A program made the translations under genes and the position numbers. Below, in pieces: positions 1-64,000 of a stretch of 64,000 nucleotides of DNA. The stretch's first letter is position 1; each line of letters opens with the position of its first letter. Source of the DNA: Myxococcales bacterium (lineage in GTDB: Bacteria; Myxococcota; Myxococcia; Myxococcales; Anaeromyxobacteraceae). The DNA is taken from the NCBI GenBank assembly GCA_021806645.1, contig JAJZQX010000005.1, positions 186,001 to 250,000 of the forward strand, written 5' to 3'. The notes beneath the pieces are model-generated. The model was not told where the DNA came from, ran no database searches, and worked only from the letters and a program-made list of their open reading frames with translations.

Positions 1-71
1 CGTTGATCCGCGGCTTCGCCCTCTTCCAGTTCACCGTGGCGGCCGGGCTGCTGGTGCGGGTGCTGCTGTGA
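1..71 (+). CDS. C-terminal end of an unidentified membrane protein (partial)
   Basis: The frame reading from base 3 to the TGA at 69-71 encodes 22 hydrophobic residues (LIRGFALFQF then TVAAGLLVRVLL). It looks like the last membrane segment of an integral membrane protein whose start lies outside the window. The next gene lies on the opposite strand and ends 31 bases further on, so the two converge. The family cannot be named from so little sequence. Confidence 0.4.
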   Translation, partial: LIRGFALFQFTVAAGLLVRVLL

Positions 72-101
72 CCAGGGGCAGCCAGGGGCAGCCGGCGCCG
101 G

Positions 102-2474
102 TCAACGCGGCGCCGGCGCCAGCCAGACGCGAAGCAGCGCGTTCCAGTGGGCGTCGGTGAGCAGGTCGTTGGGCGTGACCCAGAGGTCGCGCGCGCCCCC
201 CTCCAGCGCCGCCGCCAGCGTGGCGCCCAGCTCGTCCGGACCCATCACCTTTCCCCCTGGTCCCCACAGCCCGACCGACATCGACCAGCGGCCCGCCGGG
301 AGCGTGGCCACCAGCCGCCTGGCCAGGTCCCCGGACGCCGAGACCGGCAGCTCCTCGAGTGCGCGGTAGTTCCAGACCACCAGCCTGTCGGCGTGGCGCA
401 GCAGGGCGACGTAGTCGTGGCCGTGGTCGCGGCCGTCGCGCTTGAGGTCCTTCCAGCTGGCCGCCACGTCCACCCAGAGCTGCTTGCCGTGGGCGTGGGC
501 CGCGGCGGCGGCGCGCTGCACGAACCGCTCCATGAGCGCCGACTTCCACGCCCAGATGGCCGGGGCCTCGATGTCGGGCCGGCCGCGCCAGTCGCGGGGC
601 CAGTCGGCCTTGCCGCTGAAGGTCCGGAAGGAGGCCAGGTCGGCGGGGCCGAACGAGGTCTGCCGGTAAGACGCCTCGGTGAGGTCGATGGCGTCGACGG
701 TCTCGGTCCTGGCGATCTCCTCGACCATCTGGACCGCCAGCCGGCCGAACTCGCCGTCCGCCAGCTCGGCCAGGCTCACCTGCTCGGGGTGGAGCGTCCC
801 GTCGGCCAGGGTGGCCGCGGTCCCGGGGTGCGTGGCGATCCAGGTGGGCGCGTAGAGATCGACGAAGGCTGCCACCTTGAAGCCGCTGGCCCGGAGCTGC
901 GCCGCCGCGGTGGCGAGCAGGTCCTCGGGCGCCCCCTTCTGGTGGTTCGACCAGCCGGCCTCATGGCCGGCCCAGCGGAAGTAGCTCCACTCGGTGCGGC
1001 CCGCCTCCACGCCCACCACCTGCCCGAGGCCCACCAGCGGGCGGTCCAGCACGCTGCGGATGGCGTCGTGCCAGTCGCCGTAGGGATCGAAGTGGGTGGA
1101 GAGGCCGAGCGAGAAGACCGGGCGCGCCACGCCGCTCCCGGCCCACCTGGCCGGCCCGCTACCGGCGGCGGCCACCGGCGCTGGGGCCGGTCGCTGCAGC
1201 AGCACCACCCCCGCCACCGTCGCCGCCATGACCAGCAACGCCACCAGCGAGCCCCACGGGCGCCCTCCGGTGGCCGGGGCCTCGAGGCGCCCCAGCTTCT
1301 CCCACTTCTCCTCGGCTCGATTCATCTCTTTCCACCATGAGTAGACGACGACGGCGTTGAGGAAGTACGACACCGGCAGGATGAGGAGGCCCCACGGCAG
1401 GTAGGCCAGGTCGCGCCACTCCCGGTCGAGCAGGATGCCGTAGACCGCCACGGCGAAGAAGAAGAAGAGGCCGAGCCAGGCCGCCAGCTCCCACGGCCCG
1501 TCGATGGCGAGCCAGCCGCGCGACAGGGCCACCGGCAGCGCCAGGAGCAGCGCCGTCTGCAGGAGCGGCACCAGCGCCATGTTGGCGAAGTTGACGGGGA
1601 GATAGAGCGAGAAGGGCCAGGCGTCGCGCGCCAGGAAGCGGCCGCGGTAGCGCCGGGCGATCTTGAGGTAGCTGCGCACCCAGCGGACGCGCTGCCGCCA
1701 GAGGCCGCCGAAGCTGGCCGGGCAGTCGGCCAGCACCATCGGCTCCGGGTCGAAGACGATCCGCTTGCCGGCCAGCTGGAGCCGCCAGGTGAACTCCAGG
1801 TCCTCGCCCCAGATCGGCTCGAAGCCGCCCAGCTCGTCGAGCACGCGCCGCCGGACGGCGCCGAGGTTGCCGGAGATGATGGGGAGGCAGCGGATCACCG
1901 AGAGCGCGCGCCGGACGTAGCCGGTGCCGATGTGCGTGGTGACCACCAGCAGCTTCTGCAGCGCGGTGCCGGCCCGCAGCGGCGCGTCGTTGCCGCAGAC
2001 TGCGTCGATCGACGGCTCGGCGAACCAGCGGACCAGCTGGGCCACGGTGTCGCGCAGGAAGAGGCTGTCGGCGTCGGTGTAGACCACCACCTCGCCGGAG
2101 GCGGCGGCGATGCCGGCGTTGAGGGCGCGCGCCTTGCCGGCGTTGGCCTGGCGGATGAGCCGGATGCGCCCGGCGTCGGCCAGTGCCTGCACCTGGTCGG
2201 CGGTGCCGTCGCGCGAGCCGTCGTCGACCACGATCACCTCGAGCCCCGGCCAGCTCGACTCCAGCAGCGTCTCCACGCCGACGCGGATGGTGCGCGCCTC
2301 GTTGTAGGCCGGGACCACCACGCTGACCCGGCCCGTGAACGGCGGCAGGCGGCGCAGCGTCCGCCGCTTCCACCACTCGTAGGCGAGCGTGAGCGGGAAA
2401 TAGAGCGCGCCCTGCAGCCCGAGGAGGAAGACGGTCAGGCCGAAGGCCCAGAAGAGGGCACGCAGGGCGGTCAT
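102..2474 (-). CDS. GT2 polysaccharide synthase (PgaC-like) fused to a C-terminal TIM-barrel hydrolase-like domain
   Basis: 790 residues. The N-terminal half is a processive family 2 glycosyltransferase. There are membrane segments at about 5-30 and 295-380, and a catalytic core with AYNE at 56, DDG at 84-86, TDAD at 133-136, ED at 224-225 and QRVRW at 261-265. After another membrane helix at about 409-426 comes a ~340-residue extracytoplasmic domain with alternating strands and helices (DAIDLTEASY, KQLWVDVAAS, RLVVWNY). It resembles glycoside-hydrolase barrels such as the C-terminal half of PgaB. The deacetylase gene upstream stops 1 base before this ATG, so translation is probably coupled. 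By analogy with PgaC it would polymerise an amino sugar at the inner membrane; the sugar is not visible from sequence. The synthase-hydrolase fusion is not the textbook pgaABCD arrangement. Confidence 0.85.
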   Translation of the reverse strand: MTALRALFWAFGLTVFLLGLQGALYFPLTLAYEWWKRRTLRRLPPFTGRVSVVVPAYNEARTIRVGVETLLESSWPGLEVIVVDDGSRDGTADQVQALADAGRIRLIRQANAGKARALNAGIAAASGEVVVYTDADSLFLRDTVAQLVRWFAEPSIDAVCGNDAPLRAGTALQKLLVVTTHIGTGYVRRALSVIRCLPIISGNLGAVRRRVLDELGGFEPIWGEDLEFTWRLQLAGKRIVFDPEPMVLADCPASFGGLWRQRVRWVRSYLKIARRYRGRFLARDAWPFSLYLPVNFANMALVPLLQTALLLALPVALSRGWLAIDGPWELAAWLGLFFFFAVAVYGILLDREWRDLAYLPWGLLILPVSYFLNAVVVYSWWKEMNRAEEKWEKLGRLEAPATGGRPWGSLVALLVMAATVAGVVLLQRPAPAPVAAAGSGPARWAGSGVARPVFSLGLSTHFDPYGDWHDAIRSVLDRPLVGLGQVVGVEAGRTEWSYFRWAGHEAGWSNHQKGAPEDLLATAAAQLRASGFKVAAFVDLYAPTWIATHPGTAATLADGTLHPEQVSLAELADGEFGRLAVQMVEEIARTETVDAIDLTEASYRQTSFGPADLASFRTFSGKADWPRDWRGRPDIEAPAIWAWKSALMERFVQRAAAAAHAHGKQLWVDVAASWKDLKRDGRDHGHDYVALLRHADRLVVWNYRALEELPVSASGDLARRLVATLPAGRWSMSVGLWGPGGKVMGPDELGATLAAALEGGARDLWVTPNDLLTDAHWNALLRVWLAPAPR

Positions 2475-2475
2475 G

Positions 2476-4299
2476 TCACCTGACCAGCACCAGCGAGCGG
2501 AAGGCCAGCGCGTACTGGGTGCCGCTCTGGAGGCCGCGGTGGGCGGCCCGTCCCTTGATCACCGCCGGATCCATGTAGGCCCGGCGCGCCTGCGTCGCGT
2601 GCAGGGCGCAGGCGCGGAGATGGTCGTCGAGGTAGTGGCTGATGTCCACGAACAGGTTGGGCTGGAAGCGCTCGGTGGTGGAGACGTCCTCGTAGCAGAG
2701 CACGGTGGGCACCCCGCGCGCCGCCTCTCGGGTGGCGGCGTGGACGGCGCGGTGGTCGCCGTGGACGTCCACGTCGCTGTGGGTGAGCACGATGGTGGGG
2801 CGGAGCGCCTTCACCTTCGCCTCGATGGCCGCCTTCACCTCCCCGACCCGATCCTGCAGCCCGGCGTCGGGAAGGTCGAGGACGGTGAGGCCGTCGAGGC
2901 CGAGGAAGCGGCCGGCGCGGGCGGCCTCGTCGGGCCGCGCGTCGGGCTGGTCGGTGCCGCGCTCGCCGCGGGTCAGGGTGAGGCCGTGGACCTGCGCGCC
3001 GCTCGCCTTGAGCTTGAGGATGAAGCCGCCGCACCCGAGCTCGATGTCGTCGGGGTGGGCGCCCAGGGCCAGCACCACCTGCCCGGCGAACTCGCGCTCG
3101 GTCGGCTCGCGCCGCAGCACCGCCAGCAGCGCCACCGAGAGGCCGGCGATGATCAGCGCCTCGGTCCCGGCCTCGAAGATGTGCGGATCGGTCCAGCGGG
3201 CCAGCCAGGGCTTGAACAGGTGGGTGGCGACGTTCACCGCGATGGCGACCGGCACGGCCCAGACGGCGAGGAAGTGCGCCCACGGGCGCCGGCGGAGCGC
3301 GTGGCGAACCCGCTTCGAGACCAGGAAGAGGAGCGGCAGCAGGGCGGCGTGCACCAGCAGCTCGGCCCAGTCGGCGGTCCCGCGGAGCGGCGAGAGCACC
3401 CCCTCGCGGTCGAGCGCCACCATGAGCTGGCTCGCCCCCTCGTCGCTCGGGCTCATCCGCTGGGCCAGCACGGCGTGCTCGCGCGCCGCCTGGAGGCGCC
3501 CCTGCGCCAGGTAGGCGCGCCCCAGCGCCACCTGGGCCGAGGCCGACTCCGGGTCGAGCCGGGTCACCTCCGACCAGGCCTCGATGGCGGCCGGCCAGTC
3601 CTTGCGGCGCTCCTGAGTCTCGGCCAGCAGCCGGCGCGCTTCCAGGTCGGCCGGCGCGATCCGCAACGCCGACTGGACCGCCAGGAGGGCGTCGTCGAGC
3701 TTCCCCTCCTGCGAGAGGAGCCGCGCCTGGTCGCGGTGGAGGTCCACGTCCAGCGGGTAGAGCCGGAGCGCCCGCTCCAGCACCGGCCCGGCCCCGGCGA
3801 CGTCGCCGCGGAGCAGCCGCACGCGGGCCAGCCCCTTGAGCGCCTCGTGGAAGTCCGGGCGCCCCGCCAGCACTTCGTCGTAGAGCCGCTCGGCCTCGTC
3901 GAGCCGCTTCGCCCATGCGAGCGTGTCGGCGAGATCGCTCCTGAGCGACGCGTCGTCGGGGCGTCGCGCCAGGGCCTGGCGGTAGTGGACGATCGCCTCG
4001 TCGTAGCGGCCGATCCAGGCCTGGAGCCGGCCGAGCTGCCCGAGCGCCTCGGCGTCGCCGGGGACGAAGGCGAGGAGCCGCTGGTAGGCGCGGATGGCCT
4101 CGTCGAACCGGCGCGCCCGCGTGAGCGTGCGGCCGTACCGTCGCAGCCCCTCGATCTTGGCCGAGGGGCTTCCGGTCTCCGGCGGCGCCGCGGGGGCCGG
4201 CGCCTGGCGACCCGGCGCGTCGCGCTGGGCCAGCGCCGCCGCCGGGCTGGCGCCGAGGAGCAGGGCCACGAGGGGCGCGGCGACGGTTCGTCTCTTCAC
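2476..4299 (-). CDS. TPR protein with three membrane helices and a C-terminal PIG-L (LmbE) deacetylase domain
   Basis: 607 residues from a GTG that overlaps the upstream stop (GTGA). A signal peptide (about 1-25) is followed by roughly eight TPR units to about residue 310. Three membrane helices lie between about 320 and 410, and a PIG-L domain fills the C-terminus. The PIG-L zinc motif AHPDDIELGCGG and the distal H-x-D-H signature in SDVDVHGDHRAVH are intact. PIG-L enzymes remove N-acetyl groups from GlcNAc-type substrates. Arginine-rich stretches after helix 1 (RVRHALRRR) and after helix 3 fit the positive-inside rule with TPRs in the periplasm and the deacetylase in the cytoplasm. It sits between an outer-membrane barrel and a GT2 synthase, so it probably deacetylates the polymer or its precursor. 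Confidence 0.85.
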   Translation of the reverse strand: MKRRTVAAPLVALLLGASPAAALAQRDAPGRQAPAPAAPPETGSPSAKIEGLRRYGRTLTRARRFDEAIRAYQRLLAFVPGDAEALGQLGRLQAWIGRYDEAIVHYRQALARRPDDASLRSDLADTLAWAKRLDEAERLYDEVLAGRPDFHEALKGLARVRLLRGDVAGAGPVLERALRLYPLDVDLHRDQARLLSQEGKLDDALLAVQSALRIAPADLEARRLLAETQERRKDWPAAIEAWSEVTRLDPESASAQVALGRAYLAQGRLQAAREHAVLAQRMSPSDEGASQLMVALDREGVLSPLRGTADWAELLVHAALLPLLFLVSKRVRHALRRRPWAHFLAVWAVPVAIAVNVATHLFKPWLARWTDPHIFEAGTEALIIAGLSVALLAVLRREPTEREFAGQVVLALGAHPDDIELGCGGFILKLKASGAQVHGLTLTRGERGTDQPDARPDEAARAGRFLGLDGLTVLDLPDAGLQDRVGEVKAAIEAKVKALRPTIVLTHSDVDVHGDHRAVHAATREAARGVPTVLCYEDVSTTERFQPNLFVDISHYLDDHLRACALHATQARRAYMDPAVIKGRAAHRGLQSGTQYALAFRSLVLVR

Positions 4300-5606
4300 C
4301 GTCCGGCTTCCTGGTGAAGCAGCCCGGTGCGCCACTCCACGTCGAGCAGCAGGGTGGCGTCGCCGCGCGCGCCCGCGGTGGGGCTGGTGCTGGCCGGGCT
4401 GGGGTTCTTGACGAACTTGAGGCCGCCGCCCAGCGCCAGCGCGGGCGTGAGCTGGTAGCGGGCGCGGCCCCAGTAGATGTTGCCGTAGTTGCCGGCGAAG
4501 ATGGGACCAGAGACGCTGGAGTACCGGTCCAGGATCCACTGGAGGTCGAAGGAGAGCCGCTCCCGCGGCCGGAGTTCCAGCCAGGAGAGGACCGACCAGG
4601 CGTAGCCGGAGTCGAGGTCGCGGTTGGGTATGAACCGGACGCTGGCGGTGATGGGCTCGGCCCGGTAGGCCGCGCCACCGCCGACCAGCACCTCCGTCCG
4701 CATCACGACGCTGGTGGTGGTCGCGCAGTCCGGCGACACGATCCCGGGACCGCAGGTGACCGTGCCGGGCGGAACGGTGGGGAGCCGCCGATCCTTGATG
4801 GTCGTCCTGGACGGGTCCGGATCACGGAGCAGGGCGGCCATGCCGGTGACCGAGAAGCCCCGGCCGAGCTGGAGTTCCACCTCGGCGGAGACCTTGTGGT
4901 TCACGATGCGCGTCGCCTGGTCGTAGAAGAAGTCGGGCGCGAAGAGCTGGTAGGCGAGCGCACCCCGGAGCACCCGGCCGAAGCGGTGCGAGACCTCCAC
5001 CTCCAGGCGCGGGACCAGGTCGTAGGCGTTGGAGTCGGGCGTGGGCCGGTTGGCGCCCGAGTAGGCGTAGCGGCGCACCGAGAGGTCGCCCTTCAGGTAG
5101 GAGCCGGCGCCGTAGAAGTGGTAGGCGGTCGCGTAGGCCTTGGTCGCCGTGTAGAAGATGTTGTCGGTCCAGCCGCCGCCGGCCTGCAGCTCGAGCCGGT
5201 CGAACCCGGCGTAGCGCAGCTGCCCCTCCAGCGCCTGCTTTGAGGTGCCGGGCTCGGTGCCGCCCAGCCAGGCGCGTACCATGAGCCCGCGCGAGCGCCG
5301 GAGCGAGGCCAGGTCGTCCCGGGCCTCCCGGTCCCCGGGATCGAGCTCGGTCGCCTTGCGGAGCGCCTCGGCGGCCTCCGGGGTCCGCTGCAGCGCCCGC
5401 AGCGACCAGCCGATCCGCTTCCAGGCCTCGGCGGTCTGGCCGCCGGCGGCGACCTCGGCCCGGTACTCGGCCAGGGCGGCCGCGTACTGGCCCTGGGCGC
5501 GGAGCCGATCGCCCTCGGCCTCATGGGCACGGGCGGCGGCGGGATCGGCGGCCGAGGCGGAGCCGGCCAGGAGCAGCGCGGTCACGGCGATGAGGATCAG
5601 TCGCAT
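4296..5606 (-). CDS. TPR plus outer-membrane beta-barrel protein (PgaA/YaiO-like)
   Basis: 436 residues. The chosen ATG at 5606 gives a clean signal peptide (MRLILIAVTALLLAGSASA) and follows GGAGAA at good spacing; an in-frame ATG five codons upstream is also possible. Residues 20-110 form two to three TPR units. The rest is rich in alternating strands with aromatic girdles (AYHFYGAGSYL, GNYGNIYWGRARYQ) and ends in a DATLLLDVEW strand, as in outer-membrane barrels. It overlaps the ATP-grasp gene upstream by 10 bases and the TPR-deacetylase gene downstream by 4. It probably forms the outer-membrane pore for the polymer made by the GT2 protein. Substrate specificity cannot be read. Confidence 0.7.
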   Translation of the reverse strand: MRLILIAVTALLLAGSASAADPAAARAHEAEGDRLRAQGQYAAALAEYRAEVAAGGQTAEAWKRIGWSLRALQRTPEAAEALRKATELDPGDREARDDLASLRRSRGLMVRAWLGGTEPGTSKQALEGQLRYAGFDRLELQAGGGWTDNIFYTATKAYATAYHFYGAGSYLKGDLSVRRYAYSGANRPTPDSNAYDLVPRLEVEVSHRFGRVLRGALAYQLFAPDFFYDQATRIVNHKVSAEVELQLGRGFSVTGMAALLRDPDPSRTTIKDRRLPTVPPGTVTCGPGIVSPDCATTTSVVMRTEVLVGGGAAYRAEPITASVRFIPNRDLDSGYAWSVLSWLELRPRERLSFDLQWILDRYSSVSGPIFAGNYGNIYWGRARYQLTPALALGGGLKFVKNPSPASTSPTAGARGDATLLLDVEWRTGLLHQEAGR

Positions 5607-6469
5607 CGTCCAGTTCTCCATGCGTCGTCGAGGGCGTCCAGCACCTCGCGGGCGGTGAGCACGTTGGCGCCGAGCCGGGCGTTTACCTCCAGCACGGCGG
5701 GCTTCCCGTCGAGGCCGACCCGGATGTCGATGTCGAGCGGCCCCTCCAGCCGGAGCGCCCGGGCGGCGGCGGCGGCCAGGTCGGCGATGTCGGGGCGGTC
5801 GGCGCGTTCGACGCCGGTGGCGTTGCCCACCACCCCCTCCTTCAGCCCGGTCTTGCGGAGCACCACCACGGCGGGCACCCGGCCGTCCCGCTCCGCGAAC
5901 AGGTTCACGTCGAACTCCTCTCCGGGCAGGAAGGCCTGCCAGACCACCTCGTCGGCGCCGGCGCGCTCCAGGTCGGTGAGCGTCCGGTGGACCAGCACGC
6001 CCCGGCCGCCGCGTCCGAAGCGCGGCTTGGAGAGGATCGGCAAGGTGAGCAGCTGGGCGACCTCGAGGCCGGGCGTGCTCCCCGGAAAGGTGACCGGAGC
6101 AGCCACCCCGGCCCCGGTGAGCGTCCGCGCGGTGAGCAGCTTGTCGTTGGCGATGTCGATGCCGGGGGGGGCCGAGATCGCCACGGCGATGCCACGCTCG
6201 TGAAGCTGACCGCGAAGCCGCGCCACGATGGGCAGCTCCTCGGTCACGGTGGGCACCACCAGCGTCACCCGCTCGGCCACCGCCAGGGCGAGCAGCGCGG
6301 CGGTGTAGCCGGGATGGCGCGCCAGGGGCACCACGCGGAACTCCGTGGCCGCCGACTCCACGACGCGCACGTCGGTGCCGACCACCCGGTAGCCCCGCTG
6401 GGCGAAATAGGCCGCGCCGGCCCGCCCGGCCGGACCCCCGACGCCTGTCACCAGCACCGTTGCCGTCAC
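5597..6469 (-). CDS. ATP-grasp family enzyme with N-terminal Rossmann-like region
   Basis: 290 residues from a GTG preceded by AAGGAA. The N-terminus (VLVTGVGGPAGRAGAAYF) looks like a nucleotide-binding Rossmann fold. The rest resembles carbamoyl-phosphate-synthase-type ATP-grasp domains: IANDKLLTARTL, LPILSKPRFGRGGRGVLV for ATP binding, WQAFLPGEEFDVNLF, and the metal-binding strand VLEVNARLG. Such enzymes join a carboxylate to an amine or thiol with ATP. It is the first gene of the polysaccharide operon, which suggests it makes or attaches a modified building block, but the substrate is unknown. Confidence 0.75.
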   Translation of the reverse strand: MTATVLVTGVGGPAGRAGAAYFAQRGYRVVGTDVRVVESAATEFRVVPLARHPGYTAALLALAVAERVTLVVPTVTEELPIVARLRGQLHERGIAVAISAPPGIDIANDKLLTARTLTGAGVAAPVTFPGSTPGLEVAQLLTLPILSKPRFGRGGRGVLVHRTLTDLERAGADEVVWQAFLPGEEFDVNLFAERDGRVPAVVVLRKTGLKEGVVGNATGVERADRPDIADLAAAAARALRLEGPLDIDIRVGLDGKPAVLEVNARLGANVLTAREVLDALDDAWRTGRCD

Positions 6470-6686
6470 ATGGAGATTCCTTCCCGGGCGGTATTTGACC
6501 CGCGACAGCTCCGGTTGGCCACCTCCATGTGGGGTCGCCTCGGAGCGGTGCGCGGCCAAGCCGTCGAAATGGCTCGGTAAGCCCCTGTCGAGGCCAGTCG
6601 GCGACGACCGGATGGGGGGGCCGAGTTCACCGTTGGTCCTGCTGGCGTCGTCTCGTCGGGCCCAGTTGTTGCGACACCTCGGCCGC

Positions 6687-7580
6687 TCACCACCCGCCCT
6701 TGCCGTGGAACTGGGCCTCCAGCTCGAAGGGAAGCCTCCGGCGGCGGAGCAGCATCTCGAACGCCGTCACCGCGGAGGCCAGCCAGACCGCGCCGGCGCT
6801 CCATCCGCCGGCGATGTCCGACACCCAGTGGACGCCGAGGTAGACGCGGGAGAGCCCCACCAGCACCACCAGGGTGATGGCGGCCGCCAGGCCGGCCGAC
6901 CTGGCCGCCCAGGGCCAGGTCTGGCGCAGGACGAGGTGGGCGAGCGCGCCGAAGGTGATGAAGGAGCTCATGGCGTGGCCGCTGGGGAACGAGTACCACT
7001 GCGCCTCGGCGATGGCCGAGGCCAGGTCTGGCCTGGCCCGCGCGAAGATCAGCTTGAGCCCCAGGTTGAGGAGCGCCCCGGCCCCGGCGGTGACCACCAG
7101 GAAGATGGCGGACGCCCGCTCCTTGCGCGCGAGCAGCAGCGCGGCCACCACCGCCACCAGCGACACCAGGCCGATCGTGCCGCCGACGCTGGTCGCGGCG
7201 CCGAGGAGGATGGTCATGGCCGGCTGGCGCGCGTGGCCGAACCAGGCGTGGGTGGCCTGATCTAGGCGATGGACCGCCGAGGTGGTGAGCCCGACCTGCT
7301 CGGCCAGCTCCACGAACAGGTACCCGGCGCCGGTGGCGGTCAGGCCACCGAGGACGAGCACCAGGATCATCGGAGCGAACGGACCGAGCGGGCCGGCATG
7401 CCGGGCGGCCCACCTGCCGGCCCGGCTGCGCAGGAACATGGCAGACCCGCGGCTCGCGGCCGCCTCGGCCACGTGGATGAGATGGGCGAGCGGCCAGTGG
7501 CAGAACGCCCAGCAGGCCAGGAACAGGACGGCGGGCGCCGAGAACGCGACGACGGAGGGGGCCATCGACGTGACGGTCAT
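6687..7580 (-). CDS. PAP2-family membrane phosphatase
   Basis: 297 residues with about six membrane helices. All three parts of the PAP2 acid-phosphatase signature are present: KLIFARARP, PSGH, and SRVYLGVHWVSD. Enzymes of this type dephosphorylate lipid phosphates such as undecaprenyl pyrophosphate or phosphatidic acid at the outer face of the inner membrane. No Shine-Dalgarno clearly decides the start: ATG 7580 and ATG 7565 are both possible, and the frame stays open further upstream. About 220 bases without a gene separate it from the polysaccharide operon, so it is probably its own unit. A role in recycling carrier lipid for the neighbouring polymer pathway is possible but unproved. Confidence 0.85.
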   Translation of the reverse strand: MTVTSMAPSVVAFSAPAVLFLACWAFCHWPLAHLIHVAEAAASRGSAMFLRSRAGRWAARHAGPLGPFAPMILVLVLGGLTATGAGYLFVELAEQVGLTTSAVHRLDQATHAWFGHARQPAMTILLGAATSVGGTIGLVSLVAVVAALLLARKERASAIFLVVTAGAGALLNLGLKLIFARARPDLASAIAEAQWYSFPSGHAMSSFITFGALAHLVLRQTWPWAARSAGLAAAITLVVLVGLSRVYLGVHWVSDIAGGWSAGAVWLASAVTAFEMLLRRRRLPFELEAQFHGKGGW

Positions 7581-7674
7581 GGGGACACTGGACCCGGAAC
7601 CGGAAGCGACCGCAAGCCCGTGTCGCCCGGCGTGCGCCCCGCCCCCGTCACCCTCCTCCGCTACACTCGGCCGC

Positions 7675-8349
7675 ATGTCGGACCTCGCCCCGGGCGACCT
7701 CTCCTACCAGCTGGTGGTGGCCGAGTACTTCCTCGGCCTCTCCGGCAAGGGGCTGATGATCTCGCCGCTCGATCAGGAGCTGATCGCCGGCTGGGAGCGG
7801 CGCGGCCTCCCGGTGGCGGTCGTGCTGCGCGGGCTGCGGAACGGGATGGAGGACTTCCTCCAGCGCCGCGCCCCCGGCGCCGGCGCCCCCCGCTCGCTGC
7901 GCGCCTTCCGCTTCGCGGTCGAGGACGAGTGGAAGGCCTTCACCTCGCGCGCCGTGGGCGACGCGCCGCCTCCACCGACGACCGAGACGGCCGCGGCGGA
8001 GGCGCGGCTCACCGCGGCGCGCCGGCGGCTCACCGAGGCGGACGCCGGCGCTCCCCCGGCGTGGCAGGCCGGCTACCGCGAGGCGCTCGGCGCGCTCGGG
8101 GCCACCTACCCGGGCTCGGCGCTGGCGCGGGTCGAGGCCGCCATCGCCGCAGCCGACGCCCGCCTGCTCTCCGCCTGGCTCGGATCGCTCGACCGCCCCC
8201 ATCGCGCCTCGCTCGGCCCCCGCATCGCGCTCCGCGCCGGCCCCCGGCCACGCGGCGCCAGCCGGCGCGCCCACCGCGAGGCCCTGCGCCTCCACCTGCT
8301 CGACGCCGCCCGCGCCGCCGGGCTGACCTGCCTGCGGGGATCGGTGTAG
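7675..8349 (+). CDS. Conserved-type protein of unknown function upstream of a DnaC-like ATPase
   Basis: 224 residues from ATG 7675. The N-terminus (GDLSYQLVVAEYFLGLSGKG) and the sequence ISPLDQELIAGWERRGLPVAVVLRG look like a small helical domain. The C-terminal half is Ala/Arg-rich helix. No signal peptide or membrane segment is seen. It ends 12 bases before the DnaC-like gene, so the two are probably co-transcribed. The phrase 'DQELIxxWexxGlP...Vlrgl' recalls primosome or DnaD-like helical domains, which would fit a helicase-loader neighbour, but this is a guess. Confidence 0.75.
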   Translation: MSDLAPGDLSYQLVVAEYFLGLSGKGLMISPLDQELIAGWERRGLPVAVVLRGLRNGMEDFLQRRAPGAGAPRSLRAFRFAVEDEWKAFTSRAVGDAPPPPTTETAAAEARLTAARRRLTEADAGAPPAWQAGYREALGALGATYPGSALARVEAAIAAADARLLSAWLGSLDRPHRASLGPRIALRAGPRPRGASRRAHREALRLHLLDAARAAGLTCLRGSV

Positions 8350-8361
8350 AGTCCGCGCCCG

Positions 8362-9249
8362 ATGTCCACCCCGGTCGAGAGCGCCCCCTGCGCATCCTGC
8401 GGCGGCGCCGGCTACCTGGTCGAGCAGGTGCTCGGCAAGACGGCCCGGGCGCGCCGCTGCGAGTGCCAGGCCCGCTGCACCCGCTGCGGCGGCAGCGGCT
8501 TCGCGCTGGTCCCATCGCCGTCCGGGCCGGTGGCGCAGGCCTGCGCCTGCCGCCACCTCGACGAGCGGCTCACCCTCTTCAACCAGATCGGCATCCCGGC
8601 GGCGATCGCCAAGGCCAGCTTCGAGACCTTCAAGGTCTGGTCGCCGGAGCACTCTGCCGCCAAGGGGATCGCCGAGGACTTCGCCCGCAAGTTCAGGCGC
8701 GACGAGGCCACCAAGGGCTTCCTCTTCTACGGCCGCCCCGGCGGCGGCAAGACCCACCTGCTGGCCTCGACCTTGCGCTGGCTGGCGCTGGAGAAGGGGG
8801 TCGGCAGCCGCTACGTCGAGTTCATGCTCCTGCTCTCGGACATGAAGGACGGCTTCGGCGCGGGGCGGAGCCACATGGAGATCCTGCGGCCGCTCCTCTC
8901 GGTCCCGGTGCTGGCCATCGACGAACTCGGCAAGGAGCGCGGCACGCCCTGGGAGCAGTCGATGCTCGACGAGCTGATCAGCCGTCGCTTCAACAGCGGC
9001 CTGGCCACCCTCTTCGCCACCAACTACTTCCTCGAGCTGCGCGGGCAGCCGGAGGACCCCGGCCGCCGCGTCGATCCGCGCTCGCGCGAGTTCAAGGCGG
9101 AGGCCGAGGCCATGACGCTGGCGCAGCGCGTCGGCGACCGGATCTACTCCCGCCTGAGCGAGATGTGCACCTTCGCCAAGCTCGATCCGGGCATGGACGT
9201 TCGCAAGGACGTTCACGGCGCCGGCGCCGGCGGCTTCTGGCGCCGCTAG
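8362..9249 (+). CDS. DnaC/IstB-like AAA+ ATPase with N-terminal Cys-rich zinc-binding region
   Basis: 295 residues. The first 75 contain CASCGGAGYL, CEC, CTRCGGSG and CAC, paired cysteines like the zinc modules of DnaJ. The AAA+ core has Walker A GRPGGGKTH (about residue 127) and Walker B VLAIDELG, followed by sensor 1 in FATNYF. This layout matches helicase-loader DnaC-type ATPases found in genomes that lack E. coli-like dnaC; such proteins load replicative helicase or act as primosome factors. There is no transposase beside it, so an IstB transposon helper is unlikely. Confidence 0.8.
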   Translation: MSTPVESAPCASCGGAGYLVEQVLGKTARARRCECQARCTRCGGSGFALVPSPSGPVAQACACRHLDERLTLFNQIGIPAAIAKASFETFKVWSPEHSAAKGIAEDFARKFRRDEATKGFLFYGRPGGGKTHLLASTLRWLALEKGVGSRYVEFMLLLSDMKDGFGAGRSHMEILRPLLSVPVLAIDELGKERGTPWEQSMLDELISRRFNSGLATLFATNYFLELRGQPEDPGRRVDPRSREFKAEAEAMTLAQRVGDRIYSRLSEMCTFAKLDPGMDVRKDVHGAGAGGFWRR

Positions 9250-9269
9250 CCGACGAGTGGCGCGGACCG

Positions 9270-9419
9270 CTACAGCATCACCATCATCAGGATGGCCAGC
9301 GCGGTGATGACCAGCGTGGCGGCACGCCCGCCGTGCGATCGTTGCCCCGCGGCGGAGAGGCTGCCCCGTGGGCGCTGCAGCCAGCTGGTCGATTCGATGG
9401 CGGCTTGGTGTCGCGTCAT
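9270..9419 (-). CDS. Small tail-anchored membrane protein, 49 residues
   Basis: Reading from the ATG at 9419 to the TAG at 9270-9272 gives 49 residues. The first 32 are polar with several Arg, and the last 17 are a hydrophobic helix (TLVITALAILMMVML) ending at the stop. A strong ribosome binding site (CGGGAGGGGCC) lies directly upstream of the ATG. The rest of the 9250-9620 gap shows no other gene. A single C-terminal membrane helix fits a small membrane-anchored protein. The function is unknown. Confidence 0.5.
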   Translation of the reverse strand: MTRHQAAIESTSWLQRPRGSLSAAGQRSHGGRAATLVITALAILMMVML

Positions 9420-9620
9420 GGGCCCCTCCCGGCTTCGGCGGGGTCCTGACCAGCAAGCGGCGTTCCCGGTTGGTCCCGGAAGTGACCACGGCGATTCTCC
9501 GGAGATGGGCCTCGCGTGTCCCGTGAACCCGGGACGGCGCTGGACACCCCGAGTCGGCCGGACCCGGGCGCGGACACCACGGGCGGACCATCGGTCCGTC
9601 CAGGCGGTGATCGCCGCGGC

Positions 9621-10784
9621 CTACCCGATCAGCCGGCGGTGGACCTCACGCGCGGTGTCGGCCAGCAGCCGGGTCTCGGCGTAGACCGTGACCTCGAGCG
9701 GGCCGGACTCGATCGCCAGGGGCGCGGCTCCCAGCGAGGCCAGCGCTCCCACCAGCGCCTCGCGGACCCGGGGTGTCGCCGCCACGCCGGTCCCGACCAC
9801 CGTCACCGCGCCGACCCCGTCGGCCGCGATCCGCGCGCCGGCAACCTCGCGCCGCAGCGCCGCCGCCAGCGGCTCGAAGCCGTGGACGTTCTCCAGCGCC
9901 ACGGCCAGCACCAGCCGCCCCGGCGCGCCCTCGAGTCGCGTGGCCGGGGCGTGGGCCGCCGACAGCATGGCCAGGACCCGCGCCTCCGCCCCCGCCGGCA
10001 CGTCCACCAGCGCCACCTCCTTCTCGACCGCCACGCCGGCGATCCGCTCGTGGCCGCGCCCGGCCCGCACCACAGTCTCCTCGGCGCCGCCGAAGGTGCT
10101 GCGCGCCCGGATGGCGATGCCGGTGGTCCGTGCGAACTCCACCGCCTGCGCGTTGAGCACCTTGGCGCCGGCCCGCGCCAGCGCCTGCATCTCCTCGTAG
10201 GAGAGCTCGTCCTGGCGCCGGGCCCCGGGCACCACCCGCGGGTCGGCGGTGAAGACCCCGGCCACGTCGCTGTAGATCTCGCAGTCGGCGGCCAGCGCCG
10301 CGGCCAGCGCCACCGCCGTGGTGTCCGAGCCGCCCCGCCCCAGCGTGGTGATCTCCTTGCGCTCGGAGACGCCCTGGAAGCCGGCCACGATGACCACCTT
10401 GCCCCGCTCCAGCTCCTCGCGGACGCGGACGGGGCGCACCTCGAGGATGCGCGCGGTGGCGTGGGCGTCGGTGGTGATGATGCCGGCCTGGCTGCCGGTG
10501 AAGCTGATGGCCTCGACGCCGAGCTCCTGCAGCGCGATGGAGAGGAGCGCCATCGAGATCCGCTCGCCGGCGGTGAGCAGCATGTCGAGCTCGCGCCGCG
10601 GCGGGTCGGGCGAGACCTGCTTGGCCAGCTTGAGCAGGTCGTCGGTGGTGTCGCCCATGGCCGAGACCACCACGCAGACGGCGTCGCCGGCGCGGCGGCG
10701 CTCCGCCACCTTGGCCGCCACCCGCTTCAGCTTCTCGACGCCGGCCACCGAGGACCCGCCGTACTTCTGGACCACTGCCGCCAT
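9621..10784 (-). CDS. lysC: Aspartate kinase
   Basis: 387 residues. It begins at ATG 10784, eight bases after GGAGGG, and opens with the kinase motif VVQKYGGSS. Further family motifs are [25 protein letters not shown] and [12 protein letters not shown], then the aspartate-binding [13 protein letters not shown]. Two ACT regulatory domains occupy about 260-387. The enzyme phosphorylates aspartate, the first step to lysine, threonine and methionine. The ACT domains indicate feedback control by an end product. The gene stands alone, divergent from rpoZ. Confidence 0.95.
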
Positions 10785-10955
10785 GGGTCGCACCCTCCGG
10801 CGGCGACGGTGCCACCGGTCTGGCGGGCCGTCCAGCGGCGCAGGCCGCGACAGGACGCCATGGGAGCGCCGGGCCACCGCGGGCCGGGGCGGCCGGGTTG
10901 ACCGGGGGCTCCATCCCGGCTAGATCTCCCCGGCTGAAAAAGAAAAGGACTCCTC

Positions 10956-11222
10956 ATGGCCCGCGTCACAGTCGAAGATTGCCTGCCGCTCGTCGATAAC
11001 CGCTTCGCGCTGGTGCTCCTCGCCACCAAGCGGGCCCGCCAGCTCATGGCCGGCGCCCGGCCGCTGCTGCCCAACACCAAGAACAAGTCCCCGGTCCTCT
11101 CGCTCCGCGAGATCGCCACCGGCAAGGTCCGGTTCGACCGCCCGGTCCGCGACGCACTCTCCGGCAAGTACGACAACGAGAAGGTCACCATCTCGTCGAG
11201 CCAGACCCGCACGCTGCGGTAG
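10956..11222 (+). CDS. rpoZ: RNA polymerase omega subunit
   Basis: 88 residues. The conserved omega core is present: [29 protein letters not shown], shown here from residues 2-30, then REIATGKV. Omega binds the beta-prime C-terminus and helps RNA polymerase assembly. The ATG follows AAGGA at seven bases. No spoT or gmk lies next to it, unlike in many proteobacteria; a small lipoprotein gene follows instead. Confidence 0.95.
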
Positions 11223-11247
11223 TCGGCGCGCGATCCCGGTTTCGCCA

Positions 11248-11270
11248 GGGGCGCCTCCGGGCGCCCTTCG
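11248..11270 (+). terminator. Possible hairpin terminator after rpoZ
   Basis: GGGCGCC at 11249-11255 pairs with GGCGCCC at 11260-11266 across a TCCG loop. The T-tract is only TT, so termination would be weak; the hairpin lies between rpoZ and the lipoprotein gene. Confidence 0.4.
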
Positions 11271-11288
11271 ACGTCTGGAGGTACGCCG

Positions 11289-11810
11289 ATGCGCCCAGCC
11301 TTCGCCGCCCTCGCCGCCCTGGCCACCTTCGCCGGCGGCTGCGCCACGACCGGGCCGGCTCGCCCGCCGGTGCCCCGCCCCGCGCAGGCGGAGCTCCCCG
11401 CCCCCGAGCGCGAGGCCGCCTGGGCGCGAGCGCTCGAGGTTTTCCGCGACCGGGGTGACGAGGTCCGGCTGGCCGACCCGGGGCGCGGGATCCTGGTGAC
11501 CGCGCCTCGCGAGGTGCAGGCCACCTGCGGCGAGCGGACCTGCCTCGCCCGCGACATCCTGCGGCTCCGGCTCGACGGTGGCCGCGCCCAGCTGGTGCTC
11601 GACCGGCGCCTCTTCGACGACACCCTGCGCGCTTTTGTCCCGCCCCAGGACGAGGCGGCCGTGGCCGCCGTGGAGGCGGAGGAGTTCGCGCTGCTGCGGG
11701 CCATCATCGGCGGCCGGCCGGAGCTGCGGACCAGCCTGCGGGGCGAGCACTGCGCCGAGGACGCCGAGTGCGGCCAGGGGCTTGCGTGCGACGGCCGGGC
11801 CTGCCGCTGA
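11289..11810 (+). CDS. Small lipoprotein with Cys-rich C-terminal tail
   Basis: 173 residues. A signal peptide ends in the lipobox FAGGC (lipidated Cys 18). The middle shows strand-rich sequence that resembles a copper/metal-lipoprotein or penicillin-binding-like sandwich but gives no firm match. The C-terminus CAEDAECGQGLACDGRACR is the dickkopf-like Cys pattern that myxobacterial lipoproteins often carry. It probably sits in the outer membrane. Function unknown. Confidence 0.8.
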   Translation: MRPAFAALAALATFAGGCATTGPARPPVPRPAQAELPAPEREAAWARALEVFRDRGDEVRLADPGRGILVTAPREVQATCGERTCLARDILRLRLDGGRAQLVLDRRLFDDTLRAFVPPQDEAAVAAVEAEEFALLRAIIGGRPELRTSLRGEHCAEDAECGQGLACDGRACR

Positions 11811-11920
11811 TCGAGCCCCGGTCGGGCCGGCCTCCGGAATCGGCAGTCGCGACCCTCGACTGCCGAGGCGCCCCGTAAAAGCCCTGTTGTTTCAGGCAGG
11901 TGATTAATCGCCCGCGGCGC

Positions 11921-11948
11921 TTGACACCCGCCGGGCGGTGATTACGAT
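11921..11948 (+). promoter_or_regulatory. Sigma-70-type promoter of groESL
   Basis: TTGACA at 11921-11926 and TACGAT at 11943-11948 are 16 bases apart. The expected start of transcription lies just before the CIRCE-like operator, so repressor binding would block initiation. Confidence 0.7.
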
Positions 11949-11958
11949 GCCGCCGTCC

Positions 11959-11985
11959 TTGGCACTCGGAGGTTGCGACTGCCAA
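11959..11985 (+). promoter_or_regulatory. CIRCE-like HrcA operator
   Basis: TTGGCACTC (11959-11967), a nine-base spacer and GACTGCCAA (11977-11985) form an inverted repeat with one mismatched pair. Spacing and arm length are those of CIRCE (TTAGCACTC-N9-GAGTGCTAA), here in a GC-shifted, degenerate form. It lies between the promoter and groES, as expected for repression by HrcA. Confidence 0.75.
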
Positions 11986-12057
11986 TGGCCCTTTCGAGCT
12001 CAACGTTCGGCCGCGCCCGGTACGGGCCGGCCGACCAAACGCACCAGGAGGAAGTCC

Positions 12058-12348
12058 ATGAAGATCCGTCCGCTGCAGGACCGCGTCATCGTCAAGCGGC
12101 AGGAAGAGGAGCAGAAGACCAAGGGCGGCATCATCATCCCCGAGACCGCGAAGGAGAAGCCGGTCGAGGGCAAGGTGATCGCCGTCGGGAACGGGAAGAT
12201 CCTCGAGGACGGCAAGGTCCGCCCCCTCGACGTGAAGAAGGGCGACAAGATCCTCTTCTCCAAGTACGCGGGCACCGAGATCAAGGTCGACGGCGAAGAG
12301 CTGCTGATGATGCGCGAGGAAGACATCCTCGCCATCGTCGAGGCCTAG
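12058..12348 (+). CDS. groES: Co-chaperonin GroES
   Basis: 96 residues from an ATG behind AGGAGGAAG. It opens with [13 protein letters not shown] and has the mobile loop [12 protein letters not shown] and the closing strand [16 protein letters not shown]. GroES caps the GroEL chamber during protein folding. It is the first gene of the groESL operon, 39 bases ahead of groEL, under the CIRCE-like operator. Confidence 0.97.
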
Positions 12349-14040
<1,692 letters not shown>

Positions 14041-14074
14041 TCCGCCTCCGCTCGACTGGAGCGGTCGTCTCATC

Positions 14075-14110
14075 GGGGTCGCCGGGAAACCGGCGGCCCC
14101 TCTTCATTTC
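14075..14110 (+). terminator. Intrinsic terminator of groESL
   Basis: An 11-bp stem (14075-14085 with 14090-14100, one G-T pair) closed by a GAAA tetraloop is followed by TCTTCATTT. It lies 35 bases after the groEL stop. Confidence 0.75.
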
Positions 14111-14133
14111 CGGGGCCGTGGCGACCGGCCGGG

Positions 14134-14550
14134 TCAGCGGCCGAAGAGCGCGGTGGCCAGCCAGTCGAGCCCGTCCACCACGCGGGCGGGCCAGGCGAGC
14201 AGCGGCACCACCAGCGCGAGCCCGAGGCCGATGGCCAGCGCCCGCGGGTGGAGGCGCGCCGGCAGCCGCCCCTCCACCGCCGAGACGCCGGTGAGCGCCA
14301 GGGTCAGCAGCCCGCCGGCCACCAGCGCCGCCGGGGCCGGGAAGCCGAGCTGCACCAGCCCCGCCCCCAGCACCAGCACCGCCGCGCCGTTGATGACGTC
14401 GCGCCCGTGGCCGGCCCACCAGGCCCGGTGCTCCTCGCGCCGCAGCAGCTCGCCCAGCTCCTCGAGCCGGACGGTGCCGGCCACGGCGGCCAGCAGGGCC
14501 AGGCTGGCCAGGGCTCGCTCGGCGTCGCCGCGCGGCTCGAGGGTCCACAT
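14134..14550 (-). CDS. Small membrane protein of unknown function
   Basis: 138 residues. Four hydrophobic segments are visible (ALASLALLAAVAG, INGAAVLVLGAGLVQLGF, ALVAGGLLTLALTGV, ALAIGLGLALVVPLLAW). No catalytic motif is seen. It converges with groEL, ending 93 bases after the groEL stop with the groEL terminator between them. It is not recognised. Confidence 0.65.
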   Translation of the reverse strand: MWTLEPRGDAERALASLALLAAVAGTVRLEELGELLRREEHRAWWAGHGRDVINGAAVLVLGAGLVQLGFPAPAALVAGGLLTLALTGVSAVEGRLPARLHPRALAIGLGLALVVPLLAWPARVVDGLDWLATALFGR

Positions 14551-14671
14551 GGCCCCGGATGCTACCGGAGGGAGGCCACGGCGGCCATACGCGGGGTGGC
14601 GTGATGAAGATCACGTCGGGGAGCGGGCCAGGCGTGGTCTACTCACCTCCCCTTCCCCGGAGGTAAGGATC

Positions 14672-15418
14672 ATGAGAACGCTTGCCGCCCTGCTGGTCGC
14701 CCTGCCGCTCGCCGCCGCCGCCCAGTCCGCTCCGCCGCCGGAGGCGCCGCCCGCGGCCCCGCCCACCGTGTCCGCCCAGCCGGCCCAACCCTCGCCGCCG
14801 TCGCCGGCCGCGCCCGCCGCGCAGCCCCTGCCCGCCGCGCAGCCGGCCCAGCCTTCGCCGCCACCGCCCTACCCTCCGGTCTACGCGCCGGCGCCGCCTC
14901 GCCGCGACACCTGGTACATCGGCTTGGGGATGGGTGGCGGAAGTGGCCGGGGCAAGGACGACCTCGGGAGCTACAAGCTCAGCGACGGCATGACCGACCC
15001 GGTCACCGTCTTCGTCAACTTCAAGTTGGGCGCCACGCTCACGCCCGGGCTGCTGATCGGCCTCGACGTCAGCGGCCTCCGCACCGGTGGCACGGACACG
15101 ACGCTCCTGGGCTCCACCATCGACGTCGGGGTACAGATCAGCAACTACGACGCCATGCTCACCTGGTTCCCCATGGAGCGCGGCCTCTTCCTGCGCGGCG
15201 GCCTCGGGATGAGCCGCTACACGGTCCAGGCGACCGGCTATCGAGACGCCAACTACCGCGGGTTCAACGCCACGGTGGGCGGCGGCTACGCCTTCTGGCT
15301 CGGGCGGACCTTCAACCTGACGCTCAACCTCGACTTCTCCGGGCAGAGCTACGGTTCGGGCAACGGCCCGTCCAGGTCCAGCTACACGGCCCTCTGGCTC
15401 GGCTTCGACTGGTACTAG
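14672..15418 (+). CDS. Outer-membrane beta-barrel protein with Pro/Ala-rich linker
   Basis: 248 residues from an ATG behind GGAGGTAAGGATC. A signal peptide (MRTLAALLVALPLAAAAQS) leads into about 60 residues of Pro-Ala-Gln linker. The rest has Gly-rich alternating strands (WYIGLGMGGGSGRG, GLLIGLDVSGL, RGLFLRGGLGMSRY) and ends in TALWLGFDWY, whose terminal aromatic is typical of BAM-inserted barrels. It resembles OmpA-N/OmpW-like porin barrels of about eight strands. Its substrate, if any, is unknown. The last bases overlap the convergent gene by four. Confidence 0.8.
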   Translation: MRTLAALLVALPLAAAAQSAPPPEAPPAAPPTVSAQPAQPSPPSPAAPAAQPLPAAQPAQPSPPPPYPPVYAPAPPRRDTWYIGLGMGGGSGRGKDDLGSYKLSDGMTDPVTVFVNFKLGATLTPGLLIGLDVSGLRTGGTDTTLLGSTIDVGVQISNYDAMLTWFPMERGLFLRGGLGMSRYTVQATGYRDANYRGFNATVGGGYAFWLGRTFNLTLNLDFSGQSYGSGNGPSRSSYTALWLGFDWY

Positions 15419-16230
15419 CGCACCGATGGTGGTCCCCCGGGGTCAAGGGGGGTGTTCTCCGGTGAGCGGGCCGGCTGCGGGAGCGGGCCGGGGAGCAGCT
15501 CGAGCAGCGAGTTGCTCCGCCGCATGCCCCGGTCTCCGGCACCCGACCAGCGCCGCTGGTCCTCGTGGCGCACTGCCACCAGCCGGTCACCGACCCGCGC
15601 GTAGCGCCACGACTGCAGCACCTCGCTCTCGAAGCTGATGACCAGGAAGATGCGCCCCTTCCCGAGCAGCCGCGCCTCCGCGGCCAGGGGCAACCCGTCC
15701 GGGCCGAGCCAGAGCTTGCCGACCGCCTCCAGGTCCTTCACGTAGCGCCGCTCCCGGGGCTGCAGCGCCGGCGAGAGCTTCACCACCAGCAGCCGCACCG
15801 GCACCCCGTCGAGCCGATCCTCCCGCGCCTCGATCAGCGTGGCGCGCGACAGCTCGTCGCGCAGCGTCCAGGCCGCGTCGAGCCGGTTGGCGAGATCGAT
15901 GGCCTGCACCTGCGCCAGCCCGTCGCGGGTTGGTGTCGGGACCTCCGGGTTGGCGCCGTGGCGCCGCTCCTCCTCGCGGGCTCGCCGCAGCACCGCCTGG
16001 CCCCAGTGGATCTCCAGGCCGTCGGCGCCCTCCGACGCCTCGCCGCTCACCTCGCCGCTGACCTTGACAGCCTCCTGGCCCTCGCCGGCCACGTTCTCGT
16101 AACGGACCGTGAACCGGGCGGCGGCCGGGGTCCGGGCGGTGAGCCGGGCCAGCGCCGCCTGCAGGTCGGCCAGCGGGTCGGCGCCGAGCGTGAGCGAGGC
16201 GAGGAGGGCGACGACGTGGAAGCCTGTCAT
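15415..16230 (-). CDS. Secreted protein of unknown function
   Basis: 271 residues with a short signal peptide (MTGFHVVALLASLTLGAD). The body looks like an outer-membrane lipoprotein-sorting or LolA/B-type half-barrel: strand-rich sequence with LEIHWGQAVLRR, VRLLVVKLSPAL and LWLGPDGLPLAAEARL. That resemblance is a guess from pattern only. No cysteine lipobox is present. The gene starts 58 bases beyond the end of the 193-residue membrane protein gene. Confidence 0.7.
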   Translation of the reverse strand: MTGFHVVALLASLTLGADPLADLQAALARLTARTPAAARFTVRYENVAGEGQEAVKVSGEVSGEASEGADGLEIHWGQAVLRRAREEERRHGANPEVPTPTRDGLAQVQAIDLANRLDAAWTLRDELSRATLIEAREDRLDGVPVRLLVVKLSPALQPRERRYVKDLEAVGKLWLGPDGLPLAAEARLLGKGRIFLVISFESEVLQSWRYARVGDRLVAVRHEDQRRWSGAGDRGMRRSNSLLELLPGPLPQPARSPENTPLDPGGPPSVR

Positions 16231-16288
16231 GTGGTGGTTCCTAACCTGGGCGCCCTGACCGGGACAGCTCCCTGGCGAGCCTCGGGCC

Positions 16289-16870
16289 TCAGGCCCCCCC
16301 GGCCGGGCCAGGCGCGGGCGCCGCGTCGGCCCCCAGGGGCAGGAGCCAGGACGGGACTGGCAGGGCCAGCCCCTCCAGGTAGGAGGCCAGGGTCATGGCC
16401 CCCAGCCCCTGCTCCTCGGGCGTGACCGCCCCGCCGGCGGGGGCGATCAGGTGGACGGCCAGGTCGCCGGCCCGGGCCGGCGGGGGCGGCCCACCCGGAA
16501 TCCGCCGGCACAGCTCCAGCTCGAAGGGGTTTCCCGCCGCGTCGCGCAGCCCGACGCGGACGGCCCCACCACCGGTGCGGCCGATCCAGTCGAGCGTCCA
16601 GCGCCCGAGCACGTCTCCGGGCTGGAGGCCGCCGAAGAGCGCGAGCACCGCGGCTGTGTGGGGCCCGGGAGCAGCCCCTGGCCCGGCGCAGCGGGTGACG
16701 GCGGCAGGCCCCCCCTGGCCCGCCGACGCGGGCGGCTCCGGCCGGAGGCGGGCGCGACGCCGCTCGGCGAATGTGCTGGCGCCGAGGGCGACCACCAGCG
16801 CCGCCGCCAGCAGGAGCATCGCCAGGCGGATCGGACCGAGGCTGCCGGCCAGCTCGACGAGCCCGCTCAC
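16289..16870 (-). CDS. Membrane-anchored protein of unknown function in a radical-SAM operon
   Basis: 193 residues from a GTG overlapping the radical-SAM gene's stop (GTGA). One N-terminal helix (RLAMLLLAAALVVALGAS, about residues 15-33) anchors it. The rest is soluble, with WTLDWIGRTGGGAVRVGL and FELELCRRIPGG. The strict overlap says it is made with the radical-SAM methyltransferase fusion. It is not recognised; it may be a membrane partner or transporter accessory for the modified product. Confidence 0.7.
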   Translation of the reverse strand: MSGLVELAGSLGPIRLAMLLLAAALVVALGASTFAERRRARLRPEPPASAGQGGPAAVTRCAGPGAAPGPHTAAVLALFGGLQPGDVLGRWTLDWIGRTGGGAVRVGLRDAAGNPFELELCRRIPGGPPPPARAGDLAVHLIAPAGGAVTPEEQGLGAMTLASYLEGLALPVPSWLLPLGADAAPAPGPAGGA

Positions 16871-18693
16871 CGCGCCACCTCCCCGGCGGCGCCGGCCGTC
16901 GCGCGCCCGCGGACCACCGGGAGGCGCCAGTGGAGGAGCCACTGGTTGCTGGTCTCCGGCCCCACGTCGCGCCGCTCCAGCAGCTCCAGCCCTCGATCCT
17001 CCAGCCAGCGCAGCGCCTCGCCGGCCCCGTCGTTCCGGAAGTGCTGGAAGCCGGCCGCCGAGCGCTCGCCGCGAGCCGCCTGGGCACGGGTCCGGACCAG
17101 TCCGAACCCCACGTTGTCCACCGCGGTGAGCGTGCCGCCGGGGCGGAGCGCCGTCAGCACCCGGTCGAGCGCCGCGGCCGGGTCGGCCAGGTGGTTCCAG
17201 CTTCGCAGGAAGAGGACGTGGTCCAGGCTCGCGCGCGGCAGCGACACCGCCTCGGCCCCCGCCTCGACGATCTCCGCCCAGGGACAGCGCGCCCGCATGG
17301 CCGCGGCGCGGCCGGCGTCGGGCTCCAGCCCGGTGTAGCGGAGCCGCCCGTCGCGCGCCGCGCCGGCCAGCGCCTCCGCGTAGGGACCGTCGCCGCACCC
17401 CACGTCGAGCACGTCCCCCTCCAGGCCGGAGAGCAGCCGCAGGACCCGCTGATCGTCCCGCGCGAACACGTTCTCCTCCACCGGCTCGAAGATCCCCGTG
17501 CAGCGCGCCCGCTCGGGGCAGGGGTCGCAGTCGCGGGCGCGCCGCAGCTGGACCAGCTGCCGGGCGAAGTCGTCCGGCGCGTCGCCGGGCGCCCGATCGA
17601 CGTAGACCTGGCCGAGCCGGTGCTTGACGTCGGCCACCTCGCCGTCGGTGAAGTCGGTGGTGTCGGTCCGGTAGCGCGCCAGCCGCCCGCCGTGGCGGGC
17701 GAAGAGGTGGCGGCCCCGGTCCCACGGGTCCACCCCGAGGTCGAGGATGGGGCACCGTCCCGGTGTCCCCCCCACCACCCGGCCCTCCAGCGTCCAGTGG
17801 AAGCCGTTGGGCTGGGGCCGGCCGGTGACCGGCCGCAGCTCGCCGTCGCCGCGCGCCTGGTGGTAGCCGAGGTAGAGCCCCGGGCACCGGCCGCGCCGCA
17901 GGCAGCCGCGGCAGACGGGCGGCTGGATGGAGTTGAGCGCGTCGACCGGGTGGAGATCGCGCTCGCCGACCTCCGCCATGGAGGCGAAGCCGTGGCTGCG
18001 CAGGTCGCTGCGCCGCTCCCCCAGCCCGGGCAGGAGGCAGAGCGGCAGGCCGTCGTGGGCCACGCCGGGCCGGCCGCCCGCCTCGGCGTGGCGGATGGCG
18101 TCGGCCACGGCCGCGGCGGCCTCGGTGACGCCGGGCACCAGGCCACCGCCGTCGCCGCCGGCGCCGCCGCGCGGCTCGACCATGGAGAACTTGAGCCGCA
18201 GGTCGGGGAAGGGGCGGAGCGCGTCCACCACGCCGCGCAGGTGGCCCAGGTTGTGGGTGGTCACCACGCAGTTCACCCAGGCCTCGAGCCCGCGGCCCGA
18301 CACCAGGGCCAGGGCGCGGCGCACCCGCTCGAAGGTGGCCGCGCCGGCCAGCAGGTCGTGCAGCTCGGCGGTGCCGCCGTGGAGCGAGAGGTGGACGTAG
18401 CGGAGCCTCCGCTCCAGCAGCCACCCGACGGTGGGGCCGTCCAGGCCGGTGCCGTTGGACACCAGGCCGAGGTCGAGCCCGAGCGAGGCGGTGAGGCCGG
18501 CCCAGCGCCTCAGCCCGGCCTGGAGCGAGTGCTCGCCCCCGGAGAAGGCCACCAGCCGGTGGCCGAGGTCCGCGGCGCGGCGGACCAGCCGCTCCACCTC
18601 TCCGGGAGGTGCGTCCGCGCCCCTCGACGCCCGGGAGTGGCAGAAGAGGCAGTCGCTGGTGCAGCGGTAGCCGACCTTGACGAGGGCCTTCAT
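16867..18693 (-). CDS. Radical-SAM protein with C-terminal SAM methyltransferase domain
   Basis: 608 residues. The iron-sulphur motif CTSDCLFC is at residues 11-18, followed by the SAM-binding FSGGE. Additional cysteine groups (CRGCLRRGRC, CDPCPERARC) could bind auxiliary clusters. From about residue 390 a class I methyltransferase follows: DVLDVGCGDGPYAEAL, then RSWNHLADP and VLTALRPGGTLTAVD. It lies at the left edge of the Hxs cluster, divergent from another radical-SAM gene 103 bases away. The fusion suggests a radical step plus a methyl transfer on the same substrate. Substrate unknown. Confidence 0.85.
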   Translation of the reverse strand: MKALVKVGYRCTSDCLFCHSRASRGADAPPGEVERLVRRAADLGHRLVAFSGGEHSLQAGLRRWAGLTASLGLDLGLVSNGTGLDGPTVGWLLERRLRYVHLSLHGGTAELHDLLAGAATFERVRRALALVSGRGLEAWVNCVVTTHNLGHLRGVVDALRPFPDLRLKFSMVEPRGGAGGDGGGLVPGVTEAAAAVADAIRHAEAGGRPGVAHDGLPLCLLPGLGERRSDLRSHGFASMAEVGERDLHPVDALNSIQPPVCRGCLRRGRCPGLYLGYHQARGDGELRPVTGRPQPNGFHWTLEGRVVGGTPGRCPILDLGVDPWDRGRHLFARHGGRLARYRTDTTDFTDGEVADVKHRLGQVYVDRAPGDAPDDFARQLVQLRRARDCDPCPERARCTGIFEPVEENVFARDDQRVLRLLSGLEGDVLDVGCGDGPYAEALAGAARDGRLRYTGLEPDAGRAAAMRARCPWAEIVEAGAEAVSLPRASLDHVLFLRSWNHLADPAAALDRVLTALRPGGTLTAVDNVGFGLVRTRAQAARGERSAAGFQHFRNDGAGEALRWLEDRGLELLERRDVGPETSNQWLLHWRLPVVRGRATAGAAGEVAR

Positions 18694-18796
18694 GGCGGGT
18701 GCGCGGCGCGACTGTAGCGCACCGGCGGCCACCTCTCCAGCCGGCCATCGGCGGGGCCGCGTTGATCGCGGGGCGGCCGCCGGGCATGATCCAGCC

Positions 18797-19753
18797 GTGC
18801 CCCCCGCCCCCACGACCGCGGCCCTGGCGCCGCCGTCCGGGCGCGTCGACCTCAAGGTCGGCTTCGCCTGCAACAACAGGTGCGTCTTCTGCGTGCAGGG
18901 GACCAAGCGGGAGCGGTTCGGGGCCAGGCCGGTGGAGGAACTGCGCGACATCCTGCGGCGTGAGCGGCCACGGGTGGACGCCGTCGTCTTCACCGGCGGC
19001 GAGCCGACGGTGCGCCGCGACCTGGCCGAGCTGGTGGCCTTCGCGCGCGACCTCGGCTACCGGACCATCCAGATCCAGACCAACGGCCGCATGCTGGCCC
19101 ACCGGGCCTACCTGGAGCGGCTGGTGGCGGCCGGCGCCACCGAGTTCTCCCCCGCCCTCCACGGCCACGTGGCCGCGCTCCACGACCACCTCACCGGAGC
19201 GCGGGGCGCCTTCGCCCAGACCGTCACCGGCATCCGCCACCTCAAGGCCATGGGACGCTTCGTCCTCACCAACACCGTGGTCACGCGCTCCAACTACCGT
19301 CACCTCCCGGAGATCGCCCGGCTGCTGGTCTCACTGGGGGTGGACCAGTTCCAGCTCGCCTTCGTCCACCCCGTCGGCACCGCCTTCACCCTCTTCGACT
19401 CGGTGGTCCCGAGGATGGAGCTGGCCGCCCCGTACCTGATGGCCGGGCTGAAGGTGGGGCTCGACGCCGGGCGCCGGGCCTACACCGAGGCGGTGCCGGC
19501 CTGCCTGCTGCCCGGCTACGAGGCCTGCGTGGCCGAGAAGCACATCCCCCGGACCGCCATCTACGACGCCGAGGCCACCATCGCCGACTACACCGCCTAC
19601 CGGCGGGACGAGGGAAAGCTCAAGGGTCCCGACTGCGGCGCCTGCCTCCATGACGCCGAGTGCGAGGGGCCCTGGCGGGAGTACCCGGAGCGGTACGGCT
19701 GGACCGAGTTCGTGCCGATCCGCGCGCCCGCCGCCGGAGGCGGCGCGCGGTGA
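18797..19753 (+). CDS. Radical-SAM protein of the Hxs cluster (1)
   Basis: 318 residues from GTG 18797. The 4Fe-4S motif CNNRCVFC is at residues 25-32 and GGE in FTGGEPTVRRDL. A family phrase, ALHGHVAALHDHLTGARGAF, is shared with the next genes. The C-terminus (CGACLHDAEC ... WREYPERYGWTEF) resembles a short SPASM-like auxiliary cluster. It is the first of four adjacent radical-SAM genes on this strand; the next starts within its stop codon (GTGA). Confidence 0.85.
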   Translation: MPPAPTTAALAPPSGRVDLKVGFACNNRCVFCVQGTKRERFGARPVEELRDILRRERPRVDAVVFTGGEPTVRRDLAELVAFARDLGYRTIQIQTNGRMLAHRAYLERLVAAGATEFSPALHGHVAALHDHLTGARGAFAQTVTGIRHLKAMGRFVLTNTVVTRSNYRHLPEIARLLVSLGVDQFQLAFVHPVGTAFTLFDSVVPRMELAAPYLMAGLKVGLDAGRRAYTEAVPACLLPGYEACVAEKHIPRTAIYDAEATIADYTAYRRDEGKLKGPDCGACLHDAECEGPWREYPERYGWTEFVPIRAPAAGGGAR

Positions 19754-21369
19754 GCGGCGCCACGGCGGCCACGGCGGCGCTGGCCCGTGAAGGGGCCGCC
19801 CTGGAGGAGCGCCAGTGGGTGAGGCTGACGCGCCGCTGCAACAACCGCTGCCTCTTCTGCCACGACTCGGATCGCCAGGACGGCACCAACGTCCCCATGG
19901 ACCGGGTGCTGGAGGAGATCCAGGCCGGACGCGCCCGCGGGGCCGCCCGGCTCGTCCTCTCCGGCGGCGAGGCCACGCTCCACCCCGGCTTCCTCCAGGC
20001 GGTGGCCGCCGGCCGCGCCGCCGGTTACCGCTGGGTCCAGGTCATCTCCAACGGCCGGATGTTCTCCTACGAGCGCTTCACCCGGCAGGCCGCCGAGGCC
20101 GGGCTCGACGAGGCCACCGTCTCCGTCCACGGTCACACCGCCGCGCTCCATGACGAGCTGGCCGGCGCGCCGGGCGCCTTCGCCCAGGCCCTGCGCGGGA
20201 TCCAGAACCTGCAGCGGGCCGGGCGGGTGGTCTCGGTGGACGTGGTGGTCTGCCGGCTCAACGTCGGCGTCCTCCCCGAGCTCCTCCGCTTCTTCATGTC
20301 CATGGGGATCATGGAGTTCGACCTGCTCCACCTGGTCCCCTTCGGCCGTGCCTGGGACCAGGAGCGGGATCGGCTCTTCTACGATCCGGCCACCGAGGCG
20401 CCGCGGCTGCTGGAGGCGCTCCGGATGGCCGCGCTCCCCGGCGTGCACCTCTGGACCAACCGCTGGCCGGCGCCGCTGCTGGAGGGGGCCGAGCACCTGG
20501 TCCAGGATCCCCACAAGCTGATCGACGAGGTGCGCGGCACCGCCGAGGGGTTCCAGGCGCTCATCGAGACCGGGACGCCCCTCCAGTGCGCCGGGGAGCG
20601 GTGCGGCGCCTGCGTGATGAAGCCCTTCTGCTCCGCGCTGGCGGAGGCGGTGGAGCGGCTGTCCGCCGGCCGATTCGAGGTGGTCTCGGTGACGGCTGCC
20701 GACGCCGCCGGGCTGGCCCCCGGCGCCAGGGGCGCGCTGGGGCGGCAGCGGGAGGCGGCCTGGCGGATCACCGCCCAGGACGGTGCGGCGGCGGCGGCGG
20801 CCCTGTCCCTCCTCCCGGCGGGACCCGGCGCGCCGCTGGAGTTCGACCTGCGCCGCTGGACCGGCCTCCCCGGCGCGCTCCGGCCCCGCGTCCGCCGCGC
20901 CGTGATCCGCGACGACGCGGCGCTGGAGGCGGCGCTGGCCCTCCCCGGCTGCGACCTGGAGGTGCCGCTGGAGCGGGCCACGGCGGCGGTGGCGGCCCGG
21001 GCGCTGGCGCGGGCGGAGGAGCGGGTGGTGCTGGCCGCCTCGCCGCGCTCCCGCCTCTCGGCCACGCTGGCCGAGGGGCTCCCGCCCACCGAGGTGGCGG
21101 CGCTGGCCGGCCGGTCCCGCGCCGAGGCGCTGCCGCGCTGCCTCGCCCCTCGCGCCGTCCTTCCGCGCGCCCGGATCGAGGCCGCCACGCTGCGCCCCGA
21201 TGGCCTGCTCGATCTCTTCCCCTGGGCCGAGCGGTACGTCGCCGAGCGGTCGCGCACCCGCTCCCTCCGGTGCGGCGGCTGCGCCGAGACGGATCGCTGC
21301 GACGGCGCGCACGTCAACGAGGTGCGGGCTCACGGCTTCTCCTTCATGCGGCCGATCGGAGTCGCCTGA
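19750..21369 (+). CDS. Radical-SAM protein of the Hxs cluster (2), long form
   Basis: 539 residues. CNNRCLFC lies at residues 30-37 and LSGGEATLHPGF follows. SVHGHTAALHDELAGAPGAF matches the same family phrase as gene 1. A cysteine group CAGERCGACVMKPFC ends the core at about residue 290. The next 200 residues look like a second, degenerate barrel without the CxxxCxxC motif (LEVPLERATAAVAAR ...), closed by CGGCAETDRCDG. The extra half may bind substrate. Confidence 0.85.
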   Translation: MSGATAATAALAREGAALEERQWVRLTRRCNNRCLFCHDSDRQDGTNVPMDRVLEEIQAGRARGAARLVLSGGEATLHPGFLQAVAAGRAAGYRWVQVISNGRMFSYERFTRQAAEAGLDEATVSVHGHTAALHDELAGAPGAFAQALRGIQNLQRAGRVVSVDVVVCRLNVGVLPELLRFFMSMGIMEFDLLHLVPFGRAWDQERDRLFYDPATEAPRLLEALRMAALPGVHLWTNRWPAPLLEGAEHLVQDPHKLIDEVRGTAEGFQALIETGTPLQCAGERCGACVMKPFCSALAEAVERLSAGRFEVVSVTAADAAGLAPGARGALGRQREAAWRITAQDGAAAAAALSLLPAGPGAPLEFDLRRWTGLPGALRPRVRRAVIRDDAALEAALALPGCDLEVPLERATAAVAARALARAEERVVLAASPRSRLSATLAEGLPPTEVAALAGRSRAEALPRCLAPRAVLPRARIEAATLRPDGLLDLFPWAERYVAERSRTRSLRCGGCAETDRCDGAHVNEVRAHGFSFMRPIGVA

Positions 21370-21380
21370 GGGCGAGCGCC

Positions 21381-22325
21381 ATGGCCAACCTCGGCTACGT
21401 CCAGGTCACCCGGTCCTGCAACCAGGCCTGCCGGTTCTGCAGCAACCCACCCTCCGGCCTGGAGATCGACCTCGCCGAGGCGCGGCGCCGCGTGGACGAC
21501 CTGGTGGCGCGCCGCTTCGACGGGGTCATCCTCACCGGCGGAGAGCCGACGCTGGTCCCTTGGTTGCCCGAGCTGGTGGCCCACGCGGCCTCGCGCGGCC
21601 TGGCGCCGCGCATCATCACCAACGGCCAGCGGCTGGCCGAGGGGCCGCTGCTAGACCAGCTCGCCGCCGCCGGCCTGCGCCACCTCCACGTGTCGCTCTA
21701 CTCCCACGACCCGGCCGTCCACGACCAGCTCACCTGCAACCCGGGCTCGCACCAGCGGGCCACCCGGACGCTGGAGCGGGTCGGCGAGCGGCCGGGGCTC
21801 TCCGCCGACGTCAACTGCGTCATCCACAGCTACAACGCCGGCAGCCTGGAGCGGGTGGTGGAACTGGTGCTGGCCCGCTTCCCCCACGTCCGCCACCTGG
21901 TCTTCAACAACCTCGACCCCCGCATGGAGCGGGTGGCCGCCAACCGGGACACCATCCCCCGCCTCGCCGACCTGGAGGTCTCGCTGGCCCGGGCCCTGCG
22001 GCTGCTCTCGGCCCGCGGCCTCACCTTCCGGGTCGAGCGGGTGCCGCTCTGCTACATGGCCGAGTGGGCTCATGCCTCCACCGAGACCCGCAAGCTGGTG
22101 AAGGACGAGGAGCGGGTCATCCACTTCCTCGACGGCAAGGGGACGGTGCGGCAGCAGGCCCAGGCCTTCCTGCGGGCCCGCGCCCCGGCCTGCGCCGCCT
22201 GCCGGGTCTCGGCCATCTGCGGCGGGCTCGACGGGCTGGGCGACTTCCACGACGGCGCCGAGCTCTACCCCATTTTCCTCGACCCGGACGAGATCGCCGC
22301 CCGCGTCCGGCGCGAGCGCGACTGA
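21381..22325 (+). CDS. Radical-SAM protein of the Hxs cluster (3), possible HxsC type
   Basis: 314 residues. CNQACRFC is at residues 13-20, directly followed by SNPP, which resembles the CxxxCxMCSQPP start recalled for HxsC maturases. GGE is present in LTGGEPTLVPWLPEL. C-terminal cysteines CAACRVSAIC may hold an auxiliary cluster. The ATG starts 11 bases after the previous stop, and the next gene begins one base past this stop. The HxsC assignment rests on that short motif only. Confidence 0.8.
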   Translation: MANLGYVQVTRSCNQACRFCSNPPSGLEIDLAEARRRVDDLVARRFDGVILTGGEPTLVPWLPELVAHAASRGLAPRIITNGQRLAEGPLLDQLAAAGLRHLHVSLYSHDPAVHDQLTCNPGSHQRATRTLERVGERPGLSADVNCVIHSYNAGSLERVVELVLARFPHVRHLVFNNLDPRMERVAANRDTIPRLADLEVSLARALRLLSARGLTFRVERVPLCYMAEWAHASTETRKLVKDEERVIHFLDGKGTVRQQAQAFLRARAPACAACRVSAICGGLDGLGDFHDGAELYPIFLDPDEIAARVRRERD

Positions 22326-22326
22326 C

Positions 22327-23313
22327 ATGGCGAAGCCTCCCCGGGACGCCACCTACGACGAACGCCTGGCCTCCCGCCAGGGGTGGCTGCACATCGCCAT
22401 CGGGGTGGTCTGCAACAACCGCTGCCTCTTCTGCATGGAGGAGGACCGCGAGAAGCGGGCCATCACCAACGCCGCCATGACGCCGGAGCGGGTCCGCTGG
22501 CTGCTGGAGACCGAGCGCGGCGCCCCCGAGGTCTGCTTCGTGGCAGGCGAGCCGACCACGCGCCAGGAGCTGCCCACCTTCGTGGCCTGGGCCCGCGAGC
22601 TCGGCTATCCGCGCATCGGCGTCATGACCAACGGCCGGCGGCTCTCCTATGCCCCGTACGCCACCGCGCTCCTCCGGGCCGGCCTCAACCGCGCCTACGT
22701 CTCCCTCCACGCCCACACCGCCGAGCTCCACGAGGGGCTCACCCGCGCCCCGGGCAGCTTCGCGCAGACGGTGGCCGGGATCCGGACCATGGCCTCGCTC
22801 CGGCCGCCCGGCTTCACCCTCAACACCTCGACGGTGGTCAACAAGCGGAACCTGCCCCACCTCGGCGAGATCTACCGGTTCCTGCGCGGGCTCGGCGTCG
22901 ACCAGGTGGTCTTCAACGTCATGAAGACCGAGGGGGGCGGCGAGACCCACTTCGAGCCGCTCTTCCCGCGCTACCGCGAGATCGCCGCGGCGTTCGCGCG
23001 GGTCTGCCGCGAGGCGGGCCAGCCCCGGCCACCGACCTTCCTGGTGGACATCCCGCCGTGCACCACCACCGCCGTCCCCGACTTCAACCGCGGCTTCGTG
23101 GAGCACCCCAACCGCTTCGAGACGAGGCTGGACCACGCAGGGTCGCCCGGTGAGGACGTTGCGGACAGCCCGGGACTGGCGAGGATCCGCCACGTCGAGG
23201 GTCGTGAGAAGCGCGGGGCCTGCGCGAGTTGCCGCCACGACCCGGTCTGCCCGGGGGTCTGGAGCGGCTACCTGGCGCGGAACGGCTGGGAGGAGTTCGA
23301 GCCGGTCCAGTGA
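22327..23313 (+). CDS. Radical-SAM protein of the Hxs cluster (4)
   Basis: 328 residues. CNNRCLFC is at 29-36 and the SAM site reads VAGEPTTRQEL, so the usual GGE is AGE here. SLHAHTAELHEGLTRAPGSF repeats the family phrase. The C-terminus CASCRHDPVCPGVWSGYLARNGWEEF is like that of gene 1. It is the last of the co-directional run; the next gene converges 27 bases later. Confidence 0.85.
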   Translation: MAKPPRDATYDERLASRQGWLHIAIGVVCNNRCLFCMEEDREKRAITNAAMTPERVRWLLETERGAPEVCFVAGEPTTRQELPTFVAWARELGYPRIGVMTNGRRLSYAPYATALLRAGLNRAYVSLHAHTAELHEGLTRAPGSFAQTVAGIRTMASLRPPGFTLNTSTVVNKRNLPHLGEIYRFLRGLGVDQVVFNVMKTEGGGETHFEPLFPRYREIAAAFARVCREAGQPRPPTFLVDIPPCTTTAVPDFNRGFVEHPNRFETRLDHAGSPGEDVADSPGLARIRHVEGREKRGACASCRHDPVCPGVWSGYLARNGWEEFEPVQ

Positions 23314-23340
23314 GGGACCGGCTCCTCCCGCCGCGTCCGG

Positions 23341-25293
23341 TCAGTTCGAGACGGTCAGGGTGAAGGTCCCGCAGCTGGTGGTGCTGCCCGCGGCGAAGAC
23401 CCTGATGGTCACCGTGCCACCCGTCCCCGGCGGCGGAATGCGGTTGAAGACCCCCCAGTAGGCGCCAGGATCACCGCCCGTGTAGTACGTCTCCCAGGAC
23501 GTCATCGACAGCGGGCCCCCGCCCTCCAGGCCGCAAGATCCCGCCGCGGCACCGCCGCAGTCCACCAGGACGTCGAACCTGGCGATCCCGCTTGGCGAGG
23601 TGACGGTGATCTTCGGGTGGTAGGTCAAGGAGTCGTTGCTCGGGAAGCTGACGGTGAAGTACTCCGAGCGGGAGAGCGGCAGCAGGCTACCCGACACCGA
23701 GATGGTACCGCCCAGCGCAACGGAACCCATCGCCCCGGCCGACGCGCAGACGTCGGGGTTCGAGTCGGCGGGGCACTCGCAGCCGTCGTTGATCAATCCG
23801 TTCATGTCGTACCAGCCCGCCGCGCAGGCGGTGAGGTTGCAGCCGCCCGCCACGCACGCCGAGGAGGCGTTGGCCGGGCTGCAGACCGCGCCACAGGCCC
23901 CGCAGTTGGCGAGGCTGGTGGCCACGTCGGTCTCGCAGCCATCGGGGGCGATGCCATTGCAGTCGCGGAAGGAGCCGCTGCAGGTGGCCACCGTGCAGGC
24001 CCCGGCGGCGCACCCGGCCGTGGCGTTGGCCAGCGAGCAGACGTTGCCGCAGGCGCCGCAGTTGGAGGGGCTGCTGGCGGTGTCGACCTCGCAGCCGTCG
24101 GCGACCAGGCCGTTGCAGTCCTTGAACGCACCGGTGCAGGCGGCCACGGAGCAGGTCCCGGCGGAGCAGGCGCCGGTGGCATTGGCAGGGGCGCAGACGC
24201 TGCCGCAGGCGCCGCAGTTGGACGGGTCGGCGTTGACGTTCACCTCACAGCCGTCGCCGGGGAGGCCGTTGCAGTCGAGGAAGCCGGCATTGCAGGTGAA
24301 GCCGCAGCTTCCGCCGGTGCAGAACGGCGCGGCGTTGAGGGCGCCGCAGATGTTTCCGCAGGTGCCGCAGTTGGCCACGTCGCCGGCCAGGTTGACCTCG
24401 CAGCCGTCGGCGAGGCTCCCGTCACAGTCGGCGAAGCCGGCGCTGCAGACGATGCCGCAGGTGCTGCTGGAGCAGGTGGCGATGCCATTGATCGAGCCGC
24501 AGGTCGTCCCGCAGGCGCCGCAGTCGGCAGGGGTAGTGGACAGGTCGGTCTCGCAGCCGTTGGCGGCGTTGCCGTCGCAGTTGCCGAACCCGGCGGCGCA
24601 GGTGAGCTGGCAGGTGCCGGCCACGCAGGCGGCCGCGGCGTTGGTCTCGCCGCATGCCGTGCCGCAGGCTCCGCAGCTCGAGAGCGTGGTCTGCAGGTCG
24701 ACCTCGCAGCCGTTGGAGGGGTCGCCGTCGCAGTCCCCCATGCCGGTGGGGCAGCCGGTGATCTGGCCGGTGATGGGGAGGAGGGTGGTGACGGCCGGGT
24801 GGGAGGCCACCACCTTCAGCGAGACGCCGCTCACGGCGCCGATCGGGGCGTTGGCGGTGTAAGCCACGCGGACGCGCAGCTCGCCGCCGTGGTTCACGGC
24901 CAGGTCGAAGGGGAGCGTCACCGCGACCTCCTGCTGGGTCGCGTCGAGCTTGAAAATCTTGAGGATCGCGTAGTTGGTGGTCGGGGCGGCGCCCCCGTCG
25001 AACGTCACCTGGGAGATGGTGGCGGGGACCGCTCCAGCCCCTCCATTGTAGAGGGCCACCTCGCGCGTCTTGAGCGCGCCCATGGTGAGGTCGCCGAGTT
25101 GGATGGCCGGGACGCCGCCGGCCAGGTCGCAGCCGTCGTTGGTGGTGGCGCCTGTCAGGGTGCAGGTGTCGACCCGGGCCTGGTCATCGACGCCTTTCTT
25201 GCCGCCGCTGCATCCGGCCGCGACCAGCGTGAGGGCGGCGCCTGCCACGACGACCAACGCCCAGGACAGGGCTCGACCCGATGACTGCGGCAT
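23341..25293 (-). CDS. Lipoprotein with six to seven Cys-rich repeats
   Basis: 650 residues from an ATG behind GGAGGTGTC. A signal peptide ends in a lipobox with lipidated Cys 28 (LTLVAAGC). Residues 60-180 form a strand-rich domain. Residues about 181-516 hold six full repeats and one degraded repeat of 51-52 residues, each built as DCNG-x-DGCEV, NCGACG-x-VC, and a C-x-x-G-x-C end. A jelly-roll-like domain closes the protein. Repeats of this kind are common in myxobacterial surface proteins. It lies inside the radical-SAM cluster and may be a surface partner or a substrate; neither is shown. Confidence 0.85.
   Translation of the reverse strand: MPQSSGRALSWALVVVAGAALTLVAAGCSGGKKGVDDQARVDTCTLTGATTNDGCDLAGGVPAIQLGDLTMGALKTREVALYNGGAGAVPATISQVTFDGGAAPTTNYAILKIFKLDATQQEVAVTLPFDLAVNHGGELRVRVAYTANAPIGAVSGVSLKVVASHPAVTTLLPITGQITGCPTGMGDCDGDPSNGCEVDLQTTLSSCGACGTACGETNAAAACVAGTCQLTCAAGFGNCDGNAANGCETDLSTTPADCGACGTTCGSINGIATCSSSTCGIVCSAGFADCDGSLADGCEVNLAGDVANCGTCGNICGALNAAPFCTGGSCGFTCNAGFLDCNGLPGDGCEVNVNADPSNCGACGSVCAPANATGACSAGTCSVAACTGAFKDCNGLVADGCEVDTASSPSNCGACGNVCSLANATAGCAAGACTVATCSGSFRDCNGIAPDGCETDVATSLANCGACGAVCSPANASSACVAGGCNLTACAAGWYDMNGLINDGCECPADSNPDVCASAGAMGSVALGGTISVSGSLLPLSRSEYFTVSFPSNDSLTYHPKITVTSPSGIARFDVLVDCGGAAAGSCGLEGGGPLSMTSWETYYTGGDPGAYWGVFNRIPPPGTGGTVTIRVFAAGSTTSCGTFTLTVSN
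23745..24753 (-). repeat. Tandem coding repeats of about 153-156 bases
   Basis: Six full units and one degenerate unit encode the Cys-rich repeats of the lipoprotein. The units are similar but not identical, with recurring GCCGCAGTTGG and CTCGCAGCCGT on the plus strand. Confidence 0.8.
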
Positions 25294-25307
25294 GACACCT
25301 CCGAAGT

Positions 25308-25321
25308 GAATGTTTGCATTC
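25308..25321. promoter_or_regulatory. Inverted repeat in the divergent hxsD/lipoprotein promoter region
   Basis: GAATG (25308-25312) and CATTC (25317-25321) form an inverted repeat around TTTG, AT-rich in a GC-rich setting. It lies 15-28 bases from the lipoprotein start. It could be an operator; this is speculative. Confidence 0.3.
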
Positions 25322-25476
25322 GGCCACACCGCGAGATCGCCTGTCAATGAGCCTTCCTCGGCGCCTGTCCCCGGGTCGAGGGGCACGTGGAATGCCGGCC
25401 GCCCTCCAGTCCGCCGCCTTGACGGACGCTCCCCCGCCCCCACATGATCCGGTCTCTCTCCAGGCGAGGAATCCCG

Positions 25477-25974
25477 ATGACCGTGGACGTGCAGGTGGAC
25501 CCGAGCGTCTACCCCATCGAGGTCGTGATGGGGGCCGCCTACGTCTTCGTCGATCGCTGCTTCTTGCTGCTCGATCGGACCGGCGACGGCCGCGTCCGGG
25601 TTGCCTTCACCGCCCGGCCCGGGGCCGGGCCGGAGGCGCTCCAGTCCCTGGCCGGCGAGTTCCAGAACGAGCTGCTGGCCCAGGCGCTGCGGGCCCGCCT
25701 CGCCGAGCGGCACGAGAAGCTGCGCGAGGCGCTGGTGGCCCGCGCCCTCTTCGGCGCCGCGCCCGAGCTGGCGCCGGTGGTTCCGGCCCCGACCGACGAG
25801 CAACTGGGGCTGGAGGCCCGCTTCCTGCCGGCCGAGGGGGACGACTACCTCGACGACCCGCTCGGCATCGCCGTCCCCTGGGAGGAGAAGTACGCCCCGG
25901 CCGGCGCCGAGGTCACGGCCGCCGGCGCGCCGAAGCCGGCTCCGGCCGGCCCCGCCGGCGGGACGTCGAAGTGA
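25477..25974 (+). CDS. hxsD: His-Xaa-Ser system protein HxsD
   Basis: 165 residues from the ATG at 25477, which follows GAGGAA; an upstream ATG (25444) has no ribosome site. VDPSVYPIEVVMGAAYVFVDR and GEFQNELLAQALR followed by KLREALVARALF match the HxsD family, whose hallmark is an E/DF-x-N-E-x-x-L-Q-x-L-R-x-x...LREAIVAxAL pattern. HxsD is a small accessory of the Hxs modification system with unknown biochemical role. An Ala/Pro-rich tail follows. Its stop overlaps the start of hxsB. Confidence 0.85.
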   Translation: MTVDVQVDPSVYPIEVVMGAAYVFVDRCFLLLDRTGDGRVRVAFTARPGAGPEALQSLAGEFQNELLAQALRARLAERHEKLREALVARALFGAAPELAPVVPAPTDEQLGLEARFLPAEGDDYLDDPLGIAVPWEEKYAPAGAEVTAAGAPKPAPAGPAGGTSK

Positions 25975-27482
25975 GCCGCTTCTCCAGCGGCCTCGACCTG
26001 GCCGCGCACGGCCCTTCCCTCCCCGTCCTCGACTCGCTCGGGGCGATCCGCTTCCGGGCCCTGGGTGACCGGATGCTGCTGACCAACGACGCCGGCGACC
26101 ACGCCCTGGTGTCGCAGGCCGAGTTCCACGGGCTGCTCGAGGGCCGGCCCCCGGCCGACCCGGCGCGGCGCGACGCGCTGGCGCGCCAGGGCTTCATGGC
26201 CGGCACCCGCGCTCCCGAGGACCTGGCGGCGGCCATGGCGAGGCGCAAGGGGTTCCTCGCCAGCGGCCCTTACCTGCACGTGCTGGTCACCACCCTGCGC
26301 TGCAACCAGGGGTGCGTCTACTGCCACGCCAGCCGGATCGGGATGGCCACCCCCGGCCACGACATGTCGCTGGAGACGGCCGACCAGGCCGTGGCGGTGG
26401 CGCTGCAGAGCCCCTCGCCGACGCTGACCTTCGAGTTCCAGGGCGGTGAGCCGCTGGCCAACTGGCCGGTGGTGCGCCGGGTCGTCGAGCGGGCCCTGGA
26501 GCTGGGCCGCGGGCTGGGCAAGGACATCCGCTTCTCGCTGGTCTCCAACCTCAGCCTGATGGACGACGAGAAGATGGCCTTCCTGGTAGACCACGGCGTC
26601 CAGGTCTGCACCTCGCTCGACGGCCCGCAGGACCTGCACGACGCCAACCGCCCGTTCGCCGGCGGCAGCTCGCACGCCGAGACGGTGCGCTGGATGGAGC
26701 GCATCGACCGGGCCTACCAGGACCGCGGCCTCGACCCCACGCTCTACCACGTGGAGGCCCTGCTCACGGTGACCCGGGCCTCGCTGGGCCGGGCGGGCGA
26801 CATCGTCGAGGAGTACGTCCGGCGGGGCCTGCAGGCCATCTTCGTGCGGCCGCTCAACCCCTTCGGCTTCGCCACGCTCACCTGGGGCAAGATCGGCTAC
26901 GGCACCGGTGAGTTCCTGGCCTTCCACCGCGCCGTGCTCGACGACCTGGTCGAGCGCAACCGCCGGGGGACGCAGATCCTGGAGCGGCTGGCCACCATCT
27001 TCCTCTCCAAGATCCTCTCCGGGACCGACCCCAACTACCTCGACATCCGCTCCCCCTGCGGAGCCGGCATCGGCCAGATCGCCTACGACCACGATGGCTC
27101 GGTCTTCTGCTGCGACGAGGGGCGGATGGTCAACCAGATGGGCGATCCCATGTTCCGCATGGGCCACCTGGCGCGCGACGGGTACGGCGACCTGGTGGAG
27201 AGCGAGGTGGTCCGCTCCCTCTGCGTGGCCTCCTGCCTGGAGGCGCTGCCTGGCTGCAGCGACTGCGCCTACCTCCCCTGGTGCGGCTCCTGCCCGGTCT
27301 ACAACTACGCCACGCAGGGGAACATCTTCGGTCGCATGCCGGAGAACGAGAAGTGCAAGCTCCACATGGGCGTGCTCGACGACCTGATCGGCCGGCTGGC
27401 GTCGGCCGACGAGACGGACGGCGCCATCCTCCGCCGCTGGGCCATCCCGCGGGACCGTCCCTTCTTCTCCCACGAGGGCTGA
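25971..27482 (+). CDS. hxsB: His-Xaa-Ser system radical-SAM maturase HxsB
   Basis: 503 residues from GTG 25971, overlapping hxsD (GTGA). Residues 10-90 look like a peptide-recognition PqqD/RRE-type winged helix. CNQGCVYC is at 111-118, EFQGGEPLANW serves SAM binding. Toward the C-terminus, CGAGIGQIAYDHDGSVFCCDEGR and CSDCAYLPWCGSCPV supply SPASM-like auxiliary-cluster cysteines. The pairing with hxsD and the presence of an HxS-repeat precursor in the window support this identity. It should install the modification on HxsA. Confidence 0.85.
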   Translation: MSRFSSGLDLAAHGPSLPVLDSLGAIRFRALGDRMLLTNDAGDHALVSQAEFHGLLEGRPPADPARRDALARQGFMAGTRAPEDLAAAMARRKGFLASGPYLHVLVTTLRCNQGCVYCHASRIGMATPGHDMSLETADQAVAVALQSPSPTLTFEFQGGEPLANWPVVRRVVERALELGRGLGKDIRFSLVSNLSLMDDEKMAFLVDHGVQVCTSLDGPQDLHDANRPFAGGSSHAETVRWMERIDRAYQDRGLDPTLYHVEALLTVTRASLGRAGDIVEEYVRRGLQAIFVRPLNPFGFATLTWGKIGYGTGEFLAFHRAVLDDLVERNRRGTQILERLATIFLSKILSGTDPNYLDIRSPCGAGIGQIAYDHDGSVFCCDEGRMVNQMGDPMFRMGHLARDGYGDLVESEVVRSLCVASCLEALPGCSDCAYLPWCGSCPVYNYATQGNIFGRMPENEKCKLHMGVLDDLIGRLASADETDGAILRRWAIPRDRPFFSHEG

Positions 27483-27513
27483 GCCGCCCCGGCGGCCGGG
27501 CGGCGGCATCGAC

Positions 27514-29787
27514 GTGCGCGTCCTCGTCCTCCACCCGCCGCTCTCGGTCGGCCGCGACTTCATCGACTATCCGTGGGCCACGGACCTGGGCGCCGTGCAG
27601 CTGGCGACGTTGCTGCGCCTGGACCACGAGGTGGTGCTGCTCGACGCCTTCGCCCTCCCCGGCGCCGACGTCGCGCCGCGGCCGGGTGGCGGCCTCCGGC
27701 TCGGCCTGCCGCCGGCGCTGCTCCTCGATCGGATCGCCGGGGCCGGCCGGTTCGACGCCGCCGTGGTGGCGCTGACCCCCTTCCACCGGCCGCCGCGCCG
27801 GGACGACCTGCTCGGCGAGCTGTGCGCGGGGCTGCGCGCCCGCCTGGGCGGCGTGCCGCTGCTGCTGGCCGACTGCCACCAGGGTGGCCAGCACGCCGTG
27901 GCGTCCGACGGCGCGCGGCTGCTGGCCAGCTACCCCGAGGCCGACGCCTGCGTTCAGCACGAGGCCGAGGTCACGGTCCCGGCCCTGCTGGCGGCGCTGG
28001 GAGCGGGAGGCGCGCTCCCCGGCGGCGTCCACGCCGGAACCGAGGCCGACCTGGACACCCTCCCGCCGCCGGCCTGGGAGCTCGTCGACCTGGCGGCGCG
28101 GGACCGGTTCCAGCGCCGGGTGGTCGAGGCGCTGGGACGTCCGGAGTGGCCCTTCCCGCTCGACGGCCGCACGCTGCCGGCCCTCACCTCGCGCGGCTGC
28201 CCCTTCGACTGCCTCCACTGCACCTCGAACCCGGGGCGCCCCGCCGGCGCCCCCAAGACCCAGCGGCGGCTGTCGCCGGCCCGGGTGCGCGCCCTGCTCG
28301 AGGCGCTGGCCCGGCGCCACGGCGCCACCCGGGTCTGGCTGCTCGACGAGCTGGTCAACGCCAGCCCCGCCCACCTCGCCGCCGTCCTCGAGGCCGCCGA
28401 GGCGCTCGACCTGCCCCTGGAGCTGCCCAACGGGCTGCGCGCCGACCTCCTCCCGGTCGAGCTGCTGCCGCGGCTGAAGCGCCGCTTCACCACCTTGAGC
28501 GTGAGCGCCGAGAGCGGCGTGCAGCGGGTGGTGGACGAGGTGGTGGGCAAGCGGCTCGACCTGGGCGCCGTGGAGCGGGTGGCCGCCGGCTGCGCCGCGG
28601 CGGGGCTGCCGCTCCTGGTCCACTACATCATCGGCCTCCCCGGCGAGACCCCCGAGGAGATCAACGCCACGCTGGCCCACGCCGCCGACCTCGAGGAGCG
28701 TCACGGCGCCCGGCCGGCGGTCCAGTTCGCCACCCCGCTGCCCGGGAGCCGCCTGGCCCGGCTGCGGCCACCGGCGCCGGAGACCGGGGACTTCGGCCCG
28801 CGCTTCCAGGCCCTCCCCAGCGAGACCAGCGCCCTGGTGCCGGCCGGGGCCCTGGCCCGCTTCCTCTGGGCCTTCGAGCGGCGGGTCCGGCCCGGCGGAC
28901 CGCGCAAGCTGGTGCTCAACCTGACCTACCGCTGCAACAACCACTGCGCCTTCTGCGCCGTGGGCAACCGGCCCCGCCTCGACGGCGACCCGGCCCGGCA
29001 GCTCGCGGCGCTGGAGCGCGCCCGGCGCGAGGGGGCGACCCTGCTCGATCTCGACGGCGGCGAGCCGACGCTCCACCCCGGCCTGTTCGACGTGATCGAC
29101 CGGGCCCGCGCCCTCGGCTACCAGCGCATCGCCGTCACCACCAATGGCCGCCGCTGCGCCTACCCGCCCTACGCCCGGCGGCTGGCGGTCTCCGGCCTGA
29201 GCACCGTCCTGGTGAGCCTCCACGGCCCCGACGCCGCCACTCACGGCGCCCTGGTCGGGGTCGAGGAGGCCTTCTCGCAGACCACCGAGGGGATCCGGCA
29301 ACTGCTGGCGGCGGCGCCGCCGGGGGTCGAGGTGGGGGTCAACGCCACGGTGGTGCGCGGCAACGTGGAGCGGCTTGGTGAGCTGGCGGCGCTGGTCCAG
29401 GCGCTGGGGGCGCGCCGGCTCAACCTGCAGTTCCTCACCCCCTTCGGCCGGGCCACCCGCGACCAGGCCCCGGACGCCACCGTGGCCGCCGCGCAGGTCC
29501 GCGCCGTGGTGGAGCGCTGGGCAGGCTCGCTGCAGGTGGGGATCGTCAACCTTCCCCTCTGCCAGCTGCCGGGCCACGAGGCGCTGGTGGCGCCCGACCT
29601 CGGCAAGCGGCAGCGCCACATGGTCTTCGTCAACGACGAGGAGGTGAACCTGGCCGCCTACCTGGCGGAGCGGCGCGTCCGCCGGCCCGAGTGCGCCCCC
29701 TGCCCCTTCGCCGCCTGCTGCGCCGGCTTCTACGAGCTGCCTGAGGAGCCCGAGGCCGCCTGGCCCTCGGCGGCGGTGACCACCTGA
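27514..29787 (+). CDS. Fusion of two radical-SAM domains, first with cobalamin-binding-like N-terminus
   Basis: 757 residues from ATG 27514. Residues 1-170 resemble the Rossmann-like domain that precedes B12-dependent radical-SAM cores (MRVLVLHPPL, VVALTPF, VPLLLADCHQGG). The first cluster motif CPFDCLHC is at 229-236. A second complete core starts at about residue 465 with CNNHCAFC at 474-481, DLDGGEPTLHPGLF, and SLHGPDAATHGALVGVEEAF. The second half belongs to the same family as the other cluster genes. Two radical chemistries on one polypeptide is uncommon. The end overlaps the convergent gene by 58 bases. Confidence 0.85.
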   Translation: MRVLVLHPPLSVGRDFIDYPWATDLGAVQLATLLRLDHEVVLLDAFALPGADVAPRPGGGLRLGLPPALLLDRIAGAGRFDAAVVALTPFHRPPRRDDLLGELCAGLRARLGGVPLLLADCHQGGQHAVASDGARLLASYPEADACVQHEAEVTVPALLAALGAGGALPGGVHAGTEADLDTLPPPAWELVDLAARDRFQRRVVEALGRPEWPFPLDGRTLPALTSRGCPFDCLHCTSNPGRPAGAPKTQRRLSPARVRALLEALARRHGATRVWLLDELVNASPAHLAAVLEAAEALDLPLELPNGLRADLLPVELLPRLKRRFTTLSVSAESGVQRVVDEVVGKRLDLGAVERVAAGCAAAGLPLLVHYIIGLPGETPEEINATLAHAADLEERHGARPAVQFATPLPGSRLARLRPPAPETGDFGPRFQALPSETSALVPAGALARFLWAFERRVRPGGPRKLVLNLTYRCNNHCAFCAVGNRPRLDGDPARQLAALERARREGATLLDLDGGEPTLHPGLFDVIDRARALGYQRIAVTTNGRRCAYPPYARRLAVSGLSTVLVSLHGPDAATHGALVGVEEAFSQTTEGIRQLLAAAPPGVEVGVNATVVRGNVERLGELAALVQALGARRLNLQFLTPFGRATRDQAPDATVAAAQVRAVVERWAGSLQVGIVNLPLCQLPGHEALVAPDLGKRQRHMVFVNDEEVNLAAYLAERRVRRPECAPCPFAACCAGFYELPEEPEAAWPSAAVTT

Positions 29788-30671
29788 GCGGTGCGGGCGG
29801 CGATGATCTCCCCGTCGCCGAAGCGCGCCAGGTAGTCGGGCCGGACCCCCGGGCAGAGGTCACGGTGCGGGCACCCGTCGCAGGCCGGCACGTGGACCCG
29901 ACCGAAGAGCCGGCTGTCGGCCAGGTCGAAGGTGGCCTCGGGCGTCACCACCCTCACCCGAGTCGAGCCTGGATCCCAGGCATGGCCGGCGTCCGCCCCC
30001 AGCAGGCAGCGCGGGAGGTGGAGCGAGCGGGCCTCCACGCCAAGCTCTCGGGCCGCCGCCAGCGCCGCCGCGAGCCGGGGCATCGCCTCGGTCATGCGCG
30101 GCAGCGACGCCACGTTGTCGCGGTTGGCGTCGGTGAGCGAGACGAAAGAGAAGTCAATCCGGCGGACCCCCCTGGCGGCCAGCCAGCGCACCGCCCCCTC
30201 CAGGTGGGGCTGCGTCCCGGCGGTGATGATGAGGTCGGCGCGCAGGGCCACGCCGCTCGCCACCAGCTGGTCGAGCGCCGCGACCATGAGGGCGTGGCTC
30301 CCGGGGCGGCGCACCATCCGGTCGTAGGGCTCGGCGAGGTTGGTGTGGACCGAGAGGTGGACCAGGTTCACGCCCGCGGCGAGCAACCGCTCGACGTTGG
30401 AGCGCTGGGCCAGGAGCAGGCCGTTGGTCTGCAGCTTGAGCTCGCGATACCCGAGCGCCCGCGCGGCCCGGACCAGCCCCACCAGGTCGCGCCGCACGGT
30501 CGGCTCACCGCCGGTGAACGACACCGCGTCGAAGCCGTCGGCGCGCCCGCGCCGGAGCGCCTCGAGCACGGCGGCCGCCGGGAGCACCCGGCCACGCATG
30601 GCGATCGCGCAGGTGCAGTAGTCGCACGCGAGGTTGCAGTCGTAGGTGAGGATGAGGTCGAGCAGCGCCAC
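29730..30671 (-). CDS. Radical-SAM protein of the Hxs cluster (5)
   Basis: 313 residues from GTG 30671, though GTG 30698 is possible. CNLACDYC is at 12-19 and FTGGEPTVRRDL follows. SVHTNLAEPYDRMVRRPGSH replaces the family phrase. A C-terminal CDGCPHRDLCPG could bind a cluster. It diverges from the next gene, so a shared control region lies in 30672-30781. Confidence 0.8.
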   Translation of the reverse strand: MALLDLILTYDCNLACDYCTCAIAMRGRVLPAAAVLEALRRGRADGFDAVSFTGGEPTVRRDLVGLVRAARALGYRELKLQTNGLLLAQRSNVERLLAAGVNLVHLSVHTNLAEPYDRMVRRPGSHALMVAALDQLVASGVALRADLIITAGTQPHLEGAVRWLAARGVRRIDFSFVSLTDANRDNVASLPRMTEAMPRLAAALAAARELGVEARSLHLPRCLLGADAGHAWDPGSTRVRVVTPEATFDLADSRLFGRVHVPACDGCPHRDLCPGVRPDYLARFGDGEIIAARTAQVVTAAEGQAASGSSGSS

Positions 30672-30781
30672 GCCGGCGAGGGTAGCCGCGCGCCGCACCT
30701 GACCACAAGGCGAGCGCGGCGCCCGCCTCTCGCGGCGGCCCGAGCCTCGACCGGGATGGCGGGCCGGTCTAGGCTGGCTCG

Positions 30782-32596
30782 GTGCGGCCTGCGGCATCTC
30801 CTCGCGGCGCCACGGGCGCCGGCGCCGGCCCGCGGACGCTCCTCTACATCCACCCCCGCGGCCACCTGAACGACCTGGTGGTGCCGGCCGGAGCCCTCTC
30901 GGCGCTCAACGCGGCGGCGGGTCCGAAGCTGGGCCGGTACGCCTTCGAGGTCACGGACGAGGAGATCTCCGCGGCCGGCGTCGTCGCCCTCGACCTCCAC
31001 TGGGCGCTGGGGCTGGGCGGGCTGATCCCGCTGGTGGCCCGGATCCGCGCCCTCCGGCCGGAGGTCCCCATCGTGGTGGGCGGCATCTCGGCCGGCCACT
31101 TCCCCGTGGAGCTGCTGGAGCACGTCGGCGTCGACTACGTCATCCGCGGCGACGCCGAGGCGGCCTTCCCGCTGCTCATCGAGGCGCTGCGGGCCGGGCA
31201 CCCTCTCGGCCCGCTCCCCAACGTCTGGAGCCGGGCCGGCGCGGGCCCGCGGCAGCGGCTGTCGTCCGACGCCTTCGACGCCACCGACCCGCTCACCGCC
31301 GACTGGTTTCCCACCCTATCGCTGGTACGTGACTGGCCGGCCGCCGCCTTCCCCATGTCGTCCACCATCCCGGTGGCCCGCGGCTGCGCCCTGCGCTGCC
31401 CCACCTGCAACGGCTCCCACGCCGCCGTCTCCGGGGAGGAGGTGCTGCTCCGTTCTCCCGAGGGCTTGGCGCGGCAGCTCGAGCGGGCCAGCGAACTCGG
31501 CCTCCGCAGCCTCCGCCTCCTCCTCGGCAAGGTGCCTGGCCCGCGGCTCACGGCGCTGCTCGCGGCGGCGGCGCGGCTCGGCCCGTTCCGCTTCGACGAA
31601 GGCGTCGGGCTCTACCTGTGCACGCCACCGAGCCCCGGGGATCTAGAGGCGCTGGAGACGACGTTCGAGGCGCGGGTCACGCTCTCGATGGTGCCGCCGG
31701 CCGAACACACCCCGCCCCCGTCGCCGCAGACCCTGGCGCGCGAGGAGGCGGCGTGGCACGAGGTCGCGGAGCGGGTGCGCCGGTCGCAGAGGCTTCAGCT
31801 CGACGTCTGGGCGGCCAGTCCAGCGCAGGCGTCCGCGGCGGCGGCGTGGGCGGGCCCCCTCGGCTCCCGCGTTGCGGTCAGCCTGGGCTCGGTCTGGGAC
31901 CTCTCCCGCCCCGGCGGCCCCGACCGCCCGACGCTCCCGGAGTTGCGCGCCGCAGTGGAGCCGCTCTGGACCTTCTACGCGGCCCGGCTGCTCTCGCCGG
32001 CGCTGGAGCCGCTGCTCGCACCGTTTCGCCTGCTCGACGAGCTGGAGTCCGATCCGGCCGCGCAGCAGCCGGTGGCCGGCCCCCTGCGGGCCTGGCAGCA
32101 GGTGATCCTCGCCCGCTGGCAGGCCAACCGGCTCCCCACGCTCCCGGGCCTCACCTTCGTCGCCGTGCCGGCGCGGATGGGGGCTGGCGCCATGCCCGAG
32201 CGCCGCTTCGGCCAGTCCCGGCTGCACGGCGCGGTCGCCTGGCATCCCCCGGGGGCCCTGAGCCTCCGCGCCGGGGCCTCCGTGCCGCTCCAGGTCGACG
32301 AGGCGCACGACGCCGTCCGCCTGCGCGGCGTCCTCGACCTCGAGGCGGGAGACGAATGGGTGGCCATCATCGCTCGACCGCCTCCGGGCGTGACCGTCGA
32401 GGGCTTCGAGGAGGCGGTGGCGGCGCACGGCCTGGTCGCCATCATCGGTCCGCCGGGCGCGGCGCGGAGGATGACGCTGCAGATCTCGCTGCGGGTCCAG
32501 GAGGCCGAGGTGGCGCTGCTCGATGACATGGGGGTGCCGGTCCGGCGTGGCCGGGTCGAGCTTGGATACCTGCGCCCCCCGCCGCCGGGGCCCTGA
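30782..32596 (+). CDS. Radical-SAM-like protein with cobalamin-binding-like N-terminus
   Basis: 604 residues from GTG 30782. Residues 18-160 look like the Rossmann-type domain of B12-dependent radical-SAM proteins (LLYIHPRGHLNDL, PIVVGGISAGHFP, VDYVIRGDAEAAFP). CALRCPTC lies at 202-209. After that the barrel is unusual: I see no GGE site, and the C-terminal 150 residues are strand-rich. It may have lost part of the usual radical-SAM core. No neighbour overlaps it. Confidence 0.75.
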   Translation: MRPAASPRGATGAGAGPRTLLYIHPRGHLNDLVVPAGALSALNAAAGPKLGRYAFEVTDEEISAAGVVALDLHWALGLGGLIPLVARIRALRPEVPIVVGGISAGHFPVELLEHVGVDYVIRGDAEAAFPLLIEALRAGHPLGPLPNVWSRAGAGPRQRLSSDAFDATDPLTADWFPTLSLVRDWPAAAFPMSSTIPVARGCALRCPTCNGSHAAVSGEEVLLRSPEGLARQLERASELGLRSLRLLLGKVPGPRLTALLAAAARLGPFRFDEGVGLYLCTPPSPGDLEALETTFEARVTLSMVPPAEHTPPPSPQTLAREEAAWHEVAERVRRSQRLQLDVWAASPAQASAAAAWAGPLGSRVAVSLGSVWDLSRPGGPDRPTLPELRAAVEPLWTFYAARLLSPALEPLLAPFRLLDELESDPAAQQPVAGPLRAWQQVILARWQANRLPTLPGLTFVAVPARMGAGAMPERRFGQSRLHGAVAWHPPGALSLRAGASVPLQVDEAHDAVRLRGVLDLEAGDEWVAIIARPPPGVTVEGFEEAVAAHGLVAIIGPPGAARRMTLQISLRVQEAEVALLDDMGVPVRRGRVELGYLRPPPPGP

Positions 32597-32618
32597 TCCT
32601 GGTCGCCGACCCGCGACC

Positions 32619-33974
32619 TCAACTCCCTCGGGCCAGCTGCTGCATGCGGCGGACAAGCGGGTCGTTGGTGCTGGATGCGAGGATCCGTTCCACCGGGTAC
32701 AAGTGCTCGTGGAAGTAGTCGAAGCAGGTGTCGAGCTCGCGGACCGTCATCCCCGGGTGGGCGAAGCGCCAGAGGCCGGGCGCCAGTGCCTCGAGCGGCA
32801 GCCCGGCCACGGCCGCCTCGTGCCGCCGGTATTCCTCGCTCCCCGGCGTGATGGCAAAGGCGGTGAGGTTCGGCGTCACCCCGAGCCGGTAGAGCCAGAG
32901 GGCCGCCTCCAGGACCTGGTCGGTGGTCTGGCCTGGCAGCCCCACCAGGTAGAAGGCCTTGAGCCGCTTCCCGGTGAACCCGTGCGCCTGCAGGATGGAC
33001 ACCGCGCGGACGAACTGGTCGAGCTCTTGCGGGCGGCGCATGGCCCGCGCTCTCTCCGGGTCCAGGGTCTCCAGCGCCAGGATGACGTCGGAGACCCGCC
33101 CGTCGGCCAGGCGCCGGGCCAACTGGTCGTCCACCTGGTTGGCCGCGATGCCGGTGGCGAACTCGAGCCGGACGTCGAGCCGCTCCTGGGCAACCAAGTC
33201 GAGCAGTGGCTCGACGTAGCGGGACCGCTGGTAGAGCACGGCGTCGTCGTGGAAGACGAAGTCCCGGATTCCATGGACCGCTGCCTTCTCCTTCATCTCC
33301 GCCAGCACCGCCTCCGGTTCGCGGGCCCAGGTCATCCCCCCGTTGAGCGCCGGGGTGACGCAGTAGCTGCAGTGGTTCGGACAGCCCTTCACGAGGCGGA
33401 GCCAGTCTTGCCGCACCGGCTGGGGCAGGAGATCGATGGCGGTGGCCGCGAAGGATGCCTCCGCCACGCCACCACGCACCACCTCGTCGGCCCCGGCGCG
33501 GGCGGCGGCCTCGCCGCAGAGCGTCGGGTAGTTCCCACCCAGCACGATGCGCGCGCGCGGGTGGACTCGCCGACAAGCCGCGATGGTCTCCTCGAAGACC
33601 CGGGCGTGCCAGGTGAAGGTGGCGGAGATGGCGATCAGGTCCGGAGCAACACGCTCGGCGAGCCTTTGCTCCAGCAACCCGCCATCGAGTCCGAGGTGGA
33701 CGATCTCCCGGGTCTGCACCCCCTCGCCATCGTCACCGCACCGGAGCCGCTCTCGCACCCTTCCCCTGGTCCGGCCTTCGAGCGCCGGATCCGACAGCGC
33801 GTCGAGCAGTTCCACCTCGGCACCCCGGCCCCTGAGCCAGGTGGCCAGCCGCAACAGCCCGTAGGGCGGGGTGGCGGCCGACCTCCAGCGGTCGTCGGCC
33901 GCGGCGATCTCGGCGGCGGGCGGATTGAGGAGGAGGACCCTCTTCCCGGCGGCAGCGGCGAGCAGGCTCGACAT
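32619..33974 (-). CDS. B12-binding-domain radical-SAM protein
   Basis: 451 residues. Residues 10-175 form a cobalamin-binding-like Rossmann domain (RVLLLNPPA, PPYGLLRLATWLRGRG, IAISATFTWHARVFEE, IVLGGNYPTLCGEAAA). No clear DxHxxG cobalt-ligand motif is seen. The radical-SAM core has CPNHCSYC at 198-205 and the ELP3-type motifs VFHDDAVLYQ and LALETLDPERARAMRRP, like B12-dependent methylases and cyclases. It is the last gene of the minus-strand operon started by the HxS precursor, 12 bases after the glycosyltransferase. Confidence 0.85.
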   Translation of the reverse strand: MSSLLAAAAGKRVLLLNPPAAEIAAADDRWRSAATPPYGLLRLATWLRGRGAEVELLDALSDPALEGRTRGRVRERLRCGDDGEGVQTREIVHLGLDGGLLEQRLAERVAPDLIAISATFTWHARVFEETIAACRRVHPRARIVLGGNYPTLCGEAAARAGADEVVRGGVAEASFAATAIDLLPQPVRQDWLRLVKGCPNHCSYCVTPALNGGMTWAREPEAVLAEMKEKAAVHGIRDFVFHDDAVLYQRSRYVEPLLDLVAQERLDVRLEFATGIAANQVDDQLARRLADGRVSDVILALETLDPERARAMRRPQELDQFVRAVSILQAHGFTGKRLKAFYLVGLPGQTTDQVLEAALWLYRLGVTPNLTAFAITPGSEEYRRHEAAVAGLPLEALAPGLWRFAHPGMTVRELDTCFDYFHEHLYPVERILASSTNDPLVRRMQQLARGS

Positions 33975-33986
33975 CGTCCGTCGATC

Positions 33987-35090
33987 TTAGGGCGACGAAC
34001 CCGGGACCAGCAAGCCAGCCTGCCGCGCCGGATCGGCGCCGGCTGCGGGCGCCAGGAATGCATCTCGGAAGAACTGCTCCACGCGCTCGTTGTCCCGTGC
34101 GTTGCGCTGAAAGGCCGCCTCCACGAGGGCGGCCCGGCCCGGTTCCGTGGGGGCACGGCGCAGGGCCGAGGCCAGTGCCACCGGATCCTCCGGTGGCACC
34201 AGGATGCCGCTCACCCCGTCGATGAGGTAATCCCGGACCGCCGGCACGTCGCTCGCCACCAGGAGGGTGCGCAGGTGCTGGGCGAAGGCGAGGGTCTGCT
34301 GGCCACAGCTCCCCTCGCCGGCCCGAAGTGCGAGCACCAGGACCCGGGCGGCGGCGACGGCGGCCAGGAAGTCGGGGAGCGGGACGAGGCCATGGTAGTT
34401 GAGCCACGGAGAGGCGACGGGCGCCACCCGGTCCAGGTCGGTGAGGATGTGGACGCGGACGCGCGCCAGCTCGGCGGCGCGCGCCAGGGTGGCGACGTCA
34501 CGGTTGTTGACGCCAGCCAGGAGGATGCCCCCGGCCACGTCACGGAGAGAGTTCGGCAGTGGCCGGGTGGACGCCTCGGCGAGCGCCTGCGACGCGCCGG
34601 GCAGGATGGGGGCCTGCACCGTGTTGGCCGCTATGAAGGCGCCCCGCTCTGGCGGCAGTCCGGCTGCGACCAGCGGCTCGAGGTGGGCGCGCGTCGTGAC
34701 GTACCAGCGGAAGCCGGTGTCTGCCGCCGCCAGCACCAGGGGGTCGTCGCCGTAGGCGCGACCAATCAACTCCCGGAGCGGGGTTACGCGCTCCAGCAGG
34801 TTCACCACGTTGACGATCCAGCGGAGCGGGCGCAACCCGTGGCGAGTCCGGGCGTAGTGGAGCAGCACCGCTTCGGGAGCCTCGGCGTAGACCCAGTCGA
34901 ACCCCTCGGTCTCGGCCACGGCCCGGTCGAGCGCCTCCCGCTGCACCACCGGGTCACGATCGGGCGAGCGCCGGAAGCGGACCAGGTCCTCGAGCGTGAA
35001 GCAGGCCACGGTGAACTCGGCCCCGAGCCACTGCGTGTTGAGGCCGGCCAGGCTCCCGCGCCCCTCGTTGGTGACGTGCAGGATCCTCAC
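33987..35090 (-). CDS. GT-B-fold glycosyltransferase next to the HxS precursor
   Basis: 367 residues from a GTG. The N-terminus (VRILHVTNEGRGSLAGL) and the C-terminal donor-site region (EGSCGQQTLAFAQHLRTLL, DGVSGILVPPEDPVALASAL) match GT4-type glycosyltransferases, which move a sugar from a nucleotide donor. It is downstream of the precursor and HxsD-like genes and upstream of a radical-SAM gene on the same strand. A role in glycosylating the Ser-rich repeats is plausible but not shown. Confidence 0.8.
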   Translation of the reverse strand: MRILHVTNEGRGSLAGLNTQWLGAEFTVACFTLEDLVRFRRSPDRDPVVQREALDRAVAETEGFDWVYAEAPEAVLLHYARTRHGLRPLRWIVNVVNLLERVTPLRELIGRAYGDDPLVLAAADTGFRWYVTTRAHLEPLVAAGLPPERGAFIAANTVQAPILPGASQALAEASTRPLPNSLRDVAGGILLAGVNNRDVATLARAAELARVRVHILTDLDRVAPVASPWLNYHGLVPLPDFLAAVAAARVLVLALRAGEGSCGQQTLAFAQHLRTLLVASDVPAVRDYLIDGVSGILVPPEDPVALASALRRAPTEPGRAALVEAAFQRNARDNERVEQFFRDAFLAPAAGADPARQAGLLVPGSSP

Positions 35091-35153
35091 GTCAGGTCCC
35101 GTGCCGGACCAGGGGACCCGGGGTGGTCCCTCCCATCACCGGGACGGGTCCTC

Positions 35154-35411
35154 TCAGCCGCGGTGGAGCGCGCTGGCGGCCAGCGCCCAGTTGGCCAGCT
35201 CGAGGCGGAGCAGCGCGCCGTCGCGCCCGCCACGAGCCTGGAGCCTGACCCGCCGGTAGGGCCCGTGCGGCTCCACCGAGCAGGCGGCCACGGGCGAGAA
35301 GGCCTCGACGGCCTGCTCCACCACGGGGAGGGGGTAGAAGTCCTGGTGCAGGTCGAGCACCTGCTCGGCCCCCGCAAAGGCCATGTCCGCTCCGCCCGGA
35401 GGCCCGGTCAC
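35154..35411 (-). CDS. Short HxsD-like protein next to the HxS precursor
   Basis: 85 residues from a GTG overlapping the precursor's stop (GTGA). Its sequence lines up by eye with HxsD at 25477: YPLPVVEQAVEAF against YPIEVVMGAAYVF, RRVRLQA against GRVRVAF, and LRLELANWALAASAL against GEFQNELLAQALRAR. It is half the length and lacks the C-terminal tail. It is probably a second HxsD or a minimal accessory paired with this HxsA. Confidence 0.65.
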   Translation of the reverse strand: MTGPPGGADMAFAGAEQVLDLHQDFYPLPVVEQAVEAFSPVAACSVEPHGPYRRVRLQARGGRDGALLRLELANWALAASALHRG

Positions 35412-35869
35412 CAGGAGCCGTGGGAGGCGTGTGAGCCGTGTGAGCCGTGGGACGCGTGGGAGCCGTGCGAGCCGTGCGAGCCGTGCGAGCCGTGGGAGCA
35501 GTGCTGGGCGACGGTGTAGCTGCCCTTGGGGCCGCGGCCGGACTGGCGGGTGGTCACTGGCTGCCCCTGGGGCAGCGGCGGCGGCGCCTCGGCGGGGGAG
35601 GCGGTCGGCGAGTCGCCGCCACCAGGAACGGCGGTTCTCCCGGCCGGGTTGAAGCTGGCGCTGGCCCGCTCCGGCCGGAAGAAGATGCCGCCGGCGGTGA
35701 TGACCATCCCGGCCAGTGAGCTGTTCATCAGGAAGTCGCGGCGGGTGAAGGCTCGCTCGGAGCCGGCCAGGAAGCCGGCAGCGGCGCGGGGCGTCGTCGG
35801 GGTCGCTTCCGGCCCAGCAGCGGGGATGGTCGAATCCTGCTTCGGGCCCTGCTTGACGTTCTCGCCCAT
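35408..35869 (-). CDS. hxsA: HxsA-type precursor with ten His-Xaa-Ser repeats and a Tat signal
   Basis: 153 residues. A polar leader (1-41) is followed by a twin-arginine signal, TRRDFLMNSSLAGMVITAGG (RR at 43-44), then a Pro/Gly-rich linker. From residue 123 to 152 there are ten HxS triplets: HCS, four HGS, HAS, two HGS, HAS, HGS, ending in Trp 153. HxS repeats define HxsA, the peptide modified by HxsB/HxsC. The ATG follows AGGGAG. The Tat signal implies that a folded or modified form is exported. It starts the minus-strand operon with the HxsD-like, glycosyltransferase and radical-SAM genes. Confidence 0.85.
   Translation of the reverse strand: MGENVKQGPKQDSTIPAAGPEATPTTPRAAAGFLAGSERAFTRRDFLMNSSLAGMVITAGGIFFRPERASASFNPAGRTAVPGGGDSPTASPAEAPPPLPQGQPVTTRQSGRGPKGSYTVAQHCSHGSHGSHGSHGSHASHGSHGSHASHGSW
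35411..35503 (-). repeat. Nine-base tandem repeats encoding HxS triplets
   Basis: Ten near-identical 9-base units (plus strand GTGGGAGCC-type) encode His-Gly/Ala/Cys-Ser. The repeat length is a multiple of three, so the copy number can change without shifting the frame. Confidence 0.85.
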
Positions 35870-35965
35870 GGGGCTCCCTTCGACGGCGCGTAAGCGAAGG
35901 TTATCCGCCTTGGAGCTTGCGAGGCAAGCGCGCCGGTCACCCGGTGAGTCCCCCGGTCAAGGGAC

Positions 35966-36097
35966 TCACGCCATCACCTCGCCGCCGTCGACGTGGATCG
36001 ACTGGCCGGTGATGGCGGGCGAGCAGGCCAGCAGCACGGCCAGGTCGGCCACCTCCTCCGGCAGCGCGGCGCGGCCGAGGGGGTTGTACGCGAGCAC
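35966..36097 (-). pseudogene. C-terminal remnant of a short-chain dehydrogenase
   Basis: The last 43 residues of an SDR-type protein are readable: NPLGRAALPEEVADLAVLLA, then SPAITGQSIHVDGGEVMA and a stop. The upstream part (Rossmann fold, YxxxK site) is missing, replaced by unrelated sequence. With the short frame at 36158-36301 it suggests a deletion scar beside the Hxs cluster. Confidence 0.7.
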
Positions 36098-36157
36098 GGC
36101 GGCGCGGCCTCGGTCTCGCTCCGGCCGGTGGCCGGAGGAGACCGGCGCGGGTCATCC

Positions 36158-36301
36158 ATGATGGCCGGCCAGTATGCGGGCGCGCTCAACGGCATGAGCG
36201 GCTCGGCGTCCACCAGCGTCGGCGCCGCCGGCACCTGGACCGTCCAGACCGACTTCGACCACGCCACCGGGACGATCAACTTCAGCGCGCAGAAGCTGTA
36301 A
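36158..36301 (+). pseudogene. Short fragment, possibly the end of a secreted strand-rich protein
   Basis: A 47-codon frame ends in GTWTVQTDFDHATGTINFSA followed by QKL. This looks like the end of a beta-sandwich or barrel protein with no N-terminal part. No ribosome site or signal peptide is seen. Not recognised. Confidence 0.35.
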
Positions 36302-36419
36302 GCGATCGCTTCGGCCTGGTGTCCCGTCCGCCGCGACGGCGTGGCCGGCCGGCATCGACTAAGGTCTACAGACCGCGACTCGCCGGGATCGCGGTTCCCG
36401 AGCCGTCCCCGAGAAGAAG

Positions 36420-37445
36420 ATGCGAACCTTGACGCCATGGTCGATCGCCGCCTTGACGCTCCTCGCCGCCCAGCCGGCGATGGCGGCGCGGGCGGTCACG
36501 CGACCGCTGGCCGACTTCGTCGCCGAGCTGCGGGTCTTCATGCCCGGCGAGGGGTCGGGAGGGTACGTGGTCCCGACGCCCGACGAGGTGGACGCCATGG
36601 GCGCCGCGTCGCGCGCGCTCGCAGCCGGGGACGTCGCCACCGCCGAACGGGCCCTGGCCATCTTCCCCGGCGTGTTCGAGGTGCTCGACTTCACCGATGG
36701 TCCCGGCGGCGCGCGCTACCTCGCGATCGCCGAGATCCCGGGCGGCGCCACGGGGCTCCTGCCGCGCGGGTGGGGCGCCTTCTTCTTCGCGCGGAAACCG
36801 CGGCGCCCCGAGCTGGTGATCGAGGCGCCACATCCGTTGGCCGACCGGGAGAGCGAGCTGGACGCGGCTCGCGCGGTCAGCTCGCTCGGGCCGGCGGCCT
36901 TCATACTGGCCGGCGCCCATCGCTACGCCGATCCGAAGCCCATCTCCGACATGGCGCACACCTCCTCGTCCGCCTTCGAGGCGGCCCACGAGGCCGCCAT
37001 CGAGGGCGGGCGCGTCGCCCTGCAGATCCACGGCTTCAGCCTGGCGACCCATGCCGGCTACCCGGCGCTGCTGCTCTCCGCCGGCGAGGTGACGCCATCG
37101 CCGGACGTGCTGGCGATCTGCGGCGAGGTGAACCAGGGCGGCCTGGACTGCGTGCCGTTCGACGGCACCGCCTTCACGGCGCTGGGCGGCCTCCAGAACG
37201 TGCAGGGGAGCCACGCGGGCAGCCTCTTCGGGCCCGGCCACTTCATGCACTTCGAGATCGCCGACGCGGCGCGGGCCGATCCCGCCAGCTTCGGCGTCAT
37301 CGTCAAGGCTGTCGGCGACCGGTTCCCCACCGCGGTCGGCTGCTCGTGCGGCTCCGGCCCCGCCAGCCCCACCCTCTTCCTCGGCCTGGTCGCCCTCGGT
37401 CTCTACGGCGCCAGGCCATCCAGCAACCGAAGGAGGCACACATGA
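36420..37445 (+). CDS. Secreted putative hydrolase with MYXO-CTERM-like tail
   Basis: 341 residues. A signal peptide covers 1-22. The body has APHPLADRESELDAARA, SDMAHTSSSAFEAAHEAA, VALQIHGFS and HFMHFEIADA, conserved-looking His/Glu positions that suggest a metal-dependent hydrolase; I see the same pattern in the protein at 50290-51171. The end (GCSCGSG, hydrophobic stretch, Asn-Arg-Arg-Arg) resembles the MYXO-CTERM sorting signal. It begins the CapA operon, and the next gene starts within its stop (ATGA). A role in cutting the polymer made by CapB/CapC is a fair guess. Confidence 0.75.
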   Translation: MRTLTPWSIAALTLLAAQPAMAARAVTRPLADFVAELRVFMPGEGSGGYVVPTPDEVDAMGAASRALAAGDVATAERALAIFPGVFEVLDFTDGPGGARYLAIAEIPGGATGLLPRGWGAFFFARKPRRPELVIEAPHPLADRESELDAARAVSSLGPAAFILAGAHRYADPKPISDMAHTSSSAFEAAHEAAIEGGRVALQIHGFSLATHAGYPALLLSAGEVTPSPDVLAICGEVNQGGLDCVPFDGTAFTALGGLQNVQGSHAGSLFGPGHFMHFEIADAARADPASFGVIVKAVGDRFPTAVGCSCGSGPASPTLFLGLVALGLYGARPSSNRRRHT

Positions 37446-39130
37446 AGCGCGGACTCTGGTTTGCGTTCCCGTTGGTGATGGCGATGGGCTGCGGCGGTGG
37501 TGGCGCGCCCGCCAACCCGGGCGGCACCCCGCTCACCGACAGCGCCCTCTATGCCAAGGCGGTGCAGGACTACAACGGCAAGGCCTACGTCACCGCCAAG
37601 GGGGAGTTCCAGGAACTCCTCGGCCGGCCCACCGCGACGGCCTACTTCGACAAGTCCACCATCTACATCGCCGCCATCGACTACCACCAGGGCAACTCGG
37701 CGACCTGCCTCTCGGTGCTCGGCTCCCCGGCGCCCCCCACCTCCGGCTTCTTCCTCAGCTTCCCGGCCAGCACCGAGCTGGACCGCGCGCGCTACTGGCA
37801 TGGCCGGTGCGAGCTCGGCCTCGCTCCGCCGGCCTACCTCGCCGCCCGCGCCGACTTCACCGCGGTGATCGGCATGGCCGCGACCACCTACGCCGACAAC
37901 GCCTATTTCTGGCGCGGCCGCACCTACTACGCGACGGCGCTCGCGTCAGGCAGCGAGACCTCCGGCGACTGGTCGAGCGCCCTGGGGGACTTCTCGGCGG
38001 TGATCGGCTCCTTCGGCACCAGCACGACCGCTCCCGAGGCCAAGTACTGGCTGGGCCGGACGCACTTCGCCAGGGCGGAGCTGGCCAAGGGGCGCGGCAC
38101 GGTGGACGGCGACACCCTGGCGCAGGCGGAGCTGGCGCTGGCGGCCACCGAGCTCACCGAGCAGCCCTCCCAGTACCCAGGCAACTCCTGGGCCGCCGAT
38201 GCCGCCGTCTACCTCGGCCGCACCCACTTCGAGCAGGCGAGCTACGCCACCGGCAAGGTGGCCGCCTACACCGTGGCGGTGAACGACCTCTCACCGCTCC
38301 TCGGCACCGCCGCCCTGGTCCGTGACGAGGCGAACTACTGGTACGGCCGGGCGCTCCACGAGCTGGGGCTCGCCCATGAGACCGCGGCCACTCCCGACTT
38401 CCTCGCCGCCAAGGCGCGGCTCGACGAGGCCACGGCGCAGCTACGGAAGTTCCAGACCGACACCACGCTCTCGACCAGCAAGCTGGCCGACAACGCCTCC
38501 TACTGGGTCGGTCGCTGCCTCTTCTCGCTCGCCGACCTGCTGAAGACGCAGGCGGCCACGGCGGCGGACTACCTCGCCGCGCAGGACGCCTACGCGACGG
38601 CGGAGGCGCAGCTCCTCGCCACCAAGACCAACTCGCAGTTCACCACCAGCAACGTCCTCGACTGGGTGCAGGTCTACCTCGGCCGCTCGCAGTACGAGCA
38701 GGGGCTGTGCGCCGAGAACCGGATGGCGGGGAGCGGAGCGACGCCGTTCGCCACCGCGGCGGCCTCGTTCCAGACCTACTTCACGCAGTTCGGGGCGACG
38801 CACGCGAGCGCCGCGGCGGCTTACTACTGGCGCGGCCGGACCTACTACGCCCAGGCCAACCTCGCCCTGGCGATCGCCGAGTTCAACGCCGTGGTGAACG
38901 GCTGGGATTACGTCGGCGTCAGTTCGACCACCAAGGCGACCACGACCTGGTGGGACAACGCACAGTACCACCTGGTCCTCGCCCACTCGGACCAGGCGGG
39001 CGCCTCCTGCACGAGCGCGCAGGCCTCCTACGACGCCCTCAAGGCGGCCCTCCCGGCCGACCCCTTGCTGGGGCCGGCCTGCACCTACATGAAGGACCCG
39101 ACCCGCTGCCCCAGCAACACCTGCCCCTGA
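37442..39130 (+). CDS. TPR-repeat lipoprotein
   Basis: 562 residues. Lipobox VMAMGC (lipidated Cys 17). At least eight TPR-like units follow with the phrases YWHGRCELG, YFWRGRTYYATAL, YWLGRTHFARAEL, VYLGRTHFEQASY and YYWRGRTYYAQAN. A free cysteine pair closes the tail (RCPSNTCP). It probably acts as a periplasmic or outer-membrane scaffold for polymer export. It lies between the hydrolase-like gene and CapA. Confidence 0.8.
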   Translation: MKRGLWFAFPLVMAMGCGGGGAPANPGGTPLTDSALYAKAVQDYNGKAYVTAKGEFQELLGRPTATAYFDKSTIYIAAIDYHQGNSATCLSVLGSPAPPTSGFFLSFPASTELDRARYWHGRCELGLAPPAYLAARADFTAVIGMAATTYADNAYFWRGRTYYATALASGSETSGDWSSALGDFSAVIGSFGTSTTAPEAKYWLGRTHFARAELAKGRGTVDGDTLAQAELALAATELTEQPSQYPGNSWAADAAVYLGRTHFEQASYATGKVAAYTVAVNDLSPLLGTAALVRDEANYWYGRALHELGLAHETAATPDFLAAKARLDEATAQLRKFQTDTTLSTSKLADNASYWVGRCLFSLADLLKTQAATAADYLAAQDAYATAEAQLLATKTNSQFTTSNVLDWVQVYLGRSQYEQGLCAENRMAGSGATPFATAAASFQTYFTQFGATHASAAAAYYWRGRTYYAQANLALAIAEFNAVVNGWDYVGVSSTTKATTTWWDNAQYHLVLAHSDQAGASCTSAQASYDALKAALPADPLLGPACTYMKDPTRCPSNTCP

Positions 39131-39132
39131 CG

Positions 39133-41310
39133 GTGAGACCTCGCGCCGCTCCCGCGCTGCTCGCGCTCGCCGCCCTGGCCGCCCTGGCTGGCTGCAACGG
39201 CTGGTCGCACCTGTCCGTCGGCGTCACCGAGCGCCGGGGGACCTTGCGGGTCGCCGTCGCCGACACCACCGGCCAGCCGGTGGCCGGCGCGGCGATCTCC
39301 CTGGGTGGCGCGGTGGCCGGGACCACCGGCGCCGACGGCGTCGCGGCACTCGGCGACGTGGCCGAAGGCGGCTACGTGATCGCGGTGGACGCCCAGGGCT
39401 ACGAGCCCGAGACCCTGGCCGCGCCCTTCATCCTCCCGGGCCAGGGGGCTACCCGCTCGGTGGACGTCACGCTCCGGCCCGCCCTCCCCGCCCCGCCCGA
39501 GCTCCGGCTGCTCTTCGCGGGCGACCTCTCCTTCGAGGGGGCCGTCGCCGACCCGAACCGCGACGGGATCCAGGACGACTCCCTGGTGCCGGCCACCGCC
39601 GCGGCGGCCGGGGCCGAGGCGCTGCTCCGGGAGGTCGCGCCGGTCTTCTCGCGGTTCGACCTGGTCACGGCGACGCTCGCCACCGTGCTGGGCGACGGCG
39701 CCACGCCCCACCCGCGGAAGTCGGACCGCGCGCTGGCGGCTCCCGGCGTGGCCGAGGGGCTGGCCCGCTCCCGGATCGACGCGGTGGTCCTGGGCAACGA
39801 CCACGCCTACGACTTCCTCGACGCCGGCGTGGCCCAGACGCTCGACGCCCTCGATCTCTCGGGCGTGCTCCGCGTCGGCGCCGGGCGGAACCTGGTCGAG
39901 GCCGCCGCGCCGCTCTACGCGAGACGTCTCGGCGTGACCGGGGCGCAGGTGTCGCTCTCCGCGCTGCTCGGCCACGGGACCGGCGTCTACAGCGACGAGC
40001 CGCCCTACTTCGACGCCAGCGCCACCCGCGCCGGCGTGGTCGCCGCCAACCCGCTCACCGTCGCCGACGCTGTCACCAACGCCCTGGGTGGCTCGCTGGA
40101 CGTGACGCCCAGCTTCGTGGTGGCCCACCTGGCGGCCGGGCCGGAGTGGGGGGTGGACCCCGCGGCGCTCGCGCCCCACGCCGACGCCGCCGCCGGCGCC
40201 GGCGCGATCCTCGTGGTCGGCCACGGTCCCCGCCCCCTCCAGCCGCTCTGGCGATCGGGAGGCGCGCTGGTGGCTGGTGGGCTCGGCCAGCTCGTCTTCG
40301 GCTCCAGCCGCCCCGAGGGGCGCTCGGGCGTGCTGCTCGAGGCGCGCGTCCGGTCGGGGCGCCTCACCGCGGCGCGGCTCTGGCCGCTCACGCTGGTTCA
40401 CGGCCAGCCACGGATCGCCACCGGCGATCTCGCCAACCGGGTCATCCGGCGCGTCGCCTCCCTCTCCGCGCCCGGCGTCCTGGTCTACCCCGTGGCCGGC
40501 CGGGGCGAGGTGGCCCTGACCAATGACGTGACGCGGTTCATCGACCAGCCCCGGCGCGCCGTGGTCCCGGTCCTTCCCGGTCCGGCCGACTCGGTCACGC
40601 CGGTGATCCCGCTGCTCCCCGGCGAGCTGGAGTCCTCGGTGATGTCCGCCACCGCCGCCGTCGCCTCCGGACCGGACCGGCCCATCGCGGTCGAGCTGGG
40701 GCGGGAGCTGCTCTGGGACGGCGGCTTCGAGGAGCAGGCCGCCGGCGGCCCCGGCCTCGGCGAGGCGGCGGGGTGGAACCTCCACCAGCCGGACGTCGGC
40801 GTCTCCGACCGCAGCGTCCGCACCGGCCGGCTGGCGCTGGAACTGGTGCGCAAGTCCGGCAACTCCTCGGACGCCGTCGCCCGCGGCCAGGGACTGTTCG
40901 GCCTCTCGGCCGGGCGGCGCTACACGCTGTCGGGCTGCTGGCGGATCGAAGGCGGCGGGATCCCGCACGCCGCCCTGGCGACCCACGGCAGCCGCGCCCT
41001 TCACTCGCCGGTGCTGGCCCGCGTGGCCGAGACCACCGGCGCCTCGTCAGACTGGAGCTGCTTCGCCGCCGACCTGCTCCCGCTGGTGGACACCTTGGCC
41101 ACGCCCGAGCTCCGGCTCGAGCCGCCCACCTCCGGGACGTCCCGGCTCTACCTCGACGACCTCTCGCTGGTGGAGTGGGACGCGCCCATCACGGCCGGCG
41201 CCGTGACGCTGCCGGTGCCTAACGACTACGAGTACCTGCGCGGCCGGCTGCCGGAGGGCGCCGGAGCGGTCGAGGTCAGGTGGACGGCGCGCCGGTTCGT
41301 TCCGAACTGA
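39133..41310 (+). CDS. capA: CapA-family lipoprotein (poly-gamma-glutamate type)
   Basis: 725 residues from GTG 39133. A lipobox (ALAGC) gives lipidated Cys 21. Residues 37-115 are a PEGA/carboxypeptidase-regulatory-like domain. From about 125 the CapA metallophosphatase-like fold follows: FAGDLS, VVLGNDHAYDFLDAG, VAHLAAGPEW and VVGHGPRPLQP. The C-terminal 180 residues look like a carbohydrate-binding jelly-roll (WDGGFEEQ, GWNLHQPDVG). CapA/PgsA takes part in making or exporting poly-gamma-glutamate. It is larger than the usual 350-400 residues. It converges with CapB 11 bases apart. Confidence 0.8.
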   Translation: MRPRAAPALLALAALAALAGCNGWSHLSVGVTERRGTLRVAVADTTGQPVAGAAISLGGAVAGTTGADGVAALGDVAEGGYVIAVDAQGYEPETLAAPFILPGQGATRSVDVTLRPALPAPPELRLLFAGDLSFEGAVADPNRDGIQDDSLVPATAAAAGAEALLREVAPVFSRFDLVTATLATVLGDGATPHPRKSDRALAAPGVAEGLARSRIDAVVLGNDHAYDFLDAGVAQTLDALDLSGVLRVGAGRNLVEAAAPLYARRLGVTGAQVSLSALLGHGTGVYSDEPPYFDASATRAGVVAANPLTVADAVTNALGGSLDVTPSFVVAHLAAGPEWGVDPAALAPHADAAAGAGAILVVGHGPRPLQPLWRSGGALVAGGLGQLVFGSSRPEGRSGVLLEARVRSGRLTAARLWPLTLVHGQPRIATGDLANRVIRRVASLSAPGVLVYPVAGRGEVALTNDVTRFIDQPRRAVVPVLPGPADSVTPVIPLLPGELESSVMSATAAVASGPDRPIAVELGRELLWDGGFEEQAAGGPGLGEAAGWNLHQPDVGVSDRSVRTGRLALELVRKSGNSSDAVARGQGLFGLSAGRRYTLSGCWRIEGGGIPHAALATHGSRALHSPVLARVAETTGASSDWSCFAADLLPLVDTLATPELRLEPPTSGTSRLYLDDLSLVEWDAPITAGAVTLPVPNDYEYLRGRLPEGAGAVEVRWTARRFVPN

Positions 41311-41321
41311 CCGGCCAGGCG

Positions 41322-44300
41322 TCAGCCCTCGGCGCCTCCCAGGAGCCTCGCCAGCCACCCGCCCTTCTGCCGCTTCATCAGCTCGCGCAGCTCCCTGGCG
41401 GCTCGCTCGTGCGAGATGCGACCGGCCACCAGGTCATCGGTGGTCCGATCGGCGCGCCACCGCCGCCGCACGCCGTCCCAGACGTCGAGCACCCGCTCCG
41501 CGGCGCTCGCCAGGCGGCCGCCGGCGCGCCCGCCCGCCCCCAGCGCCGCCTCGCAGGCGGCCCGTCGCTCGGCCAGCAGCCGCCTCGCCCCGTCGAGATC
41601 GCGCGCCACGGCCCCGGCCTCGCGCGCGGCCGCCGCGCCGACCCCCTCCTCGGCGGACGCGAGGTCGAGCACCCCCACATCCTCGGCGGCGACCAGCGAC
41701 CTCGCGATCCGGACGGCCTCCTCGCCGCGCGCCGCCTGGAGCGCCTCCAGCGCCTGGGCGGTGCGGCCCCAGGAGACCCAGCGGTAGGCGAAGTCGAGCC
41801 CGGTCCCCTTGATGTTCTGCACGCCCATCACCCGCGCGCGGAAGCCGGGCGGGCAGGCCCGGGCCACGGCGTCGACGACCTGGTCGCCGGAGACGCCCGG
41901 GTCTCGCAGCACCACGACGCCGGCCAGGAAGAGCTCGCGGTAGAGGGCGCGGAAGGCGGCCTCGCTGGCGCGCCGGGCGGCCGGTCCACCGAGACAGGCC
42001 GCGGCCAGGTCGCGCCGCCAGCGGAGCACGGCGGCGTGCCGCGCCGTCAGCTCGAGGAGGTGGCGCGCCGCCTCCGGGCCATGCTCGCCGAGCGTCGAGG
42101 CCCAGGCCTGGAACCGCGCCGCCAGGGGCGTGAGGACCCGCCGCGTCGCCTCCAGCGTCCCCTCCCCGCGCGAGAGGGGTTCGTCGAAGGCGTCCCGCAG
42201 CTCGCTGCCCGCCGGAACGCCGAGCCCGGCTCGAATGGCCTCCGCCTCGGCGCCGAGCCGGGCCGCGCCCAGCGCGCCCAGCTTGACGCGCGCCAGGACG
42301 CGCTCCGCGCGGGTGAGCGCGAGCCGCTCCTTCTCCCCGGGCGACAGCGGCTCCTCGTCGGCGTGGAAGAGCGCCACCCCGGCGGCGGCGCGCCGGAGCG
42401 CGGCATCGACGAAGCCCTGGAGCCCGTCGAGGTTGGTCCCGATGAGGAGATGGGCGTTGGCGGCCGCGTCCTCCACCAGGGCGTCGGCGAAGACCATCGA
42501 CCGGCTCACCCGGTCGGCGCGGTTGTTCACCACCGTCACCACCCACTCGCCGACGTCGTCGGCGCCGTGGCGGTCGAAGCCGAGCCGCGACCAGTTGCTC
42601 TGCAGCGCGGTCCGCTCGTTGGCGCTCATGCCGTTGGCGAAGGCCAGGCGCCGCCCGCGCCAGCGGGCCTCGGGGTAGGCCTTGAGCGCCCCGAGATCCG
42701 GGATCACCCAGTCCGCCATCTCCTTGAGGGCGGTCTCGCGATCGACCCCGAGCGCGGCCGCCAGCTTGACCACCAGCGCGGCGTTCCGTGGGTGCTCCTC
42801 GTAGGGGAAGCGCTCGAGGAGGTCCCGCGGCAGCAGCGCGGCGTCGCGCCAGGAGACCGCCACCAGCTCCGCCCCGCCCTGGGCCGCGGCGTCGCGCAGG
42901 ATGGGGAGCATCTGCTCCTCGGCGGTGAGGAAGACACGGCCGCGCGGGACGAAGCGCGCCATCACCCGCGGGATGTCCACGCCCGCCGGCCCCTGGACGT
43001 TCTCGTGATCGGGGTAGGCGTTGGTGAGGGTGGCGAGGTCGTCGCGCATCCAGCCCTGCTGCAGCAGCTCGACCAGCTCCCCGTTGAGCGCCATGCACTC
43101 CCAGAGGAAGACGTCCACGCCGAAGCGCGTGGCCAGCTCCAGGACCTCCCGCTGCTCCCAGACCGTCGCCTTGTCGTAGGGGCGGTAGATGAACACCTCG
43201 CAGGCCGGAAGGCCCGGCACGCCGTGGATGAACATGGCCTCGCAGCCGGTGGTCTTGACCAGCACCTCGCAGCCGAGCGCCTGGAAGATGGCGGCCTTGA
43301 GCCGCTCGGTGCCCGACTTGCCGCGCGTGCCCCACCCGCCGATGGTGAGGGGGAGGTCGGCCCGGGCGCGGTCGATGCGGCGCCGCGCCTCGTGGAGCCG
43401 CAGCAGGAAGAGGCCGGAGATCACGAAGGCCGCGGCGGCGAGGTGGTTCACGGTGCTGGAGGCCGGATCGAGCCAGGCCCGGAGCAGCTCGCCGCCGGGC
43501 GCCGCGGCCGCGAGCCGGCTCGCCGGCGGGGCGGCCCGGGCGCCGTCGCCCTGGTAGAGGGCGAGCACCTCGGCGGGGCCGCCCGGGCGGTGCGGGACGA
43601 ACTCGATCTCGAACCCGAGGCGGCGCAGCGCGGCCAGGTAGGCGCGCCGCTGGCGGAGCTCCACGCCCACCAGCGACTCCTCGCGCAGCCGCGCCCAGCC
43701 GGCGAAGCCGAGCATGAGCCGCGCCCGGGCGCGGGCCCAGGCCGCCCCCCTGGGCCAGCCGATCCGCGTCGCGCCGAAGGCGCTGTAGATCACCGCCTCG
43801 CCGCCGGACGGCCGGCCGAGGAGGTCGTCCACCGCAGGGAGGTGGCGGCACCAGTCGCCCAGGCCCGGGACCACCACCCGTTCGCCCGGCACCTTGGTGG
43901 CGGTCACCTCGGCGAGGCCGCCGGGCGGCGCCCGCACCGGCGCGCGCGTGACTCGCCCCACGGTGTGGAGGTGGCTCTGCCGCTTGTCGGGAGACGGGTT
44001 GCGGAGCTCGTGGAGGATTCGCCAGAGCCGGCGGCGGAGCCGATCCCCCCGCGTCACGACCCAGCCGGCCCCGCTGGGAACGGCCGTGAGCGCCAGGTCT
44101 CCGGTGGAGAGGACCGCCAGCGCGCGCCCGAGCACCTCGGCGCCCACCGGCCCGTCCAGTCGGGCGCTCCCCCCCTCCGGGAGCGCCAGCGCCACGCTCG
44201 CCGCCGACAGCGCCGCCGCGGCCGCCGGATCGCACCGGTGGTGGATCCGCTCCGACGCCTCGGCCGCGAGGCGGGTCAGCTCCCCGCCGGCGCCGGCCAC

Positions 44301-45347
44301 CGCGAGCGCCTCCACGGCACGGCGCAGCGCCGGGCTCGCGGGGGCCAGCCGCTCCGCCTCCTCGAGCGCGGCACGGCGCGGAACGTCGTCGGGGTCGCCG
44401 GCCAGGACGCCGGCCAGGGCCGCGGGATCGACGCGGGCCAGGGCGATGGCCGCCACGGCACGGACGCGAGGCGACCGCTCCCGGGCCGGGTCGATCAGGG
44501 CACGCAGCGCGTCGGGCGCGTCCACCGCCGCGAGCAGCGGGGCGAGCTCCATCCGGACGTGCTCGCTCGGGTCGGCCGCCAGGTCGGGAAGGACCATCCG
44601 GGCGCGGACGGGGTCCACCCGGGCCAGCGCCCGCGCCGCGGCGCACCGGACGAAGAGGTCGTCCCGCGGCGGTCCGCCGCCGGGGGCGCTCGCAGGGCGA
44701 AGCCGGGACTCGAGGACGGGGGCGGCCCCGGGGCCCAGGGCCGCGGCGAGCAGGTCGAGGGCCGCCGCCTGGGACCAGGTCGGCGCGGTCGGGTCCGCCG
44801 CCAGGCGGCGGGCGTGCACCAGCGCCTCCAGAGGCGCCGGTCGCCCGGCGCGGGCGTGCTCGGCGAGCGCCTCCATGGCGGGCCGGGCGAGGCGCCAGCA
44901 GGGATCGCCGGCAAGGCGCGTGGCCAGCGTGGCCAGCGCCGCGCCGAGCGTGCCGTCCTGGAGGGCGCGGGCGTGGGCGGCCAGGAAGGCGACCCTCGCC
45001 TGCGCCTCGAGCCGCGCGACCACCACCCCGGCCCGCTCCGACAGCGCCTCGGGCCCGAGCCGCCCGTCCGCCAGGGCCCGCCGGTCGGCCCGGTCCGGAC
45101 TCAGTCCGGTCACGGCGCGAAACAGCTCCGTCGCGGCGGCGAGACGCCCGTCGGCGGGCGCGGTGAACCAGGCCTCGGCGGAGGCGGCGTGCCGGGCCGT
45201 GAGCGAGGCCCGCTCGTCGAGGGCCGCCCACGCCGCCGCCTCGAGCGAGCCGCCGGCGGCGACCCGGGCCGCGACCGCCTCGGCAGCGCGCCGCCGGGTG
45301 CGGGCTTCGAACGGGGGCAGCAGCGCGAGGAGCCCGGAGACCGTCAC
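41322..45347 (-). CDS. capB: CapB/PgsB-like Mur-ligase fold polymer ligase with a HEAT-like N-terminal extension
   Basis: 1341 residues from a GTG overlapping the barrel gene's stop (GTGA). Residues up to about 600 hold HEAT-like helical repeats (RCAAARALARVDP, AVAAIALARVDP). A membrane segment at about 632-650 (LAAAAFVISGLFLLRL) precedes the ligase core: GTRGKSG at about 673, VDVFLWECMALNGELVELLQ, TNAYPDHENVQGP and VNNRADRVSRS, as in PgsB. PgsB is normally about 400 residues, so this one is three times longer. It should add glutamate residues by gamma-amide bonds using ATP. Confidence 0.85.
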   Translation of the reverse strand: MTVSGLLALLPPFEARTRRRAAEAVAARVAAGGSLEAAAWAALDERASLTARHAASAEAWFTAPADGRLAAATELFRAVTGLSPDRADRRALADGRLGPEALSERAGVVVARLEAQARVAFLAAHARALQDGTLGAALATLATRLAGDPCWRLARPAMEALAEHARAGRPAPLEALVHARRLAADPTAPTWSQAAALDLLAAALGPGAAPVLESRLRPASAPGGGPPRDDLFVRCAAARALARVDPVRARMVLPDLAADPSEHVRMELAPLLAAVDAPDALRALIDPARERSPRVRAVAAIALARVDPAALAGVLAGDPDDVPRRAALEEAERLAPASPALRRAVEALAVAGAGGELTRLAAEASERIHHRCDPAAAAALSAASVALALPEGGSARLDGPVGAEVLGRALAVLSTGDLALTAVPSGAGWVVTRGDRLRRRLWRILHELRNPSPDKRQSHLHTVGRVTRAPVRAPPGGLAEVTATKVPGERVVVPGLGDWCRHLPAVDDLLGRPSGGEAVIYSAFGATRIGWPRGAAWARARARLMLGFAGWARLREESLVGVELRQRRAYLAALRRLGFEIEFVPHRPGGPAEVLALYQGDGARAAPPASRLAAAAPGGELLRAWLDPASSTVNHLAAAAFVISGLFLLRLHEARRRIDRARADLPLTIGGWGTRGKSGTERLKAAIFQALGCEVLVKTTGCEAMFIHGVPGLPACEVFIYRPYDKATVWEQREVLELATRFGVDVFLWECMALNGELVELLQQGWMRDDLATLTNAYPDHENVQGPAGVDIPRVMARFVPRGRVFLTAEEQMLPILRDAAAQGGAELVAVSWRDAALLPRDLLERFPYEEHPRNAALVVKLAAALGVDRETALKEMADWVIPDLGALKAYPEARWRGRRLAFANGMSANERTALQSNWSRLGFDRHGADDVGEWVVTVVNNRADRVSRSMVFADALVEDAAANAHLLIGTNLDGLQGFVDAALRRAAAGVALFHADEEPLSPGEKERLALTRAERVLARVKLGALGAARLGAEAEAIRAGLGVPAGSELRDAFDEPLSRGEGTLEATRRVLTPLAARFQAWASTLGEHGPEAARHLLELTARHAAVLRWRRDLAAACLGGPAARRASEAAFRALYRELFLAGVVVLRDPGVSGDQVVDAVARACPPGFRARVMGVQNIKGTGLDFAYRWVSWGRTAQALEALQAARGEEAVRIARSLVAAEDVGVLDLASAEEGVGAAAAREAGAVARDLDGARRLLAERRAACEAALGAGGRAGGRLASAAERVLDVWDGVRRRWRADRTTDDLVAGRISHERAARELRELMKRQKGGWLARLLGGAEG

Positions 45348-48300
45348 GGTGGCGCCACCGTGAGCCGGCCGCGCTCGCCGCCCGGACCGCGCTGGGGGAA
45401 GAAGTAGTCCTCCCCCTCGATCGGCGTGTGATCGGTGAAGCGGCGGCCGTTGGAGCCCTCCCAGGCGAGGTACACGCTGAACTCGTTGGCACGGGGGTCG
45501 AGGTGGAGCGCCACCGTGGCGCCGGCCACCAGGTGCTGGCGCTCGCTCGGCCAGAAGGTCTGGAACAGCGAGAGGAAGACCGTGGAGCGGCGCGCCGCGT
45601 CCGGCCGGTCGGCGTCCACGAAATACCAGACGTTGCGGAGGGAGGCCTCCGCGTAGGTCCGCCCGAACAGCGCCCGCGCCAGGGCGGTCGCCGAGACGTG
45701 GTCCTGGTCGAGAGGCGCCAGGCTCTGGTTGGTGGTGACCCGGCCGTTGGCGTACAGCACCACGTTCGCGAAGGGCTCCAGCTCCAACCCCTCCTCCCAG
45801 TAAAGGGCGCGCGGATGCGAGACGTCGTACCGGGTGAACACCTCCTGATCGACGTCGGTGAGCCGCCCGGCGGCGACCCGCGAGAGCGTCCGCGCCGACC
45901 AGGAACCGCCCAGCTTGCTCACCAGGTGGAGCCCCGACACCAGCGTGAGCACCGGCTCGACCATCAGGCCGGCTCGCCCCGACCACTCGCGGTGTCCATC
46001 GACCGGTTGGGTCGCCCCGACCACCCACCCGCGGAGCCGCAGCCAGCGGTGCCCTGGATGCATGAAGAAGGCCTCCGCCGAGAGCCCCTCGGCCGGCGGT
46101 CCGACCTCGCGCAGGCGGACGTCGCCGGCCACGTTCCAGGTGAGGTGGAGCCGCTCCTGGAGCCGGCGGTAGGCGAAGCCGGTGACGACGGCGCCCGAAG
46201 CCTGCACGGCCACCCCGGCGGCGTTCTCGTCCCTCCGGACGTAGGCGGTCTGGAATTCCAGCGAGCCCAGGGCGTCGAGCCCGGGGACCACGTCCCCGTC
46301 CACCAGGTGGACGCGCGGCGGCGCCGCGAGCCCGGCCGGTGGCGCGGCGGGCGCGGCGGCCAGGCTCCGGTAGGCGTGGGTGGACACGACCGGCTCTCCG
46401 GGGCCGCCGCCGGCGCTCTCGCGCACGCCGAGGCGCACCAGCGCGTCGCCGCGGCTGGGGCGCAGCTCCAGCCGGTAGAGGGCGTCCGCCTCGAGCGGGA
46501 TCAGCTCCACCACCGCATCGGAGACCGCGGCGCCGTCCGGGAGGGACGCGGACGGGTCGCGGCGGGCCGGGATGGCGATCGATCGGGTCGTCGCGCCGCC
46601 GGGCCCGACCACGGCGAGCGAGACCTCAGGCGCGGAGCGGTGACCGAGCGGCGAGCGCACCTCGAGCTTCAGCAGGGCCGGACCGTGGACGCCGAGCCGC
46701 ACCGGCGCGTCGGCCCGCGCCACCAGGTGGTCGGCGACCGTGTCGAGCGACACCGGATACGGACCAGGCCCCGCCGGTCGAGCACCGTCGGTGGGGCGAT
46801 CGGCGTCCACCCATACCCGCGCGATGGGGCGGAGTCCGCCGTCCAGGCGCACGGTGAGGTCGTGCGGGCCCGGCCCCAGGTCGATGGGCGCCGAGGTGCA
46901 GGTGCGTCCGGGCCGGCACGCGATGCGGCGCGGGGGCTCGCCGTCGCGAACCCACTCCAGGACCACCGGCGGAGCGCCGAGCGCGGCGGCTTCGTTCCTT
47001 CTCAGCTCGATCGGGGCGGCGCGCAGGGTGGCGCGGAGCGGGCTCGCCACCACCAAGGAGACGTTGGCCTGCCGCTCCCTGGTCACCAGCGTGGCACGGC
47101 CCGCGTCGGGGACCGCGGGCAGCAGCGCCGCGTCGGCGCGATCCTCCAGGGCCTCGGACGCGGCGAGCCGGACCGCCACGCTGCCGGCGCTCTCGTCGGC
47201 GAATCGCAGTCCGCGCAGCCTCGTCCGGGAGGCGGCGCGGCGCATGAGCCGCCGGGCGGCCAGGTCGCGCGGATCGAGCCGGATGGCGGCGTTCAGCTCG
47301 AGGTAGGCCCGGGCCGGCCCGGGGCCCTCGTCGCCGGCCGCGAGGATGGCCTCGCCGGCGAGGCGGTGGAGGAGCGCGACCTCGGGGTGGGCCGCGGCGA
47401 GCTCGAGCCGGAGCGCGGAGGCCCGGGCGCCGTCGCCCGCCGCGGAGGCCGCGCGAGCGGCGGTGAGGACGGCCAGGTCGCCGTCGAGACCGTCGCCGGC
47501 CCGCCGCCGCAGCGCCGGGGCGGACAGCGTCGAGATCGCGGCCGGATCGTCGAGGAGCGCGAGCAACCCGGGACCCACCACGCCCCGACCGCCGGAGAGG
47601 GCCAGCGACGGCGAGAGCACCGCCCCCGCCGCGACGGAGGCCGGGGGCGACCCTCCGAGTTCGTCGAGGCTCCGCCAGGTGGCGGCGACGAAGGCGCGCT
47701 GGTGAGGTCCGAGCGACGGGTCGGCCATCGCGGTGAGGAGATCCTCGCGGGCCAGCGCGAGCTCGTCGAGCTCGGCCAGCGCCGCGGCGCGAGCGAGGAG
47801 CGGCGCCGGCCCGGGCATGGTCCCCGCCCGGGCGCTCTCGCGCCGGACCGCGCCGAGCGCCTGGGCCAGGTCTCCCGAGTCGGGCGGGGGCGGGAGCTCG
47901 CCCGGCGCCACCGCCCCGAGCGGCGTCGCCGTCCGGTGGCGCCTGATGGCGAGCCGGCAGAGCAACCGCGCCTGGCCGAGCGGCCCGGGACGGATCCGGA
48001 TCACCGCCGCGTCGCCGGCGAACGGCACCACCACCTCGACCGGATCGCTGGCCAGCAGCGCCGGCCCGAGCTCGCTCCCCGGTTCCCGCTGGACCCGGCC
48101 GGGCCGGAGGCGCACCAGGATCGGAGGCGAGTCGGACTCGCCGACCAGCACCTCCAGCTGGTCCGGCGCCGCCGCTCCGGCCGCCACGACCACGCGCAGC
48201 GCCAGGAGACCGAGCGCCGGCTGTCCGACCTCGTGGGTGCGGAAGGCCAGGCCGGCGGCGGGCACCTCCGAATAGCGGCGGTACCGGAGCGGCGACGTGG

Positions 48301-50293
48301 CGGGCGCCTGGTTCACCAGGATCTCGCCCGCGAAGTCGGACGGCTGGAGGGCGACCTCGTGCCGCCCCGGTGGGAGCGGCAGGTCGAAGCGCTCCAGCGG
48401 CTCCACCACCGGCAAGGAGAGCGGGGCGCCGTCGATGCGGACCTGGACGCTGCGCGCCAGCGCCGGTCCCCGGACGGCCACCAGCGAGAGGACCGGTCGC
48501 CGCCCCGGGAGCGGCGGCGCGGCGAGCTCGGCCACCAGCACGCGCCCGTCGGAGGGCAGCGGCGCGAAGGCGAACCGGCCGGCGGATGGCGTCGCCTGGG
48601 GGTCGGGCGGTGGGGGCTCGAGGAACGCGGTCTCCCGCAGGTCCGCCTCGGGCCTGAGCCCGGCCCAGTAGGACGCCAGGCTGAAGGCGCGCGCGCGGAT
48701 GACCTGGAGGCCCCGGTCGAGAGGGCGCCGCGCCAGCAGGCCGTCGATCACCGAGAGCGCATGGGCTCCGGCGTCGAGTCCCTCGGCCGCGAAGGCCTCG
48801 GCCAGCCAGAGCTGGTCGGCGTCCTCGTCGGTCAGCTCGACCTGGGCGGCGAGGTCGATGAGCGCGTGCGCCGCCGAGCGGTGGCGGCCGGCGGCGAGGT
48901 CGAGCCGCACCCGGAGCCGCGCCAGCCGCGCGGTGAGCGCCGGCCGCAGGGCCGCCCCGGCTCCCGGGCCGACCTCCGCCAGCACCGCGCGGGCGCGCCC
49001 CAGCAGCGCCTCGGCGCGAACGGGGTCGGGCTCGAGCTCGGCACGCCAGAGGGCGACCAGCGCGGCGAGCGCCGGAATGCCGGAGGCGAGCGGCGCCGCC
49101 TCGTCGAGCGCCGCCACCTCGCCGAGCCCTCCACGGGCGAGCAGCGCGGAGAGGCGAGCCCGGGCATCACCACCGGCGAGCGCGGCGGCGCGAAGATGAT
49201 CCTCCGCCCCGCGCCTCCCGAACCGGTCCTCGAGATGCGGCTTGTGCGCGAGCAGGACCGCCCCGACCAGCACGGCGCGGTCGAGCGGCTCGATCCGGGC
49301 GCGGCGGACACCCGGCGGGACGGCGATCGAGACGGTGCGCTGCCGGCTCGCGCCGGGCGCCGCCGGATCGCGCGAAGAGATGGCGAGCACCGCCATGGGG
49401 GGCCGCTGGTCGAAGGAGACGCGCAGGCGCCAGGCGGCGGGGGCGGTCTCCTCCGGGGGGAGGAGCACGCGCTGGACCAGTCGCAGGGCGTCGGCGCGGC
49501 CCACCTCCAGCTCGATGGCCTGGCCCCGTTCGACCACGTGGAGGCGCCCCGCCACCCCGTCGACCGCCTGGAGCGGCAGGTCGATCCGCGCCTCGGTCCG
49601 CCAGGCGTAGGAGGGATCGGTGGCGCGCTGCTCCGCGATCGCCATCTCGACCAGCCCGCGGACCAGCGACCGGGACGGGTCGTCCGCCCCGGCCATCCGG
49701 CGGAGCAGCGCGTCCACGGCGAGCGCGAGGGCCGCCGACTCCTGCCAGCGATGGGGGTGCGGCGGCGACAGCCACGCCGCCGCCTCCGGCTCGCCGAGCC
49801 CCGATGCGGCGGCGCGGCGGAGCGCGAGGGCGACGCGGGTCGGGCCGTACTCGTCCGGTTCGAGCTCGGCCCGATAGGCCCGGAGCTTGACCGGCGCGCA
49901 GCCCGCAGGAAGTCCGAACCGGTAGGCGAGCGGCGGGGAGGTCTCCTCGCCAGGCAGGCCGGGCGCCACCCCGGGGGGCGGGACCAGGATCCGGTCGGCC
50001 CCGCTCGCCGCCAGCGGGAGGGCCACCTCGGCTCGCCCGAGGCCGTCGCCGAAGACGCGGCTCACGATCGGGTCGCAGCCTGGAGCGAAACGGCCGCGGA
50101 GGCGCACCACCAAGGGACCCTGGAGCTGGGCGAGCGCCTGGCGACCTCCGCCGACCTCGGCCTCGGAGGCGCTCCGGCCGCCCGGCTCGACGGCCAGCTC
50201 GAGCGTTCGCCAGCGCAGCAGGCCGTACGGGTCCGGCCTGGAGAGCCAGCCGGGCTCGGCCGCCAGGGCGAGCGCCAGCAGCGCCTCGATCAC
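45344..50293 (-). CDS. Very large secreted helical-repeat and outer-membrane barrel protein
   Basis: 1649 residues from a GTG overlapping the hydrolase-like stop. A signal peptide (VIEALLALALAAEPG) is followed by over 1,000 residues of Ala/Arg-rich helical repeats and beta-sandwich segments. About 300 residues at the C-terminus have strand-rich, aromatic-edged sequence (LHLTWNVAGDVRLREVG, LRLRGWVVGATQP, LYWEEGLELEPFANVVLYANG), like outer-membrane barrels of exopolysaccharide exporters such as PgaA or BcsC. The position between CapC and CapB suggests the outer-membrane export channel for the polymer. Homology is not visible from sequence alone. Confidence 0.7.
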   Translation of the reverse strand: MIEALLALALAAEPGWLSRPDPYGLLRWRTLELAVEPGGRSASEAEVGGGRQALAQLQGPLVVRLRGRFAPGCDPIVSRVFGDGLGRAEVALPLAASGADRILVPPPGVAPGLPGEETSPPLAYRFGLPAGCAPVKLRAYRAELEPDEYGPTRVALALRRAAASGLGEPEAAAWLSPPHPHRWQESAALALAVDALLRRMAGADDPSRSLVRGLVEMAIAEQRATDPSYAWRTEARIDLPLQAVDGVAGRLHVVERGQAIELEVGRADALRLVQRVLLPPEETAPAAWRLRVSFDQRPPMAVLAISSRDPAAPGASRQRTVSIAVPPGVRRARIEPLDRAVLVGAVLLAHKPHLEDRFGRRGAEDHLRAAALAGGDARARLSALLARGGLGEVAALDEAAPLASGIPALAALVALWRAELEPDPVRAEALLGRARAVLAEVGPGAGAALRPALTARLARLRVRLDLAAGRHRSAAHALIDLAAQVELTDEDADQLWLAEAFAAEGLDAGAHALSVIDGLLARRPLDRGLQVIRARAFSLASYWAGLRPEADLRETAFLEPPPPDPQATPSAGRFAFAPLPSDGRVLVAELAAPPLPGRRPVLSLVAVRGPALARSVQVRIDGAPLSLPVVEPLERFDLPLPPGRHEVALQPSDFAGEILVNQAPATSPLRYRRYSEVPAAGLAFRTHEVGQPALGLLALRVVVAAGAAAPDQLEVLVGESDSPPILVRLRPGRVQREPGSELGPALLASDPVEVVVPFAGDAAVIRIRPGPLGQARLLCRLAIRRHRTATPLGAVAPGELPPPPDSGDLAQALGAVRRESARAGTMPGPAPLLARAAALAELDELALAREDLLTAMADPSLGPHQRAFVAATWRSLDELGGSPPASVAAGAVLSPSLALSGGRGVVGPGLLALLDDPAAISTLSAPALRRRAGDGLDGDLAVLTAARAASAAGDGARASALRLELAAAHPEVALLHRLAGEAILAAGDEGPGPARAYLELNAAIRLDPRDLAARRLMRRAASRTRLRGLRFADESAGSVAVRLAASEALEDRADAALLPAVPDAGRATLVTRERQANVSLVVASPLRATLRAAPIELRRNEAAALGAPPVVLEWVRDGEPPRRIACRPGRTCTSAPIDLGPGPHDLTVRLDGGLRPIARVWVDADRPTDGARPAGPGPYPVSLDTVADHLVARADAPVRLGVHGPALLKLEVRSPLGHRSAPEVSLAVVGPGGATTRSIAIPARRDPSASLPDGAAVSDAVVELIPLEADALYRLELRPSRGDALVRLGVRESAGGGPGEPVVSTHAYRSLAAAPAAPPAGLAAPPRVHLVDGDVVPGLDALGSLEFQTAYVRRDENAAGVAVQASGAVVTGFAYRRLQERLHLTWNVAGDVRLREVGPPAEGLSAEAFFMHPGHRWLRLRGWVVGATQPVDGHREWSGRAGLMVEPVLTLVSGLHLVSKLGGSWSARTLSRVAAGRLTDVDQEVFTRYDVSHPRALYWEEGLELEPFANVVLYANGRVTTNQSLAPLDQDHVSATALARALFGRTYAEASLRNVWYFVDADRPDAARRSTVFLSLFQTFWPSERQHLVAGATVALHLDPRANEFSVYLAWEGSNGRRFTDHTPIEGEDYFFPQRGPGGERGRLTVAPP

Positions 50294-51171
50294 GGCTTCA
50301 CCTCGAGCGCCTCGGCCAGCGCGGCCGACAGCGGCGTGACGCCCCCGTCCAGGAGCCGGCGGCGTGCGGCGGCGGAGAGCTCGACGTGCAGGAACGAGTG
50401 GCCCGCGTGCCGGACGTCGGCGCCGACCACGTTGGTGGTGGCGCCCAGGGCATGGGCGTCCACGCCGTAGAGCAGCACGCGCCCCGGCGCCAGCCGCCGC
50501 GCCAGCGCCGCGCGAAGCCGGACGGCCGGAGCGCCCTCGGGCCGCTTGGCGGCGCCGTCCGAGACCACCGCCGCGACGCCGGGCCCCAGCTCGTCGTGCC
50601 CCGCGAACCCGTGGAGCTGGGCCACCGGCCAGCGGGCCGCATCGAGGACTCCCCGGGTCATGGCGCGGAACGCGGTCTGGCCGGCATGGGCGGCGTCGGC
50701 CAGCCCGTCGCCGGCGGCGGACGGCGCGGCCCGGTGCACCGTGTTCACGAAGAGGCAGGCGGCCCGGAGTCCGGCGAAGACGGCGAGGGCGATCGGTCCG
50801 GTTCCCTCGTCGAAGAAGGTGTGAGGCGCCTGCACGCAGACGGCGGCGCCGCCGGGCCTGAACACGTAGAGGCCGGTCCCCTCCCGGCGGCCGCCAGCCT
50901 CGCGCAGCACCCAGACCTCCCCGGCGGCGTCGCGCGCGGTGACCAGCTCGAGCCCGTCGGCGGCGGCCCGATCGCGGAGCGTCCGGGGCGGTCCACCGGA
51001 GGAGAGCCCGCGGACGATGTCCGCGGCGAGGCTTCGCAGCCGCTCGAGGCGCGGGCCGGGAGGTGGCGAGAACCGGAAGGTGGCGCGGTCGTGACGGCGC
51101 GCTTCGGAGTAGACGGCGTCTAGGGTCGGCGTGGGCGCGGCGGCTAGCATGGCGAGGAGGACCGGGATCAC
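50290..51171 (-). CDS. Secreted putative hydrolase related to the protein at 36420-37445
   Basis: 293 residues from a GTG overlapping the upstream stop (GTGA). A short signal peptide (VIPVLLAMLAAAP) is followed by CVQAPHTFFDEGTGPIALAV, FVNTVHRA, ADAAHAGQTAFRAMT, AQLHGFAGHDE and HSFLHVEL. The APH, AH and HGF stretches match the secreted protein at 36420. The pattern suggests a zinc-dependent amidase or glutamyl hydrolase. It lies in the CapC-barrel-CapB operon and may trim poly-gamma-glutamate. Confidence 0.7.
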   Translation of the reverse strand: MIPVLLAMLAAAPTPTLDAVYSEARRHDRATFRFSPPPGPRLERLRSLAADIVRGLSSGGPPRTLRDRAAADGLELVTARDAAGEVWVLREAGGRREGTGLYVFRPGGAAVCVQAPHTFFDEGTGPIALAVFAGLRAACLFVNTVHRAAPSAAGDGLADAAHAGQTAFRAMTRGVLDAARWPVAQLHGFAGHDELGPGVAAVVSDGAAKRPEGAPAVRLRAALARRLAPGRVLLYGVDAHALGATTNVVGADVRHAGHSFLHVELSAAARRRLLDGGVTPLSAALAEALEVKP

Positions 51172-53591
51172 GGGGGGCTTTCGGTGTGGATCTCGTGAAC
51201 GGAGCTGACGTGCTCGGCGGGGCCGGCGGCGCCATGGGCGAAGAAGCGGGCGAAGACCCGCTGGCCGGCATTCTGCACCGACAACTCGATCTCGTGTCGC
51301 CCGGGGCGCAGGTCGTCGCGCAGGGGAATGAAGATCGGCTCCGCCGCCCAGACCGGACCACCCGTCCGGTTGAGGTAGAAGGCCCCCTCCGCCGCCGCCG
51401 CCCGAACCGGCGCCTGCCGCTCGAGCCGGGTCCACCCGAGCGAGGTCGAACCCGCCCGCACCACCCGGACGCCGCCGTCGATCCGGGCGACGAGCCGCGC
51501 CCCGGGCGACGGGCGGCCGTCGAAGTAGAGGGTGACACCGAGCGAACGCGGCGCCACGCCCTTCTGGAGGCGGACCCGGAGCGGCGCCCCGGCCTCCAGC
51601 TCGAACGTGCCGTAGGCGCGGTAGGGCGCCGTCCCCGGCGCCGGCTGATCGACGAAGAGCCGCGCCGGCGCCCCTGGATCGACCCGGAGCCGCCGGCGCC
51701 CGGCGGCCAGGAACGGCAGGGTCAACTGACCGCGCGGCGAAACCAGCGGCGCCCGCGCCACCTCGCGGCCGTCCACGGTCACCAGCGCCTCGCGCCCGGC
51801 CAGCGCCGGCTCCCCGGCGTAGAGCAGCGACGGTTGAACGCGAGCGCCAGGGGCCGAGCCGGCGGGGGGCGCCAGGACGACCACGGTCTCGGCGCCCGGG
51901 AGGATCGGCCACCAGCGCCCGCGGCCGGGCGCCTCCGCGGCCGGCACGCCGGGGCCTGCCGCGACCGCGGTGGGGACCACCAGCAGCAGGCGCGGGACCC
52001 CGCCCAGCGGTTCGAGCGACTCGGCCTCGCCAGGCGGGCCGGGCGGCTCCGGCGCCTCCTCGAGCCGGAGCGCCGACCGCAGCCTCACCATCCGGCCGGC
52101 CGCCCAGAGAGCCGGTTCGTCCTTCGGGCGCACCCGGAACCAGCTGGGCCGCTCCTCGGGATGGAAGCGCAGCACCAGCCCATCCGCGAGCCCGGGCGTC
52201 CTCCCCGCCATGGGTCCGGGCGGAAACCCCGGCGAAGAGAGGCCGACCGCGGCCGGGCGATCGACCCGCACCTCGAGCCGCTCGGCGGACGGTGGTGGCC
52301 AGAGGTGGAAGTAGACCGGCTGGGCCGGGACCCGCGCCTCGTCGCCGTCGATCCGGTCCTCCGGCGCCGGGCGGACTTCGAACGGGAGCTCGCCGGCGGC
52401 GACCGCCGCGCCGCGCCTGTCGAGGACGCGCCAGCGCACCCGCAGCGGCGCGTCGCCGGCGCCGGGCTCGACCAGGGCGCGGACGGAGACCCGCAGCGCC
52501 TCGGCGCCGCGACCGGCGAGGTCGAAGACCAGCGGCGCCGCGGGTCCGGGGGCGCCGAGGGGCGACAGCTCCACCCTCCAGGACGGTTCCAGCTCGGCCT
52601 CGCCGCCCGGGAGGGGGCGGGCGCGCCCGGGATCGATCGCCATGCCGACCTCGCCCACCGCCAGCACACGCGCCGCGCTCGCCGCCGTGACGCGCACCGT
52701 CGCCAGTCCCGCGGGGATGGGCACGGAGGCTCGATCACCCACGCCGAGCGCGAGCGGGAAGACGGCGGAGGTGCCGTCCATGTCGAGCCGGCGCGCCTCG
52801 CCCCGCAGCGGGCCGTCGAGCGCCACCAGGTGGAGGGTGCCTGGCCCACGGACGGTGAATACGGCGACGCGATCGCCCCCGATCCGCTCGCCCCGGGGAG
52901 GTGGTTCACGGCGGGCCGGCGCCGGCACCGACACCACGTAGAGCCGGCGCGACGGGGTCCCGGCAACGGCCGCGGCGCGAGTCCAGCGCCGCTCCAGCAG
53001 CCCCTCGCGGAGGCCGTCGTCGAGCTGGTCCCATTCGAGCGGGCCGACCGAGGTGGCGAGCCGGGCCCGCCCCTCGGGACCGAGGCGCCCGAGCAGCACG
53101 TCCCGGGCCAGCGGCGGGCGCTCCCCGGCGGTGAGCAGCCGCAGCGAAGCCGTGGCGCCAGGCGGCCCCTCCAGCCAGACCGTCGCGGTGGCGGGCCCGT
53201 CGCCGCTCCGCTCCACCGAGACGTCGCGGGTCCGCGCCGGCGCGCTCGCCTCGCCGAGGTAGAACGCCGCCGGTCCACCCGACGCGTCGGTGGCCGGCGT
53301 GGCCACCAGGGGGAAGCTGGCCGTGAAGCCGTCCTCGGGGATCTCGACGCGCACGGCGTACGGGACCCCCTGCGCCGGGACCGGCGGGGTCAGGTCGAGA
53401 TTCACCAGGACCCGGAGCGAGCGCTTCCCGGGCGGGAGCGCGAACCGGACCGGCCCCGGTCCGAGCCGGTAGACCGCGACCTCGCGCGCGCTCGCCAGCA
53501 ACGCCCCACCGAGCGTCGGGCGGATCACCGGCGCGCGCGCGATGGCGAACCCGACGGCCAGCACGGTGGCGGCCAGCGCGAGCCGCCTCAT
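51168..53591 (-). CDS. Secreted protein of unknown function in the CapC-CapB operon
   Basis: 807 residues. A signal peptide (MRRLALAATVLAVGFAIARA) is followed by beta-rich, Pro/Arg-rich sequence with repeated VRVDPGAPARLFVDQPAPGT-like and RVDRPAAVGLSSPG-like segments, suggesting tandem Ig-like domains. No catalytic motif is evident. It overlaps CapC upstream (ATGA) and the hydrolase-like gene downstream (GTGA). It is probably a periplasmic scaffold. Confidence 0.65.
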   Translation of the reverse strand: MRRLALAATVLAVGFAIARAPVIRPTLGGALLASAREVAVYRLGPGPVRFALPPGKRSLRVLVNLDLTPPVPAQGVPYAVRVEIPEDGFTASFPLVATPATDASGGPAAFYLGEASAPARTRDVSVERSGDGPATATVWLEGPPGATASLRLLTAGERPPLARDVLLGRLGPEGRARLATSVGPLEWDQLDDGLREGLLERRWTRAAAVAGTPSRRLYVVSVPAPARREPPPRGERIGGDRVAVFTVRGPGTLHLVALDGPLRGEARRLDMDGTSAVFPLALGVGDRASVPIPAGLATVRVTAASAARVLAVGEVGMAIDPGRARPLPGGEAELEPSWRVELSPLGAPGPAAPLVFDLAGRGAEALRVSVRALVEPGAGDAPLRVRWRVLDRRGAAVAAGELPFEVRPAPEDRIDGDEARVPAQPVYFHLWPPPSAERLEVRVDRPAAVGLSSPGFPPGPMAGRTPGLADGLVLRFHPEERPSWFRVRPKDEPALWAAGRMVRLRSALRLEEAPEPPGPPGEAESLEPLGGVPRLLLVVPTAVAAGPGVPAAEAPGRGRWWPILPGAETVVVLAPPAGSAPGARVQPSLLYAGEPALAGREALVTVDGREVARAPLVSPRGQLTLPFLAAGRRRLRVDPGAPARLFVDQPAPGTAPYRAYGTFELEAGAPLRVRLQKGVAPRSLGVTLYFDGRPSPGARLVARIDGGVRVVRAGSTSLGWTRLERQAPVRAAAAEGAFYLNRTGGPVWAAEPIFIPLRDDLRPGRHEIELSVQNAGQRVFARFFAHGAAGPAEHVSSVHEIHTESPP

Positions 53592-56086
53592 GGCCCCCCC
53601 CCGGCGACCAGCGTTCGCGCCCCCGAGAAGAGCAAGGCCTCGCCGTCGGCGGGTCGCTCCACCGGAGCGCGGACCTCGCGCCGGTCGCCGGCGATGGCCA
53701 GGGCGCGCCGCCCGCCCGCCTCGACCGCGATCCCGGCGAGCCCGCGCGACTCGTCCACGAAGAGCGCCAGGCGCGCCGCCCCCGCCCGCGGGTGGAGCAT
53801 GGCCACGTCGCGGGTGCGCGCCAGCCGCTCGGCCGCATCGAGCCCCGGCGCGTCGGGCACGCCGCGGCCGGCGGCGACCCAGCCCGCCATGTCGCCTCGG
53901 AGCGTGGCCACCCCGCGCGCCGCCGCCAGCGCGGCGAACTCCGGCCGGAGCAGCGCGGCCGAGTCCGAGCCGGCCAGCGCGCGCCGAACCCGTGGCGACA
54001 GCCAGAGCAGCGCCGCCGGCGCGGCGCGGCCGGCACCCGGGGGGAAGGCCCGGAGCGGCGCGGCGGCCAGGCCGTCACCGCGCGCCAGCGTGAAGCGCTC
54101 GCCGATGGCCCGCGCCACCGGAGCCAGCCAGGGCGCGGGGTCGGCTCCGGCCGGCTGGTCGAGCAGGAGCGCTTCGCCGCCGGGCACCTGCCGGATCCCG
54201 CGAACCAGCAGCAGCGGCCGCGGCGGGGCTTCGGCCAGGCCGACCGCGAGGATCCCGGCGCCAGGGTCGTCGCCGCCGGCGAGGACCGCGTCGGCGCCCA
54301 TGGCCAGGGCGATTCCCAGCGCGGCGGCTGGCGCCTCGAGCTCGGCCGCGTGCGGTGCCGCCACCACCGCGCCCCCGGTCCCGAGGAGCACCACCGGCCA
54401 CCCGGGCCCGGAGAGGAGCAGGCGTGACCCGGACGCCTCCACGGTCAGGCCCAGCGGCGCCAGCTCGCCGGCCAGCTTGGCCGCATCGCCCCGATGAAGC
54501 TGGATCCGGTGTGCCGCTTCGGCCAGGGCGCGCACCGGCACCGGCGCCGCGCCCGCGGCGCGAGCCCGGCCCAGCTGCTCGAGCACGCGCGAGCGGAGGC
54601 CGCCGGCGCTCACGACCAGCGGCGCGGGTCTCTCCGCCTCGACCGGCTCGAGCTGGGCCCCGAGCAGCCGGGCCAGGCCGGCGCCGCCGTCCCCGGTCGC
54701 CGCGATCCCGACCACCAGCGTGGCGCCGAGCCGGGTGGCCCGGTCCGCGGCCCCCTCGGCCGCGGCGGCCTCCGGCTTCGCGGACAGGACCCGGGTGGCG
54801 CCCGGCCGGATCGCCACCAGCCCACGCACCCCGTCCCGGATGCCGAGGCGCCAGCCGTCGGCCGTGTCGGCGGGAGGCGGTTGGCGCCGGGCGAGCGCCA
54901 CCAGCCGCCCGAAGTCCTCCACCTCGCCGCGCCGCAGCAGCGGGCCGTAGGCCGCCACGGCCTGGGCCAGCGTGGCGTAGTGCTCGCGCTGCACGACGGC
55001 GTTCCCGGCCTCCTGCACCGGCGCGATCCAGGCCAGGCCGAAGCCGACGGCGGCGGCCCCGGCGACGCCGAGAAGCGCGGTCTGCAGGGTAGGCAGCACC
55101 ACCAGCGGGGCGTCGGCCTTGGTCCAGATCCGCTCGGCGACGAGGCTCGGCAGCAGGTAGCCGAAGCCGAAGAAGTCGGTGGGCTGGTAGCCCGGCCAGC
55201 GCGCCGCCAGGGCCGCCGCCAGCGCCAGCTTGAGGCCGAAGCCGATGACCAGGCAGACCACCACCTTGCGCGACCCCTCGACCATCACGTCACGGAACGC
55301 CGGGAGCCGCACCAGCGCCCGGGCCAGCACCACCACCGCCAGCGCCTCGGCGAAGGTGGTGAGCAGCTTGAGCGGCGTGGTGGCGGCGAGGGCGAGCAGC
55401 GCCGGTACCAGGATGCCGTGGTAGTCCCAGCCGAAGCGCTTGTTGAAGACGCTGGCCAGGGCCGCGGTCACCAGGATGGCGATCTGGGCGCGGGGCGAGG
55501 AGAGAAAGGAGAGCGCGAGGTGGTCATAGGCCAGCTCGAAGCCGGCGATGGAGAAGTTGGTGAAGCGGCCGAGCGCCGCGACCACGGCCAGGACCAACCC
55601 GGTTTGCACGCCGAGCTGGAAGAGGCCTGGGCCGACCCCGGGGCGCCAGAAGCGGTTGGCCATGAGCGGCACCAGGACCAGCCCGATCCCGAACAGCTCG
55701 TTGCGGTGGGCGCCGAAGCCCGGAGCGGCGCGCTCGATCGCCGCCGCCAGCGGCTGGAGCAGCAGCCCCTCCACGACGATCCGGACCAGGACGCTGGCGA
55801 CGAGGATCAGGTAGAAGCGGTCCCGGCCGAACACCGGGTAGGCGAGTCCGGTCCGGGCCAGGGTGGCCATCAGGCCGCGCACCGCCAGCGCGGTGACGAC
55901 GGCCTCCGCGACCACCACGCCGGCCGCCACCGGCTCGAGCAGGAGGACCGAGCAGAGGTAGCCCGGGACCACCACGCCCACGAAGTCCCAGCCCCACCAC
56001 TCGGTGAACGCGGCCATGACGAGCGCGCCCACCAGCACGGGGACCAGGAGCGTGGACTCGAAGCCGGGTGGGAAGAGGGAGAGCAC
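53588..56086 (-). CDS. capC: CapC/PgsC-like membrane protein with large C-terminal extension
   Basis: 832 residues. The first 370 hold about twelve membrane segments. The start (EWWGWDFVGVVVPGYLCSVL) and GRDRFYLILVASVLVRIVVE match PgsC/CapC, which normally has about 150 residues; here the membrane part is more than doubled, so a duplication is likely (the second half opens with AGFELAYDHLALSFLSSP and FGWDYHGILVPALLAL). The last 450 residues are soluble and strand-helix rich, with AAPHAAELEAPAAALGIALA and VLAGGDD resembling the putative hydrolases of this locus. CapC partners CapB in membrane synthesis. First gene of the operon. Confidence 0.75.
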   Translation of the reverse strand: MLSLFPPGFESTLLVPVLVGALVMAAFTEWWGWDFVGVVVPGYLCSVLLLEPVAAGVVVAEAVVTALAVRGLMATLARTGLAYPVFGRDRFYLILVASVLVRIVVEGLLLQPLAAAIERAAPGFGAHRNELFGIGLVLVPLMANRFWRPGVGPGLFQLGVQTGLVLAVVAALGRFTNFSIAGFELAYDHLALSFLSSPRAQIAILVTAALASVFNKRFGWDYHGILVPALLALAATTPLKLLTTFAEALAVVVLARALVRLPAFRDVMVEGSRKVVVCLVIGFGLKLALAAALAARWPGYQPTDFFGFGYLLPSLVAERIWTKADAPLVVLPTLQTALLGVAGAAAVGFGLAWIAPVQEAGNAVVQREHYATLAQAVAAYGPLLRRGEVEDFGRLVALARRQPPPADTADGWRLGIRDGVRGLVAIRPGATRVLSAKPEAAAAEGAADRATRLGATLVVGIAATGDGGAGLARLLGAQLEPVEAERPAPLVVSAGGLRSRVLEQLGRARAAGAAPVPVRALAEAAHRIQLHRGDAAKLAGELAPLGLTVEASGSRLLLSGPGWPVVLLGTGGAVVAAPHAAELEAPAAALGIALAMGADAVLAGGDDPGAGILAVGLAEAPPRPLLLVRGIRQVPGGEALLLDQPAGADPAPWLAPVARAIGERFTLARGDGLAAAPLRAFPPGAGRAAPAALLWLSPRVRRALAGSDSAALLRPEFAALAAARGVATLRGDMAGWVAAGRGVPDAPGLDAAERLARTRDVAMLHPRAGAARLALFVDESRGLAGIAVEAGGRRALAIAGDRREVRAPVERPADGEALLFSGARTLVAGGGP

Positions 56087-56538
56087 GGCGGTCCCGGGGC
56101 TACGCGGCGGATGGAGCCCGGGAAACCTCGGCCGACCGCTGGAGCGCGGATGCTCGCGGCGCGCTCCGCCGGCTCGTCCGCGTGACGACGACGGCTCTCT
56201 TCATCGGCTCCTCGATGGTCACGTGCGCTCGGCGGGCGGCCGCCCGTTGCAAGGCGTTGCTCTGCCTCCCGTGGACCTCGCCAGGGAACCACCGGCCACG
56301 CCGCGCTGCAAGCCGGCGTGGCGCGCGGCCGGCATCATCGGCGCCGGCGCCGGAGCTGGCAAGCGGCCGCTCGCCGGCTGAAGTCCCTGGCGCGAGCGCC
56401 CGGTCGCGGTTCGGGTTGCCCGGGCCGGCGCGGCGCTTATATGTCACACCGAGGATCGCGAACGACGAGCCGCTTCCCCATGGCCTGGCACGCGCTCGGG
56501 ATGATCGCCCTGGAGGGCGAACGTCAAGGAGTGAACAC
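56087..56538. other. Intergenic region without a supported gene
   Basis: About 450 bases between the capC start and the reductase. I see no gene with a ribosome site. A weak promoter for the reductase may lie at TTGCCC (56416-56421) and TTATAT (56437-56442), with only 15 bases between. The capC promoter should lie on the other side. Confidence 0.4.
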
Positions 56539-57624
56539 ATGTCCGACCAGTCTCTCTTCGCCCCCGCCACCCTCGGCCCGCTCGCCCTCAGGAACCACCT
56601 GGTCATGGCCCCCATGACCCGCAGCCGGGCGGTGGAGGCCAACATCCCCAACACCCTCATGGCCGAGTTCTACGGGCAGCGGGCCAGCGCCGGGCTCATC
56701 GTCACCGAGGGGACCTCGCCCTCGCCCAATGGAACGGGCTACCCGCGCATCCCCGGCCTCTGGTCGCCCGGCCAGGTGGCCGGCTGGAAGCTGGTGACCG
56801 ACGCGGTGCACGCCAAGGGCGGCCGCATCTTCGTGCAGCTCATGCACACGGGTCGCGTGGGCCACCCGCTCAACCTTCCGGCCGGCGCCGAGCTGCTGGC
56901 CCCCAGCGCCGTGGCCGCTCCCGGCGAGATGTACACGGACGCCAAGGGGCTGCAGCCCCACCCGCCGCCCCGCGCCATGACCGACGCCGAGGTGCGCCAC
57001 GCCGTCGAGGAGCACGTGGCCGCGGCCCGCAACGCCATGACCGCCGGCTTCGACGGCGTCGAGCTGCACGGCGCCAACGGCTACCTGCTGGAGCAGTTCC
57101 TCAGCCCCGACACCAACCGGCGCACCGACGCCTGGGGCGGGTCGGTGGAGAAGCGGCTCGGCTTCGTGCTGGAGGTGGCCGGGCGGGTGGCCGCGGCCAT
57201 CGGCGGGGAACGGGTCGGCATCCGGCTCTCGCCGTACGGCGTCAACGCCGGCATGATCGCCTACCCGGAGATCGACGAGACCTACCGGAAGCTGGTGCCG
57301 GCGCTGGTGGCCACCGGACTGCAGTACGTCCACCTGGTCGACCACTCGGCCATGGGCGCGCCCCCGGTGCCGGCGGCCCTCAAGCTGGCGCTGCGCCAGG
57401 CCTGGCCGCGGACCTTCATCCTGGCCGGCGGCTTCGACCGCGCCAGCGGCGAGGCGGCGCTGCGGGAGGGGCGCGCCGACCTGGTGGCCTTCGGCCGGCC
57501 CTTCCTCGCCAACCCCGACCTGGTGGCGCGGCTGCAGCGCGGGCTGCCGCTCAACCCGCCCGACTTCGCCACCTTCTACACGCCCGGGCCGAAGGGTTAC
57601 ACCGACTATCCCGCCGCGGCCTGA
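56539..57624 (+). CDS. Old yellow enzyme family reductase (NemA-like)
   Basis: 361 residues from an ATG eight bases after AAGGAG. FMN-binding barrel motifs are clear: PMTRSRA at about 29, QLMHTGRVGHP, VELHGANGYLLEQFLSP with the substrate-binding His/Asn, and NRRTDAWGGS, IRLSP. Near the end, AFGRPFLANPDL binds FMN phosphate. Such enzymes reduce alkenes, maleimides or nitro compounds with NAD(P)H. No redox partner is encoded nearby. Confidence 0.92.
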   Translation: MSDQSLFAPATLGPLALRNHLVMAPMTRSRAVEANIPNTLMAEFYGQRASAGLIVTEGTSPSPNGTGYPRIPGLWSPGQVAGWKLVTDAVHAKGGRIFVQLMHTGRVGHPLNLPAGAELLAPSAVAAPGEMYTDAKGLQPHPPPRAMTDAEVRHAVEEHVAAARNAMTAGFDGVELHGANGYLLEQFLSPDTNRRTDAWGGSVEKRLGFVLEVAGRVAAAIGGERVGIRLSPYGVNAGMIAYPEIDETYRKLVPALVATGLQYVHLVDHSAMGAPPVPAALKLALRQAWPRTFILAGGFDRASGEAALREGRADLVAFGRPFLANPDLVARLQRGLPLNPPDFATFYTPGPKGYTDYPAAA

Positions 57625-57759
57625 GCGGCGGCTGCGCCCCGGCTCCTCAGGGGGCCGGCCGGGCGCCACGCACATCTTGGCGAACTCGACGTCAGCGCGG
57701 CAGAGCGCCGGGTAGTCCTCGCCCGCGGGGCCAGTGAATTGAAGCGAGAAGAAAATGCC

Positions 57760-58152
57760 GGAGCCGCCCTGTAAGCCGGGTTCTGGTCCGCGAGTCTCCC
57801 CGCGGCGACGAACATTCATCTAGGGCGTGCGTTGCCGCACGCCTCGAGCGGGCTGAACCCGGAGGCGTCGAGCGGGCCGCTCTTCGCCCCGCCTTATCGG
57901 CGGAGCAGCCTCCCTATTTGCCCTTGCACCAGGTGGGGTTTGCCGTGCCGCCCCCGTCACCGGGGGCGCGGTGCGCTCTTACCGCACCGTTTCACCCTTG
58001 CCACGCACGCCTCTCGGCGCCGTTCGGCGGTCTGTTCTCTGTGGCACTTTCCTGCGGGTCGCCCCGACCGGTCGTTGACCGGCACCTTGCCCTCTGGTGC
58101 CCGGACTTTCCTCGGCAGACACGAGTTCTGACGCGTTCGTCCGGACGGCTCC
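57760..58152 (-). ncRNA. rnpB: RNase P RNA, bacterial class A
   Basis: Read on the minus strand, the 5' end GGAGCCGTCC pairs with GGGCGGCTCC at the 3' end as helix P1. Conserved elements are in order: GAGGAAAGTCCGGGC (58099-58113), the AGAGAACAGACCGCC-like stretch (58027-58040), the GGTGAAACGGTGCGGTAAGAG region (57969-57998), GCAAATAGGG (57913-57924), CTAGATGAAT (57816-57826), and ACAGAACCCGGCTTA-like at 57771-57786. A T-rich tail (CATTTTCTTCTC) follows. It starts 14 bases after the nth stop. It cuts 5' leaders from tRNA precursors. Confidence 0.95.
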
Positions 58153-58165
58153 AGCGCCACGGGGT

Positions 58166-58849
58166 CTAGCACACGCCGCGCCGCGGGCACAGCCCGCCCA
58201 CGGGGCAGCGGTCGCAGTCCGGCGCCCGCGCCGTGCAGCAGCGTCGCCCGTGCCAGACCAGCAGCTGGTGCCCCTGGGCCCACCAGTCGTGCGGGAAGAG
58301 CACGCGCAGCTCGGCCTCCACCTTCCCCGGTGCCAGCTGCCGCGTGAAGCCGAGCCGCCGCGCCAGCCGGCCCACGTGCGTATCCACCGGGAAGGCCGCC
58401 TCGACCCCCTGCTGCAGCAGGATGACCCCAGCCGATTTCTGGCCCACGCCCGGCAGCGCCTCGAGCGCCTCGCGGGTGCGCGGCACCTGCCCGCCGTGCT
58501 GCTCCACGACCCGCCTCGCCGCCGCCACGATGGCCCTGGCCTTGTTCCGGAAGAGCCCCAGCGTCCGGAGGTGCGGCCAGAGCTGCTCCGGCTCGGCGCG
58601 GGCCAGCGCCGCGGCGTCGGGGAACCGGGCGAAGAGGCCGGGGGTGACGCGGTTGACCCCCTTGTCGGTCGATTGCGCCGAGAGGATCACCGCCACCATG
58701 AGCTGCAGGTCGTTCGCGAAGTCGAGCTCGATGCGGGCCCCGGGCATGGCCGCGTCGAGCCGCCGGACGACCTCTAGCGCCCGGGCCCGCGCCTCATCCG
58801 TCACCTTCTTCACCCTCGTCTTCGGCCTCGCCGCGAGCCGTGCCGCCAT
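58166..58849 (-). CDS. nth: Endonuclease III
   Basis: 227 residues. The helix-hairpin-helix [13 protein letters not shown] carries the catalytic Lys, and [13 protein letters not shown] the catalytic Asp. The C-terminal iron-sulphur loop fits C-x6-C-x2-C-x5-C ([17 protein letters not shown]). The enzyme removes oxidised pyrimidines from DNA and nicks the abasic site. It diverges from threonine aldolase by 46 bases. Confidence 0.96.
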
Positions 58850-58895
58850 GCGGCCGCGGATGCTAGCATCCCGCGCCGCCACCCTGGAGACCCGC

Positions 58896-59927
58896 ATGAC
58901 CCCCATCGACCTGCGCTCCGACACCGTCACCAAGCCGACCGACGCCATGCGCGCCGCCATGGCCCGCGCCGAGGTCGGCGACGACGTCTTCGGCGAGGAC
59001 CCGACCGTCAACCGGCTGCAGGCGACCGTGGCCGAGCTGCTGGGCAAGGAGGCCGGCCTCTTCGTGCCGTCGGGGACCATGGCCAACCAGGTCTGCCTCG
59101 GGACGCTCACCCGCCCCGGCGACGAGGTGGTCTGCGACGCCGCCGCACACTGCATCTCGTTCGAGGGGGGCGGGCTGGCGGCGCTCTGGGGCGTCCAGCC
59201 GCGCGCCGTCGCCGCGCCGCGCGGGATCCTCGACCCGGCCGACGTCGAGGCGGCCCTGCGCCCGGTGGCCGATCACCACCCTCGCACCCGCGTCGTCGAG
59301 ATCGAGAACACGCACAACCGCGGCGGCGGCGCCGTCTACCCGCTGGCGCGGGTCCGGGAGCTCTCGGCGCTGGCGGCCCGGCACGGGCTCGACCTCTACA
59401 TGGACGGTGCCCGGCTCTGGAACGCCTGCGCCGCCACCGGCACCTCGCCCGCCGAGTACGCGGCCGGGGCCACGCTGGTCTCGGTCTGCCTCTCCAAGGG
59501 GCTGGGCGCGCCGGTCGGCTCGGTGCTGTGCGGCTCGCGCGACCACGTGGCGGCGGCGCGCCGGCTGCGCAAGCGGCTCGGCGGCGGCATGCGGCAGGCC
59601 GGCATCCTGGCCGCGGCCGGGCTCCACGCGCTCGAGCATCATCGCGCCCGCCTCACCGAGGACCACGAGAACGCGCGGCGGCTCGGCCAGCTGGTGGCGG
59701 CGCTGCCCGGCGCCAGGCTTCTCCACCCGATCGACACCAACCTGGTCTTCGCCGTCTTCGAGGGACAGAAGGCGGCGGAGCTGACCAGGCGCTTCGCCGA
59801 GGCGGGCGTGCTCGGGCTGCCCGAGGGCTCCCGGCCCGACCTGGTCCGCTTCATCACCCACCTCGACGTCTCGCGCAGCGACATCGAGGAGGCCGGGCGC
59901 AGGCTGGCCCGGGTCATGGGCGGCTGA
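58896..59927 (+). CDS. ltaE: Low-specificity L-threonine aldolase
   Basis: 343 residues from ATG 58896. The family start [20 protein letters not shown], then [13 protein letters not shown], the Asp motif [11 protein letters not shown] and the pyridoxal-binding Lys in [15 protein letters not shown] are present. It cleaves threonine or allo-threonine to glycine and acetaldehyde. It stands alone. Confidence 0.94.
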
Positions 59928-60218
59928 CCCACGTCCAGGCGAGCCATGACCCCGGCCAGGGCCCCGGCTGGTGGGTGACTCCAAGAACGTTCGCGGCCCG
60001 TTCACGGACGGGCGCGCGGCCGGCCTGAGCGCCCCGTAAACCCCACGCTGCTGGGCTTCCCGGGATCTTCGACCCCTGGCCAGGGTGGCACGTCCGATGC
60101 TCGCAAGGGTGGTGCAAGTGCGCGGCAGCGCTCCACCCTCATCCGGCCGGGGGCGAGTGAGTCCGCGCGAAGACGTGTCGGTTCGGTATCGGACTCATGA
60201 CCCTCCTGGAGCACTCAC

Positions 60219-61463
60219 ATGGTTACGCCAAGCAGATGGTTCGCTTCTCTCGCAGCAACCTCCCTCCTCGCCTGTGGAGGAGGAAGCCAGCCCGCCTCCC
60301 CGCTGGCCTCACCTGACCCGGCCTTTCGGGCCGCCCCGTCGTCCGCGATGACCTCGCTCGGCGCCGCGGCGGACTTCGCGGTCCTGGCCGGCACGGCGGT
60401 GACCTGCACCGACGGCACGATAGCCGGCAACGTGGGCGTGTACCCCGGAACCGCCATCACCCTGACCAGCTGTCCGGTGACCGGGACCACCACCGGCGGA
60501 GACCCGGCCTCGGCGGCGGCGCAGGTCGCCTTCTTCCAGGCGTACGACGCCTTCAAGGCGATGGCGTGCGACCAGACCCTCACGACCCTCGACGGCCTGA
60601 CGCTGCCACCCGGCGTCTATTGCTTCGACGCCGCGGCGACGTCCACGGGCGGCGTGCTGACGCTCAGCGGGCCCCCCGACGGGACCTGGATCTTCAAGGT
60701 CGGGACCCTCGGCACGGGCGCCCTGACGGGCACCAACTTCTCGGTGGTCGCGCCCGGAGGCTCGACCCTGCCTTGCGGCAACGTCTACTGGTGGGTCGCC
60801 CAGGCCGTCACCCTGACGGACTCGCAGTTCGTGGGGACGATCCTCGCCGGCGCCGACGTCACTCTCACCCGAGGGACCTTCAACGGTAACGCCTTCTCCA
60901 AGGGCGCCGTGACCATCACCGGCGACGCCGTGACCGGCTGTGCGCTCGGCGGCGGCGCGCCGTCGTGCCGTGGGAAGGACTGGGTGACAGGCGGCGGCTG
61001 GATCAAGCTCGCGCCGCCCGTCGAGGGCTCGGGCCTGGACGAGCGGTCCGTCGCCAAGGGCACCTTCGGCGTGTCGGGCGGCATCAAGCACGGCGCGTTC
61101 CGGGGCCACCTCACGTACCAGGACCACGGCCCGGACGGCACGATGGTGAGGAGCACCAGCGTCACCGGGTACTCAGCCCTCGACGCCACCACGCGGCGGA
61201 TCGAAGGCGCCGCCGAGGTGAACGGCCTGCCCGGCTTCACCTACCGGGTGGACGTGGGCGACCACGGTGAGCCCGGCCGGAAGAACGACACCTTCTCCAT
61301 CTGGCTCTCGAACGGCTACGCCGCCGCGGGCCTGCTGGGCGGCGGGAACATCGAGTTCCACCGGGGCCACGACGGCGCCAATTACTGCGGTGGTGACGAC
61401 GACGGCGACGACGACGACCATGACGACGACGGCGAGGTGGAGGAAGTCGGGGACGATGACTGA
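60219..61463 (+). CDS. Ice-binding-like (DUF3494) lipoprotein with acidic tail
   Basis: 414 residues. A signal peptide ends in a lipobox (SLLAC). Residues 45-240 match the DUF3494 beta-helix (GAAADFAVLAGTAVTCTDGT, PPGVYCFDAAAT, TNFSVVAPGGSTLPCG). A post-helix domain follows with WVTGGGWIKL. The last 22 residues are mostly Asp with a few Gly, His and Glu. DUF3494 proteins bind ice or act as surface adhesins; ice binding in a soil bacterium is not certain. GGAG lies seven bases before the ATG. Confidence 0.85.
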   Translation: MVTPSRWFASLAATSLLACGGGSQPASPLASPDPAFRAAPSSAMTSLGAAADFAVLAGTAVTCTDGTIAGNVGVYPGTAITLTSCPVTGTTTGGDPASAAAQVAFFQAYDAFKAMACDQTLTTLDGLTLPPGVYCFDAAATSTGGVLTLSGPPDGTWIFKVGTLGTGALTGTNFSVVAPGGSTLPCGNVYWWVAQAVTLTDSQFVGTILAGADVTLTRGTFNGNAFSKGAVTITGDAVTGCALGGGAPSCRGKDWVTGGGWIKLAPPVEGSGLDERSVAKGTFGVSGGIKHGAFRGHLTYQDHGPDGTMVRSTSVTGYSALDATTRRIEGAAEVNGLPGFTYRVDVGDHGEPGRKNDTFSIWLSNGYAAAGLLGGGNIEFHRGHDGANYCGGDDDGDDDDHDDDGEVEEVGDDD

Positions 61464-61488
61464 GAACCCTGGTTGAATCCATGGCAGC

Positions 61489-61520
61489 CCCCGGGAGCCG
61501 GCCATCGCCGGCACCCGGGG
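61489..61520 (+). terminator. Strong hairpin after the DUF3494 gene
   Basis: CCCCGGG-A-GCCGGC pairs with GCCGGC-A-CCCGGGG across a CATC loop: a 13-bp stem with one A-A mismatch. No T-tract follows, so it may act as a rho-type pause or mRNA stabiliser. Confidence 0.5.
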
Positions 61521-61618
61521 CGCGTCCATGATGCGCCGGCCCGGATCCGGGGTCCTTGGCGGGGTTGAAGGCGACCTGGGTGGTTTCCAGCCGGCCCTGA
61601 CCGTGCGAGGATCCGCCG

Positions 61619-62764
61619 GTGGCCCGGTCCCCCAACGACTCCTGGTTCGCCGTGGCCCGGACTCCAGCCGGGCGGTTCGCCGTCGCGGCCGCGTTCCTCG
61701 CCGCGCTATTCGGCTGCGCCGCAGCACCGCCGCGCACGATGAGCCTCCGCGAAGCCGCGCTGATCGAGCGGGGGCCGGAGCGTGGTCTGGTCGAACCGCG
61801 ACCGTCCGCCTACCGACCGTCCGCGCCGCTGGCGTCCGTGGCGCAGGCGCCCTCCTGGCAACCGCCCATGGCTCCGACGGCCGCGGTCCAGCAGGTCCTG
61901 GCCGAGCCCCACCTGCCGTCGATTACTCCGGTCCGTGACGCCGCCCCCCAGGCGTTCCCGACCGAGGCCCCCGACGGACCGCCCATCGACCCCGCCCTGC
62001 TCCGCTTCGCCACCGAGGCGCGGACGCGCCGGCTCCGCACCACCGCCGGCCGCGGCTTCCCGCCCGAGGCGGAGGTCGCCTGGCTGGGGCTGGTGGATCG
62101 GCTCGACACCTACCTCACGCGGTCGCTTCCCCAGACGCCGCTCCTCGAGCTGGTCCGCTCCAGCGTGACCCTCGAGGCCGAGTGGGACTTCGACCAGCGG
62201 CGCTACGGGCCTCCACCCGCCGACCTCGCCCGGCTGGTCATGGCACGAGCCGCGCGGCTCGCCATGCGCATCTCGACCTCGCGGGCCATCGGGAACACCA
62301 TGTTCGCCTCCCGGCCGCCCGGCCGGCTCCGCTGGCCCATCGAGAACGCCGGGCTCTCTTCCGGGTTCGGCCCGCGCGATCACCCGATCCACGGGACACG
62401 GCAACTCCACGCCGGGATCGACCTGGCCGCCGACCTCGGCCGGGTGGTCAGCGCCGCGACACAGGGCTACGTGGTGAGCGCCGGCTGGACCGGGGGCTAC
62501 GGCCTGATGGTCGAGCTCCGCCACCCTGGCGACCTGACCACGCGCTACGGGCACCTCTCGGCGCTCCTCTGCGCCCCGGGCGACGCGCTCGAAGCCGGCG
62601 CGCCCGTCGGCCTCATCGGCCAGACCGGCCTGGCCACCGGACCGCACCTCCACTTCGAGGTCTGGGAGGGCGGGCGACCGCGCGATCCGCTCGCCTTCAT
62701 CGGTGGCGGCACCGGCCTGGCCACGTCCGCCACCGCCTCGGTGACCTCTGGAGGCGTCCGGTGA
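61619..62764 (+). CDS. M23 (LytM-type) peptidase, possible lipoprotein
   Basis: 381 residues from a GTG. A hydrophobic segment near the N-terminus ends in FGCAAAPP, possibly a lipobox. A helical region spans about 120-230. The catalytic domain has HAGIDLA, GYGLMVELRHPGDLTTRYGHLS and GPHLHFEVW, so the zinc His/Asp/His residues are present. Such enzymes cut peptidoglycan cross-bridges in division or envelope growth. The next gene begins within this stop (GTGA). Confidence 0.88.
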   Translation: MARSPNDSWFAVARTPAGRFAVAAAFLAALFGCAAAPPRTMSLREAALIERGPERGLVEPRPSAYRPSAPLASVAQAPSWQPPMAPTAAVQQVLAEPHLPSITPVRDAAPQAFPTEAPDGPPIDPALLRFATEARTRRLRTTAGRGFPPEAEVAWLGLVDRLDTYLTRSLPQTPLLELVRSSVTLEAEWDFDQRRYGPPPADLARLVMARAARLAMRISTSRAIGNTMFASRPPGRLRWPIENAGLSSGFGPRDHPIHGTRQLHAGIDLAADLGRVVSAATQGYVVSAGWTGGYGLMVELRHPGDLTTRYGHLSALLCAPGDALEAGAPVGLIGQTGLATGPHLHFEVWEGGRPRDPLAFIGGGTGLATSATASVTSGGVR

Positions 62765-63807
62765 CGGGCGCCGCCGCGCTGCTGGCGCTCCTCGCCGGCG
62801 CCGACCTCCTCGTCCCGGCCGGCGCCCCGGTCGCCGAGGCGCTGGCCCACGCGGTCCCCGGTGACACCATCCGGCTCGGCCCCGGCGAGCACCGCGGCGC
62901 GCTCGGCCGGCTCTCGGGCGTCACGGTGATCGGCGCCGGCGCCGGGGTCACCTTCGTGCTCGCCCCGCAGGGCGAGGACGGCGCCGTCATAGACGGCGAC
63001 GCCACGCTCCGGGCGCTCTCGCTCATCGCCGGCCCGGCGCGCAGCGCCCTGAAGGCGCTCGGCGGAACCGCCACGCTCGACGGCGTGGCGCTCCAGGGGG
63101 GCGCGGTGGGGCTCTTCGTCGACGGCGGGCGCGTCGCCGGACGGGACGTCTGGCTGGCGGGCGACTACGGCTTCCTGCAGCGGAGCGGGGCGACGACGCT
63201 CGCCGGCGTGACCGCTCGCGGCGGCCGGGCCGGCGTGGCGCTCCTCGGCGGCGAGCTGGAGCTCACCCGCGGCGCCGTGACCGGGCCGTCGGCCGAGGCG
63301 GCCATCACCGTCGCCGGCGGGACCGCCCGGCTCGCCGAGCTGGTGGTGCGAGACGGCGGCCCCTCGGGACTCTCGGTCTCGGGCGGCCGGGTGGTCGCCC
63401 GCGACCTGACCATCGCCGGCCCCCGCGAGATCGGCGGCATCGGCGGCGACTGCCTGCTGGTCATGCGGGCCACGGTGTTCCTCTCCGCCAGCGAGCTGGT
63501 CGGCTGCGGTGGCGCGGCCGTCGAGGCGTCCCGCGCCGAGCTCCTGTTCGACGGGGTGGACGCCGGCGGCGGTTCGGCCGGCGGCTTCATCTTCACCGAC
63601 AAGACGCGCGCCGAGCTTCGCGCCACGCTGGTCACCGGGCGTGGCCCCGGGCTGGTGGCGATGCAGGGAGCTCGGGTTCGCGGCTGGCAGGCGCGCCACT
63701 GGACCGATCCGGCCCTCTGGGTAGACTGCGGTTCCGGTGCCCGCGTCGAGATGCTGGACGCCCACGGGGACCGGCAGCCCTGTTCGCCCGGGGCTCCGGA
63801 GAGGTAG
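62761..63807 (+). CDS. Secreted right-handed beta-helix protein
   Basis: 348 residues from a GTG overlapping the peptidase stop. A short hydrophobic start (ALLALLAGADLLVPAG) is followed by repeated turns of the form xxVxGARVxGxxL (ATLDGVALQGGAVGLFVDGG, AGVALLGGELELTRGAV), typical of parallel beta-helices of the NosD/pectin-lyase type. No catalytic site is obvious. It is probably a polysaccharide-binding or modifying surface protein. Confidence 0.8.
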   Translation: MTGAAALLALLAGADLLVPAGAPVAEALAHAVPGDTIRLGPGEHRGALGRLSGVTVIGAGAGVTFVLAPQGEDGAVIDGDATLRALSLIAGPARSALKALGGTATLDGVALQGGAVGLFVDGGRVAGRDVWLAGDYGFLQRSGATTLAGVTARGGRAGVALLGGELELTRGAVTGPSAEAAITVAGGTARLAELVVRDGGPSGLSVSGGRVVARDLTIAGPREIGGIGGDCLLVMRATVFLSASELVGCGGAAVEASRAELLFDGVDAGGGSAGGFIFTDKTRAELRATLVTGRGPGLVAMQGARVRGWQARHWTDPALWVDCGSGARVEMLDAHGDRQPCSPGAPER

Positions 63808-63925
63808 GACCGGGCACCCCAGGAGGGCGGTCCGGCTCGACTTCCGGCCTCCGGCATGACAGGTATGCAGGTTGCGACTGCCCCCGCCGGGCAGGGCACG
63901 CCGCCACCAGGGAGCCTGAAACCCG

Positions 63926-64000
63926 ATGCAGATCAACTTGCGGAAGGCGATGTTCGTCCTCCCCAACCTCTTCACGGTCAGCTCGATCTTCCTCGGGTTC
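63926..64000 (+). CDS. pssA: Phosphatidylserine synthase, N-terminal part
   Basis: The frame from ATG 63926 encodes MQINLRKAMFVLPNLFTVSS then IFLGF and runs off the window. LPNLFTxSSxFLGF is the start of CDP-diacylglycerol-serine O-phosphatidyltransferase, the first enzyme of phosphatidylethanolamine synthesis. GGAG is upstream. Confidence 0.75.
   Translation, partial: MQINLRKAMFVLPNLFTVSSIFLGF

Follow-up and report, generated by a model that had tools for sequence, protein, structure and literature searches.

An expanded His-Xaa-Ser gene block with ten radical-SAM genes as a probable multi-step RiPP system in a Myxococcota genome

In this work, we analyzed a window of 64,000 nucleotides from a Myxococcales bacterium of the Anaeromyxobacteraceae, and our results indicate that the 15 genes located at positions 16289-35869 (19.6 kb) most probably constitute an expanded His-Xaa-Ser (Hxs) system of the HxsA4 type, acting through the four-step pathway proposed below; we assign this reading a probability of roughly 0.6. 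The block encodes ten radical-SAM (rSAM) enzymes, which probably modify the precursor peptide HxsA in many steps. Given this number of enzymes and the presence of sister clusters across Myxococcota, about half of them with a nitrogenase-like enzyme, an unusually elaborate and undescribed peptide chemistry is likely.

The precursor gene hxsA (35408-35869, reverse strand) scored above the cut-off of the HxsA4 model (NF038313, 58 vs 55 bits), and its product comprises a twin-arginine (Tat) signal (TRRDFL), a linker, and the core HCS-HGS4-HAS-HGS2-HAS-HGS-W, that is, HCS-(HxS)9-W. Among 123 distinct precursors, the number of repeats ranged from 7 to 59, the later X residues were Gly in 1716 of 1762 positions, and Trp was the last residue in every one, even in those retrieved with the HMM rather than with a DNA pattern containing Trp. 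Codon variation within the core was concentrated at third positions (0.32-0.39; 0.11 for the His codon) and hardly affected the first and second positions of His and Gly codons (0-0.06), which indicates selection on the protein. Furthermore, a leader motif was present in 85% of the precursors vs 16% of the shuffled sequences, and a Tat signal was found in about 14 of 105, a minority, so that export by this route is not general in the group. Taken together, a ribosomal precursor with a conserved leader and a selected core, linked by co-occurrence to modification enzymes, was found, as characterizes a RiPP.

The first-pass annotation had described one HxS precursor accompanied by an hxsD-hxsB pair, and both elements were recovered. 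The hxsD gene (25477-25974, forward strand; TIGR03976, 53 vs 50 bits) encodes the C-terminal motif DDPLGIAxxWEEKY, as observed in the alignment, and hxsB (25965-27482, forward strand; TIGR03978, 501 vs 370 bits) encodes a SPASM-type rSAM maturase (CNQGCVYC), on which the models of known cyclophane maturases scored far under their cut-offs (XyeB 38, YhhB 38, GrrM 35 and FxsB 35 bits). In the search for a PqqD-like recognition (RRE) domain, the N-terminus of HxsB gave no Pfam or PDB match, and the beta-alpha-beta-beta-alpha model of HxsD gave matches to common folds only (Z about 8). Thus, the assignment to the HxsA-D models stood for HxsA4, HxsB and HxsD, but failed for HxsC, since the cut-off of TIGR03977 (267.9 bits) was not reached by the best candidates (70-102 bits). 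One of these, rS4 (21381-22325, forward strand; CNQACRFC), whose best NCBIfam match is HxsC at 88 bits, nevertheless branches in the tree as the sister of canonical HxsC (support 0.893); the block is therefore interpreted as an A-D-B-C core with a conserved battery of extra rSAM enzymes, and we class it as a divergent variant rather than as a canonical Hxs locus.

As annotated from the sequence, eleven CxxxCxxC motifs are distributed over the ten rSAM genes, two of them in rS7, and nine of the ten genes passed the cut-off of PF04055. This density (11 domains in 19.6 kb, vs about 0.2 expected at the background rate of the genome; P about 1e-16) is not attributable to chance. Most of the enzymes are related to HxsC or HxsC4: rS2 (18797-19753, forward; CNNRCVFC; NF038332, 183 bits) is the most widespread extra rSAM, with a clade spanning 25 genomes (support 0.945); rS3 (19750-21369, forward; HxsC-like; CNNRCLFC; NF038332, 108 bits; TIGR03977, 102 bits), whose clade spans 17 genomes (0.893), is extended by a long C-terminal half with a second Cys motif at its end; rS8 (29730-30797, reverse; HxsC4-like; CNLACDYC; NF038332, 86 bits) belongs to a clade of 10 genomes (0.983); and rS5 (22327-23313, forward; CNNRCLFC) scored 438.6 bits with HxsC4 NF038332, below the 500-bit cut-off of this exception model, within a clade of 20 genomes (0.943) that includes members above it (e.g., those of G067, G068 and G070). 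The previously noted rSAM/methyltransferase fusion is real: rS1mt (16867-18693, reverse; CTSDCLFC) matched both PF04055 (62 bits) and the class-I SAM methyltransferase family PF08241 (51 bits), and its orthologs form a clade of 19 genomes (support 1.0). The double-motif gene rS7 (27514-29787, forward) joins a B12-type half (CPFDCLHC) to an HxsC-like half (CNNHCAFC); the latter has orthologs in 10 genomes, and an rS7 ortholog with 79% identity occurs in G051, of the same genus. Relatives are few for two further enzymes, which may be confined to this lineage, namely rS9 (30782-32596, forward; CALRCPTC), with a B12-binding domain barely above the cut-off (PF02310, 32.3 vs 32.1 bits) and a degenerate rSAM domain below it (PF04055, 21.2 vs 29.5 bits), and the B12-binding rS10 (32619-33974, reverse; CPNHCSYC; PF04055, 64 bits; PF02310, 52 bits), with homologues in the HxsA4-type loci of G001 and G007.

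Three companion proteins complete the block. The glycosyltransferase reported earlier is a GT4-like enzyme (33987-35090, reverse; PF13692, 36.6 vs 27 bits), with homologues in only two other clusters (G006 and G165), and the Cys-repeat lipoprotein is likewise present (23341-25293, reverse), its MXAN_6577-like match falling under the cut-off (77 vs 100 bits); homologues of the latter immediately adjoin hxsD in G002, G005 and G006. A small membrane-anchored protein of no known family is encoded by orf1 (16289-16870, reverse), whose homologues carry Tat-type signals (SRR...) and adjoin rSAM genes in other HxsA4 clusters (L122, L134, L146, L155 and G055). This was the sole candidate for a second HxsD-like protein, a proposal that did not survive: orf1 gave no HxsD match in the family scans and a 2.3% probability in the profile-profile comparison, and Foldseek returned no significant match for its fold. 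No cobalamin riboswitch or other RNA element exceeded the Rfam thresholds within the block, no peptidase was identified among its genes, and no ABC exporter among those annotated. In the gene-neighbor clustering, many matches were shadow frames of high-GC DNA and were left out.

With the integration of these findings, we propose a pathway whose first step is strongly supported: hxsA provides a leader and the repetitive core HCS-(HGS)n-W, and HxsD, HxsB and the divergent HxsC (rS4) represent the inherited core machinery. In the second step, each His-Gly-Ser triplet would be worked on by HxsB and rS4, most likely through a carbon-carbon link from His(i) to Ser(i+2). The model for this proposal is provided by rSAM enzymes that connect C2 of a His to the beta-carbon of the residue at i+2; rSAM links from C2 of His(i) to Cbeta of Ala(i+2) are on record, as are Phe-to-Ser-Cbeta ones (PMC11002830). 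The third step would be the decoration of the repeats, of the single Cys and of the Trp that always closes the core. It would involve the HxsC-like enzymes (rS1, rS2, rS3, rS5, the C-terminal half of rS7 and rS8) and the B12-type ones (the N-terminal half of rS7, rS9 and rS10), as well as the glycosyltransferase and the methyltransferase fused to rS1. Judging from these enzyme classes, HxsA would thus be crosslinked, methylated and glycosylated; no measured modification was found in the literature for any Hxs system. Finally, in this strain the finished peptide may cross the inner membrane folded, via Tat, and remain at the cell envelope, where orf1, as a membrane companion, and the Cys-rich lipoprotein would accompany it.

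Regarding the role of the product, it is possible, although we hold it to be rather unlikely, that the HGS repeat, once modified, serves in the envelope as a metal-binding or redox-active protein and not as a released antibiotic; its ordered His residues would bind metal, the rSAM steps would fix the geometry, and Tat would export the loaded form. The occurrence of His at every third residue, the Tat signal with a membrane/Tat companion, and a block in which neither peptidase nor ABC exporter was identified are consistent with this role, whereas most relatives lack a Tat signal. This proposal concerns role and is compatible with the expanded RiPP system. Less probable still is a redox or metal cofactor cut from one end of HxsA, for instance around the invariant Trp, with the HGS repeat as a scaffold and the glycosyltransferase decorating the cofactor. 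PQQ and mycofactocin are excised from their precursors, and the terminal Trp of all 123 precursors, the glycosyltransferase and many rSAM genes, as well as the nitrogenase-like reductase of relatives, point in that direction; however, protein-level selection on HGS along 7-59 repeats is hard to square with a mere scaffold, the cluster has no identified peptidase, and canonical Hxs precursors lack the HGSW ending.

The expanded RiPP system is further supported by recurrence across Myxococcota. HxsC4-like rSAM genes were present in all 15 HxsA4 genomes among the 195 examined (Fisher P 8e-20) and, at 2-12 each, in 30 of 30 genomes with an (HGS)nW precursor, while HxsB was found in 39 of 40 other genomes with such a precursor. 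Orthologs of rS1-rS5, rS7, rS8, hxsD and hxsB recur in HxsA4 genomes, many of them close to the precursor; many genomes have the enzymes dispersed and not in one cluster. Cultured named hosts include Nannocystis, Polyangium and Plesiocystis. Canonical HxsC and HxsA4 (16 and 15 of the 195 genomes) showed zero overlap, but with a P of 0.62 we do not claim mutual exclusion. The co-occurrence of the other rSAM genes with HxS precursors in relatives, which the first-pass annotation had left to be checked, was thus seen in many Myxococcota, and together with the HxsB and HxsD matches it makes the suggested multi-step RiPP pathway well supported. Two unrelated neighboring pathways, a small Hxs core beside an independent rSAM/B12/glycosyltransferase cluster, would suit the few relatives of rS9 and rS10, the restricted glycosyltransferase and the alternating gene strands, but are very improbable given that rS1-rS5, rS7 and rS8 accompany HxsA4 across families of the phylum and that HxsC4-like genes co-occur so strongly with it.

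The Hxs system (NCBIfam TIGR03976-TIGR03979) is reportedly the work of Haft and Basu. The locus shares with it an HxsA-type repeat precursor, HxsD and HxsB above cut-off, and the HxsC-like rS4. Conversely, canonical Myxococcota loci (L206-L213) contain a single HxsB, a single HxsC and a repeat that is short and mixed (HRSHRSHSSHRSHYS), whereas in this locus the repeat consists almost entirely of HGS with a terminal Trp, and the gene complement is enlarged by eight extra rSAM genes, a glycosyltransferase and a methyltransferase domain. NCBIfam already lists the HxsA4/HxsC4 variant at the level of protein families, with a model for each (NF038313, NF038332); the precursor scores above the former and rS5 lies inside the HxsC4 clade, albeit under its strict cut-off. 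We found no paper on this variant, its remaining gene set or its nitrogenase-like partner in relatives, in a search of mostly open-access literature, nor any on the product of Hxs systems, which are known so far from sequence. By analogy, the closest chemistry would be that of triceptides, or three-residue cyclophane RiPPs (XncB, HaaB, YhhB, MscB), whose SPASM/twitch-type rSAM enzymes target motifs of three residues, with links from His(i) to i+2 among them (PMC11002830). These enzymes belong to other maturase families, such a bond would be hypothetical for HxsB, and this locus has ten rSAM genes. The poly-cyclopropylglycine RiPP TvgA/TvgB (PMC9062424) also has a repetitive core with many-fold rSAM modification, but a Val-containing repeat (TVG) and one, unrelated, maturase.

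About half of the relatives encode a nitrogenase-like H-D-K reductase that fits no known subclass. PF00148 matches number up to a dozen in a single genome, and the reductase genes often adjoin hxsB, hxsA or rSAM genes; no nitrogenase-like gene was found in the genome carrying the 19.6-kb block. We tentatively suggest, with the odds somewhat against it, that HxsA4 systems represent a RiPP pathway of a new kind, with an ATP-driven nitrogenase-like reductase and a dozen rSAM enzymes working together on one His-Gly-Ser repeat peptide; no paper describing a nitrogenase-like enzyme within a RiPP pathway was found in the mostly open-access literature searched. The HxsA4 core offers essentially three residue types, one Cys and one Trp to up to a dozen or more rSAM genes, so the possible chemistry is restricted and testable by mass spectrometry, and the recurring optional modules (methyltransferase fusion, B12-rSAM, glycosyltransferase, nitrogenase-like reductase) allow enzymes to be assigned by comparing strains. 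If the suggestion is true, this would be the first known nitrogenase-superfamily enzyme acting on, or giving electrons to, a ribosomal peptide.

The 15 genes at window 16289-35869 include ten radical-SAM (rSAM) genes, one of them hxsB, and their 19.6 kb hold 11 rSAM domains against about 0.2 expected from the rate in the rest of the 4.14-Mb genome. The coordinates and gene counts of the first-pass annotation were correct, its only incorrect item being a "second HxsD-like" protein. HxsB (501 vs 370 bits), HxsD (53 vs 50 bits) and the precursor HxsA (HxsA4 model; 58 vs 55 bits) exceeded the curated NCBIfam cut-offs. HxsC or HxsC4 was the best-scoring model for six rSAM genes (rS2, rS3, rS4, rS5, rS7 and rS8), with no gene of the block reaching the HxsC cut-off (267.9) and rS5 falling under that of HxsC4 (438.6 vs 500); rS9 and rS10 best matched B12-type rSAM models, and the top model for the methyltransferase fusion rS1mt was a sactipeptide maturase. 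The cluster represents a variant type of His-Xaa-Ser system that NCBIfam curators had already set apart, as the models named HxsA4 and HxsC4 show; our literature search on this type found no paper.

In the product of hxsA (35408-35869, minus strand), a Pro/Gly-rich linker connects the twin-arginine signal (FTRRDFLMNSSLAGMVITAGG) to the core HCSHGSHGSHGSHGSHASHGSHGSHASHGSW, which runs to the stop. Among 123 distinct precursors, cores comprised 7-59 triplets, the first X was Cys in 84, later X positions were Gly in 1716/1762, and all 123 ended in Trp, a residue built into the DNA search pattern for many of them and also terminal in those found only by HMM. Within genes, His and Gly codons are near-constant at their first two positions (minor-base fraction 0-0.06), in contrast to variable third positions (0.32-0.39 in Gly and Ser codons, 0.11 in His codons); selection therefore acts on the protein and not on the DNA repeat alone. 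Upstream, a leader motif of approximately [F/M]-L-x-x-E-x-x-[I/V]-[S/T] was present in 85% of regions, compared with 16% of shuffles, and a minority of precursors (about 14/105) carried Tat signals.

This gene set recurs across the phylum. HxsA4 was found above cut-off in 15 of 195 Myxococcota genomes, all of which contained HxsC4-like rSAMs (E <= 1e-30), present in only three others (Fisher P 8e-20); at least one of these three, G165, has an evident precursor under the HxsA4 cut-off. Orthologs of rS1mt, rS2, rS3, rS4, rS5, rS7, rS8, hxsD and hxsB recur in HxsA4 genomes, many near the precursor, and 13 rSAM ORFs lie within about 33 kb in G068 and about 26 kb in G070. A DNA-pattern scan for HGS-HGS-HGS-W-stop, using one genome per species, returned at least 116 stretches, those listed being labelled mostly Myxococcota, myxobacterial group or "Deltaproteobacteria"; an rSAM gene was present in 41 of the 80 listed tiles (each up to 8 kb). 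Of 40 such HGS-W genomes, picked mostly for the absence of an rSAM adjoining the precursor, 39 had HxsB above cut-off, and all 30 tested had 2-12 HxsC4-like rSAMs; therefore, the HxsA4-type system is real, though frequently dispersed around the genome.

A tree of 261 rSAM domains (FastTree supports, root uncertain) placed each main enzyme of the window in a separate ortholog group: rS1mt (19 genomes, support 1.0), rS2 (25, 0.945), rS3 (17, 0.893), rS5 (20, 0.943), the C-terminal half of rS7 (10, 0.929), rS8 (10, 0.983) and HxsB (42, 0.989). Canonical HxsC of ordinary Myxococcota hxs loci clustered with rS4 (support 0.893); the present locus thus retains an A-D-B-C core and has gained a conserved set of additional rSAMs. 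Canonical loci contain hxsA-D-B-C only, with a short HRS/HSS/HYS repeat. HxsD of the HxsA4 type (window 25477-25974, alignment A1) also displays, after the TIGR03976 domain, a near-invariant C-terminal motif, DDPLGIAxxWEEKY, absent from three and partial in one of four canonical HxsD aligned. The Cys-rich lipoprotein gene adjoins hxsD in three distant genomes as well, and homologues of orf1 (16289-16870), a small membrane companion, are located near rSAM genes of other clusters, the majority with Tat-type signals.

Elsewhere in this genome, a second RiPP-like cluster (G000:C8:160-173 kb; L065, L066) encodes an HxsB-like SPASM enzyme slightly under cut-off (352 bits), a TIGR03975 rSAM C-methyltransferase (542 bits) and three further rSAM-like ORFs, and another cluster (L067; G000:C2:6.8-19.4 kb) packs five radical-SAM domains into about 13 kb, most of them clustering with B12-type rSAMs. 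An additional HxsB-like group under cut-off (about 310-345 bits) occurs in other Myxococcota (G101, G113, G115, G121, G124 and G133-G137), and some of its members may constitute a separate maturase family. The window also contains several very long high-GC open frames (41322-56200, minus strand; up to 2125 aa), with a HEAT_2 repeat in one of two scanned as the only match, and a class A RNase P RNA (57756-58152, minus strand, 278 bits).

Nitrogenase-like genes accompany the system in roughly half of the genomes that have it, with none in the window's own genome. In G002 (L047, G002:C102:101192-105832), hxsB and hxsA flank the genes for two D/K-type subunits and for a NifH-like Fe protein in which the P-loop and the two cluster Cys are conserved; in G165 (L054, G165:C59:12024-18465), hxsB-hxsA-rS1mt is followed by two pairs of D/K genes plus one for an Fe protein. 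Such genes adjoin or lie near rS2/rS4 in G005, G006 and G007 (L079, G007:C247), a K-D pair adjoins hxsB in G227, and other loci (L214-L232) lie beside hxsB, hxsA or rSAM genes. For the eight G002 and G165 proteins scanned, all NCBIfam nitrogenase, DPOR, COR and F430 models scored below cut-off; three conserved Cys are retained across D and K together, as in protochlorophyllide reductase. By sequence, the H, D and K subunits beside HxsA4 systems appear to belong to no known subclass. All 13 genomes of the phylum whose best PF00148 match was below 200 bits are HxsA4/HxsC4 genomes (P 1e-16); the remaining PF00148-bearing genomes have a match above 200 bits, as would fit true nitrogenase or Bch enzymes. 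Among 40 additional HGS-W genomes, 20 encode PF00148 proteins, with as many as 12 matches in a single genome, often in operons with an rSAM gene. The association of a nitrogenase-like reductase with HxsA4 systems is strong.

The leader-core precursor, the conserved enzyme set and their co-inheritance are observed directly or strongly supported. By analogy, HxsB and rS4 would modify each His-Gly-Ser triplet: the best precedent is that of the rSAM enzymes HaaB and ScaB, which bond the C2 of His to the beta-carbon at position i+2, and of MscB, which joins Phe to Ser C-beta (review PMC11002830); the His-Gly-Ser of HxsA has exactly the i+2 spacing. The core leaves few other targets for the additional enzymes, which must therefore modify His, Gly or Ser, or else the lone Cys or Trp. 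Methylation is a likely role for the B12-type rSAMs and the fused methyltransferase, as is addition of a sugar to Ser or to a product group for the GT4-like enzyme. Neither a peptidase nor an ABC exporter was identified in the block; together with the Tat signal and the membrane companion, this suggests that the product of this strain is located in the envelope. New within this already curated type are the recurring rSAM battery, in which rS4 is orthologous to HxsC, the phylum-wide HGS-W signature and the nitrogenase-like module in relatives.
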